Positions 1 through 39,820 of a stretch of 39,820 bases of DNA are shown in pieces. Position numbers and translations under genes: made by a program. Source of the stretch: Bacteroidales bacterium (GTDB taxonomy: Bacteria; Bacteroidota; Bacteroidia; Bacteroidales; WCHB1-69); assembly GCA_017438945.1 (NCBI GenBank), contig JAFRUI010000027.1, positions 1 to 39,820 of the forward strand, in the 5' to 3' direction. Numbering within the stretch: position 1 is the stretch's first letter; each line of letters starts with the position of its first letter. The notes beneath the pieces were generated by a model. That model had not been told where the DNA came from. It searched no databases and worked only from the letters and a program-made list of their open reading frames with translations.

Positions 1-100
1 TGGGAAGCACGGTAGTTCACCCTCCATCCTTGGTTAATTCATCTTTTCGGTACTAAATACACGAGTGCGAATATACACTTTTGAGTTTTTTTTAGTACGT

Positions 101-122
101 TAATTTTGATGCTGCAAAACTA
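101..122. promoter_or_regulatory. Back-to-back -7 boxes before the transposase
   Basis: TAATTTTG at 101-108 on the plus strand fits the Bacteroidetes -7 consensus TAnnTTTG and could start transcription near 115, ahead of the transposase start at 178. On the minus strand TAGTTTTG (115-122) also fits and could serve a gene to the left of the window. The remaining bases 1-100 show no gene or structure I can name. Confidence 0.4.
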
Positions 123-177
123 AAGGAAAGCACGCAACAAATCTTGTAAACCAAATGATTCACCAAAACCAAATACC

Positions 178-630
178 ATGAGTTACACATCATCCTATTA
201 CCACGTCGTCTTCCGCACTTACCGCAGCGAACCGACAATCCCTGTCGAACATGATCGGGAACTATACGCTTACATTTACGGCATAGCAAGGAATCTCCGG
301 TGCCAGACCTACCGAATAGGCGGCATGCCTGACCATGTCCATGTATTCGTGTCGCTGCCGCCCGACCTGCCAATAGCGTCATTTGTGCAACGAATCAAGA
401 CGGACAGTAGCAAATGGCTGAAGTCGAACCCGAATTTCCCTTACTTTCAAGGTTGGGCGCGGGAATACGCGGGCATCAGCAAAAGTGCTAATGAAAAGGA
501 GATGGTGATCAAATACATCAAGCGGCAAAAGGAACATCACAGGAAGGTTACATTCGCGGAAGAGTATCGTGCATTCCTTGAAGAGAACGGCATAGCCATA
601 GAAGAGCGTTATTTTTTGCGGGACGATTAG
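178..630 (+). CDS. IS200/IS605-like (RAYT-type) Y1 transposase
   Basis: A 150-residue single-domain protein of the Y1 HUH transposase superfamily, which cuts and rejoins single-stranded DNA at hairpins. The metal-binding HUH pair is His53-Val-His55 in MPDHVHVFVSL, and the likely nucleophile is Tyr113 in IKYIKRQKEHH, with Gln117 one turn on. Length fits IS200 TnpA or REP-associated tyrosine transposases. No TnpB partner is adjacent and no clear IS ends are seen. Directly after the stop lie several short hairpins of REP type, which favours a RAYT, a domesticated single-copy relative, over an active insertion sequence. The frame is intact with both catalytic motifs, so it is probably functional. 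Start ATG at 178. Confidence 0.88.
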   Translation: MSYTSSYYHVVFRTYRSEPTIPVEHDRELYAYIYGIARNLRCQTYRIGGMPDHVHVFVSLPPDLPIASFVQRIKTDSSKWLKSNPNFPYFQGWAREYAGISKSANEKEMVIKYIKRQKEHHRKVTFAEEYRAFLEENGIAIEERYFLRDD

Positions 631-748
631 TGGCGTGCCTTCAGCACGCTGTGGTCATGTCGCATCGGTCACCCCACACTGCGCTCCACTTCGTTGCGCT
701 TATGTGGGGTTATTAATGTTTCGTGCTTTCAGCACGGGGTATCCCCAG
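631..748. repeat. REP-like hairpin cluster after the transposase
   Basis: Three palindromes follow the transposase stop. The first is GCGTGC/GCACGC (633-638 and 644-649, loop CTTCA). The second is ACCCCACA/TGTGGGGT (671-678 and 703-710) with an inner GCGC/GCGC. The third is CGTGC/GCACG (722-736) running into GGGGTATCCCC (736-746). The first and third share the same core and loop type. Such hairpins are the expected substrates of RAYT transposases. The third recurs at 3090-3115. Confidence 0.6.
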
Positions 749-855
749 TTTTCACGATTGCAAGGTGAGGTTTTTCCCGCATATTTTCTGTAATTTGCAT
801 AAATTTCCGCAAAAAAAGTGTTTTTTCGCCCTTTCAAAAATCCTAAAAGATGCCC
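719..855 (+). repeat. Duplicated upstream segment, copy 1
   Basis: About 135 bases that match 3087-3223 with scattered substitutions: the hairpin TTTCGTGCTTTCAGCACGGG, the GGGGTATCCCC palindrome, a Phe/Pro-rich-looking TTTCCGC motif run, and an ATGCCC at the right end. In copy 2 that ATGCCC starts a real gene (3218). In copy 1 the ATG (850) is followed at once by TTC TGA, so similarity stops at the start codon and no protein follows. The -7 box of copy 2 is degraded here (TTTTTTCG). Confidence 0.6.
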
Positions 856-985
856 TTCTGAGTATGGTACGTTGAAATCCTATTTGCATAAAGAGCTGAA
901 AAAGAACCTGGAATTACGGGATTGGCTTAAGGAAAAGGCTAAACAAGAACGGCTGAAAAAGAAGCAAGAACAGCTAAAGCGGTAA
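803..985 (+). pseudogene. Possible gene remnant, lysine-rich tail
   Basis: An open frame from 803 (after a stop at 800-802) to the TAA at 983-985 has no ATG start; the only candidate is GTG at 818. Its last part encodes a charged helix-like peptide ending EKAKQERLKKKQEQLKR. It overlaps the duplicated segment, and could be the tail of a gene whose 5' part was lost when the repeat arrived. I do not recognise a family. Low confidence that it is translated. Confidence 0.25.
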
Positions 986-1029
986 CCCATTAACCTCCTG
1001 ATCTTCTAACCTTCTAACTTTTTAACCTC
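983..1029. repeat. Heptamer-like array after the AGCS gene
   Basis: Degenerate 7-bp units related to TTCTAAC / CTTCTAA / TTAACCT lie just beyond the 3' end of the symporter gene (stop at 1043). Read on the gene's strand the units carry TAA and TAG. Confidence 0.5.
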
Positions 1030-1042
1030 TCCACACCGTTCG

Positions 1043-2635
1043 TCACGCCCAAAAATCCGCATTTTCAATCTCCAGTTCAGAAGGGTCGAATTTCGGCTCC
1101 ATGCCCTGCTTTTTCTCCTTTTCGTAGTCGCGGAGGGCGCGTAACGCTTTGGGAGAGAGTAGCAAGATGGCGATGATGTTGATCCAGGCCATAGCGCCAA
1201 CACCGATGTCGCCTAAGGTCCAGGTGACGCCGCTGGTAGTCAGGGAGCCGACGAACACCATCGTGACGGTGAAGATACGCAGGATCCAGACGACAATCTT
1301 TTCGCTGCGGTCATCACCGAAAACGCGGTCAGCGCGCTCCAACTCTGTCTTCTCCTGCTCAATAGCCTCCTGACTCCGTCCTTTTCCCCGCATCCGGCGC
1401 AGTTGCCACCGGCGGAAGCGGCTGAAGAGGTATATGAGGTTGGTCTCGGCGTAATAGTAATAGGCCATGATGGTGGTGAAGGCGAAGAAGAAGAGGGCGA
1501 TGGAGACGATGTCGCCGGCGGCACGTTTGCCGATGATTTTGCTGATGGCACTGATGGTATAGAAGACGCCAGGTTCGCCGTTGGGCGCATCGGGGTTCTG
1601 TTGAAGGTAGGTAACCGTGGTCTCGCCAGGGGCTGTCACCTGCACGGTGTCGATGATGTTGTAGGTCTGGCAGGCGAGGATCATCAGGGCCGTGGCGGTG
1701 CAGACTAGCAGGGTGTCGATATAGACGGAAAATGCCTGCACGAGTCCCTGCTTGACGGGATGGCTCACCTTGGCAGCGGCGGCCACGATGGGACCGGTGC
1801 CCTGACCGGCCTCGTTGGAGTAGATGCCGCGTTTCACGCCCCAGGAGATGGTGCTGCCGAGGATGGCGGAACCCAACGGACCCGCGCCCACCGCGCCGCG
1901 CAGCATGTCGAGGAAGACGCCGGGCACTAACTTGTAGTGGATGACGAGCACCACGATGGCGAGCAGGATGTAGAGGATGGCCATGAAGGGGGCGACGATC
2001 TGCGCCACATTGGCGATGCGCTTCACCCCGCCGATGATGACCAAGGCGAGCACCAACGCCACCGCGAGCCCCACGATCCACGGGGCGATGCCGAACGACT
2101 GCGACATGGACAATGCGATGCCGTTGCACTGCACCGGCGGCAAGAAGATGCCGCACGCGATGGCCGTGATGACGGCGAACACGCATCCGAAGAAGGTGCT
2201 GTGCAGCCCTTTCTCGATGTAGTAGGCCGGACCGCCGCGGAACTGTCCGTTATGGTTCTCCTTGAAGATCTGGGCGAGCGTGGCCTCCACAAATGCGCTG
2301 CCGGCCCCGAAAAAGGCGATGACCCACATCCAGACGATAGCACCCGGACCGCCGAAGCCGATGGCCGTGGCCACCCCCACGATGTTACCCGTGCCCACAC
2401 GCCCCGACAACGCCATCGCGAACGCCTGGAACGAGGTGATGCCCGTCTTCTGCTTCTTGTCGGTGCTGAAGAGCAGCCGGAACATCTCGCCGAAGCGGCG
2501 CACCTGCACGAAACGGGTTCTGAGGGAGAAATAGAGCGCTGATAGTAAGCAGAGACCCACCAATGCCGGGCTCCACACCCAGCTGTAGATGGTCTCTATG
2601 ACGGTTGCTATACGCGAAATGTCCAATAATACCAT
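1043..2635 (-). CDS. Alanine/glycine:cation symporter (AGCS family)
   Basis: A 530-residue inner-membrane protein with around ten or more hydrophobic segments. Family signatures are clear: GRVGTGNIVGVAT (about residues 78-90) and SNEAGQGTGP (273-282), with following helices rich in small residues. AGCS proteins import alanine, glycine or similar amino acids with sodium or protons. I chose the ATG at 2635 (MVLLDISRIATVIETIYSWV), which starts at the usual place before the first helix. A longer reading to 2728 would run into the upstream small gene. The C-terminal 40 residues are charged and cytoplasmic. Only 7 bases separate it from the upstream small membrane protein, so the two are probably co-transcribed from the box at 2905. 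The exact substrate cannot be read from the sequence. Confidence 0.9.
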   Translation of the reverse strand: MVLLDISRIATVIETIYSWVWSPALVGLCLLSALYFSLRTRFVQVRRFGEMFRLLFSTDKKQKTGITSFQAFAMALSGRVGTGNIVGVATAIGFGGPGAIVWMWVIAFFGAGSAFVEATLAQIFKENHNGQFRGGPAYYIEKGLHSTFFGCVFAVITAIACGIFLPPVQCNGIALSMSQSFGIAPWIVGLAVALVLALVIIGGVKRIANVAQIVAPFMAILYILLAIVVLVIHYKLVPGVFLDMLRGAVGAGPLGSAILGSTISWGVKRGIYSNEAGQGTGPIVAAAAKVSHPVKQGLVQAFSVYIDTLLVCTATALMILACQTYNIIDTVQVTAPGETTVTYLQQNPDAPNGEPGVFYTISAISKIIGKRAAGDIVSIALFFFAFTTIMAYYYYAETNLIYLFSRFRRWQLRRMRGKGRSQEAIEQEKTELERADRVFGDDRSEKIVVWILRIFTVTMVFVGSLTTSGVTWTLGDIGVGAMAWINIIAILLLSPKALRALRDYEKEKKQGMEPKFDPSELEIENADFWA

Positions 2636-2642
2636 ATTAATC

Positions 2643-2882
2643 TTAACTATTTGAATTAGGGATGTCGCAGGACTCCTCCGAATTTTCATTGTTTTCCTGC
2701 TCGCGTTTCTTCTGCATCCGTTCCACAATCAATCCCCACAGAACGGTGAACCCGATGCTGAATACAGCGGCTTCCTTTAGGATAGATGATGTCTCCCTAT
2801 GGCCAGAAATCAGGTCAAATGCGACAGAAATCCCAAAGACTATGGCGCAAATGAGGATATATCTAAAGATTTTATTCTTCAT
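2643..2882 (-). CDS. Small two-helix membrane protein
   Basis: 79 residues: a first hydrophobic helix (about 5-22, IFRYILICAIVFGISVAFDL), a short loop, a second helix (about 38-55), then a charged tail rich in Lys, Glu and Asn. A good -7 box lies 22 bases ahead of the ATG, and the symporter starts 7 bases after its stop. I do not recognise a named family. The context suggests it is co-expressed with the symporter. Its start and composition look like a real gene. Confidence 0.65.
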   Translation of the reverse strand: MKNKIFRYILICAIVFGISVAFDLISGHRETSSILKEAAVFSIGFTVLWGLIVERMQKKREQENNENSEESCDIPNSNS

Positions 2883-2904
2883 AGTAACGGTTTATTTGAA
2901 AATG

Positions 2905-2912
2905 CAAAGATA
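2905..2912 (-). promoter_or_regulatory. -7 box for the small protein / AGCS operon
   Basis: TATCTTTG on the minus strand matches TAnnTTTG exactly, 22 bases upstream of the ATG at 2882. Confidence 0.6.
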
Positions 2913-3057
2913 AATTTTTTCTGAAAGCGGGATATGTCACGAAAATTCTTTGCGAAAAAAGAGTTCAAAAAGGCTATTCTTATGTTAAAATCGGTTAAAA
3001 GTGCTGTTTGGGTCGGTTTTTGACAAGCCCTCAAGATTGTTGTAACGGATGTTTTAC

Positions 3058-3065
3058 TACTTTTG
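3058..3065 (+). promoter_or_regulatory. Orphan -7 box TACTTTTG
   Basis: A consensus-like box lies just before the duplicated segment that starts at 3087. It may be an older promoter of the gene at 3218 that was separated from it by insertion of the repeat, or a second promoter. Confidence 0.35.
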
Positions 3066-3086
3066 CCGATCGCAAGGCGTGCAGGA

Positions 3087-3223
3087 TTTCGTGCTTTCAG
3101 CACGGGGTATCCCCAGCCTTCATGATTGCATGGTGAGATTTTTCCGCATATTTTCCGCAATTCCGCATGGATTTCCGCAAAAAAGTGTATTTTTGCCCTC
3201 TCAAATATCCCGAAACGATGCCC
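3087..3223 (+). repeat. Duplicated upstream segment, copy 2
   Basis: Matches 719-855. It holds the same CGTGCTTTCAGCACG hairpin and GGGGTATCCCC palindrome, then an A/T-rich stretch with a proper -7 box, and it ends at the start codon of the Cys-cluster gene. The repeat therefore includes the whole promoter and leader of that gene. Confidence 0.65.
3188..3195 (+). promoter_or_regulatory. -7 box for the Cys-cluster/TonB-C gene
   Basis: TATTTTTG, an exact consensus match, 22 bases before the ATG at 3218. It argues against an upstream in-frame ATG at 3167, which would precede the promoter. Confidence 0.6.
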
Positions 3224-4120
3224 CGAGGAAAATCCACATGCAAAGTCCTGAAAGAGGTGCGGCGGAAGATTGCCGACGCCAACGACATCCCGCTACAGGA
3301 GCGCGAATGCACGCACACGGGCGACTGCGCGGGCACGTGCCCCTACTGTGAGTCGGAGGTGCGCTACCTCGAACGCGAACTGTCGAAACGTCGCGCCCTC
3401 GGCAAGGCCGTCGCGGTGGCCGGCATCGCCCTCTCGGCGGTGTCGATGGCCGGCTGCGCCACTTCCGAGCCCGTGACTTCCGATTCCTTGGACAAACCCC
3501 GCAAGACTTCCGGCCGAGATATAACGGATGCTCTTTCTTGGATGGGCGCTGTTGTGGTGGAAAACAATGGCAAGCCAGAGGCTTGTAATCCCGAAAAGAA
3601 TAACTCGAAGAAAGAAAAGAAGTCGAGAAAGAGCGAAACCTATCAGATTAGGGGTATCGTACCGATGACAGACACCCTTCCGAAAATTGATACGGCAACG
3701 ATGGTGACCCCGTCCGATTCCCAAAATGACGAAGTTCTGCTTGGCTTAATAGATGATTCAAAATTTGACAGAAGAATCATCGAGGACGAAATGGCTAACC
3801 AGGAGTCCATTCCGGAATTTGTCCCTGCGGTGTTCACGGAAGGCAAGTTCGAGGAGTGGCTTCGCGACCGGCTTCAAAAGTTCCAGTCCTACATGCAGGA
3901 TCCTCGGCTCGACTCCGTGGAGATCCGCTTCTTTGTGGAAGAGGACGGTTACGTATCGCTAATCAACATCCTGAACATGCCGGCAGTTTACAAACAGGAA
4001 GACGAGGCCTTCCGCGCGAAAATCACTGCTGTAATCAGCGGTTCCGAATGGACACCCGCCACCGTTTCTGGCAAGCCCGTCTCCTCCATCGTCACCGTTC
4101 GCCTTCGTGATTTGCGCTGA
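3218..4120 (+). CDS. Cys-cluster protein with TonB-C-like end
   Basis: 300 residues in three parts. Residues 1-60 are basic and predicted cytoplasmic, with a cysteine cluster Cys31-x5-Cys37-x3-Cys41-x2-Cys44 in CTHTGDCAGTCPYC, followed by EVRYLERELSKRR. Residues 62-80 are a hydrophobic stretch ending in SMAGC, which resembles a lipobox but lies far from the N-terminus. Residues about 210-300 look like a TonB C-terminal fold (RFFVEEDGYVSLINIL, then WTPATVSGKPVSSIVTV). The N-terminal block MPRGKSTCKVLKE with the Cys motif recurs in a Bacteroidales family I recognise but whose function I do not know. The four cysteines could bind zinc or a cluster; that is inference. Start chosen at 3218 because the promoter lies at 3188. 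The promoter region is duplicated upstream. Confidence 0.75.
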   Translation: MPRGKSTCKVLKEVRRKIADANDIPLQERECTHTGDCAGTCPYCESEVRYLERELSKRRALGKAVAVAGIALSAVSMAGCATSEPVTSDSLDKPRKTSGRDITDALSWMGAVVVENNGKPEACNPEKNNSKKEKKSRKSETYQIRGIVPMTDTLPKIDTATMVTPSDSQNDEVLLGLIDDSKFDRRIIEDEMANQESIPEFVPAVFTEGKFEEWLRDRLQKFQSYMQDPRLDSVEIRFFVEEDGYVSLINILNMPAVYKQEDEAFRAKITAVISGSEWTPATVSGKPVSSIVTVRLRDLR

Positions 4121-4172
4121 TCAGCGAAAGTTGTCGGCGAATTTTACGAATTAGGCAAATTATTATCTCATC

Positions 4173-4217
4173 CCTTAACCCTTAACCTTTAACCCTTAAC
4201 TCATTAACCTTCTAACT
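4173..4217. repeat. Heptamer array (CCTTAAC units)
   Basis: Tandem 7-bp units CCTTAAC, CCTTAAC, CTTTAAC, CCTTAAC, then degenerate ones. It runs into the 3' end of the gene at 4204-4614: the final Glu-Gly and the stop are within array sequence. On that gene's strand the units read GTTAAGG and contain TAA. Confidence 0.7.
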
Positions 4218-4614
4218 CGCAAATCCTCTCATTCTCAAAATCAATTCGAAACAGCTTCCTTTCCACCCCGTTCGTCACGCAGACTATTGGGGCGCGGAGC
4301 ACGGCGTTGTAGCGGGCGGCCTGGTCGGCGACCTGCTGCGTGAGCTTCACGTGCGGGGCCTTGCATTCCACCACCATATAGGGTTGCAGTTCGTCATCGA
4401 AGACCACCAAATCGTAACGCTGCGTCATCCCGTTGACCGTCACCGCGTGCTCGACCGAGAGGTGCGACAACGGAAACCCCTTGACATTCAACAGGTAAAG
4501 GATGAAAACCTGCCGAACATGCTCCTCGGGGGTCATTACCACCCATTTTTGTCGAACCGGGTCGAAAACCTCCTTCTGTGAGCCATTTTCCCGTATTTTA
4601 AGGTTATTTGCCAT
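4204..4614 (-). CDS. HsdR N-terminal-like (PD-(D/E)XK) protein
   Basis: 136 residues, a stand-alone version of the type I restriction HsdR N-terminal domain found in many Bacteroidetes. The nuclease fold signature is Asp68 in RYDLVVFDD and Glu83-Cys-Lys85 in MVVECKAP, spaced as in PD-(D/E)XK enzymes. EEHVRQ near residue 31 fits the early helix of the fold. No methylase, specificity subunit or helicase is nearby, so it is not a working restriction system by itself; its role is unknown. Start ATG at 4614. The last codons are made of the heptamer array. Confidence 0.8.
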   Translation of the reverse strand: MANNLKIRENGSQKEVFDPVRQKWVVMTPEEHVRQVFILYLLNVKGFPLSHLSVEHAVTVNGMTQRYDLVVFDDELQPYMVVECKAPHVKLTQQVADQAARYNAVLRAPIVCVTNGVERKLFRIDFENERICELEG

Positions 4615-4645
4615 GTTTTTTTGTTGATCGTTGATGTATTGTATC

Positions 4646-4712
4646 GCCCCTGTCGGGGCTTTTGGGAAGAAGGAACGGCTTCCTGCTACCGAGCTTTTGT
4701 CCCTGCCGGGAC
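4646..4712. repeat. Two GC-rich hairpins
   Basis: GCCCC/GGGGC (4646-4659, loop TGTC) and GTCCC/GGGAC (4699-4712, loop TGCC). They are alike in stem, loop and spacing, and resemble short dispersed palindromes elsewhere in the window (19859, 38176). They sit between the HsdR-N-like gene and nspC, where there is no gene. Confidence 0.5.
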
Positions 4713-4713
4713 C

Positions 4714-4765
4714 TATTGCCTTTTGCCTTTTGCCTTTTGCCTGTTGCCTGTTGCCTGTTGCCTAA
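4714..4765. repeat. Heptamer array (TTTTGCC / TGTTGCC units)
   Basis: Three to four TTTTGCC units then three TGTTGCC units, exactly 7 bp each, ending just outside the nspC stop codon at 4769. Confidence 0.8.
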
Positions 4766-4768
4766 CCC

Positions 4769-5920
4769 TTACCCCAACTTCGCCTTGTACGAAGCGTAAT
4801 CCCCCGGTTGCGCCAGCATCTCGAAGTTGCCGTCCGAGTGGATGACCCCGATGGCGGGATGCGCCACCCCGTTGAAGAAGGTGGTCTTCACCATCGTGTA
4901 GTGGATCATGTCATCGAAGACGATGCGGTCGCCGATCTCCAATGGTTCGGGGAAGGCGAAGTCGCCCATGCCGATGAAGTCGCCGGCCAGACAGGAGCAA
5001 CCGCCCAAGCGATAAACGTGCTTGCTGTTCTCGTCGGGTTCCGTGGCACCGAGGACCGTCGGTTTGTAGGGCATTTCGAGACAATCCGGCATGTGGCAGG
5101 CGAAGGAGACGTTGAGCATCGCGATTTTGATGCCCTTGTTCTCCACGATGTCCTCCACTGTGGAGGTCAGCACGCCGGTCTGCCAACCCACGGCCTCGCC
5201 TGGCTCGAGGATGACCTCCTCCAAGTTCGGATAGCGACTGCGGAAGTCCTGCAGCAGTCCGATGAGGTGCGGGATGTCGTAGTCGGCGCGGGTGATGTGG
5301 TGACCGCCGCCCATGTTGAACCATCTGCACTGCTTGATGAGGTCGGAGAACTTCTCCTCCGTGGCCTTCAGACAGCGTTCGAGGGCGTAGCTGTCGTTTT
5401 CGCAGAGCACGTGGAAGTGCAGTCCCTCGATGCCTTCGGGCAGCGTGTCGGGCATGTCCTCGCGCAGGATGCCCAGTCGGGAACCCGGCACGGCGGGGTT
5501 GTAGAGGTCGGTCTCGATTTCTGAATATTCGGGGTTGATGCGCAGTCCGAGGGAGACCTTCTTGGGGAAGGCGGCGGCCTGTTCGCGGAACCGGTCGTAT
5601 TGCCCCAACGAGTTGAACGTTAGGTGACTGCTGTACATGAGCAGCTGTTCGAAATCGTTGTCGGTATAGACGGGTGCGTAGGTGTGCGCCTCGCAGCCCA
5701 TCTCCTCGGCGATGAGCCGCGCCTCGTTCACGGAACTGGCGGTGGCGCCGCTCAGCCACTCGTTGATGAGCGGGAACGACGGCCAGAAGGCGTAGCCTTT
5801 CAAGGCGCAGATGATCTTCACTCCGGCCTCTTTCTGCACGAGGTCCAACAGTTGCAGGTTTGCCAACAAAGCATCCTCCGAGAGGATGTAGCAGGGGGAG
5901 GGGAATGCATCGTATTTCAT
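4769..5920 (-). CDS. nspC: Carboxynorspermidine decarboxylase
   Basis: 383 residues, a fold III PLP decarboxylase related to diaminopimelate and ornithine decarboxylases. It makes spermidine or norspermidine from the carboxylated precursor, the last step of the route used by most Bacteroidetes. The PLP lysine is Lys41 in CALKGYAFWP; the glycine-rich phosphate site is GGGHHITRADYD (204-215); EPGEAVGWQTG (239-249) and the catalytic Cys region GCSCLAGD (307-314) follow. Length is normal. The partner carboxynorspermidine dehydrogenase is not in the window. It starts 25 bases after the upstream lipoprotein gene, so may be read through from it. A TATCTTTG at 5954-5961 could be its own promoter but lies inside the lipoprotein's last codons. 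Confidence 0.92.
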   Translation of the reverse strand: MKYDAFPSPCYILSEDALLANLQLLDLVQKEAGVKIICALKGYAFWPSFPLINEWLSGATASSVNEARLIAEEMGCEAHTYAPVYTDNDFEQLLMYSSHLTFNSLGQYDRFREQAAAFPKKVSLGLRINPEYSEIETDLYNPAVPGSRLGILREDMPDTLPEGIEGLHFHVLCENDSYALERCLKATEEKFSDLIKQCRWFNMGGGHHITRADYDIPHLIGLLQDFRSRYPNLEEVILEPGEAVGWQTGVLTSTVEDIVENKGIKIAMLNVSFACHMPDCLEMPYKPTVLGATEPDENSKHVYRLGGCSCLAGDFIGMGDFAFPEPLEIGDRIVFDDMIHYTMVKTTFFNGVAHPAIGVIHSDGNFEMLAQPGDYASYKAKLG

Positions 5921-5945
5921 GACCGATATTACATGGGTTAGTTGG

Positions 5946-7004
5946 CTACTTTACAAAGATATCCAGACACCAGCCCTCTCCTGTGTAGCCATTGTTGAGT
6001 GTCACTTTGGAGAGATTCTTGAGCAGGACGGGACGATTGGTGTACTCTCCGTATGTCCCGGCAATGTAAATGTCGTTGTTGTGGATGAACAAGGCCCTCG
6101 GGCGGTCGCAGCCGTAGTTGGAAATGTTCGTCACAATTCCGCCATGCCACACGAATCCTTTGTAGTCCCCATCATAGGCGCTTCCGATCCATCCCTCTGC
6201 CAGTACATAGGGCTTTCCGTCCTTGATGGCCACGGCGGTGGCCTTGGATCCAAGCCCGTTGTTGGTGGTCACCTGCACATCCTGAACAGCCCCGTTGACC
6301 CACATGACCGATTTCTGGATGCCTCCTTCCGTATATTTTTCGCTGCCCACCACATATACAGTGTTGTTATAGACGCACACGTCGCGGGCTTCGGATTCTT
6401 TGTCAGACAGTTTCTGGATGACATCGTTTTTCCACAGGTAGGCACCTTTGCCCGTATTCAGCTCGCTTCCCAAGTAGCCAGTCACGTATATGTCATTGCC
6501 GGAAACGTAGATGGCGGTGGTGACATATCCTGAATAATAAGAGTTGGGGTCTTCAGGAAGAGACACGATTTGTCCGTCCACCCAATAGACGGGATGTGAA
6601 TTCACATAACCCGAGGCATACAGTTTCCCGTTGGCGGCTGTCAAATCCGTCACACATCCGTATTCGTTGGATAATACCTGCGGGACTCCGTTTTTCCACA
6701 ACACGGGATGGCTGTTGGCATCGCATCCGCCGTAATAGACATCGCTGCCTAATACACAAGCTGCGCGTGCCGCATCGTAAGCATTTGAATCCAAAGTGTG
6801 CTGCACACCGTCTTCCCAACAGACGGCAGGACCAAAGTAGAAGTTCGAACTCGATGTCCCCGCCATATATACATGGGTGACAGAGGGGGTACCACCGCCT
6901 CCACCGCCGTTGTTTGGATTCGAAGGATCATCTTCACGATTGCACGAAACGAAAAGTGCAAAACAGATGAGAACAATGCTTGTTGTAAAGATTCTTTTGT
7001 TCAT
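5946..7004 (-). CDS. Lipoprotein with seven propeller-like repeats
   Basis: 352 residues. A signal peptide ends in the lipobox LFVSC (Cys21), followed by a Gly/Asn-rich spacer, so it is a lipoprotein of the outer membrane or surface. From about residue 43 there are seven repeats of 40-50 residues. Each begins with a strand such as VYMAG, VYYGG, LYASG, IYVTG, VYVVG, PYVLA or IYIAG, and then has an xxxWxxG motif (VLWKNGVPQVL, VYWVDGQIVSL, YLWKNDVIQKL). Seven such units suggest one closed seven-bladed beta-propeller. No catalytic motif is seen; binding of a partner or glycan is a guess. It lies 23 bases after the small membrane protein and is likely co-transcribed. Confidence 0.75.
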   Translation of the reverse strand: MNKRIFTTSIVLICFALFVSCNREDDPSNPNNGGGGGGTPSVTHVYMAGTSSSNFYFGPAVCWEDGVQHTLDSNAYDAARAACVLGSDVYYGGCDANSHPVLWKNGVPQVLSNEYGCVTDLTAANGKLYASGYVNSHPVYWVDGQIVSLPEDPNSYYSGYVTTAIYVSGNDIYVTGYLGSELNTGKGAYLWKNDVIQKLSDKESEARDVCVYNNTVYVVGSEKYTEGGIQKSVMWVNGAVQDVQVTTNNGLGSKATAVAIKDGKPYVLAEGWIGSAYDGDYKGFVWHGGIVTNISNYGCDRPRALFIHNNDIYIAGTYGEYTNRPVLLKNLSKVTLNNGYTGEGWCLDIFVK

Positions 7005-7027
7005 ATTTTTGAATTTTCAAGTATGAA

Positions 7028-7240
7028 TTATGAATTGTTTTTCGTGAGCATTTCGATGATGAAGAACACCATCCAAAGGATGAGGACGCTGCCGCCTGTT
7101 ATAGTCATCACGCTGCCGCCGGGCCATTTGCATAACATAAATACAATGCCTAACCCGAAGACAATCAATGCATAAATCAGCAGCTTTTTCATAAACGCCT
7201 TATACCCGGCGGAATGGATCAAATCTTTAATACTGGCCAT
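7028..7240 (-). CDS. Small two-helix protein, GldL-like
   Basis: 70 residues with two membrane helices (about 18-36 and 44-64) joined by a loop containing KWPGGSV. The pattern of two helices with a conserved WPG loop recalls the N-terminal part of gliding/type IX secretion protein GldL, but it lacks the long cytoplasmic region and no other gld/por gene is adjacent. I therefore only note the likeness. It has its own -7 box (7260-7267) and precedes the lipoprotein gene. Confidence 0.6.
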   Translation of the reverse strand: MASIKDLIHSAGYKAFMKKLLIYALIVFGLGIVFMLCKWPGGSVMTITGGSVLILWMVFFIIEMLTKNNS

Positions 7241-7259
7241 AATGATGATTTTGAAAGTG

Positions 7260-7267
7260 CAAAATTA
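7260..7267 (-). promoter_or_regulatory. -7 box for the small protein/lipoprotein genes
   Basis: TAATTTTG on the minus strand, 20 bases before the ATG at 7240. Confidence 0.55.
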
Positions 7268-7329
7268 CAAAAAATGTGGTATATCTCCGCGTAGTTTGTC
7301 TCCGCGTATCTCGCGTATCTCACGTATAT

Positions 7330-7412
7330 ATTCTACATTCAGCATTCTACATTCAGCATTCATCATTAAAAAGGGGAACCCTTCTCGATCCCTCATGATT
7401 GTGAATTGTGAA
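7330..7412. repeat. Heptamer array plus short hairpin-like element
   Basis: 7330-7367 has 7-bp units ATTCTAC and ATTCAGC in alternation. Next is AAAAAGGGGAACCC with partial complement, and then GTGAATT GTGAATT AA, which abuts the stop of the LytTR gene (7413). The same order, AAAAAGGGGAACCCT followed by 7-bp GAATTAT-type units, occurs at 11814-11876. No gene is seen in 7268-7412. Confidence 0.6.
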
Positions 7413-8471
7413 TTAAGTAATCGGATGGTATCCGCCGCTTTTCTTGCTGCCGGTGAATTCGATTAGCCCACTCTTTTTGAGTTCGAAGAGGCAGCGATCC
7501 AAGGTGGTTTGCGAAAAGGAGATGTGGGAAATGAGCTCTGGGGAGCGGCAACCCGGGTGCTCCTGAATGTAGTGGAGCACAGCATCGAGCTTCTCTTTCG
7601 GGGGAACAGACGGTCCTTTTTTGCCCTTTCCTTCTTCGCTTTCTGGCTGCACGTCCTCTTTCTCTTCAATATTCCCACGCAGATACTCGTCAATGGCGGT
7701 TGCTATCTGAGGGGCTCTTTTGGTGTCCAATTTGAAAATGAGGGGCGTTCTCGTAAAAGGCATCGACTTCAGGGCCACCGCCTTTCCGTCGCAAGAGGTG
7801 ATATGCTGGAAAGGAACGATAACAGAAGAGGATATACGGATAAACTCTTTGTTCCCGAAATGCTGCCCCAGGTATTTGATGGTGCAATAGCGCGTGTATT
7901 TCATGCCGTCCACCGTATGGATTTCCGTTTCATTTCCGTTTTTCTTGCAATAAAGGATATTGTCAACGGGTATGTGCTGGCAGTTGTTCTTGTCATCGCA
8001 AACATCAAGCATTCTGGCAAATTGATAGACAACCTTGCTCTCCGTTTCCAAAGACTGTTGAAGTTGTTTTCTTTCTCTCAACATATAGGGGATGAAATTC
8101 AAAGCGAGGTTGCGGAGGAAGATTAGGACCAGATGTTTGGATAAAAGATGGTGTGCTTCAACTTCAGTTGTATGCACTGTATAGCATTGCATAATAAATG
8201 AATATCCAAGGGATAGCTCAACCCCTCCTGATACCACACAGGCAATGACAATCGAAAGCCAATATAGAGAAGTGTGGTTCCGATACAGTTTCGGATACAG
8301 GATGAAATAGTTTGCATACAGTATGGTCAGCAGTAACAATCCTGAAAGAAACTCTTTGGCCGTGCTACCTAAATAGGGGCGAAGAAATGCATTCCGGGAA
8401 AAGAACCATAGCAGTGCGGCACAAAACAGGACATTCAGCAAAAAGATGACAATTGTCTTTTGGTGTTTCAT
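7413..8471 (-). CDS. Membrane-bound LytTR regulator with extra C-domain
   Basis: 352 residues. The N-terminal 130 contain about four membrane helices in the style of Bacteroidetes LytS-like sensors (ILYPKLYRNHTSLYWLSI). Next come a short linker (RERKQLQQSLETE) and a LytTR DNA-binding domain (about 160-265: VDNILYCKKNGNETEIHTVDG, then a YCTIKYLGQHFGNKEFIRISSS core). No histidine kinase or receiver domain is present. The last 60 residues, after a Lys/Glu/Pro linker, look like a winged helix (KEKLDAVLHYIQEHPGCRSPEL, then DRCLFELKKSGLIEF). It thus appears to be a one-component membrane transcription factor with two DNA-binding modules. It is divergent from the secreted protein at 8793, with a strong inverted repeat between them, and probably controls that gene and itself. 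Confidence 0.75.
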   Translation of the reverse strand: MKHQKTIVIFLLNVLFCAALLWFFSRNAFLRPYLGSTAKEFLSGLLLLTILYANYFILYPKLYRNHTSLYWLSIVIACVVSGGVELSLGYSFIMQCYTVHTTEVEAHHLLSKHLVLIFLRNLALNFIPYMLRERKQLQQSLETESKVVYQFARMLDVCDDKNNCQHIPVDNILYCKKNGNETEIHTVDGMKYTRYCTIKYLGQHFGNKEFIRISSSVIVPFQHITSCDGKAVALKSMPFTRTPLIFKLDTKRAPQIATAIDEYLRGNIEEKEDVQPESEEGKGKKGPSVPPKEKLDAVLHYIQEHPGCRSPELISHISFSQTTLDRCLFELKKSGLIEFTGSKKSGGYHPIT

Positions 8472-8492
8472 GACATTTAAAATTTACCTTGG

Positions 8493-8500
8493 CAAAAATA
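8493..8500 (-). promoter_or_regulatory. -7 box for the LytTR gene
   Basis: TATTTTTG on the minus strand, 22 bases before the ATG at 8471. Confidence 0.55.
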
Positions 8501-8536
8501 GTCATTTTTGCCGTCTGTTATTGCCTCCAAAGTCCG

Positions 8537-8571
8537 TTTAATACCCCAAAATGCCGCTTTGGGGTATTAAA
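8537..8571. promoter_or_regulatory. Perfect 14-bp inverted repeat, likely operator
   Basis: Arms 8537-8550 and 8558-8571 are exact complements around TAATACCCCAAA, with a 7-base spacer ATGCCGC. It lies between the divergent LytTR gene and the secreted protein gene, 37 bases upstream of the LytTR -7 box. No T-run follows on either strand, so an operator fits better than a terminator. The rest of 8472-8792 holds only the two promoters. Confidence 0.6.
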
Positions 8572-8710
8572 TCCCTTGTTTGTGTAAAGTCTTGATTGTT
8601 AGATTTTTGTTGCTTAGTGTAATCATAGCCGTTTTGTTGAAGTGTCATATTTTTGGTATTGTGGGAACATATTTCTGCTGAAAGGGATAAAATGGTTGGG
8701 GGATTTGTGT

Positions 8711-8718
8711 TATTTTTG
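8711..8718 (+). promoter_or_regulatory. -7 box for the gene at 8793
   Basis: TATTTTTG, exact consensus; leader of about 68 bases. Confidence 0.5.
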
Positions 8719-8792
8719 CCGTTGAAAATAATCAACAAATGCGATGATTTCTGTCGCTTGCTAAATGGAATCTGAATTAAAATCAAAGTATT

Positions 8793-10298
8793 ATGAAGAA
8801 AGATAGAATCTTATTAGCTTTTCTATTCCTGTTTGTTCTGTTTGGGGGCCGCGCACAAAAGCTTGTCCCGAATGGACCGGAAACCGAAATTGAGGATGGC
8901 GCACGCCTCACCGTATTAGGTGAAGATGACCAATATCTTTATCTGTGCGGCGTTGAGAAAGGTTGGTACGACACGGATGATGACATGTACATCACTGTTT
9001 ATGACAAACAAAAGAATGTCATAGCGGTGGAGCATGAAATAGATGAAGATTATGAGTTCAGGACTGCGTATTTGCGGGGTAATGACGTGGTGCTTCTTGG
9101 CTACAAGTACAACAAAAAGACCAAGAGCGTGGATTATTATGAATCGACGTTTCCGATTATGGAAAAGAAACATAAAAAGTTGGTATGTAATACAATCTAT
9201 AGTGTACCTGCCGAAGGGAAAAAGATTGCGACCGCACTCATCTTGCGATCCTCCGACGACAATAGAACCGTTTTCGTAACATACACCAAGCCCAGCAATT
9301 CGAAAATAGACGGTTATGGTCTTGACCTGCAGGTTGTTGATGCCGAGGGAAACACGCTCAATCACGCGCAGAAGGAGTTCTCTGGTCCAAGTCCATACAA
9401 AGCGAAAGGGTTCTTGACCAATAACGGAGCCGTTTTTATTGAGGAGTTGGCTCAGAGTGGAAAAAATGTTCATTGGGGTGTGGGAATGGTGGCCTTCTCG
9501 TCAGGTGTGGCTCATCGCTATCTTACTGTAACTGCAGCCGGAAATGTCGTCCCTGTCGAACTGGCTGATAATAGCCATGAAATCTCCAATCCTTGTGCGA
9601 GGATGTTGCCCGGCAAAAACGATCGTTTCTTCATCTTTGGCGAGACGAAAGAGGGTGTGGCGACCATCTTGGTTGATGAAGAAGGGGAACTGCAGAGCGA
9701 AAATTTCTTTGAATCGGAAAAACCGTTGGTCCCTGAAAACATTTCATACGAAGCGGAAATGAAGGATGTGGGTTTTGTACCCAGCATGGTGCTGCCATTG
9801 CAAGATGGTCGCGTTATGGTGCTGGCCTACCGTCATATGCGGGAAATGTATTCAGATGGTAGATATATTCACATCAACAATTATTATCAGAATATTTACT
9901 TGTATCTGTTTGACAGTAATGGCGATTTGCTGAATACCAACATGTTACCTTACTCTTGTGTCGATGGTGGCGGCAACCATCAGGATATTCCTGTGGTTTT
10001 CGAGTGGAAAGGGGAAATTTGGTTGTTGTATAATGGGAATAAGGGAAACTATGGGACAAAGAAACCGAGCCAGTGGCACCGGCTGAACTTCACCAAGCCT
10101 GAACCCCGTTGCATCGTGATGGGTCGTCTGGAAGGCGATTTGTATTTCGAACCCAAAATCCTTTACGCACCAGCTAATCCGAATAAGACCATGTCATACG
10201 GAGAGTATTTCGATCAAATAATCAAAGTGACAGATGATGCGGTCTATTTCTTGATGTATCGCAAATCGGACAACTTTATTGATAAAATCACGGAGTAA
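8793..10298 (+). CDS. Secreted protein of unknown function
   Basis: 501 residues with a clear signal peptide (KKDRILLAFLFLFVLFGG, cleavage near RAQ-KL). The rest is a soluble all-beta-looking protein rich in Asp, Tyr and Gly, with repeated short strands such as YLYLCGVEKG, DVVLLGYKYN, RFFIFGETKEG, RVMVLAYRHM and EIWLLYNGNKGN. That spacing suggests a beta-propeller, but I see no named motif and do not recognise the family. It is divergent from the LytTR regulator and is followed 98 bases later by a secreted TPR protein. An acidic N-terminal half and no lipobox suggest a periplasmic or secreted location. Confidence 0.7.
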   Translation: MKKDRILLAFLFLFVLFGGRAQKLVPNGPETEIEDGARLTVLGEDDQYLYLCGVEKGWYDTDDDMYITVYDKQKNVIAVEHEIDEDYEFRTAYLRGNDVVLLGYKYNKKTKSVDYYESTFPIMEKKHKKLVCNTIYSVPAEGKKIATALILRSSDDNRTVFVTYTKPSNSKIDGYGLDLQVVDAEGNTLNHAQKEFSGPSPYKAKGFLTNNGAVFIEELAQSGKNVHWGVGMVAFSSGVAHRYLTVTAAGNVVPVELADNSHEISNPCARMLPGKNDRFFIFGETKEGVATILVDEEGELQSENFFESEKPLVPENISYEAEMKDVGFVPSMVLPLQDGRVMVLAYRHMREMYSDGRYIHINNYYQNIYLYLFDSNGDLLNTNMLPYSCVDGGGNHQDIPVVFEWKGEIWLLYNGNKGNYGTKKPSQWHRLNFTKPEPRCIVMGRLEGDLYFEPKILYAPANPNKTMSYGEYFDQIIKVTDDAVYFLMYRKSDNFIDKITE

Positions 10299-10353
10299 GA
10301 CATAGTAGGGGTTACGTATCGAGCATACCGCATAATCACAAAAAATAATTTTA

Positions 10354-10361
10354 TATCTTCG
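10354..10361 (+). promoter_or_regulatory. Near-consensus -7 box TATCTTCG
   Basis: One mismatch to TAnnTTTG, 35 bases before the ATG at 10397. Confidence 0.35.
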
Positions 10362-10396
10362 CGGAATCGTTCCATTTGCCAATTTATTCTAACGTT

Positions 10397-11233
10397 ATGA
10401 AAACCAGACTAACACTATTATTGCTGCTCTCGTTCAGTGTCACCGCTTTTGGACAGAAAATGCCTTCCGATTATTTCCAGGAGGCGAACGATTATTTTGA
10501 GGAGGGCAAATTGCACAATGCGTTGGCCGGATATATGTACATCGTGGAGAATCATCCCCGCAACGAGTTGTACCCGAGGGCGTTGAACAATGCCGGATAT
10601 ATCTGTTTGCTACAGAAAAAATATAAGAAGGCAATAGAAGTGTTTTCGTTAATCTTGAATGGAAACCAAGACGAGCGTGAACCGTCGGGCGGAGGCATTA
10701 TGGCATCCCCTTACGCCAATTATTGCCACCGAGCGGCCTCCCAAATCAGTGATTGTTATTATGAGTTGCGACAATATGATTCTGCGTTGAATTATCTGGC
10801 TCTCTCCGACACTGTTTACCCCTTTCTGAGCGACTGCGGCAACGCCTACGCTGATAACGACATCCAAACCGCCTTGCGTTACGCAGACATCTATCAAAGA
10901 CTCGGGCAACCCGACAAAGCCATCGAAAAACTCCTTCCGCAGGTTTTCAACACTGAATTGGCGGACAATTCGAAGATTATCGCAAAATTGGAAAAACTGC
11001 TGAAAGGTAAACCGAAGTTGCTCGAACAGTTGGAAAAAGCCATTGAGGGTGTCTATCAGAAAACCTTCACCTCTGATTACGGCGACTACGAACGTTATTG
11101 TATCCAGTGGCTTGGCGTTGAAATCCGTTATCCTAAACGATCATTCAACAGCGCAGACTACAACAAAGAGAATGTCATGAAATGGATGCGAGAGAGCGAA
11201 TTTTACCAGATGGTCGCGCAAATGAAACGGTAG
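10397..11233 (+). CDS. Secreted TPR-like protein
   Basis: 278 residues with a signal peptide (MKTRLTLLLLLSFSVTAFGQ). The mature part is helical with TPR-like units: DYFQEANDYFEEGKLHNALAGY, then YPRALNNAGYICLLQKKYKKAIEVF, then a looser set around ISDCYYELRQYDSALNYLALSD and ALRYADIYQRLGQPDKAIEKL. TPRs bind partner proteins; the partner is unknown. The ATG at 10397 is chosen because the signal peptide starts there. It follows the unknown secreted protein on the same strand and may share its regulation, though a separate weak -7 box is present. Confidence 0.7.
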   Translation: MKTRLTLLLLLSFSVTAFGQKMPSDYFQEANDYFEEGKLHNALAGYMYIVENHPRNELYPRALNNAGYICLLQKKYKKAIEVFSLILNGNQDEREPSGGGIMASPYANYCHRAASQISDCYYELRQYDSALNYLALSDTVYPFLSDCGNAYADNDIQTALRYADIYQRLGQPDKAIEKLLPQVFNTELADNSKIIAKLEKLLKGKPKLLEQLEKAIEGVYQKTFTSDYGDYERYCIQWLGVEIRYPKRSFNSADYNKENVMKWMRESEFYQMVAQMKR

Positions 11234-11363
11234 TGATCGCTTTTTGTCTCTACAAAGTAGTATTTATGTTTTCATATCGTGCCGCCTAAAATTAACAGTT
11301 AATTGTAAAGAAATGAAAATAAAAAATATTTTTCAAATATGATTTTTGTATTGGGAAAAATAT

Positions 11364-11371
11364 TATTATTG
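11364..11371 (+). promoter_or_regulatory. Near-consensus -7 box for DUF5618 copy 1
   Basis: TATTATTG, one mismatch, 24 bases before the ATG at 11396, in a very A/T-rich stretch (11290-11390). Confidence 0.4.
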
Positions 11372-11395
11372 CCGCTGTATTAAATTTCAAAAATT

Positions 11396-11797
11396 ATGGA
11401 ACAAAATAACCCCATCGAAGAGGCCCGGCGTTATGTGACCAACGCGCAAGAGATCATAGAGAAGTCCAAGTATGATCCAGTAACTAAGTTTTATTTAGAC
11501 AAGAAGTATGTACGAATTGCGGGCGACACGTTGTGGAAAGGCTGTCTGATAGCATTGGATGCTGTGCTGAATGTGCGTCAAGGGAAAGGCCGTCCGTCGA
11601 TTGAAAAATACAGAAAAGCCGCCGCCCAGCGCGATGGAAAACTGTTACAGTATGTTAACACGGGCTATGAGACCATGCACTTGCACATGGGCTATGACGG
11701 TACAAAGAATAAAAAGACTTGCGAAAGCGGTTTCGACATAGCTAACAACCTTATTAATTATTGTGCGAAACTCTATCGCAACGTCGCCTGTGCGTAA
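11396..11797 (+). CDS. DUF5618 family protein, copy 1
   Basis: 133 residues, cytoplasmic and helical. It shares with the protein at 21384 the start NPI-EEARRYV, a long identical core KKYVRIAGDTLWKGCLIALD, then GKGRPS, RDGKLLQY, NTGY and MGYDG. Roughly two thirds of positions agree by eye. I recognise the family as DUF5618, restricted to Bacteroidetes and without known function. The core pattern of helices with conserved Arg, Asp and Tyr could fit a HEPN-like bundle, which is a guess only. Isolated gene with its own promoter. Confidence 0.75.
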   Translation: MEQNNPIEEARRYVTNAQEIIEKSKYDPVTKFYLDKKYVRIAGDTLWKGCLIALDAVLNVRQGKGRPSIEKYRKAAAQRDGKLLQYVNTGYETMHLHMGYDGTKNKKTCESGFDIANNLINYCAKLYRNVACA

Positions 11798-11813
11798 CTA
11801 CTAGCTGATAACT

Positions 11814-11876
11814 AAAAAGGGGAACCCTCCCGAGCTCCCCAAAATTATGCATTATGCATTATGAATTATGAATTAA
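11814..11876. repeat. GGGGA/TCCCC hairpin plus heptamer array
   Basis: AAAAAGGGGAACCCTCCCGA and the following GCTCCCC can form a weak stem between two convergent genes. Then 7-bp units ATGCATT ATGCATT ATGAATT ATGAATT reach the aminotransferase stop (11878). The layout resembles 7366-7412. Confidence 0.6.
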
Positions 11877-11877
11877 C

Positions 11878-13188
11878 TCAATGGTTTTCCTTGAACAGCT
11901 TCAGTCTCTCTTCCAAAACCGGGAACTGGCTGCGCGGGGTCAGGGAAACGCAGGCGCGGAGGCCTTCGCTACGGTCGCTGCCGCAGGTGCTCAGCGAGAT
12001 GGCGCTCACACCGTAGTACAGGAACTCGTGCAGGAGCTCTTCGCTGCTCATGCCGGGATAGGCCACGGTGAAGTAGAAACCGTCGGCAAGGGGCTTGTCG
12101 CCGTCCTTGTCATAGACAATCTCGAAGCCGTTGTCCAGGAACATCTTCTTCATGATGGCGGCTTTTTCACCGTACTCCTTCACGTCTTCGATGTAGTTGT
12201 AGGTGCCGTCATTGCAGCCCTTGAGGATGGCGGCCATGGCGTACTGCGCAGAGTGGGAGACACCGGAGCTGATGGCATAGACCGTACCGTAGATGATGGC
12301 GCGGCCCAGTTTCTTCATCTTGAAGTAGGGCTCCAGATCGTCGAACTCTCTGTTGTAGAGCTTCTTGGACATGATCATCAGGGCAATACGCTCACCGGCG
12401 TAGCTGAAGGCCTTGGAACCGGAGATCAGCAATGCGTAGTTGTCGGTGTATTTGCCGACGCTCGGCTGGTAGGGCGGGATGCCCGGAGCGGAGATGTTCT
12501 GGCGGAAGTCCATGCCGAAATAGGCGAGGTCTTCGAACACGAACACATCGTACTTGTTGGCCATGTCGCCGATGATTTGCAGTTCCTCCTCGGTGAAACA
12601 GATCCATGACGGATTGTTGGGGTTGGAGTACATGATGGTGTGGATGTTGCCCTTCTTGAGGTAGCTTTCCAGCTTGGCTCTCAGCTTGGCGCCGCGGTGC
12701 TCGTACACGTCGAAGGTCTCGTATTTGAGGCCCATGACGCGGTGCTGTTGCTTCTGCACGGGGAAACCGGGGTCGATGAACAGGGTGGTGTCGCGCTCTT
12801 TGCGGCAACGCACGAAAGTCATGAAACCAGCCATGCCGCCCATCATGGAACCCACTGTCGGGATGCAGTTCTCGGGTTCGACATCCAGGTCGATGAAGTT
12901 CTTGACGAAGCGCGCGGCTTCCTGTTTCAGGGCTGGAATGCCCTCAATGTCAGGGTAAATGGCGGCGACGCCCTTCTTCAGGGCTTCGATTTGAGCCTCC
13001 ACGCCCACGGAGCACGGCGGAAGACCGGGGATGCCCATCTCCATGCGCACAAACTCCTTGCCCGAAGCCTGTTCGATCTCGTTGATCAGACGTTTCACCT
13101 CGCGAATGGAGGCCTTGCCCACGCTGCTGATACCGCTCTCAGCAACTTTCTTGTCCACAATTTCTGCGGGTATTGGTGTATTCTTCAT
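11878..13188 (-). CDS. PLP-dependent aminotransferase (class I/II)
   Basis: 436 residues of fold type I. Recognisable parts are VGSMMGGMAGF for cofactor phosphate, NPNNPSW with the Asn that contacts PLP, FEDLAYFGMDF with the Asp/Tyr pair, ISGSKAFSYAGERI with the PLP lysine, and an Arg near the C-terminus (GLRACVSLTPRSQFP) for the substrate carboxylate. It transfers an amino group between an amino acid and a 2-oxo acid; the exact substrate is not clear from sequence. The start is placed at 13188 (MKNTPIPAEIVDK) because a -7 box lies at 13228-13235 and an upstream ATG at 13230 falls inside it. It runs convergent to DUF5618 copy 1 and follows lptD on the same strand. Confidence 0.85.
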   Translation of the reverse strand: MKNTPIPAEIVDKKVAESGISSVGKASIREVKRLINEIEQASGKEFVRMEMGIPGLPPCSVGVEAQIEALKKGVAAIYPDIEGIPALKQEAARFVKNFIDLDVEPENCIPTVGSMMGGMAGFMTFVRCRKERDTTLFIDPGFPVQKQQHRVMGLKYETFDVYEHRGAKLRAKLESYLKKGNIHTIMYSNPNNPSWICFTEEELQIIGDMANKYDVFVFEDLAYFGMDFRQNISAPGIPPYQPSVGKYTDNYALLISGSKAFSYAGERIALMIMSKKLYNREFDDLEPYFKMKKLGRAIIYGTVYAISSGVSHSAQYAMAAILKGCNDGTYNYIEDVKEYGEKAAIMKKMFLDNGFEIVYDKDGDKPLADGFYFTVAYPGMSSEELLHEFLYYGVSAISLSTCGSDRSEGLRACVSLTPRSQFPVLEERLKLFKENH

Positions 13189-13227
13189 ACTGATATATTG
13201 AAAGTTATAAATTCGGTGAATTTTCGG

Positions 13228-13235
13228 CAAAGATA
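13228..13235 (-). promoter_or_regulatory. -7 box for the aminotransferase
   Basis: TATCTTTG on the minus strand, 40 bases before the start at 13188. Confidence 0.55.
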
Positions 13236-13280
13236 CACATTTTATGGATATATATGTACGAATATATTTTTGGGTGTGAT

Positions 13281-13420
13281 TTAGGACTGAGGACTGAAGA
13301 CTTAAGACTTAAGACTGAGGACTATACTATGACTACAACTTCTGTCGAAGTCTAAGTTTAAGTCTATAGGGATCAGGACCCCTTCCCCCCAACGTCTAAC
13401 GTCCAACGTCTTACGTCTCA
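13281..13420. repeat. Heptamer arrays in mixed orientation
   Basis: 13281-13324 has GGACTGA / AGACTTA units, 13346-13365 has complementary AAGTCTA-type units, and 13390-13420 has AACGTCT / AACGTCC units up to the lptD stop. The first and second parts can pair. No gene is present in 13236-13423. Confidence 0.7.
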
Positions 13421-13423
13421 AAT

Positions 13424-16039
13424 CTACAGATTGTTCGTGAAGTCGTGGTGCAGCGGTAACTTCAAGACATCTTTCAAAGTGGACGATTTCACGTTGAGGG
13501 TGAACTGCCAGCCCTTGCGGTAGCCGAAGGGAATCCAGTTGAAGCTCATCTCCCAGCAGTGCATGTCGCGGTAGAAATCCAACGATGTGTAAGACAGTGA
13601 TTTTTGGACGAAATCGTAGCCGGTGGTGAAGCCGATTTTCCACTTTTTGGTGACTTGAACGTCGCCGGAGACACCCAGTGTGTGCACCATGTTGAATTTG
13701 TAGGGTTTCAGCTCCTCTCCCCAGTAGATATAGCGGTAATAGTCCATATTGTCGTTGATGCCGTAGGTGAATGAGTAGTTAAAAGTCAACGACCAGGGCA
13801 GCCGGTTGCGTTGGCGCTCCTCGTCCTTCGACTTGAACGTGTTGTGGTCGATGCGGTAGTTGAGGGAGACGCTGTAAGTGCCGGAGGAGAAACGCAAAAG
13901 CCGGTGATTGGCCTTCCATTCGGTGATGTTCACGCGACGGCCGTTCCCATCGATGCTGTACGGGTCGAAAATGAAGCTGTAGGTCAGATACAGATGCTTG
14001 AAAAGGGTGCTGCGGCCGGACATGGAGAACAGTGACCATCTCATGGAATCGGCGGCAAAATCGTAGTACATGGAGATGTTGAAATTGTCAATGAGCGGCA
14101 CTTTTTTCAACCCCGTGATGGTGTCTTTCCGGGAACGGACCTTGATTTCCAGATTGTTGCCGAAGGATAGTTGCGCACGTGCCTGCATGCGGGTGCTCCC
14201 ACCCCCGAAGATGGAGTTGTCATAGTAGTTGTACTCAACTAGTTCGCCGGTCATGGGGTTGACGTAGGTGGCGGTGTTTTGCCCGTTCAGCAGCGGCTGG
14301 AAGTTGAAACTCAGTGTCGGGGTGATGATGTGTCGGATGGCATTCAGCCCGCCTTTTTTGAAGAGGTACATCACGTAGATTTTCGTGGTCAGGTTCGAGG
14401 AAATCAGAAGGTCGTGCACGGCTCCGAATTTTCGGTTGAAGTCCATCTGCAGCATCGGAACGGTTTCAGCTGCCGCGCTGTCCCACGTCATATGGCGGGT
14501 GTAGTGCTGCAGATACCATTTCTCCGTCAATGTGATGGAGGTGTTCCAGTTGATGGTCTTGGCAATCTTGATGGGGATGGTGATGGGCACGGTATGCATG
14601 ATGCCGGTCTCGAAGTGCTCCCACGTGACGGGTTTCAGGAACAAGGAGTCGAGGGTGTTGACCTGCCCGATAAGTTGCGATGACCATTTCATGGAGATGT
14701 TGTCGTACCATTTCAGTTTTCCGGTTTTATTTTTCTTGCGGAAGGGGTAGAATTGCGCTACGGACATGTTGATGTTGGGCAGTTTCAGGTTGACGGTGTG
14801 GTTGCCCGTGTTCTGCGAGTAGGAGATGGTGGCGTCGAAGAAGAAAAAGTCCGCGGCCGAGGTGGAGAAGTTGACGGTGGAGGTGAACTGGTTGGAGAGG
14901 TAGTCGTTCGCCGGGGTCATGTTGTAGCGGGCGTAGTTGGCGCTCTGGATGTCTATGTGCGCGTTGAAGCGGGTCCTGGGATGCGATTTGACGTCTTGCT
15001 TGTGGTCCCAATAGATCTTGTAGTTGTTGGTTTTCCTGAAGTTGGCCGTGTCAATGCGGATACCCGTCAGGGCACGGGCGAAAGCCAGCTCGACGATGCC
15101 GCTGCAACGGTAGCGGAACACATAGTTCGATTTGGCCTTGATGGCCCAGCTACCGCGGGTGTAGAGATCCGCAGACAGCAGCAAGTCGATGTTGTCGTTG
15201 ATGGCGAAGTAGAACCCGAGGTCTTTCAGGTAGAAGCCCATGGATCCGGATTGTCCGAAGGAGGGCATCACCAGTCCGGATTTGTGCCGGGTGTCCAGCG
15301 GGAAGAAGGCGAACGGCAGCGCCAGCGGGGTGGGCACGTCCGTGAAACTCAAATAGGCGGGCCCGATCACAATCTTGTCGTGCTGGATGACTTTTGCCTT
15401 GGAGAAAGTTATTTCGTAATGAGGGTCGCCGAGCTCGCAGGTCGTGTATTTCCCTCGTTTGATGAATGCGACATCATCCCCGATCTTTTTGACCTGCTCG
15501 CCGTGGATGAATCCGTCATCCTGCGTGGTGATCACATGGGAGATTTTCCCCTTCTGGGTGTTGAAGTTGTACATGATCTCCTTGGCGTTGTAATGGGCGT
15601 CGGCTTGGGAAAAGACGGGGTATCCGTGCATCACACCGTTGGAGTCGGCCACACCGCAGGCGTACAACTCCTTGTGCTCAAAGTCAATTTCGATGTAGTC
15701 GGCGCGGAGTTCCATGTCCTCGTATTGTACTATAGCATCGCCGAACAGGTAGGTGTAGCGTCGCTGAAGGTCGTTCACCACCGAGTCGCGGGCGCTGTAT
15801 TTCACTACCGAGGTGATGGCGTTCGAAGAGATGATTTTGGCTGTTTTGGCCGGATTTGACGCAGAATCTGCATACTCGGGGTTGAGCTTTCCGACCGCCG
15901 TGGTGTCCCGTTGCCCCCTTACACGTTTCCCCGTATTGACGTTCTGCGCAACCAGATTTAAACATAACACACTAAATATGAACACCATAAGGAGCTTATG
16001 GAAATATGAAAAATCCAGTGTGTATATTTTTTTAATCAA
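13424..16039 (-). CDS. lptD: LPS assembly outer-membrane protein LptD
   Basis: 871 residues. A signal peptide (helix LLMVFIFSVLCLNLVAQ) is followed by an OstA-like periplasmic beta-jellyroll (about 75-230: DAIVQYEDMELRADYIEIDF, GYPVFSQADAHYNAKEI, DDGFIHGEQVKKIGDD). The rest is a long beta-barrel region with alternating aromatic strands and conserved PSFGQSGSMGFYLKDLGFYF. LptD inserts LPS into the outer membrane with LptE. Bacteroidetes versions of this size are usual. The first ATG (16039) is used; an inner ATG at 15988 would also leave a signal peptide. Its -7 box (16088-16095) overlaps that of the divergent amidase gene. Confidence 0.88.
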   Translation of the reverse strand: MIKKIYTLDFSYFHKLLMVFIFSVLCLNLVAQNVNTGKRVRGQRDTTAVGKLNPEYADSASNPAKTAKIISSNAITSVVKYSARDSVVNDLQRRYTYLFGDAIVQYEDMELRADYIEIDFEHKELYACGVADSNGVMHGYPVFSQADAHYNAKEIMYNFNTQKGKISHVITTQDDGFIHGEQVKKIGDDVAFIKRGKYTTCELGDPHYEITFSKAKVIQHDKIVIGPAYLSFTDVPTPLALPFAFFPLDTRHKSGLVMPSFGQSGSMGFYLKDLGFYFAINDNIDLLLSADLYTRGSWAIKAKSNYVFRYRCSGIVELAFARALTGIRIDTANFRKTNNYKIYWDHKQDVKSHPRTRFNAHIDIQSANYARYNMTPANDYLSNQFTSTVNFSTSAADFFFFDATISYSQNTGNHTVNLKLPNINMSVAQFYPFRKKNKTGKLKWYDNISMKWSSQLIGQVNTLDSLFLKPVTWEHFETGIMHTVPITIPIKIAKTINWNTSITLTEKWYLQHYTRHMTWDSAAAETVPMLQMDFNRKFGAVHDLLISSNLTTKIYVMYLFKKGGLNAIRHIITPTLSFNFQPLLNGQNTATYVNPMTGELVEYNYYDNSIFGGGSTRMQARAQLSFGNNLEIKVRSRKDTITGLKKVPLIDNFNISMYYDFAADSMRWSLFSMSGRSTLFKHLYLTYSFIFDPYSIDGNGRRVNITEWKANHRLLRFSSGTYSVSLNYRIDHNTFKSKDEERQRNRLPWSLTFNYSFTYGINDNMDYYRYIYWGEELKPYKFNMVHTLGVSGDVQVTKKWKIGFTTGYDFVQKSLSYTSLDFYRDMHCWEMSFNWIPFGYRKGWQFTLNVKSSTLKDVLKLPLHHDFTNNL

Positions 16040-16065
16040 AGGGAAAAACCTTTAGTCAATAATTA

Positions 16066-16095
16066 TATTTTTGCATAAAAAAATCAGCAAAGATA
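16066..16095. promoter_or_regulatory. Overlapping divergent promoters, lptD and amidase
   Basis: Plus strand -7 box TATTTTTG at 16066-16073 (for the amidase, start 16115). Minus strand -7 box TATCTTTG at 16088-16095 (for lptD, start 16039). Expected start points fall about 16080 and 16081, so RNA polymerase cannot occupy both at once. Confidence 0.55.
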
Positions 16096-16114
16096 ATTAA
16101 AAAATCGCAATCCG

Positions 16115-17314
16115 ATGAACTCGAAATTATTTTTCTTATTGTTTCTGTTCATAACTTTTTTGACATTCCCCATGTCCGCCCAGAAGGACGGGAAAACGTT
16201 CAAGGTGGTGATTGATGCGGGCCACGGCGGCAAGGACCCCGGTTGCCTCGGCGCATATACCAAAGAGAAGGATGTCGCCTTGAACATTGCGCTGAAGACG
16301 GGCAAGCTTATCAGTGACAACTGTCCGAATGTCAAGGTGATATACACGCGTAACACCGATGTCTTTGTGGAACTTTACCGTCGCGCCAAAATCGCAAACG
16401 ACAACCATGCGGACCTGTTTATCTCTTTCCACTGCAATGCCAGCGAAAACAAATCTGCTCACGGCATCGACACGTGGGTGATGGGGCTCCACAAGAGTGA
16501 GGCGAATCTCGCCGTGGCGCGCGCCGAAAACTCCGCCATGCTGAAGGAGAAGAATTATGAGCAGAACTATGGCGGATTCAACCCGAACTCTCCCGAGTCA
16601 GCTGTCATGTTCTCCCTTTATTCCGCCGCATATCTCAAAAACTCCATCCTTTTGGCCGACAAAGTCCAGAAAAATTTGATCAACACCACGCATCTCCGTG
16701 ACCGCGGGGTCAACCAGGCCGGATACTGGGTGCTGTGGGCGGTTTCCATGCCCAGCATCCTCATTGAGATGGGCTTCCTCACCAACCCCACGGAGGAGAA
16801 GTTCCTCTCCGAAGAGAAAAACAAGGCGAGCATCGCCGATGCCATCTATCGCGCTTTCGTCTCTTATTATTCTCAGGTGACAGGCAATAAAGTGGCCACT
16901 TCTGACGTTATAGCTTCTGATAATAAAAACCCAGAATCATCCAATAAACCCGAATCAAATGATCACAACAATGATAATTCTTCTGATAATCAGCCGGATA
17001 AGGAAGTGGATGACTCGAAAACCACAGTAGACAAATCGCTGGCAAATCCTGATGGAATTCGTTTCACGGTCCAGTTCATGGCTCTTCCCGATAAGATTTC
17101 GCTGAATGACAAACGCTTCAACGGTCTGCCGAATGTGGACCGTTACTATGAGGGTGGTTTGTGGAAATATACCGCCGGAAGCGAGGCTGACCTGCAGTCG
17201 GCGAAGAATATTCTCGCGGAGGTGAAAAAGAGATATCCGGACGCTTTCGTCATAGCCTTCAAAGGAGAAACAAAAATCCCCGTCTCCGAAGCCGTCAAAC
17301 TCGCGAAACCGTGA
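16115..17314 (+). CDS. N-acetylmuramoyl-L-alanine amidase, SPOR-like tail
   Basis: 399 residues, exported (signal peptide ending near MSAQ). The amidase_3 domain spans about 27-235 and cuts the amide bond between muramic acid and peptide in peptidoglycan, as in AmiC-type daughter-cell separation. Zinc ligands are His37 (DAGHGGKDPG), Glu51 (KEKDVALN) and His106 (SFHCNAS); the catalytic Glu is Glu218 (ILIEMGFLTN). A low-complexity linker rich in Asn, Asp and Ser follows (about 250-305). The last 85 residues (RFTVQFMALPDKISL, then LWKYTAGSEADLQSAKNILAEVKKRYPDAFVIAF) resemble a SPOR domain that binds denuded septal glycan. It is followed by the MCE gene, an order I associate with Bacteroidetes. 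Confidence 0.9.
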   Translation: MNSKLFFLLFLFITFLTFPMSAQKDGKTFKVVIDAGHGGKDPGCLGAYTKEKDVALNIALKTGKLISDNCPNVKVIYTRNTDVFVELYRRAKIANDNHADLFISFHCNASENKSAHGIDTWVMGLHKSEANLAVARAENSAMLKEKNYEQNYGGFNPNSPESAVMFSLYSAAYLKNSILLADKVQKNLINTTHLRDRGVNQAGYWVLWAVSMPSILIEMGFLTNPTEEKFLSEEKNKASIADAIYRAFVSYYSQVTGNKVATSDVIASDNKNPESSNKPESNDHNNDNSSDNQPDKEVDDSKTTVDKSLANPDGIRFTVQFMALPDKISLNDKRFNGLPNVDRYYEGGLWKYTAGSEADLQSAKNILAEVKKRYPDAFVIAFKGETKIPVSEAVKLAKP

Positions 17315-17362
17315 TGTTGATGGAATGTGAATAAAATATTTCCATCGGAGATGAAAAAATGG

Positions 17363-17370
17363 TATCTTTG
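17363..17370 (+). promoter_or_regulatory. -7 box for the MCE gene
   Basis: TATCTTTG, exact consensus, 24 bases before the ATG at 17394. Confidence 0.55.
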
Positions 17371-17393
17371 CCGATTGTAGAGATTATTATCCG

Positions 17394-18377
17394 ATGGACA
17401 AAAACAAACAGAAATCCTATTCCGACAAAGAGGTTAAAAGCATCAAAGTCGCCCTGTTTTTCATTGCGGCAGTGTTGATTTTTTACCTTGGTTCTGTATT
17501 TTTGAAGGGCATTAACGTTTTCGGCAAGAAGAATTACTATTATGCCGTGTTTGAAGATGTGGGGGCTTTGCATGAAAGCACGAATGTGGCGTTGAATGGA
17601 TACGAGATCGGCAAAGTTACCGGTATCAAGCTGCTGAGCTCCAATCCGGTACGTATATGCGCGGAGATTCTGGTCACCGAGGATTTGGATATTCCCGAGG
17701 ATTCAAAGCTGGAAGTGGCGCAAAAGGATGTTTTGGGCGGAATGATTGTGAACCTGCATTTGGGACAATCCTCCAAGATGGCCCATCGAGGCGACACGCT
17801 CGGTTGTTACCTTGCCGGCGGCATGTTGGATGGGGTGGGCGACCTTGTGACACAGCTCCAAAGTGTGGTCGCTTCAGTTGACACCATCGGACAAAACCTC
17901 AAGCTCGCGTTCCGTACGGAGGATTCTCTCAACGGCGGCACGATGATCAAGAACACGCTGGAGAACTTGGAACATGCCACCGCCGACCTCTCCAAACTGT
18001 TGGCTGACAATGGTGGTAAGGTGAACAATTTCGTTTCGCAGCTTGACAAACTTTCCAAGACGCTTGCCGATGCTTCCCCGAAAATCAACGAGATTGTAGA
18101 CAATGTGGACAATATTTCCGATTCCATAGCCCAATCCAACATCCGAGGTTTCGTGAATGAAGCAAAGGGGACCATTGATAATGTCAACCGGATTGTAAGC
18201 GAGGTGGAAAGAGGTGAAGGAACCTTAGGCCAACTGGTGCGGAACGATTCGCTTTATAACAGCATTAATAAGACAATCGAAAGTCTGGATGTTCTGATTA
18301 AGGATCTTAAGGAAAATCCGTCAAAATACATTAACGTCACCGTTTTCGGTAAGAGAGAAAAGAAAAACAAGGAATAA
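17394..18377 (+). CDS. MlaD-like MCE domain protein
   Basis: 327 residues. One N-terminal membrane helix (about 15-37, VALFFIAAVLIFYLGSVFLK) anchors it in the inner membrane facing the periplasm. The MCE domain (about 42-122) has the usual FEDVGALHESTNVALNGYEIG and DSKLEVAQKDVLGGMIVNLHLG segments. The C-terminal 170 residues are a long helix with heptad-like spacing (LENLEHATADLSKLLADNGG onward). MCE proteins carry phospholipids between membranes. The permease and ATPase partners (MlaE, MlaF) are not adjacent here. It ends 2 bases before the DUF3127 gene, so the two are co-transcribed. Confidence 0.88.
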   Translation: MDKNKQKSYSDKEVKSIKVALFFIAAVLIFYLGSVFLKGINVFGKKNYYYAVFEDVGALHESTNVALNGYEIGKVTGIKLLSSNPVRICAEILVTEDLDIPEDSKLEVAQKDVLGGMIVNLHLGQSSKMAHRGDTLGCYLAGGMLDGVGDLVTQLQSVVASVDTIGQNLKLAFRTEDSLNGGTMIKNTLENLEHATADLSKLLADNGGKVNNFVSQLDKLSKTLADASPKINEIVDNVDNISDSIAQSNIRGFVNEAKGTIDNVNRIVSEVERGEGTLGQLVRNDSLYNSINKTIESLDVLIKDLKENPSKYINVTVFGKREKKNKE

Positions 18378-18379
18378 TT

Positions 18380-18985
18380 ATGGAAATCACAGGAAAATTA
18401 ATTCAAAAACTGCCCGTGAAGTCGGGTGTCAGCAGTTCAGGAAATAATTGGTCGAAGGCAGAATTTGTCATAGAGACCGTAGAACAATATCCTAAAAAGG
18501 TGTGTGCCAATTTGTGGGGGGATCGCGCCCGTGCGTTGGATCAATTCCAGGAAGGAAGTCTTATTACCGTTTCCTTCGATTTGGAGTCTCGTGAGTTCAA
18601 CGGGAACTGGTACACCGACGTGAGGGCCTGGAAGGTGGAGGCCGCCACTCCGGCCGCTGTCACCGGCGCGCCCGTTTACGGTCAGCCGCAAGGTTATGTG
18701 CAGCAGCCGCAGGGCTATGCCCAACCTCAGCAGCCGATGTATCCGCCGCAAGGTTATCCCCAACAGCCGCAAGGTTATGGGCAGCCCCAGCAGGGTTACG
18801 CTCAACCTCAGCAGCCGGCCTATCCCCCTCAACCGCAAGGATATGCGCCTGCTCCCCAACAGGGTTATCAGGCATCTCAGCAACCTTCTTCTTTCGCCCA
18901 GCCGCAGCCCGATATGAACACACTGCCCAATATCCCTCAGGAGACGTTTACCGACGAGGGTGGTGCAGATGACCTGCCGTTCTGA
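18380..18985 (+). CDS. DUF3127 protein with SSB-like C-terminal tip
   Basis: 201 residues. Residues 1-92 are the DUF3127 domain (MEITGKLIQKLPVKSGVSSS, WSKAEFVIETVEQYPKKVCA, REFNGNWYTDVRAWKVE), which looks like a small OB-fold. Residues about 95-185 are a disordered linker made of repeats such as PQGY, QPQQ and YPPQ. The end is TDEGGADDLPF, which closely resembles the acidic tip of single-stranded DNA-binding protein (DDDIPF type). Domain order (OB-like fold, Gln/Gly/Pro linker, acidic tip) is the same as SSB. A role in binding nucleic acid or SSB partners is inference. The stop codon is part of an 8-bp array. Confidence 0.8.
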   Translation: MEITGKLIQKLPVKSGVSSSGNNWSKAEFVIETVEQYPKKVCANLWGDRARALDQFQEGSLITVSFDLESREFNGNWYTDVRAWKVEAATPAAVTGAPVYGQPQGYVQQPQGYAQPQQPMYPPQGYPQQPQGYGQPQQGYAQPQQPAYPPQPQGYAPAPQQGYQASQQPSSFAQPQPDMNTLPNIPQETFTDEGGADDLPF

Positions 18986-19034
18986 CGATGAGGCGATGAA
19001 ACGATGAGGCGATAAAACGATGAGGCGATGAATT
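18984..19034. repeat. Octamer array joining two genes
   Basis: Units CGATGAGG, CGATGAAA, CGATGAGG, CGATAAAA, CGATGAGG, CGATGAAT. The array begins with the TGA stop of the DUF3127 gene and its last unit supplies the ATG of the NlpC/P60 gene at 19028. Confidence 0.8.
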
Positions 19035-19813
19035 CGGGTATATGTCATTTGACGGTGATACCGATGCGTGCGGAACCGTCGCATTGCTCCGAGATGGTGA
19101 GCCAGCTGTTGTTCGGCGAAACCTATCGAATACAGGGAACGACGGAAGAATGGGTGCAGATTGAAACCCATCACGACAATTATTCGGGTTGGATCCAACG
19201 GAAACAGTGTTTCAAAGTGTCCGATGAGGTTTTTGACCGTTATTTGAAAGCAGATAAATTGCGATTGAGCCTGCCTTTCGTGTCAACGGGAATGAAACTC
19301 CCCAAGGTGTTGACTATGGGGGCGTTGATTGTCGCCGATTCGGAAAAGAGTCCCATCCGGATTTGCTCCCCGGCTCCAAATGCGGAGAATTGGTGGCCTG
19401 CGGACGGTGTGCCGGACATCTCCCACGTCCAGCGTATGGAGCTGCTCCGAAAATCAGCACTTTCGCTGCTTGGTGCCCCGTATCTTTGGGGCGGTCGCAC
19501 TCCGCTCGGCATCGACTGCTCCGGATTCGTCCAACTGTTGTACTCTTTGGTCGGCGTGCAGCTGCCCCGCGATGCTTCGCAACAGGTCACATTTGGCGAG
19601 CCGCTCGACTTCGTTCACGAGGCTCGTCTTGGCGACCTTGCCTTCTTCCACAACGAGGAAGGTCGCATTGTCCATGTGGGCATGATGCTCGGTGACGGCA
19701 CCATTATCCATTCAAGCGGCAGCGTCCGCATCGACCGCATTGACGAGACAGGAATCTTCAACGAGGAGACGCAGCGGTATTCGCACCAGTTACGGGTGAT
19801 CGTGAGGGTGTGA
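19028..19813 (+). CDS. NlpC/P60 peptidase with SH3 domain
   Basis: 261 residues, no signal peptide seen. An N-terminal bacterial SH3-like part (CHLTVIPMRAEPSHCSEMVS, then QLLFGETYRI, then WVQIETHHDNYSGWI) is followed by a second small beta region and the C-terminal NlpC/P60 domain (about 138-261). Catalytic Cys164 is in GIDCSGFVQLLY, with His216 in RIVHVGMM and His228 in TIIHSSG as the remaining dyad/triad. This family cuts gamma-D-Glu-diamino acid bonds in peptidoglycan peptides, like YkfC, often for recycling in the cytoplasm, which would fit the missing export signal. The start at 19028 keeps the first SH3 strand; a start at 19064 would remove it. Confidence 0.88.
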   Translation: MNSGICHLTVIPMRAEPSHCSEMVSQLLFGETYRIQGTTEEWVQIETHHDNYSGWIQRKQCFKVSDEVFDRYLKADKLRLSLPFVSTGMKLPKVLTMGALIVADSEKSPIRICSPAPNAENWWPADGVPDISHVQRMELLRKSALSLLGAPYLWGGRTPLGIDCSGFVQLLYSLVGVQLPRDASQQVTFGEPLDFVHEARLGDLAFFHNEEGRIVHVGMMLGDGTIIHSSGSVRIDRIDETGIFNEETQRYSHQLRVIVRV

Positions 19814-19855
19814 GGCGATGACGCGATGATACGATGATGCGATGAATGAATGAAT
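19811..19855. repeat. Octamer array after NlpC/P60
   Basis: Units close to CGATGACG, CGATGATA, CGATGATG, CGATGAAT, then GAAT repeats; the TGA stop of the peptidase gene is its first element. Confidence 0.7.
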
Positions 19856-19858
19856 GTA

Positions 19859-19879
19859 GGGGCGTATCGCATACGCCCC
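19859..19879. repeat. GGGGCGTAT hairpin, dispersed palindrome
   Basis: GGGGCGTAT / ATACGCCCC with loop CGC, a perfect 9-bp stem, 21 bases ahead of the mltG start. It resembles the palindrome at 38176 in size and placement between genes. A weak T-rich stretch follows, so partial terminator function is possible. Confidence 0.55.
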
Positions 19880-19900
19880 CGTTTGTTAATGAATATTTTC

Positions 19901-20926
19901 ATGAAAAAGAAAAAGATTATCATAATCATTATATTGTGTGTCCTGTTGTTGGCGGGAATCGCGGGAGGCGTTTTTTTCAGAACTTTCTTCGCGGAGAATG
20001 TGCAGAATAGGGAGACTGTCGTGGTGGTACCGCCTGGCGCTACCTTTGAGCAGGTGATGGACACCTTGCGAAAGCATGAGGTGCTGAAGTCCGAGGAGAG
20101 TTTCAAGAAAACAGCGGATGTGTTGAAATACAAGACGATACGCATCGGTAAATATGACATTTCCGGATGTCGCACGAATCTGGATTTAGTGCGATTGTTG
20201 CGCCGGGGACAGCACTATCCCGTGAAGTTTACCTTCAACAACGTGCGCACGGTAGACCAACTTGTTGAGAGGGTAGGGCACAAGTTCTTCTTCGAGCCGG
20301 AGGAACTTTCCGCGTTGCTTCATGATGGAAGCTATATGCAGAAATTCGATTTGTCGGATACTACAGCCGTATGTCTTTTTATCCCAAACACTTACGACAT
20401 CTATTACGACATCACGGCAGAGGATTTTCTCAATCGGATGAACGATTATTACGGACAGTTCTGGAATGAAAAGCGTAAGCAGGATGCCGAAGCCATCGGG
20501 TTGACACCGGTGCAGGTGGCCACGCTCGCCTCGATTGTGGAAGAGGAGAACATGCGCCCGTCGGAGAAGGCTGTCATCGCAGGATTGTACATCAACAGGC
20601 TGAACAAAGGGATGTTGCTGCAGTCGGATCCGACCGTGAAGTTCGCCATCGGGGATTTCGCACGCAAGCGCATCCTGAACGCCGACCTGCAGGTGGATTC
20701 ACCGTACAATACCTACAAGTACAAGGGGCTTCCTCCCGGCCCGATCCGCATTCCTGAGGCATCCACGATGGATTCCGTGCTGCATTATCGTCACCACAAC
20801 TACCTGTACATGTGCGCCAAGGAGGATTTTTCGGGCTACCATAACTTTACCGCCACTGCGGCCGAGCACGCCCGCAATGCTGCCCGTTATCGCGCCGCCC
20901 TGAACGCCCGCAACATCAAACGTTAA
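19901..20926 (+). CDS. mltG: Endolytic murein transglycosylase MltG
   Basis: 341 residues with one N-terminal membrane helix (about 5-27, Ile-rich) that anchors it in the inner membrane. A LysM-like part follows (about 38-110: VVVVPPGATFEQVMDTLRKH). The YceG catalytic domain has the acid in ATLASIVEEEN (Glu214 is the likely general acid), the FIPNTYDIYYD motif and YKGLPPGPI. MltG cuts growing glycan strands and sets chain length. I prefer ATG 19901, although 19889 is also possible and adds four residues. It follows two other peptidoglycan enzymes on this strand. Confidence 0.92.
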   Translation: MKKKKIIIIIILCVLLLAGIAGGVFFRTFFAENVQNRETVVVVPPGATFEQVMDTLRKHEVLKSEESFKKTADVLKYKTIRIGKYDISGCRTNLDLVRLLRRGQHYPVKFTFNNVRTVDQLVERVGHKFFFEPEELSALLHDGSYMQKFDLSDTTAVCLFIPNTYDIYYDITAEDFLNRMNDYYGQFWNEKRKQDAEAIGLTPVQVATLASIVEEENMRPSEKAVIAGLYINRLNKGMLLQSDPTVKFAIGDFARKRILNADLQVDSPYNTYKYKGLPPGPIRIPEASTMDSVLHYRHHNYLYMCAKEDFSGYHNFTATAAEHARNAARYRAALNARNIKR

Positions 20927-20953
20927 TTCATCTTTTTCATCACCTACAGGCAA

Positions 20954-20984
20954 CAAAAAAGGCCGCACTTTTACGTGCAGCCCC
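20954..20984 (-). terminator. Intrinsic terminator after tRNA-Val
   Basis: Minus-strand stem GGC-GCAC / GTGC-GCC with loop near TAAAA, followed by TTTTTT. It lies 9 bases after the tRNA CCA end and also faces the end of mltG. Confidence 0.7.
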
Positions 20985-20992
20985 TTCTAACT

Positions 20993-21070
20993 TGGTGATC
21001 TGTACTGGATTTGAACCAGTGACCTCTTGCCTGTCAAGCAAGCGCTCTAAACCAACTGAGCTAACAGATC
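20993..21070 (-). tRNA. tRNA-Val (GAC), CCA encoded
   Basis: Full cloverleaf on the minus strand: acceptor GATCTGT/ACAGATC, D stem GCTC/GAGC, anticodon stem CTTGC/GCAAG around loop TTGACAG (anticodon GAC, Val), T stem ACTGG/CCAGT around TTCAAAT, discriminator A, and a genomic CCA. A -7 box is at 21090-21097 and a terminator follows. Confidence 0.93.
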
Positions 21071-21089
21071 GTCTGTCTGAAATCGGCGG

Positions 21090-21097
21090 CAAAAATA
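21090..21097 (-). promoter_or_regulatory. -7 box for tRNA-Val
   Basis: TATTTTTG on the minus strand, 20 bases upstream of the tRNA 5' end. Confidence 0.55.
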
Positions 21098-21303
21098 CAC
21101 TTTTTTCGGACACCGTCAACAGTTTCCGAAATTTTTTTTCTGGATAACTTGGAATGTGAACTGATTTGCTCTTTGTTGAACGAAAACGACGCTGTTTTTT
21201 GCAAAGTCAACATATAATATTAACAAATAATTATAAAATAGCTTCTTTATTTTCTGTGTAACTGTCTTGTTTTCAGTAATAAAAAAATATTTTCCAAAAA
21301 CTC

Positions 21304-21334
21304 TTGACAAACGCTTCTTTTTGTTGTATTTTTG
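21304..21334 (+). promoter_or_regulatory. Promoter of DUF5618 copy 2
   Basis: TTGAC at 21304-21308 and TATTTTTG at 21327-21334, with 18 bases between. It is one of the best -33/-7 pairs in the window. The leader is about 43 bases. The stretch 21100-21300 is A/T-rich with nothing else visible. Confidence 0.6.
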
Positions 21335-21383
21335 CGAATGGAATATATACTATAAAATACCACTAACCTAAAAATCAAAAATA

Positions 21384-21791
21384 ATGGAATATCAAAATCC
21401 AATTGACGAGGCCAGAAGATATGTGGCCAACGCAGAAGAAGTCATTAACAAAGGAAAGTATGACCCTGAGACAAAATTGTATAAGGATAAGAAATATGTC
21501 CGTATAGCGGGTGACACGCTGTGGAAGGGCTGTCTGATCGCATTAGATGCTTTGTTGCAAGTGCGCAAGGGAAAAGGCCGTCCTTCGGTCAAGAAATATC
21601 AGGAAGCCGCCGCCAAGCGTGATGGGAAATTGTTGCAATATCTGAACACGGGATATGATCTTATGCATCTTACAATGGGATATGACGGCTGCAAAGAAAA
21701 AAAGGTCTGTGATGCGGGGTTCGAGAGGGCTCGGGCAATCATAAACTATTGTGCCAAACTGATGCCGAACCAATTGTATGTGGTCGGGTAG
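21384..21791 (+). CDS. DUF5618 family protein, copy 2
   Basis: 135 residues, paralogue of the protein at 11396, with the same core KKYVRIAGDTLWKGCLIALD and the GKGRPS, RDGKLLQY, NTGY and MGYDG blocks. It diverges in the last 12 residues. It has a strong promoter of its own and a good terminator, so it is a single-gene unit. Function unknown. Confidence 0.78.
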   Translation: MEYQNPIDEARRYVANAEEVINKGKYDPETKLYKDKKYVRIAGDTLWKGCLIALDALLQVRKGKGRPSVKKYQEAAAKRDGKLLQYLNTGYDLMHLTMGYDGCKEKKVCDAGFERARAIINYCAKLMPNQLYVVG

Positions 21792-21824
21792 GAATCTGTG
21801 TTGCCGATTCACATGAATAGATAG

Positions 21825-21860
21825 AAAAAAACACCTCAGAATCAGTTCCGAGGTGTTTTT
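21825..21860. terminator. Bidirectional terminator between convergent genes
   Basis: AACACCTC / GAGGTGTT stem with A-run on the left and T-run on the right, serving DUF5618 copy 2 (plus) and kce (minus). Confidence 0.82.
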
Positions 21861-21884
21861 GTAATAAGTCTAACGTCTCACGTC

Positions 21885-22715
21885 TTATCTCTTCTTCAGT
21901 CCGAGAATCTCGCGGGCCTCGTCGGAGGTGGCGATGGGACGGCCGAGCAGTTTGGCCATGCGGACAACCTTATCGACGAGTTCGCCGTTGCTCTTGGCAA
22001 GCACGCCGCGTTCGAGGTAGAGGTTGTCTTCGAAGCCGACGCGCACGTTACCGCCCATGACGATGGTGGGGGCGGCGAGGGTGAAGGCGTGGCGGCCGAT
22101 GCCGGTGCTGGTCCAGGTGCTGCCGGCGGGGATGTTCTTCACGAGCCAGCAGAGGTTGTCAACGGTGGCGGGAGTACAGCCGGGGACGCCGAGCACGAAG
22201 TTGAACTGCATCGGGGCGCCGGGAACTTCGCCTTTACGGGCCATGGTGAGGATGGTGTCGAGGTGACCCATCTCGAAGCACTCGTATTCGGGCTTGATGC
22301 CGCGCTCAATCATGCGTTTGCCGAAGGCGCGCATGGTCGGCATCGTGTTGTCGAAAATCTCGTCACCGAAGTTGCAGGTACCGCAGTCGAGGGTGGCCAT
22401 CTCCGGAATCGGGGTGGTGTCAGTCGATTGCAGACGCTCGTCGGGGGTCATGCCCACAGCACCGCCCGTGGACGGGATCAGGATGACGTTCGGGCAAGCC
22501 TTGTAGATGGCATCCTCGCATTCCTGGAAACGAGCACGGCTCTGGGTGGGCGTGCCGTCGTCCTCGCGCACGTGCAGGTGCACGATGGCAGCACCGGCAT
22601 CCACGGCGCTCTTGGCCTCGCGTACAATCTCCTCGACGGTGTAAGGCACGGCCGGATTCTGTTCTTTCGTCACTTCTGCACCGCATATTGCGGCAGTAAT
22701 AATGAGTTTATCCAT
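21885..22715 (-). CDS. kce: 3-keto-5-aminohexanoate cleavage enzyme
   Basis: 276 residues of the BKACE (DUF849) family, a zinc TIM-barrel that condenses 3-keto-5-aminohexanoate with acetyl-CoA to give 3-aminobutyryl-CoA and acetoacetate in lysine fermentation. Zinc ligands His46 and His48 are in VHLHVRED, and Glu229 in RVGFEDN is the usual third acid. Full normal length. Kal is directly upstream in the same direction, which fixes the lysine route rather than another BKACE substrate. The aminomutases and dehydrogenase of the route are not in the window. Confidence 0.9.
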   Translation of the reverse strand: MDKLIITAAICGAEVTKEQNPAVPYTVEEIVREAKSAVDAGAAIVHLHVREDDGTPTQSRARFQECEDAIYKACPNVILIPSTGGAVGMTPDERLQSTDTTPIPEMATLDCGTCNFGDEIFDNTMPTMRAFGKRMIERGIKPEYECFEMGHLDTILTMARKGEVPGAPMQFNFVLGVPGCTPATVDNLCWLVKNIPAGSTWTSTGIGRHAFTLAAPTIVMGGNVRVGFEDNLYLERGVLAKSNGELVDKVVRMAKLLGRPIATSDEAREILGLKKR

Positions 22716-22763
22716 TTTTATTCGTTGAATTTGTTATTATTTGACTTTTTAGTTTTGGCTTTT

Positions 22764-22802
22764 AGCTATTAGCTTTTGGCCAACAGCCAATAGCTAATAG
22801 CT
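22764..22802 (-). repeat. Kal-kce intercistronic inverted repeat
   Basis: Arms 22764-22780 and 22786-22802 (17 bases, one mismatch, loop CAACA) are built from 7-bp AATAGCT-type units. The right arm overlaps the kal stop codon. In RNA this would be a strong hairpin between the two cistrons, with no T-run after it. Confidence 0.65.
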
Positions 22803-23199
22803 AGTTGTTCTTTCTCTGGCATTGTTTGGGAACCACGCACGTACCTGACGCGCGGCAGACCACGATGGGTTCTTCCAGCACGTCAGCGGCGGAAGCGCTG
22901 ATGTCAGGACGCGGACGAACGACTTTGCGGGCCTCGAAGACCATCTTGCGGGAGGTGTTGCCCACCTTGGTGATTTCACCGACAGCCTCGATGTAGTCGC
23001 CAGCGTACACAGGGGCGAGGAACTCCACATTGTCGTAAGCGCAGAACAGACCTTCGTCACCGTCTTGCATGATCAGCAACTCGGTGGCCACATCGCCAAA
23101 AAGGGCGAGCATGTGGGCGCCGTCAACTAAGTTTCCGCCGTAATGGGCATCTTGAGAACTCATTCTCAAACGAATCATAGATGTTTTCTTTTCTTCCAT
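22801..23199 (-). CDS. kal: 3-aminobutyryl-CoA ammonia lyase
   Basis: 132 residues, a single hotdog domain. It removes ammonia from 3-aminobutyryl-CoA to form crotonyl-CoA, the step right after Kce. Typical segments are [31 protein letters not shown], and [20 protein letters not shown]. The start at 23199 ([11 protein letters not shown]) is chosen because the -7 box TACCTTTG lies at 23254-23261, so a longer reading is not possible. The C-terminal part is rich in Val/Cys ([16 protein letters not shown]). It is the first gene of the kal-kce pair. Confidence 0.88.
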
Positions 23200-23253
23200 A
23201 AGGTATTGTTTTTCAGTTATTTGAAATAATTTGAATTTTAAATTCCGATTTTG

Positions 23254-23261
23254 CAAAGGTA
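23254..23261 (-). promoter_or_regulatory. -7 box for kal-kce
   Basis: TACCTTTG on the minus strand, consensus, leader about 48 bases. Confidence 0.55.
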
Positions 23262-23292
23262 TATAAAATTTGAATATATTGGAAAAACCGGA

Positions 23293-25224
23293 TTATGAAC
23301 GACGAGGTAAATGTTTTCGGCGGATTATCAGTAAGATGAGCAAGCTGGATAAGAGAACGGCTGACAATACGATGATTATTGGGATTGCGTAAGAGATTTT
23401 GGTTATTTCACACACATTGTCCCCCACTTTGACGACATACACGCCCGATCGCTTGCCTAAATTTATCGGTACTTTGTTCTCCCCTTGACGCAGGAAAAGG
23501 TATTGCTTGTGTATGATATTTCCTTGTGGATCATAGATTTCCAGCGGTGTGACACAATATTCCTCCACCGTAACGGTCAGTTTGTGCTTTTTCCGGGAAA
23601 AAGTGCGGTTTGTGTGGCTGACTACGGTGAGAATTTTATCGTTTCTTATGTGGAAGTAGTCCTTCGTCTGCTGCCAGAATAAGTCTCCTCTTTCTGCCAG
23701 ATATTGGTCCAGCTTCCGGCAGCTTTCCTCCCATTGCGTCAAGCTTTGGGGAATGTTGAATCGTTGCACCTGCATGGGGATCTCCTCTTTCAGCAATCGG
23801 AGGATGTTGTCCAAATGGGGCTTTGTTTCCTGGTATCTGAAACGTGTTTTGTTGAGTTGCTCCAGCCTTAAAAGGAACTGGTTCTTGAATATTTTGCTTT
23901 CGAGCAATTTACGGAAAAAGAGCGTGGACGCCCTGCCCGTGCTCCAGTATTTGCCTGTAAAGGTAGCCATCGTGTAAACGTCGTATTTGAGTTTGTCGAG
24001 GCAGCAGTCCCCGTCGTAAAATACCCACTGCCAGGGGCCTTTTGGATTTTGCCAGCATCGTGCGTTATTAGCAGGCCAGTCCCAATTGGTGGAAAATAGT
24101 TCGAATATGAAGTAGTCGATGATGTTGAGGATGTCGATTTGCTTTGTCAGTTGGTGATACTGAGCTGTGTCGGAGAGATCTGCCGTCTCCAACCAGTGGA
24201 AAAGTGTTTTGAAATCGTCAGCGGAGCCGCATTCCGCTGCGTCCCAAGCGTTGATGATGTTGACGTTGTTGCAGTCGACGACATAATGGTTTTCCAGGTA
24301 GCGTTCATCGACTTTTTCCTCGATGAAGTAGATGCCCCAGTATTCGCCGTTGAGGAAGAGCACTGCCGGACGAGATGCGGTGGTGCCCATGTTGAGTGGG
24401 AACGCAATCCTATTCGCAAGCCAGTCGTTCACGCCTGAAGGGGTGGATGCGTTTCTGAACGGTCTTAGTACCAGGTGCTTGTATTTTTCCAACTCGGATT
24501 CTTCAAAAATCCTGTATTTGAAGTTTTTCTTCCCGTATTCCTGTCGGGCATAGAGCTTAAGACCTTTTTGCTGTGCTCTTCTGGCGCGTATGCCGCCATG
24601 TGTGCGCAGCCCCGCCAGCTGGTTGAAACCGCAGTTCCCGTCGGCATAGAACTCCACATTCACTGCCCGTTCCCATTCGCGGCCATGTTGGGCGTAATTG
24701 CCGGTTCCTTCTGGATCTTTTGGGTCGCAAAATTTTCCCGGAACCATAATGCCCGTGTCGTAAGCGAAAAGGGAAAGGGAGTCGGCACAGATGGAGATGA
24801 CCGGAAGGCCGTGGAGGTCACAGTCCAACGAACCGATGAAATAGGATTGTGTTACGACAGGGGTGACGCGGTTTCCTTGTCTGTCGAATGCCGCGGCACG
24901 GATCACAATCCCTTTCGTCACGGAACGGGGAAGATAGAATTCGTTTTTCGGTGAAATCGGGATTTTGTAGATGTTTGAGCGGGATTCCAGCTGCTTATCC
25001 AACATCAGTGGCTCTTGATAGCGGGCTGATGTTGCGCTCGGACTGTTTCCGTTCAACGTATAGCGGATGGTGAGGTCTGGATTGTCGCAGGTCATCGTCA
25101 CCGGGAAGGCCTCCGCAAAAATCCCCCCTGATGGCGAAAAGTGAACCTCATCGCTTTGCGCCCATAAAGGAACCGAAAAACAAAAAATGAGTATAATGTT
25201 GATTATTAGATTCTTAATCTGCAT
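23293..25224 (-). CDS. CotH-like protein with C-terminal membrane helix
   Basis: 643 residues, exported (IINIILIFCFSVPLWAQ signal). Residues about 23-125 form a beta domain of the chitobiase/FN3-like type (VHFSPSGGIFAEAFPVTMTC, IRYTLNGNSP). The CotH kinase-like domain follows (about 180-470). It has RTHGGIRARRAQQKGLKLYA, LRPFRNAS, LFLNGEYWGIYFIEEKVDER, the acid-rich FYDGDCCLD, and an FELFSTNWDWPANNARCW segment. CotH relatives phosphorylate proteins or bind the surface of spores or cells. The C-terminus has one long hydrophobic helix (IPIIIVLSAVLLSSLLILLII) and then RRKHLPRRS, so the protein is anchored with its bulk outside the cytoplasm. Start at 25224 is preferred; 25248 would add eight residues. 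It follows wecB by about 35 bases. Confidence 0.82.
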   Translation of the reverse strand: MQIKNLIINIILIFCFSVPLWAQSDEVHFSPSGGIFAEAFPVTMTCDNPDLTIRYTLNGNSPSATSARYQEPLMLDKQLESRSNIYKIPISPKNEFYLPRSVTKGIVIRAAAFDRQGNRVTPVVTQSYFIGSLDCDLHGLPVISICADSLSLFAYDTGIMVPGKFCDPKDPEGTGNYAQHGREWERAVNVEFYADGNCGFNQLAGLRTHGGIRARRAQQKGLKLYARQEYGKKNFKYRIFEESELEKYKHLVLRPFRNASTPSGVNDWLANRIAFPLNMGTTASRPAVLFLNGEYWGIYFIEEKVDERYLENHYVVDCNNVNIINAWDAAECGSADDFKTLFHWLETADLSDTAQYHQLTKQIDILNIIDYFIFELFSTNWDWPANNARCWQNPKGPWQWVFYDGDCCLDKLKYDVYTMATFTGKYWSTGRASTLFFRKLLESKIFKNQFLLRLEQLNKTRFRYQETKPHLDNILRLLKEEIPMQVQRFNIPQSLTQWEESCRKLDQYLAERGDLFWQQTKDYFHIRNDKILTVVSHTNRTFSRKKHKLTVTVEEYCVTPLEIYDPQGNIIHKQYLFLRQGENKVPINLGKRSGVYVVKVGDNVCEITKISYAIPIIIVLSAVLLSSLLILLIIRRKHLPRRS

Positions 25225-25259
25225 TGTGTACCTGTTTTTCTGTTTCAATAGTTGTTATC

Positions 25260-26339
25260 TCATCGCCTCATCGTCTCCGCAATGATCTCCGCCGCATGGC
25301 CGTCGCCATAGAGCGCGATGGGGAACACCGGCGGTACATCCATCAGATTCTGAACGGTTTGCAGGATGGCGGCAGGCTCCGTCCCGACCACGTGGTTGTA
25401 GCCACAGCCCACCAGTTCCGTCCATTCGGTCTCGTTGCGTAGGGTGATGCAGTATTTCCGCATGTAATACGCCTCTTTCTGCAGCCCGCCGCTGTCAGTC
25501 ATCACCAACGTGCCATGATTCAGCAGGTAGAGCATCTCCAAATATCCGACTGGCTCGATAAATTGGATGGGTGAGCGGTCAATGGGATAGCCGATGGCTT
25601 CCAGACTCTTGCGTGTGTGCGGGTGCAGGGGGCAAACGATGGGGATGGTATTGCTCGTTTGTTCGAGTGCGTAAAGCAACTGTTTGAGTATTTGCGGATG
25701 ATCCACATTTTCGGTACGATGTAAAGTGCAGAGGGCATATCGGTCGGGAAGGGTGGCGGTTGGTTTTCGCATGAGCGGGGCGAATTCCCGGGCCGCATCC
25801 TTCATCACGTCGCCGCTCATTACGACTTGCGCTCCGTTTGCTAAGCACCCTTCGTTACGCAGCTGGTTCATGGCTATCTCAGAGGGACAGAACAGCAAAT
25901 CACTGATGCGGTCGGTGAGGATGCGGTTAATTTCCTCCGGCATGGCCTCGTTATAGGACCGCAGTCCAGCTTCGACGTGTGCCACTCGGATGTGCAGCTT
26001 CTTGGCGGCAAGAGCGCCCGCGAGGGTTGAATCCGTGTCGCCGTAGACCAGCACCCAATCTGGCTTTTCTTGCAACAGAACCTCTTCGATCTTCTCCATC
26101 ATGCGGCCGGTGAGTGCACCATGCGGAAGCCCATGGATGTCAAAGTGATACGACGGTTTGGGGAGTTGCATCTCTTCAAAAAAGAGTTGCGACATGTTCT
26201 GGTCAAAATGCTGTCCTGTGTGTACGATGATTTCCTGAATGTCAGGATATTGTGACAAAGCACGGGATACGACAGCGGCTTTGATGAACTGCGGCCTCGC
26301 TCCGAGGATGGTGATTATTTTGAGGGTCTGATTATTCAA
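25260..26339 (-). CDS. wecB: UDP-GlcNAc 2-epimerase (non-hydrolysing)
   Basis: 359 residues, GT-B fold. It converts UDP-GlcNAc to UDP-ManNAc for surface polysaccharides. Conserved parts are TILGARPQFIKAA near the start, VHTGQHFDQNMS, VYGDTDSTLAGALAA, AHVEAGLRSYNEAMPEEINR, TLHRTENVD and the nucleotide site TDSGGLQKEAYY. The first codon is TTG (26337-26339). No ATG lies between the in-frame stop upstream and the first beta strand, so a TTG start is needed. Its last residues Thr-Met-Arg-Arg and the stop are encoded by two 8-bp CGATGAG-type units. The CotH-like gene follows directly. Confidence 0.92.
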   Translation of the reverse strand: MNNQTLKIITILGARPQFIKAAVVSRALSQYPDIQEIIVHTGQHFDQNMSQLFFEEMQLPKPSYHFDIHGLPHGALTGRMMEKIEEVLLQEKPDWVLVYGDTDSTLAGALAAKKLHIRVAHVEAGLRSYNEAMPEEINRILTDRISDLLFCPSEIAMNQLRNEGCLANGAQVVMSGDVMKDAAREFAPLMRKPTATLPDRYALCTLHRTENVDHPQILKQLLYALEQTSNTIPIVCPLHPHTRKSLEAIGYPIDRSPIQFIEPVGYLEMLYLLNHGTLVMTDSGGLQKEAYYMRKYCITLRNETEWTELVGCGYNHVVGTEPAAILQTVQNLMDVPPVFPIALYGDGHAAEIIAETMRR

Positions 26340-26359
26340 TGCAACAATAAATTAGATGG

Positions 26360-26367
26360 CAAAAGTA
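26360..26367 (-). promoter_or_regulatory. -7 box for wecB
   Basis: TACTTTTG on the minus strand, 21 bases before the TTG start. Confidence 0.55.
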
Positions 26368-26403
26368 CAATTTTTTCGACTTAATTCATCATTCTTCACA
26401 CAT

Positions 26404-26440
26404 CGCACGTCATACGTCAGTCCTCAGTCTTCAGTCCGAT
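26404..26440. repeat. Heptamer array at the PNGase gene end
   Basis: CACGTCA TACGTCA GTCCTCA GTCTTCA GTCC. On the gene strand it reads GGACTGA AGACTGA GGACTGA. It encodes the last residues (Gly-Leu-Lys-Thr-Glu-Asp) and the TGA stop. Confidence 0.75.
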
Positions 26441-28126
26441 AAGTACTCCGGACACGTTCCACGCGCTGAAGTAAGACCCCTCGCGTTGTCCTTGCGGGAT
26501 GGCGATGGTGATGGTGTGTTCGCCCGGTGTGAGGCCAGTGAGGTCGAAATAGACAGGTTGTGTGGCGGTGCCGGGGCACCAGCCTGAGCGGGAATAGTCA
26601 GAGGATGACATTCCGTTCCAGAAGTTACCAGAGGCGGGGTTGAAGACCCGGAAGGTTCCGCAGTCGCTGCGCCACGGGGTGTGACTGAAACGCGGCTTCC
26701 CGTCGATGAGGATGACGTTCTCTTTCGGCACGAACTCGTCGCCCGTGTCCCAGCCTCCGTGACCTGTGCTGATGTAGCGCAGTCGCAGCGAGGTTAGCCC
26801 TTCGGGAACGGTGAATGTCACCGTAAGTGAGTCTGTTTCAAATAATTTCCCGTAATTTTGTCCCGACATCTCCATCACGTTGCAGGTGTTGAAGAGTGGT
26901 TGCGTCCAATATTCCTTGTTGATGTCCCCCGTCCATTCGTAGCTTTCGGGGTAAGCCTTGAGGTCGAGGGTGATTTTGTGGCCGCCAGCATCGTAGTTGC
27001 CGATGAATGCCCCGATATAGACATCGCCCTGCAGATATTGTCGTAAGTCGCTTACATCCTGCTTGTAGTATGCGGCATCTTCCCATTCTTTGTCGTTTAG
27101 CGAGCGATACTGGTTGAAGTGGTGTACCCCGAAAGGCGTGAAGAAGCGGACTAATTCCACCAGCGGCGTGTAGTCTTTCTCCAACTTGATGCCCTGATAT
27201 TGTTCGCCGTTCTTGTCGGTGAAAGTCGGCAGCACGCCCACACTGTCAATCAGCGCATTCAGGAAGCTGATTTTCGAGGCGGGGATGACGAAGATGGAGC
27301 CCGTGCGGTCGTAGGCATCTCCGTTCGACTTTTCCGTGAGCTCTGCAAATATCTGGTAGTGAGCAGGTAGTTGCTGAAGCTTAAGTCGTTTCAGGATGAT
27401 AGTGCCGTTGGAGTAGGGCAGGGTGGTGTCGTAGGGGATCATGGAAGTTTTCGGAAGTTTTGGGTTGAAGCAGATCTGTGCGTTGCGGAAAATGGGAATG
27501 GTGATGACCAGTTTTTCCTTTTCGAGGCTGTTGAGGGCGCGACTGGTCATATACGTGCCGAGGTTGGCGGGGATGACCGGCTTTACGTCCATCTTGTTCC
27601 GCGAGGTTGTCCCGAATGATTCGGACGCAAGGCGTGTGGTGGCATTGCCGTTGCGCGTGTATCGCACGAGCACGCCGGGCAGGTCAGCGAATGTTGTGGT
27701 CGGAGTGGCGCGGTACTTCAGATCCTCTGTCATCCATATCTCCATCCGGTTGGAAAAGAGCGAGGTGGTGTATTTCTTACATCTGTAGCCATCGATTATT
27801 TCGACTTTCTCAAACTGATAGTCGTTGCCAGTATGGAGCGAGATGCCAGTGAAATACTGCTCTTTCCCTGAGTAATAGAGCTGGTAGAAGGCGGTGTCAT
27901 GCGCGAAGTCGATATAGGTGTAGTGCTTCGCGATGCCGGGGATAGGATTGGGTTCCTCGGGGTTGGCGGAGGAGATGCATAGTTGGTCGTTGGAGACCGT
28001 CACTAAGGTGCGTGACGTGTCGCCACTGCCATCAGTGAAAGATTCGTAGATCAGTCGGTACTGCGCATTCGCGGTGCAGAGTGTTAAGATTACGGTGACA
28101 AGGAAGATGAATGTTCTTTTAATCAT
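26417..28126 (-). CDS. PNGase F-like glycoamidase with N-terminal domain
   Basis: 569 residues, exported (signal TFIFLVTVILTLCTANAQ). Residues about 22-195 form a first domain whose WMTEDLKYRATPTTTFADLP and GVLVRYTRN segments resemble GLPGLI proteins. The rest matches peptide-N-glycosidase F. The first half is near RFFTPFGVHHFNQYRSLNDK; the second has YISTGHGGWDTGDEFVPKEN, then TPWRSDCGTFRVFNPASGNF, SSSDYSRSGWCPGTAT and SAWNVSGVLIGL. PNGase F releases N-glycans from asparagine. The acid in GGWDTGDEF could be the catalytic Glu, but that needs a structural alignment. Domain order suggests a glycan-harvesting enzyme in the periplasm or outside. Start at 28126 follows a -7 box at 28155. Confidence 0.85.
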   Translation of the reverse strand: MIKRTFIFLVTVILTLCTANAQYRLIYESFTDGSGDTSRTLVTVSNDQLCISSANPEEPNPIPGIAKHYTYIDFAHDTAFYQLYYSGKEQYFTGISLHTGNDYQFEKVEIIDGYRCKKYTTSLFSNRMEIWMTEDLKYRATPTTTFADLPGVLVRYTRNGNATTRLASESFGTTSRNKMDVKPVIPANLGTYMTSRALNSLEKEKLVITIPIFRNAQICFNPKLPKTSMIPYDTTLPYSNGTIILKRLKLQQLPAHYQIFAELTEKSNGDAYDRTGSIFVIPASKISFLNALIDSVGVLPTFTDKNGEQYQGIKLEKDYTPLVELVRFFTPFGVHHFNQYRSLNDKEWEDAAYYKQDVSDLRQYLQGDVYIGAFIGNYDAGGHKITLDLKAYPESYEWTGDINKEYWTQPLFNTCNVMEMSGQNYGKLFETDSLTVTFTVPEGLTSLRLRYISTGHGGWDTGDEFVPKENVILIDGKPRFSHTPWRSDCGTFRVFNPASGNFWNGMSSSDYSRSGWCPGTATQPVYFDLTGLTPGEHTITIAIPQGQREGSYFSAWNVSGVLIGLKTED

Positions 28127-28154
28127 TGTATTTCTGTTTGTAATATTGAAAGCG

Positions 28155-28162
28155 CAAATGTA
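28155..28162 (-). promoter_or_regulatory. -7 box for the PNGase-like gene
   Basis: TACATTTG on the minus strand, 29 bases before the ATG at 28126. Confidence 0.55.
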
Positions 28163-28211
28163 CATATTTTTTGCTAACATTCATAATAGTCCTAAAGCGG
28201 CTAAAGATTAA

Positions 28212-28240
28212 CAAAAAAAGGCGCGAAAACTCGCGCCTTT
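28212..28240 (-). terminator. Terminator of the rplM-tsf operon
   Basis: AAAGGCGCGA / TCGCGCCTTT (10 bp) with loop GTTT on the minus strand, followed by a T-run. It lies 22 bases after the tsf stop. Confidence 0.88.
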
Positions 28241-28261
28241 CGTATTAGGAGTGTTTTTGGA

Positions 28262-29269
28262 TTACTCGCCAATCTGTCTGCGGACGAAGCTGACACAAGC
28301 CAGATCTTTGTCCATTCTTTTGACGTAGTCGCCGACGCTCTCTTTACCGTCGCTGCCCATGACGAGCGCTTGGTATTTGAGGGTGCTTTCCTTGAAGAAC
28401 TTCACCAGACGGCCTTGGGCGATTTGCTGGATCTGTTTCTCATTGAGGTTAGCAGCAGCTTTTTCAGCTTCCTCAACCTTGATTTTGCGGGCGAGTTCGG
28501 CCTGCTCTTCGGTGATCCAACCTTTAGCCATATTGGAGTTGATATGGTCGTCGCTGTCGACGTGGGCGGGGTTGATGCCGGCTTTGTGCAGTGCGGAATC
28601 AACGGCTCTCTGGATCATTTCGAGACGGGTCTTCTCGATGCCGACGGCCAGTTCGCGGTCTTTCACCTCTTGCGGGATGGCGTTTTCGTCGAGGGCGACG
28701 GGAGCCATAGCGGTGATGTGAAGGGCGACGTTGTGGGCGGCTTCGGCAGCTTTCTCACCGGGTTTGTTGAAGCCCACGAGAGTGGCCTTGTGGTTGCCCA
28801 TGTGGTTGTATGCTTCCACGTAGGGGGCTTCCAGAACGAGGTAGTCGGGGCATTCGATCTTCTCACCGGTTTTGCCGGTCATTTCGACCAGTTTCTCGGC
28901 GACGGTCATGCCGCCACAGTCCATGTTCATCAGATCTTCTTTCGTCTTGATGTCGGCAGCCATAGCCTTGTCGAGGACGCTGTCGGTGAAGTTGACGAAT
29001 TCTTCGCCTTTGCCCACGAAGTCGGTTTCGCAAGCCATGACGAGCATATAACCTTTGGTTCTGTCGGCGTTGGTCTTGGCGATGATACGGCCTTCGTTGG
29101 AGGAGCGGTCAGCGCGTTTGGCGGCTACTTTCTGGCCTTTCTTGCGGAGGATGTCGCGTGCTTTTTCGAAGTCGCCTTCAGCCTCGACGAGGGCCTTCTT
29201 GCAGTCCATCATGCCGATACCAGTCTCTTGTCTCAGTTTGTTAACATCTGCAGCTGTGATATTAGCCAT
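28262..29269 (-). CDS. tsf: Elongation factor Ts
   Basis: 335 residues. It exchanges GDP for GTP on EF-Tu. The N-terminal UBA-like domain (DVNKLRQETGIGMMDCKKAL) and the TDFVGKGEEF signature in the core are clear. The two EF-Ts core repeats and a C-terminal helical part (about 235-335) complete it. It follows rpsB by 29 bases, as is usual in bacteria, and the operon terminator comes next. Confidence 0.97.
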   Translation of the reverse strand: MANITAADVNKLRQETGIGMMDCKKALVEAEGDFEKARDILRKKGQKVAAKRADRSSNEGRIIAKTNADRTKGYMLVMACETDFVGKGEEFVNFTDSVLDKAMAADIKTKEDLMNMDCGGMTVAEKLVEMTGKTGEKIECPDYLVLEAPYVEAYNHMGNHKATLVGFNKPGEKAAEAAHNVALHITAMAPVALDENAIPQEVKDRELAVGIEKTRLEMIQRAVDSALHKAGINPAHVDSDDHINSNMAKGWITEEQAELARKIKVEEAEKAAANLNEKQIQQIAQGRLVKFFKESTLKYQALVMGSDGKESVGDYVKRMDKDLACVSFVRRQIGE

Positions 29270-29298
29270 ATTGTTGTAAGATTTTTCTGTGATTAAAA

Positions 29299-30111
29299 TT
29301 ATTCGTTGTTCTTGCGGGAGACTCTTCTGCGGCGGCCGCCTTCGCGATCGTCGTTTTCGTTCTCTTCGGCTTCGTTCTCGGCGTTCATTTCAGCCATTTC
29401 CTCTTCCATGCGGTCCTTGTTCATCTCGCGTTCGGCCTGTCCTTCGCGGATGGCGTCGCAGATAGCTTTGAGGATCACAGCGATTGACTTGGATGCGTCG
29501 TCATTTGCCGGGATGGGGAAATCCACCATATTCGGGTTGGAGTTGGTGTCCACGATAGCGAAAGTGGGGATGGCGAGTTTGCGTGCCTCAGCCAGGGCGA
29601 TGTGCTCTTTCATGATATCCACGATGAAGACGGCTGCGGGGAGGCGGGACAGGTCGCTGATGGAGCCCAAGTTCTTTTCCAGTTTGGCGCGTTCACGGCT
29701 GATTTGCAGGCGTTCGCGTTTGGAGATGTTCTGGAATTGGGGGCTTTCGATCAGACGGTCGATGTCGCTCATTTTTTTCACAGCCTTGCGGATGGTGAAG
29801 AAGTTGGTGAGCATGCCGCCGGGCCAACGCTCGGTCACGTAAGGCATGTTGACTTCCTTGACCATGTTGGCGACGGTCTCCTTGGCTTGTTTCTTGGTGG
29901 CCACGAAGAGGATTTTGCGGCCGGAGCGAGCGATGCTCTTGGCGGCGCTGCAGGCGTCCTCTATCTTGTCCATCGTTTTGTAGAGGTCGATGATGTGGAT
30001 GCCATTCTTCTCCATGAAGATGTAGGGAGCCATGGCGGGGTTCCATTTTCTTTTCAGGTGTCCGAAATGACAACCAGCTTCTAATAATTCTTCAAATTGT
30101 ACGTTTGACAT
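29299..30111 (-). CDS. rpsB: 30S ribosomal protein S2
   Basis: 270 residues. The start FEELLEAGCHFGHLKRKWNP, ILFVATKKQAKETV, RWPGGMLTNFFTIRKA and the VDTNSNPNMVDFPIPANDDA motif are all typical. The C-terminal 45 residues are a charged extension (Glu/Asn/Asp, then GGRRRRVSRKNNE) longer than in many bacteria. It is third in the order rplM-rpsI-rpsB-tsf. Confidence 0.97.
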   Translation of the reverse strand: MSNVQFEELLEAGCHFGHLKRKWNPAMAPYIFMEKNGIHIIDLYKTMDKIEDACSAAKSIARSGRKILFVATKKQAKETVANMVKEVNMPYVTERWPGGMLTNFFTIRKAVKKMSDIDRLIESPQFQNISKRERLQISRERAKLEKNLGSISDLSRLPAAVFIVDIMKEHIALAEARKLAIPTFAIVDTNSNPNMVDFPIPANDDASKSIAVILKAICDAIREGQAEREMNKDRMEEEMAEMNAENEAEENENDDREGGRRRRVSRKNNE

Positions 30112-30216
30112 TTTCTTTTTTTTGATTTGTTTACATTCTTGAAAGCAACGGTGGAGTAGTCCTACGCGGGAATCTTCACCGTTTCGATACTAAACACTGT
30201 CCAAACAAGATTCCGA
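30112..30216 (-). other. rpsI-rpsB spacer with a hairpin
   Basis: 105 non-coding bases. On the minus strand AACGGTG/CACCGTT (7 bp) encloses about 25 bases, itself with GTAG/CTAC. An S2 leader or a processing site could sit here. It does not match a leader I know. Confidence 0.35.
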
Positions 30217-30603
30217 TTAACGTTTGGAGAATTGGAATCTCTTACGGGCTTTGGGCTGACCGGGTTTCTTACGTTCCACCATACGCGGGTCGCGGCGCAG
30301 GAAGCCTTGGGCTTTCAGAGCCGGGCGCAGTTCGGGGTTCACCTGGGTGAGGGCCTTCGCGATAGCCATGCGGAGAGCCTCGGCCTGACCGGTGACGCCG
30401 CCGCCGTCCAGATTGGCCTTGATGTCATACTGACCCATCAGGTTGGCCACTTGGAGGGGTTGCTCGACCTTGTATTGCAGGGTGGGGACGGAAAAATATT
30501 CCTTATAGTCACGGTTGTTCACCATGATTTGGCCGCTGCCGGGCTTCATGTAAAGGCGGGCGACTGCGGTTTTTCTTCTGCCTAATGTATTGATCACTTC
30601 CAT
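30217..30603 (-). CDS. rpsI: 30S ribosomal protein S9
   Basis: 128 residues with a conserved start (INTLGRRKTAVARLYMKPGSG), GGGVTGQAEALRMAIAKAL in the middle, and the basic tail KPGQPKARKRFQFSKR that reaches the P-site tRNA. It starts 2 bases after rplM. Normal length and order. Confidence 0.97.
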   Translation of the reverse strand: MEVINTLGRRKTAVARLYMKPGSGQIMVNNRDYKEYFSVPTLQYKVEQPLQVANLMGQYDIKANLDGGGVTGQAEALRMAIAKALTQVNPELRPALKAQGFLRRDPRMVERKKPGQPKARKRFQFSKR

Positions 30604-30605
30604 TG

Positions 30606-31061
30606 TTATTTAATATCCTTAATGTTAATTACTTTGGGTTGTTGAGCTTCATGCGGATGGTTCGGACCCACATACACATGGAGGTTGCGGAACAGCTGGG
30701 CACCGAGTCTGTTCTTCGGGAGCATGCCCTTGATGGCGTGTTCCAGAATGCGTCTCGGATCCTTGCGCATCACTTCCTTCGGAGTGGCGAAGCGCTGTCC
30801 GCCAGGATACGTGGTGTGGTGGACATATTGCTTGTCCGTCCATTTGTGTCCCGTGAATTTCACCTTCTCCGCGTTGATGATGATCACATTGTCGCCGCAA
30901 TCGAAATGAGGCGTGTAATAAGGCTTGTTCTTGCCTTTCAGTATGCGTGCCACCTGTGTAGCGAGGCGGCCCACAACCATCTCCTGGGCGTCAACTACCA
31001 CCCATTCTTTCTTGACGATTTTCTCATTCGCCGAAATTGTTTTGTAACTTACTGCATCCAT
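30606..31061 (-). CDS. rplM: 50S ribosomal protein L13
   Basis: 151 residues. DAQEMVVGRLATQVARILKG, VIIINAEKVKFTGHKW and GMLPKNRLGAQLFRNLHVY are the family blocks. First gene of the operon. The leader is about 105 bases from the -7 box at 31173 and includes a 9-bp hairpin. Confidence 0.97.
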   Translation of the reverse strand: MDAVSYKTISANEKIVKKEWVVVDAQEMVVGRLATQVARILKGKNKPYYTPHFDCGDNVIIINAEKVKFTGHKWTDKQYVHHTTYPGGQRFATPKEVMRKDPRRILEHAIKGMLPKNRLGAQLFRNLHVYVGPNHPHEAQQPKVINIKDIK

Positions 31062-31086
31062 TTTTTCAGTTTTGTCATTCTTTTGC

Positions 31087-31112
31087 GAGAGATATCTTCA
31101 CCCATATCTCTC
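31087..31112 (-). promoter_or_regulatory. Hairpin in the rplM leader
   Basis: GAGAGATAT / ATATCTCTC (9 bp) with an 8-base loop, 25 bases ahead of the rplM start. It could be an L13 autoregulation site or simple leader structure. Confidence 0.4.
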
Positions 31113-31172
31113 TGATTTCTAATTTTTTTCCTTTGCTAACTTAAGGATAATAATCGAGATTTTTTAAGCGCG

Positions 31173-31180
31173 CAAAAATA
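31173..31180 (-). promoter_or_regulatory. -7 box of the rplM-rpsI-rpsB-tsf operon
   Basis: TATTTTTG on the minus strand, exact consensus, between the DUF819 gene and rplM. Confidence 0.55.
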
Positions 31181-31226
31181 GACTTTTTTTGGATATAGTC
31201 AAGAGGTGTTGAAAAATATTTTTTGG

Positions 31227-32405
31227 CTAGCCTCCAACCGCCGTCAGCAGCATGAAGATACCGATCCCCAGGTAGTTGCCGACGGCATACCCCAGCAGCC
31301 CGATGGCGATGCCGGGGAGAATCACCGACTTGTCGTGCAGCACGGCGGCCACCATCGGCACGAACGGCGGCGAATTGATCAGGGAAATGGACGACGTGAG
31401 CGTCATCGCCCCGCTGATCTTGAAGAGTCGGGCCAGCAGGATCTGGAGTGCCAGCGACCCGAAAACCACAAAGGCGATGTAATACAATATATATATGTAC
31501 TTCGAGAATTCAAGTTCGTGGACGTTCACCATGGTGGCGACGGCCAGACAGAAGACATAGACGAAGTAGAGGCCGGTGTCGAAAGTGCCCTCCAGCTTGC
31601 GCACCGGTTTCCAAAACGAGATCAGGATGGAGAAGGTGGTGATGACGATGATGATGAATGCCGTCGTGTTTTTCATCGGGATGAGGTAGGTGAGTCCGAC
31701 GGCGAAGGTCACGATGGCAATGGCACCGAGTATGGACGCGGCGCGGTTCAGGATTTTCTGCTTCAGCGATTTGGTCGTGACTTCAGGAGCCGACTCTGAC
31801 AAATTGTCCGTGACAGTGTCTGTGGAGGCTGCCGGGGTGTTTCCCATCTTGGGGAAGAACCAACGGACGATCTTGCCGCCGAAGAAGACGATGACCAGCA
31901 GATAGACGGCAGTAACGACCAGGTCGTAGCCGGAAACGAGGAGGAAAAGGTTGTGGGGCAGGCTCACGGCCTTGGCCACAGGCGCGAAGTTGGGGATCCC
32001 CCCGGTGTAGATTCCGGTCATGGCGGCGGTCACTTTCGCGAAATCTTCGAGGCTCACTCCCGACGCCACCGCCTGGGAACGGAACAGGAAGAACCCGATG
32101 ATGTTGACGGCCATGATGCTGACCAACCCGACGAGGAAGGCCTTGAGCACCGCCTTCGCCGACCATTTCCGGAAGTCGCAGCTGCACAGCATCAGCGGGA
32201 TGGAGGTCAGCACGGCCATGTTGGAGATGTTCTCGAAAAGGTAAGTGGATTCTTTCCCGGCAATACCGGCGTTCCCCACCACCAGCCCGATGACATAGAG
32301 GATGACCATCGGGGAGATTTTCTCGATGACGGGCCATTTCCTTGCCGCAAGCATCACGAGCAGCGGGATGACGTAGAGGTACAGTGTAGCGATTATTGGA
32401 GGCAT
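31227..32405 (-). CDS. DUF819 family membrane protein
   Basis: 392 residues with about ten membrane helices and a loop of Ser/Thr/Glu near the middle (about 195-220). The family signatures GLVVGNAG near residue 42 and the repeated GGIPNFAPVA and SPPFVPMVAAV segments suggest an inverted-repeat transporter fold. Members are called DUF819 or YjcL-like, with unknown substrate. The start at 32405 (MPPIIATLYLYVIPLLV) is chosen because the -7 box at 32433 excludes the longer reading. Confidence 0.85.
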   Translation of the reverse strand: MPPIIATLYLYVIPLLVMLAARKWPVIEKISPMVILYVIGLVVGNAGIAGKESTYLFENISNMAVLTSIPLMLCSCDFRKWSAKAVLKAFLVGLVSIMAVNIIGFFLFRSQAVASGVSLEDFAKVTAAMTGIYTGGIPNFAPVAKAVSLPHNLFLLVSGYDLVVTAVYLLVIVFFGGKIVRWFFPKMGNTPAASTDTVTDNLSESAPEVTTKSLKQKILNRAASILGAIAIVTFAVGLTYLIPMKNTTAFIIIVITTFSILISFWKPVRKLEGTFDTGLYFVYVFCLAVATMVNVHELEFSKYIYILYYIAFVVFGSLALQILLARLFKISGAMTLTSSISLINSPPFVPMVAAVLHDKSVILPGIAIGLLGYAVGNYLGIGIFMLLTAVGG

Positions 32406-32432
32406 TCGGTTTGGCTGTTTTTTTTCGGGCGG

Positions 32433-32440
32433 CAAAGGTA
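32433..32440 (-). promoter_or_regulatory. -7 box of the DUF819 gene
   Basis: TACCTTTG on the minus strand, 28 bases before the ATG. The region where a -33 element would be is inside the heptamer array 32451-32530. Confidence 0.5.
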
Positions 32441-32450
32441 CGATTTTTTT

Positions 32451-32530
32451 AGGACTGGGGACTTTGGACTGGGGACTTTGGACTGAGGACTTTGGACTTT
32501 GGACTTAGGACTGGGGACTGGAGACTGAGG
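32451..32530. repeat. Heptamer array, left of the four-helix gene
   Basis: About eleven 7-bp units: AGGACTG, GGGACTT, TGGACTG, GGGACTT, TGGACTG, AGGACTT, TGGACTT and so on, with the core GGACT fixed. It is the approximate inverted copy of the array at 33041-33126. Confidence 0.88.
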
Positions 32531-32555
32531 TGTCAAGGATTGGGGGTGTGAGCAT

Positions 32556-32939
32556 TTATGACAAATTGTCAGTTTTAAGAATTTGGCGTTTGCTGCGGCG
32601 AAGACCATTGAGAAGGACTCTGACTCTTTCGATTTTTTGTTTGCATTCAAACAATTGTTCTTCTGAAAGATACTCTAAATCATAAGCCAACAGAACCTGA
32701 CAATAGACTTCCATCAATGATCCCATCGCAATATCAAAAAAATGTATCTGCTCTTTTGTCGAATATCGTGCGTTTCCTTCTACCAGGTTTGATGAAACCG
32801 AAGTTACCGCACGACGTAATTGATCTCCTAAACCATATTTTTCAATAGTTGGGAATGTGGCCTGAAGACGATATATCATTTTGACCAATTGCCTTGATTC
32901 TTTCCAAACTTCCATGTTTTCAAACGGATATGTTTCCAT
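32556..32939 (-). CDS. Four-helix-bundle protein (S23/IVS family)
   Basis: 127 residues, related to the protein encoded in 23S rRNA intervening sequences and to the Avd accessory protein of diversity-generating retroelements. Typical segments are FENMEVWKESRQLVKMIYRL, FPTIEKYGLGDQLRRAV, SVSSNLVEGNARYSTKEQIH and FFDIAMGSLMEVYCQV. Basic helices bind nucleic acid in relatives. No reverse transcriptase or variable repeat is nearby. The start at 32939 is placed after a -7 box at 32973-32980. The gene is flanked by inverted heptamer arrays. Confidence 0.88.
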   Translation of the reverse strand: METYPFENMEVWKESRQLVKMIYRLQATFPTIEKYGLGDQLRRAVTSVSSNLVEGNARYSTKEQIHFFDIAMGSLMEVYCQVLLAYDLEYLSEEQLFECKQKIERVRVLLNGLRRSKRQILKTDNLS

Positions 32940-32972
32940 AATGTAGTTTATTTGTTTATAAAAATTTAACAG

Positions 32973-32980
32973 CAAAAATA
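32973..32980 (-). promoter_or_regulatory. -7 box of the four-helix-bundle gene
   Basis: TATTTTTG on the minus strand, 34 bases before the ATG at 32939. Confidence 0.5.
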
Positions 32981-33040
32981 CATTATTTTTTCAATTGTCA
33001 ATATGTGTCGTTTTTTTTTCTCTTAAATGCATGTTCACTC

Positions 33041-33126
33041 CCCAGTCTCAAGTCTCCAGTCCCCAGTCCTAAGTCCCCAGTCCTAAGTCTCCAGTCCTCA
33101 GTCCTCAGTCCTCAGTCCTCAGTCCC
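33041..33126. repeat. Heptamer array, right of the four-helix gene
   Basis: About twelve 7-bp units: CAGTCTC AAGTCTC CAGTCCC CAGTCCT AAGTCCC CAGTCCT AAGTCTC, then CAGTCCT four times. The core AGTCC is the complement of the left array core. It ends 7 bases before the sigma-54 promoter. Confidence 0.88.
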
Positions 33127-33133
33127 AAAAAAC

Positions 33134-33150
33134 TTGGCACGGATTTTGCA
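33134..33150 (+). promoter_or_regulatory. Sigma-54 promoter of groES-groEL
   Basis: TTGGCACGGATTTTGCA fits the RpoN consensus TGGCACG-N4-TTGC(A/T) without a mismatch; the -24 GG is at 33136-33137 and the -12 GC at 33148-33149. Start of transcription would be near 33160, leader about 47 bases. No TAnnTTTG box and no CIRCE element is visible before groES. Confidence 0.7.
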
Positions 33151-33206
33151 TCCCTTCCCGCCGTCAACGAAAAAGACGAAAATTCAAACTTAAAAATAAA
33201 AACATT

Positions 33207-33482
33207 ATGAAAAGTATCAAACCTTTAGCAGACAGAGTTTTAGTGAAACCTGCAGAAGCTGAACAGAAAACCGCCGGCGGCATCATCATCCCCGACACCG
33301 CCAAGGAAAAACCCCAACAAGGCACCGTCATCGCAGTCGGCCCCGGCAAAAAGGACGAACCCATGACCGTCAAGGTGAAGGACACCGTGCTCTACGGCAA
33401 ATACTCCGGCACCGAAATCCAACTCGACGGCGAGACTTATCTTATCATGAAGGAGAGCGACATTTACGCGATATGTAAATAG
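33207..33482 (+). CDS. groES: Co-chaperonin GroES
   Basis: 91 residues, the lid of the GroEL chamber. [20 protein letters not shown], the mobile loop [26 protein letters not shown] and [18 protein letters not shown] are as expected. The stop TAG is the first element of a heptamer array. Co-transcribed with groEL across a 186-base spacer, which is long for this pair. Confidence 0.97.
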
Positions 33483-33614
33483 GACTTTGGACCTTGGACT
33501 GAGGACTGAGGACTATGACTCAACGTTGACGGATATCCTCTCAAGTCCCAAGTCTCAAGTCTCAAGTCTTAAGTCTTAAGTCTTAAGTCTTAAGTCTTAA
33601 GTCTCAAGTCTCAA
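33481..33614. repeat. Inverted heptamer arrays between groES and groEL
   Basis: Left block 33481-33515: GGACTTT GGACCTT GGACTGA GGACTGA GGACTAT. Right block 33541-33614: AAGTCCC AAGTCTC AAGTCTC, then TTAAGTC-type units about six times, AAGTCTC. The blocks are complementary in their cores and would form a large stem-loop in the groESL mRNA. Confidence 0.88.
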
Positions 33615-33650
33615 AACAAGACTGAATTAACGAATAAAACAAAAAAGTAA

Positions 33651-35303
<1,653 letters not shown>

Positions 35304-35308
35304 TCTAA

Positions 35309-35338
35309 TGTAGAATGCAGAATTAAGAATGCAGAATA
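35309..35338. repeat. Heptamer array after groEL
   Basis: AATGTAG AATGCAG AATTAAG AATGCAG AAT, 7-bp units that follow the groEL stop; the same family as 38927-38961. Confidence 0.7.
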
Positions 35339-35339
35339 T

Positions 35340-35367
35340 GGGGAGTCCGTTGTGGCTCCCCTTTGTT
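35340..35367 (+). terminator. groESL terminator
   Basis: GGGGAG / CTCCCC stem with TCC/TGG pairing inside, followed by CTTTGTTGTTTT. Confidence 0.7.
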
Positions 35368-35400
35368 GTTTTAAATATCCTCCTTTGTCGTATTTTTTTT

Positions 35401-35421
35401 TATTTTTGCAATTTATTTTTG
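35401..35421 (+). promoter_or_regulatory. Two -7 boxes for the OPT gene
   Basis: TATTTTTG at 35401-35408 and again at 35414-35421, spaced 13 bases apart; leader 75-90 bases to the ATG at 35496. Confidence 0.5.
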
Positions 35422-35495
35422 ACGGATAACGGGGGTGGAATTTCGCTTGGATTCCGTCAGGATTGTATGATGACAAATAATTGAAAATCATTAAT

Positions 35496-37514
35496 ATGGA
35501 AGAAGAAAAAACTACGATTGAACAAGAGGAAAACGAAATCAAACTTCCCGAAAACGCGTACCGGGAGCTCAAGGAGGGCGAAGAGTACAAGCCTATCTTG
35601 TTGAGTGACAAAAAGTATCCCGAACTGAACGGCTGGACTATCTTCTGGGGTATCCTGATGGCGGTCATCTTTTCGGCGGCCACAGCCTACTCAGGACTGC
35701 GTTTCGGCCAGGTGTTTGAGGCGGCCATCCCCATCGCTATCATCGCCGTGGGTATTTCCACCATCGCCAAGCGGAAGAGCCCGTTGTCGGAAAATGTGCT
35801 GATCCAGTCTATCGGCGCGAGTTCCGGCGTGATTGTGGCGGGTGCCATCTTCACGTTGCCGGCCATCTACATCATCAAGGAGACCAATCCTGTGGCGGGC
35901 GCGGAAATCCAGGTCAATTTCTTCCAGATATTCATGTCGTCGCTGTTGGGCGGTTTTCTGGGCATCCTTTTCCTGATACCGTTCCGTAAGTACTTTGTTT
36001 CCGACATGCATGGCAAGTACCCGTTCCCCGAAGCCACAGCCACAACGGAGATCATCGTGTCGGGTGCCAAAGGAGGTAACCAAGCCAAATTACTGTTGAT
36101 CAGCGGTTTGATAGGTGGTCTGTACGATTTTCTGATGACGACCTTCCATTTCTGGGCCGACACCATCTCCACGCGCATGGCGGGGTGGGGTGAACAGTTG
36201 GCCATGAATCACAAATATGTCTTTAAGATGAGTGCCGAATCCATTTTGTTGGGCACTGGCTACCTGATCGGTCTCAAATACGCTGCTGTCATCTGTGCCG
36301 GTTCCGCTCTTTCTTGGTGGGTGCTGACTCCGCTGTTGGGTCATTACGGCATGCTCGAAGTGGACGGCGTGGCAACGGCCATGAGCACTCTCGACCCTGA
36401 TGTAATCTTCTCCGGATACGTACGTTACATCGGTATCGGTGGTATCGCTATGGCCGGTATCCTCAGTGTGATCAAGTCTGCGGGTGTGATCAAGAAATCC
36501 ATCGGCGTGGCGGTGAAAGCCGGCAAGTCTGCAGGTGCGAAGAGCGAGGTGGTGCGCACGCAGCGTGACCTCTCCATGAAGATCCTCATGTTCGGATTCT
36601 TGGCCGTCATTGTCATGATGGTGCTCTTTTTCTTCCTGGGCGGCATGCACATGAATCTGACGCAGGTGCTTGTGGCCTTGTTGGTGGTCTTCCTGTTCGC
36701 TTTCCTGTTCACCACGGTGGCGGCCACGGCTATCGCCACAGTGGGCACCAACCCTGTCTCCGGTATGACGATGATGACGCTGATTCTCTCCTCCTTTATC
36801 CTCGCCTCTGTCGGGTTGAAGGGCGGCACGGGCATCATCACGGCATTGGTGGTGGGCGGCATCGTCTGTTCTGCACTTTCCATGGCCGGCGGCTTCATCA
36901 CCGATTTGAAAGTCGGTTACTGGATCGGCACGTCCCCGTATAAACAGCAAGCTTTCAAGTTCGTGGGCACGTTCGTCTCCGCATTGACGGTGGGTGCGGT
37001 CATCATGTTGCTGTCCAAGACTTACGGATACACGGGTGAGAATGCCTTGGTGGCTCCGCAGGCAAACGCCATGGCGGCCATCATCGAGCCGATGATGTAT
37101 GGCGGCTCCACCCCGTGGATTCTTTACATCGTGGGTGCCGTTCTGGCTATCCTGTTGGACGTGATCGGCGTTCCCGCACTGGCATTCGCGCTCGGTATGT
37201 TCATCCCGTTGCAGCTGAACCTCCCGTTGTTGGTGGGCGGTTTCCTCGCCTGGTTGGTGAAGACCCGCAGCAAGGATGAGGCAATCAACAAGCAACGCGC
37301 CGAGAAGGGCACGCTCCTCGCCTCCGGGTTGCTCGCTGGCGGTGCTATCATGGGTGTCCTGAGTGCCATCCTCAAATACGCCGGCGTCGAACCCACCTTC
37401 ATGGCCGACTATATCGGTTCCCCGATGTACAACATCCTTGCCATCGTGATGTTCGCGGGACTCTGCTGTTACCTCTTCTTCCACGCCACACATACGAAAG
37501 AAAAACTTCAATAA
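35496..37514 (+). CDS. OPT family oligopeptide transporter
   Basis: 672 residues with about 14-16 membrane helices. An acidic cytoplasmic head (MEEEKTTIEQEENEI) is followed by the OPT pattern GWTIFWGILMAVIFSAATAY and SGLRFGQVFEAAIPIAI, then FPEATATTEIIVSGAKGG and the late helices. OPT proteins import small peptides or metal chelates with protons. Prokaryotic members of this size are common in Bacteroidetes. The ATG 35496 is preferred over a TTG at 35481. The TAA stop is part of a heptamer array. Co-direction with the kinase gene and only 32 bases between them suggest one operon. Confidence 0.9.
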   Translation: MEEEKTTIEQEENEIKLPENAYRELKEGEEYKPILLSDKKYPELNGWTIFWGILMAVIFSAATAYSGLRFGQVFEAAIPIAIIAVGISTIAKRKSPLSENVLIQSIGASSGVIVAGAIFTLPAIYIIKETNPVAGAEIQVNFFQIFMSSLLGGFLGILFLIPFRKYFVSDMHGKYPFPEATATTEIIVSGAKGGNQAKLLLISGLIGGLYDFLMTTFHFWADTISTRMAGWGEQLAMNHKYVFKMSAESILLGTGYLIGLKYAAVICAGSALSWWVLTPLLGHYGMLEVDGVATAMSTLDPDVIFSGYVRYIGIGGIAMAGILSVIKSAGVIKKSIGVAVKAGKSAGAKSEVVRTQRDLSMKILMFGFLAVIVMMVLFFFLGGMHMNLTQVLVALLVVFLFAFLFTTVAATAIATVGTNPVSGMTMMTLILSSFILASVGLKGGTGIITALVVGGIVCSALSMAGGFITDLKVGYWIGTSPYKQQAFKFVGTFVSALTVGAVIMLLSKTYGYTGENALVAPQANAMAAIIEPMMYGGSTPWILYIVGAVLAILLDVIGVPALAFALGMFIPLQLNLPLLVGGFLAWLVKTRSKDEAINKQRAEKGTLLASGLLAGGAIMGVLSAILKYAGVEPTFMADYIGSPMYNILAIVMFAGLCCYLFFHATHTKEKLQ

Positions 37515-37541
37515 CCCATAACCTATAACCCATAACCATTA
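37511..37541. repeat. Heptamer array between OPT and kinase genes
   Basis: ATAACCC ATAACCT ATAACCC ATAACCA. The first unit holds the OPT stop codon. Confidence 0.8.
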
Positions 37542-37546
37542 AAGAA

Positions 37547-38164
37547 ATGCATATAGCTGTCGCCGGAAATATAGGATCCGGAAAAACAACGTTAACAGGA
37601 ATGCTGGCCAAGCATTACGGATGGGAACCCCTCTACGAAAGCGTGGAGGACAACCCTTACCTCGCCAGCTTTTATCAGGATATGCAACGCTGGTCGTTCA
37701 ATATCCAGATCTATTTTTTGAACAGTCGCTTCCGTCAGGTGCTGGACATCCGTCAGCGCAAGAAAGACGTCATCCAAGACAGGACGATTTATGAGGACGC
37801 ATACATTTTCGCTCCGAATCTGCATCGGATGGAGTTGATGGCCTCGCGCGATTTCGAGAACTATGCCTCGTTGTTCGAGCTGATGAAGAAGTTCTTGCAG
37901 CCACCCGATTTGCTCATTTACCTTAAAGCGGATGTGGAGACCCTGATCTCGCAGATTTTGAAACGCGGTCGTGCCTATGAGGGAGACATCAGCCTGTCGT
38001 ATTTGGAGAATCTTAATAATCTGTATAACAACTGGATAGACAAATATGACGAGGGTAAATTGCTCGTGGTGGATGTCAACAAATTGAAGTTCGCCGAACG
38101 TCCGGAAGATTTCGGGGTGATTATCGAGAAGATTGACGCCGAATTGTACGGTCTCTTCAAATAA
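37547..38164 (+). CDS. Deoxynucleoside kinase
   Basis: 205 residues, P-loop kinase of the dCK/dGK family. P-loop GNIGSGKTTL (8-17), substrate-site Glu in EPLYESVEDNPYL, the DRTIYEDAYIF motif with the DR(S/T) base, and the LID arginines in ILKRGRAYE are all present. It phosphorylates deoxyadenosine, deoxyguanosine or deoxycytidine for salvage. The exact base preference cannot be read. Ends 50 bases before kdsB. Confidence 0.9.
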   Translation: MHIAVAGNIGSGKTTLTGMLAKHYGWEPLYESVEDNPYLASFYQDMQRWSFNIQIYFLNSRFRQVLDIRQRKKDVIQDRTIYEDAYIFAPNLHRMELMASRDFENYASLFELMKKFLQPPDLLIYLKADVETLISQILKRGRAYEGDISLSYLENLNNLYNNWIDKYDEGKLLVVDVNKLKFAERPEDFGVIIEKIDAELYGLFK

Positions 38165-38175
38165 CCCATCTTGTA

Positions 38176-38197
38176 GAGACGTTTCCTGAAACGTCTC
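38176..38197. repeat. GAGACGTTT hairpin, dispersed palindrome
   Basis: GAGACGTTT / AAACGTCTC (9-bp perfect stem, loop CCTG), preceded by TTGTA, between the kinase gene and kdsB. Same style as 19859-19879. Confidence 0.6.
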
Positions 38198-38214
38198 ATA
38201 ATATCGTGAAGAAT

Positions 38215-38949
38215 ATGCGAGATTTTAACGTTTTCGGTATTATCCCCGCCCGTTACGCGTCCACCCGTTTCCCTGGCAAGCCGTTGGCTGTCCTTCAGGG
38301 CAAACCGATGGTTCAGTGGGTGTATGAACGTGTGCAATCCTCTGAGGTATGCGATCTTGCCGTGGCCACGGACGATGATCGCATCGCGGATTGTGTATGT
38401 GGTTTCGGCGGGAAGGTGGTGATGACCTCTCCTGACCACGCCTCCGGCACCGATCGTTGCGGAGAGGCGGCAAGATCCATGCATCCGAGCGATAACGACG
38501 TGATTATCAATATCCAAGGTGATGAGCCACTGATTTCCCCAAGGGAAATCCACCTGCTCGCCAGTGCATTTGAAGACCGTTCAGTGCAAATCGCCACCTT
38601 GGTCAACCCGTTTCAGGAAGGGGGCCTTCTCCACAATCCCAATGTGGTGAAAGTGGTGAAAGCAAAGAACGGTAATGTACTGTATTTCAGCAGACTCCCG
38701 ATTCCTTATCTGCGTGAGAACGCCACTCCACCCAAAAACTATTTCAGACATATCGGCATCTACGCCTACCGTTATGGAGCGTTGAAAGAGATTGTGAAGC
38801 TTCCGACTTCGGAATTGGAGAACAGCGAAAAACTGGAACAGCTCCGCTGGCTTGAAAACGGCTACACCATCCGCGCCTTGGAATGCGACTATCAAGGCAT
38901 CGGGGTGGACACGCCGGAAGACCTGAAGAATGTAGAATTAAGAATGTAG
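38215..38949 (+). CDS. kdsB: CMP-KDO synthetase
   Basis: 244 residues. It activates KDO with CTP for LPS inner core. [20 protein letters not shown] is the nucleotide-binding loop, with [52 protein letters not shown] and GVDTPEDL after it. The ATG 38215 fits best; GTG 38206 would add three residues. The last residues NVELRM and the stop are encoded by 7-bp units AATGTAG/AATTAAG, which continue after the gene. Confidence 0.93.
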
Positions 38950-38961
38950 AATTAAGAATAA
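38927..38961. repeat. Heptamer array across the kdsB stop
   Basis: AGAATGT AGAATTA AGAATGT AGAATTA AGAATAA: exact 7-bp phase, covering the end of kdsB and the gap to the next start at 38963. Confidence 0.85.
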
Positions 38962-38962
38962 G

Positions 38963-39820
38963 ATGATAGACTTTTTACTGAAAACCTTATTACAAGACCA
39001 ATATGTGTTTGTTGAACGATTGGGTGCGTTTCGGATACAGCTAAGACATGCTGTCATAGAGAAGAATGTCATCCATCCTCCGTATAATGAGGTGGTCTTT
39101 TCGCAGAATGACAGCGAGGAGAACAATTTTGCGCTCGCCAATCAGATCAGTCGTGACAAGAAATGTCTTTTCACGGAGGCAAACGAGCTGATTATGAAAT
39201 GGGTGGACGAACTGCTTGCCGCCCTTCAGCACAACAAGTCTGTCACCTATGAAGGATTTGGCACGTTTATGCTGGACAAAAAGGGGAACATCTCTTTTGA
39301 AAGCATGGTCGTGCCGCAACTGAACAGCCAGTTTGAGGGGATGGAACCTGTTGACATCAAGAGTGTTGGCGTTGCGGTTGCGGAAGACGATGAAGCGATG
39401 AAGGTCGTGGAACCTGTTGCGGAAGCCGAACCAGAACCCGTTGTAGAGCCTGAACCCGTTGCCGAACCGGAAGTGGACGAAGCGATGAAGGTCGTGGAAC
39501 CTGTTGCGGAAGCCGAACCAGAACCCGTCGTGGAGCCTGAGCCGGTTGCCGAACCGGAAGAGGATGAAGCGATGAAGCTCGTGGAACCTGTTATGGAAGC
39601 CGAACCAGAGTCCGTCGTGGAGCCTGAGCCGGTTGCTGAACCGGAAGAGGATGGAGCGATGAAGGTCGTGGAACCTGTTGTGGAAGCCGAACCAGAGTCC
39701 GTCGTGGAGCCTGAGCCGGTTGCTGAACCGGAAGAGGATGAAGCGATGAAGGATGAAGAAAAGGATGACGACGATGATAATGAGGAGGATGAAGAGGATG
39801 ATGATGACGACGACGATGAA
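38963..39820 (+). CDS. HU-CCDC81-like protein, truncated by window
   Basis: 286 codons to the window edge with no stop, so partial. The first 115 residues match the tandem CCDC81-type HU domains of Bacteroidetes: [48 protein letters not shown], then [20 protein letters not shown]. Relatives often end in a SPOR domain at the cell envelope; what follows here cannot be seen. After about residue 142 there are four 29-residue repeats ([20 protein letters not shown] type) and then a run of Asp/Glu. The acidic region is disordered and very low in complexity. The start ATG overlaps the end of the heptamer array. Confidence 0.8.
39389..39736 (+). repeat. Four 87-bp in-frame tandem repeats
   Basis: Units 39389-39475, 39476-39562, 39563-39649 and 39650-39736, each 29 codons, nearly identical in DNA; a fifth begins at 39737 and turns into the Asp/Glu run. 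Confidence 0.9.

Follow-up and report, generated by a model that had tools for sequence, protein, structure and literature searches.

Why do so many genes in the window, the whole stretch of 39,820 nucleotides analysed here, end in short tandem arrays with a unit of 7 or 8 bp? The initial annotation had described such arrays and proposed either a frame-independent translation stop or a mutational habit of slippage. The arrays at gene ends are real: the window contains 19 arrays of period 7, 8, 14 or 16, and 12 of them overlap a stop codon or lie at most 12 bp from one. In a Pfam scan of 10 window ORFs nine were matched (AGCS, HSDR_N, Orn/DAP/Arg decarboxylase, aminotransferase, LptD, IVP, groES, groEL and OPT), and of the names given earlier AGCS, HsdR-N-like, aminotransferase, groES, groEL and OPT fit these matches. 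The following arrays were taken from the TRF list, with Pfam matches for the genes marked.

991..1028, minus strand: 8-bp array past the stop of AGCS (Na:alanine symporter; Pfam), G-type on the gene strand
4172..4209, minus strand: 7-bp array at the stop of the HSDR_N-like gene (Pfam), G-type on the gene strand
4712..4763, minus strand: 7-bp array AGGCAAC/AGGCAAA, 5 bp past the stop of gene 4769-5920 (Orn_DAP_Arg_deC domain; Pfam)
7330..7367, minus strand: 7/14-bp array GAATGCT/GAATGTA, 51 bp past the stop of gene 7413-8192
7398..7414, minus strand: short 7-bp array across the stop of the same gene
11843..11875, minus strand: 7-bp array TAATTCA/TAATGCA at the aminotransferase stop (Pfam)
13281..13323, minus strand: 7-bp array AGTCCTC/AGTCTTA in the two-array spacer that follows the LptD-like gene
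13391..13418, minus strand: 7-bp array AGACGTA/AGACGTT, 5 bp past the stop of the LptD-like gene (Pfam)
18985..19031, plus strand: 8/16-bp array CGATGAGG at the stop of gene 18380-18985
19811..19845, plus strand: 8-bp array starting at the stop codon of gene 19094-19813
22747..22803, minus strand: adjoining inverted heptamer arrays TTTTAGC / TAGCTAA across the stop of gene 22801-23163
26407..26437, minus strand: 7-bp array across the 3' end of gene 26417-28126
35307..35337, plus strand: 7/14-bp array AGAATGC directly past the groEL stop
37511..37537, plus strand: 7-bp array ATAACCC across the stop of the OPT transporter gene (Pfam), C-type
38926..38963, plus strand: 7/14-bp array AAGAATGTAGAATT at the end of gene 38215-38949, extending to the next start

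The sample of the window's own genome (G000, 1.86 Mb, 63% complete) joined the window to at most 20 kb from the start of each of contigs C1-C40, 624,618 bp in all or about one-third of the genome, contigs C41-C43 lying outside; genes were called with a simple hexamer model made for this analysis. Exact repeats, counted in this sample when at least 12 consecutive matches occurred at a given period, numbered 70, 41, 12 and 6 at periods 7, 14, 21 and 28, 7, 8 and 10 at periods 8, 16 and 24, and 6 each at periods 12 and 18; there were none at periods 1-5, and second-order Markov sequences yielded 0.0 at period 7. Period 7, followed by period 8, dominates the tandem repeats of the sample. The arrays have the features of STRR-type heptamers, being 7-bp tandem units that are over-represented and intergenic: of 138 arrays of period 7, 14 or 21, only 19 are centred within a called gene. 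In co-directional spacers 43 of 86 arrays overlap the upstream stop or begin within 5 bp of it, whereas 2000 random placements gave 6.0 on average and 15 at most; a downstream start lies within 5 bp in 9 of the 86. Thus, the stop proximity and the predominance of period 7 on which the initial annotation had staked its observation hold in the sample. Its placement of the arrays at 3' ends was right for the crowding at stops and incomplete otherwise, since arrays of opposite polarity also precede start codons, and some loci have period 6, 8, 9, 12 or 13 instead of 7. Arrays nearer a stop are richer in G than in C in 42 cases and the reverse in 14; nearer a start, 25 are C-rich and 2 G-rich (p 3e-9).

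At one locus in the window two arrays enclose a gene.

33039..33126, minus strand: 5' arm of the IVP element, a G-rich heptamer array, GGACTGA..GGACTGG on the IVP strand (repeat list, RNA fold)
32556..32975, minus strand: IVP/S23p gene (PF05635, 23S rRNA intervening-sequence protein), encoding the element's sole protein (Pfam E 2.8e-34)
32452..32530, minus strand: 3' arm, AGTCCCC/AGTCCAA units on the IVP strand, reverse complement of the 5' arm (inverted similarity 0.76)

The ORF scores 118 bits against a PF05635 cut-off of 33.8 and had been overlooked by our gene model. The initial annotation listed the arrays correctly and missed both this gene and the inverted pairing. In RNA folding the two arms form a long duplex (z -10.8, 20 shuffles). 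The element sits between gene 31227-32405 and groES, not inside a 23S rRNA gene. By sequence, the protein is related to the PDB entries 2rld and 2gsc (profile A1, with the window protein as first row), each listing five chains. According to PMC4990558, the Xanthomonas campestris IVP/S23p protein is a pentamer, and proteins of this family have a solved structure and no known function.

Complementary flanks are characteristic of IVP genes elsewhere. In related genomes 75 of 82 non-redundant IVP genes score higher for flank complementarity than 95% of mismatched loci (medians 44 and 17), and four have flanks matching in direct orientation. None of 11 divergent paralogue controls has complementary flanks, and among ordinary genes of the same genome they occur at 8 of 472 (1 of 168 short ones). 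Across bacterial phyla complementary flanks border 62 of 79 IVP ORFs (direct, 10); for viral contigs, with several near-copies in the set, the figures are 29 of 37 and 5 in direct orientation. Among 12 of the 31 matches on cyanobacterial plasmids, 11 score above 27.5 and 8 pass a stricter null of their own; the earlier pointer to cyanobacterial STRR was therefore apt. Both sides belong to the same period class in 65 of 68 IVP loci, and the arm units differ from locus to locus. A one-to-one code between IVP and unit was rejected, unit similarity tracking protein identity only above about 45%, as was a single universal unit, the same-order consensus being weak (3.57 bits vs a null maximum of 3.24). 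The cross-phylum consensus NNNNTAG reaches 4.33 bits against a null maximum of 3.31 in a set found with one subfamily (A2).

The two arms change together. In all 11 orthologous-locus pairs with IVP identity below 0.7, the arms match each other better within a locus than between species (0.54 vs 0.11); these pairs have loci in common, and some of them could reflect independent insertions into a single hot spot. The same is observed in 11 of 17 pairs at identity 0.7-0.8, 5 of 9 at 0.8-0.9 and 0 of 12 above 0.9. At one pair of loci (L108/L114) the DNA between the arms is inverted and the outer flanks are collinear. Among 60 IVP pairs with identity of at least 0.72, 51 share collinear flanks, 3 seem inverted (two on one side only) and 6 are at different loci; none presents a direct transposition event. 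One syntenic spacer in 24 genomes contains an IVP element in 6, a decayed one in 1, solo arrays of varied unit in 13, a 9-bp repeat only in 1 and no array in 3. An empty-site comparison at IVP locus L045 was informative for G002 alone, flanking gene order being otherwise not conserved.

Solo arrays share their vocabulary with the IVP arms. Resemblance to IVP arms is found for 118 of 131 solo units in G000, compared with 24 of 131 after unit shuffling, and poorly in G002 (5 of 12 vs 3). In the window, the unit of array 4712..4763 is that of IVP arms in relatives (L047, L049), and the unit of 11843..11875 is the arm unit of L045. Among 49 pairs of neighbouring arrays less than 400 bp apart, 8 are inverted, one involving the window IVP arm, and 6 direct. 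For comparison with MITEs, whose copies have a common core between inverted ends, the inner gaps of the seven inverted pairs spaced less than 30 bp apart measure -1 to 26 bp. Apart from the window IVP itself, no IVP remnant above 10 bits was detected in 88 array-bearing spacers. Array abundance co-varies with IVP genes per Mb across 21 genomes (rho 0.76, shared ancestry ignored; the 8-14-kb samples G027, G032, G034 and G038, with 0, 2, 1 and 2 arrays, excluded), weakly within the genus alone (rho 0.50, p 0.097, n=12). In 59 other genomes of the phylum, period 7 correlates with IVP per Mb at rho 0.55 for TAG and 0.72 for GAT, shared ancestry again ignored, and GAT at period 10 at only 0.16. Six IVP-negative genomes of the order contain 2 arrays in 352,117 bp. 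Individual genomes deviate in both directions: G014 has 4 IVPs yet 0 arrays in 59 kb, and G053 lacks IVP yet has 26 period-7 TAG matches.

We consider it likely that the arrays are parts of a single type of element, relatives of the 23S rRNA intervening sequence (IVS) lying in intercistronic spacers at stop codons, and that solo arrays are its IVP-less derivatives. The full form consists of a G-rich 7-bp array, the IVP/S23p gene and a reverse-complement array, and it often begins where the upstream gene stops. Solo arrays, and pairs of opposite polarity that lack IVP, would be non-autonomous or decayed forms, and the element as a whole an intercistronic counterpart of the IVS. The IVP element is probably selfish. 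Its protein may recognise the arms in single-stranded or hairpin form and drive their spread and renewal in trans, by analogy with RAYT acting on REP; arm pairing would allow one arm to template the other, slippage would alter copy number, and spacers behind stop codons may merely tolerate insertion.

Known systems share parts of this design. In PMC4990558, the Coxiella IVS is termed selfish and has complementary termini, with GACAGAT heptamers in variable number just before the S23p ORF. The IVS of Coxiella and Leptospira and the IVP elements both have the S23p/IVP ORF between complementary termini; however, the latter lie in protein-gene spacers rather than in 23S rRNA, and have two long array arms, a locus-specific unit and many solo arrays. 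Cyanobacterial STRR, heptanucleotide repeats noted for decades, likewise consist of 7-bp tandem units in spacers, as do the Beggiatoaceae TAACTGA and Xanthomonas/Nostoc GGGAATC/GGGGATT repeats. These heptamer repeats have varied units, 7-nt-step indels and some inverted pairs, and the accessible parts of the two sources (PMC4679880, PMC4692102) draw no link to IVP, whereas the arrays described here are tied to IVP elements. Beyond the Coxiella heptamers, no link of heptamer arrays to IVP was found in the open-access literature (subscription journals and preprints excluded). An origin from IVP elements may account for the commonness of heptamer repeats in bacterial genomes. Joining the arrays to IVP proteins makes both testable, because a candidate target sequence borders most IVP genes on both sides, and would add a large, scarcely annotated class of elements that, in many phyla, reshape stop codons, invertible segments and the spacers of operons. 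A bolder version, possible but doubtful, is a widespread selfish class whose ends are set by period and polarity rather than sequence: a pentameric IVP ring would read a heptamer array in single-stranded form, each subunit taking one unit (the median of 4.7 copies per array being close to five), paired arms would template each other and be rewritten together, and the heptamers of the STRR era would be footprints of this family in mRNA spacers and 23S rRNA.

Another scenario, which we regard as unlikely, is that the arrays are RNA hairpins kept for mRNA processing, stability or translation, with IVP a domesticated binding protein. The long duplex of the window element and the respect of arrays for transcription polarity are consistent with it, as is the cleavage of the Coxiella IVS stem by RNase III, reported in PMC4990558. 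The groES-groEL spacer bears on it from both sides.

33482..33514, plus strand: G-type array from the groES stop codon (array listing)
33539..33614, plus strand: C-type array ahead of groEL (TRF list)

These form an opposite-polarity pair without IVP. In the same spacer of relatives arrays recur despite different units, with G-then-C polarity at 10 of 24 loci, as hairpins of use to the host might; but 6 of the 24 spacers have no arrays, array-free sites occur in close relatives, and units turn over wholesale. The window pair is just loosely complementary (score 19; null median 10, 95% level 41.6), and none of 11 groES-groEL pairs exceeds its own null 95% level, so a reading as strict inverted repeats is not supported. 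The near absence of arrays from the six IVP-negative genomes of the order also argues against a host function, and pair polarity already follows from inverted symmetry. The loose pairing counts against the element reading as well, as does an apparent host palindrome that the left arm at groES surrounds.

Replication slippage of 7-8 nt, for instance over a length held by the polymerase, with arrays piling up behind stops as starts and promoters are purged, is improbable as the only cause. It would suit a dominant period with many unit sequences and a mainly intergenic location, and a polymerase footprint is the only cause offered, as a guess, in the accessible parts of PMC4679880 and PMC4692102, which credit both this proposal and the over-representation of heptanucleotides to Mrazek 2007. 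Slippage alone is disfavoured because it leaves unexplained the reverse-complementary arms with their common period, which short ordinary genes hardly ever have, as well as polarity, joint arm change, the vocabulary common to solo arrays and IVP arms, and the dependence on IVP number. What survives of this earlier suggestion is a possible role in copy number.

Still less probable is a REP/RAYT-like system or retroelement in which a Y1 transposase or a reverse transcriptase moves the arrays and IVP is a passenger or Avd-like helper. REP/RAYT, in which one gene flanked by inverted repeats accompanies many solo repeats in gene-end spacers, has a similar layout, and a Y1_Tnp gene lies at 184-528 of the window. 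However, the RAYT gene is a Y1 transposase and the IVP gene encodes a four-helix-bundle protein, and IVP repeats are tandem arrays defined by period, not sequence. Sequence and structure alignment in PMC10053308 relates PF05635 to Avd, the accessory protein of diversity-generating retroelements, and the window scan gave a weak bAvd match below its cut-off. Reverse transcriptase number is uncorrelated with array density (rho 0.06), as is Y1 number (0.15), which rejects either as driver; a diversity-generating retroelement would call for a reverse transcriptase, yet RVT_1 matches are absent from array-rich G000 (63% complete), G020 and G012, with one each in G002, G006 and G013.

Selection for a frame-independent translation stop at gene ends is very improbable, as the sense strand has no excess of frame closure over column-shuffled units and C-type arrays before starts are left unexplained. 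Of 46 arrays near stops, every frame is closed in sense in 32 and in antisense in 19; but when all 133 G000 arrays are read on their G-rich strand, the fraction is 0.44, compared with 0.48 for column-shuffled units and 0.50 for the opposite strand, and for IVP 5' arms the value is reached by 54 and 52 of 300 shuffles. Antisense closure exceeds its column-shuffled level in the same test. The part of the proposal that stands is that arrays at times supply the upstream stop: it is overlapped in 27 of 86 cases, and the entire codon lies inside the array in 19 of 59 stop-proximal ones. At one locus, read by eye, a native ATGA overlap present in two array-free genomes is replaced by an in-array stop.

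The initial annotation had placed heptamer and octamer arrays at gene ends, and this observation is borne out. The tandem-repeat listing of the window contains 19 arrays of period 7, 8, 14 or 16, 12 of which overlap a stop codon or lie at most 12 bp from one. Among exact tandem repeats in 624,618 bp sampled from this genome (G000), those of period 7 or a multiple of it prevail: 70, 41, 12, and 6 occur at periods 7, 14, 21, and 28, and 7, 8, and 10 at periods 8, 16, and 24, with none at periods 1-5; Markov control sequences yield 0.0 exact period-7 repeats. The arrays crowd upstream stops: 43 of 86 arrays in co-directional spacers overlap the stop or lie within 5 bp of it, against 6.0 expected.

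Two window arrays are reverse complements of each other and flank a gene of the 23S rRNA intervening-sequence protein (IVP; S23p/PF05635). They are given here with other window features.

184-528, window start: Y1_Tnp (IS200/RAYT-type) transposase gene (profile match)
18683-18832: 81-bp repeat within gene 18380-18985 (tandem-repeat listing)
32452-32530: array on one side of the IVP gene
33039-33126: array on the other side, reverse complement of 32452-32530
39381-39752: within the last ORF, 4.3 copies of an 87-bp tandem repeat that match at 93% (tandem-repeat listing)

In the folded RNA of this element the two arms pair (z -10.8). A family search finds five PF05635 matches in G000. Complementary arrays flank four of them, and the unit differs from locus to locus (the 6-bp GACTTA, GGACTGA, GTTAGCA, and TAATTCA); the remaining match, a divergent paralogue, has no such flanks. 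These data fit a single element family of arms and an IVP gene, which would insert at gene ends inside operons; solo arrays, which have no IVP gene, would be forms of the same element. Each arm has a median of 4.7 unit copies and solo arrays have one of 4.6, at a detection threshold of about 2.5 copies. The IVP may bind the arms and possibly spreads them, and its pentamer could accommodate one heptamer per subunit.

Complementary arms are common in relatives. For 82 non-redundant genes (85 before copy removal) from genomes G000-G038, about half of them hand-picked among the matches listed, we compared the 260 bp upstream of the IVP gene with the reverse complement of a second 260-bp stretch that starts 30 bp before the gene end. 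The median score is 44, compared with 17 for mismatched loci; 75 of the 82 exceed the 95% null, and 4 do so in direct orientation. None of 11 divergent paralogues exceeds it, one of them having a one-sided array. An array finder detects arrays on both sides of 65 of the 82 genes and on neither side of 2, and complementary flanks occur at 8 of 472 ordinary genes. Two neighboring IVP genes share one stretch at loci L083 and L125, the L083 pair being oppositely oriented.

A protein-motif search of bacterial genomes matched at least 590 stretches. Among the best 80, 62 of 79 ORFs are over the threshold (10 in direct orientation), where ORFs with a flank below 120 bp were dropped and two loci yielded two ORFs each; this set includes Clostridia, Flavobacterium, Planctomycetales, Acidobacteria, CPR, and Thiohalocapsa. 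Cyanobacteria are the home of the STRR heptanucleotide repeats. An IVP query against 72,556 plasmids matches 31 records, 25 of them cyanobacterial. Of 12 cyanobacterial plasmid loci scored, 11 are above 27.5 and 8 above their own null of 38.3; at one, L346, flank similarity is higher in direct orientation. Among nine copies viewed, those of Trichormus, Aulosira, Nostoc, and Picosynechococcus almost fill the spacer between two operon genes. Three cyanobacterial plasmid IVP genes (L346, L347, and L353) lie among CRISPR genes, in cas6/cas4 and cas10/cmr3-type intervals.

The arms have a polarity. On the IVP strand the 5' arm has more G than C (G-type) at 69 of 75 loci and less at 3; the cross-phylum counts are 49 and 5 of 56. 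Solo arrays obey the same rule: in co-directional spacers, those nearer the stop are 42 G-type and 14 C-type (more C than G), and nearer the start C-type arrays outnumber G-type ones by 25 to 2 (p 3e-9). Spacers with two arrays are G-then-C in eight cases and C-then-G in none (CC, 6; GG, 2). Both neighbors of the IVP gene lie on its strand at 43 loci and on the opposite strand at 22, 7 loci being mixed and 10 contig-edge loci uncounted. On the C-rich array strand in G000, stop triplets amount to 0.80, compared with 0.55 in column-shuffled units.

The two arms also change together. At orthologous loci with IVP identity below 0.7, arm agreement is 0.54 within a locus and 0.11 across species, a pattern seen in 11 of 11 pairs, which have loci in common; above 0.9 identity the pattern is reversed, and within-locus agreement is better in 0 of 12 pairs. 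The arms of the groES IVP differ in period by species (7, 8/16 or 12). Between loci L108 and L114 the outer flanks are collinear, and the IVP gene with the inner DNA is flipped between the arms; L105 compared with L107 and L113 gives a one-sided hint of a similar flip.

At the spacer of IVP locus L044, compared by synteny across 24 same-genus genomes, six genomes have an intact element whose arms are AGTTAGC arrays and one has a decayed element (26.6 bits); 13 have solo arrays with widely varied units, one has a 9-bp repeat only, and three have neither gene nor array. In ten of these sequences inspected by eye, the array-free G012 and G016 show an ATGA overlap of the two genes beside the spacer, and the upstream stop lies instead inside the array in G000, G006, G002, G013, G020, and G005. 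A comparable presence/absence difference separates the groES spacers of G000 and G013, which are close relatives. The groES-groEL spacer has G-then-C arrays, complementary only loosely, in 10 of 24 loci and no arrays in 6. Solo units match sampled IVP arm units in 118 of 131 cases in G000 (24 of 131 when unit-shuffled), 28/29 in G020, 16/18 in G012, 19/23 in G006, and 19/21 in G013; G002 is an exception, with just 5/12.

Across 21 genomes, four small samples being excluded, IVP genes per Mb correlate with array density (rho 0.76, p 5e-5), with shared ancestry ignored, non-random stretches (contig starts or picks by contig number), and an IVP locus inside the G000 and G012 samples. Within the genus the values are rho 0.50, p 0.097, n 12. 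The 352,117 bp sampled from the six IVP-negative genomes contain 2 arrays. Neither reverse transcriptase (rho 0.06) nor Y1 transposase (rho 0.15) correlates with array density. Triplets recurring at period 7 were also counted genome-wide in another 59 members of the phylum, and the counts follow IVP number (TAG, rho 0.55; GAT, rho 0.72), where a single long array scores many times and shared ancestry is again ignored. Two or more matches occur in 26 of 43 IVP-positive and 1 of 16 IVP-negative genomes for TAG, and in 32 of 43 and 4 of 16 for GAT. The period-10 controls are present in 5 of 59 genomes for TAG and in 39 of 59 for GAT, the latter not tracking IVP number (rho 0.16, p 0.24). Two outliers are G100 (232 period-7 TAG matches, two IVPs) and G053 (26, all on a single strand, no IVP).

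The initial annotation had offered two causes for the arrays. Slippage as the sole cause and selection for a frame-independent stop are both disfavored, as is chance, in view of the behavior of the arms and of a comparison with column-shuffled units, over which the sense strand shows no excess of stops. The element of arms and IVP gene has a counterpart in the Coxiella intervening sequence (IVS), which, in the excerpted text of PMC4990558, has a like plan, including heptamers before the ORF. The Coxiella IVS is located in 23S rRNA, whereas the window element is intercistronic; because the plan is common to both, the latter is best seen as an intercistronic IVS relative. Heptamer repeats and IVS are individually known already; searches of open-access literature found no work linking the two, the Coxiella IVS note excepted.

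A minor observation concerns groES. By eye, a TGGCACGGATTTTGCA-like sequence resembling a sigma-54 promoter lies upstream of this gene in the genus (window 33130-33150; L137-L145), and a TGACA..TGTCA-like palindrome lies further upstream. The sigma-54 promoter consensus is TGGCAC-N5-TTGCA, and control of groESL by sigma-54, if so, would be unusual.
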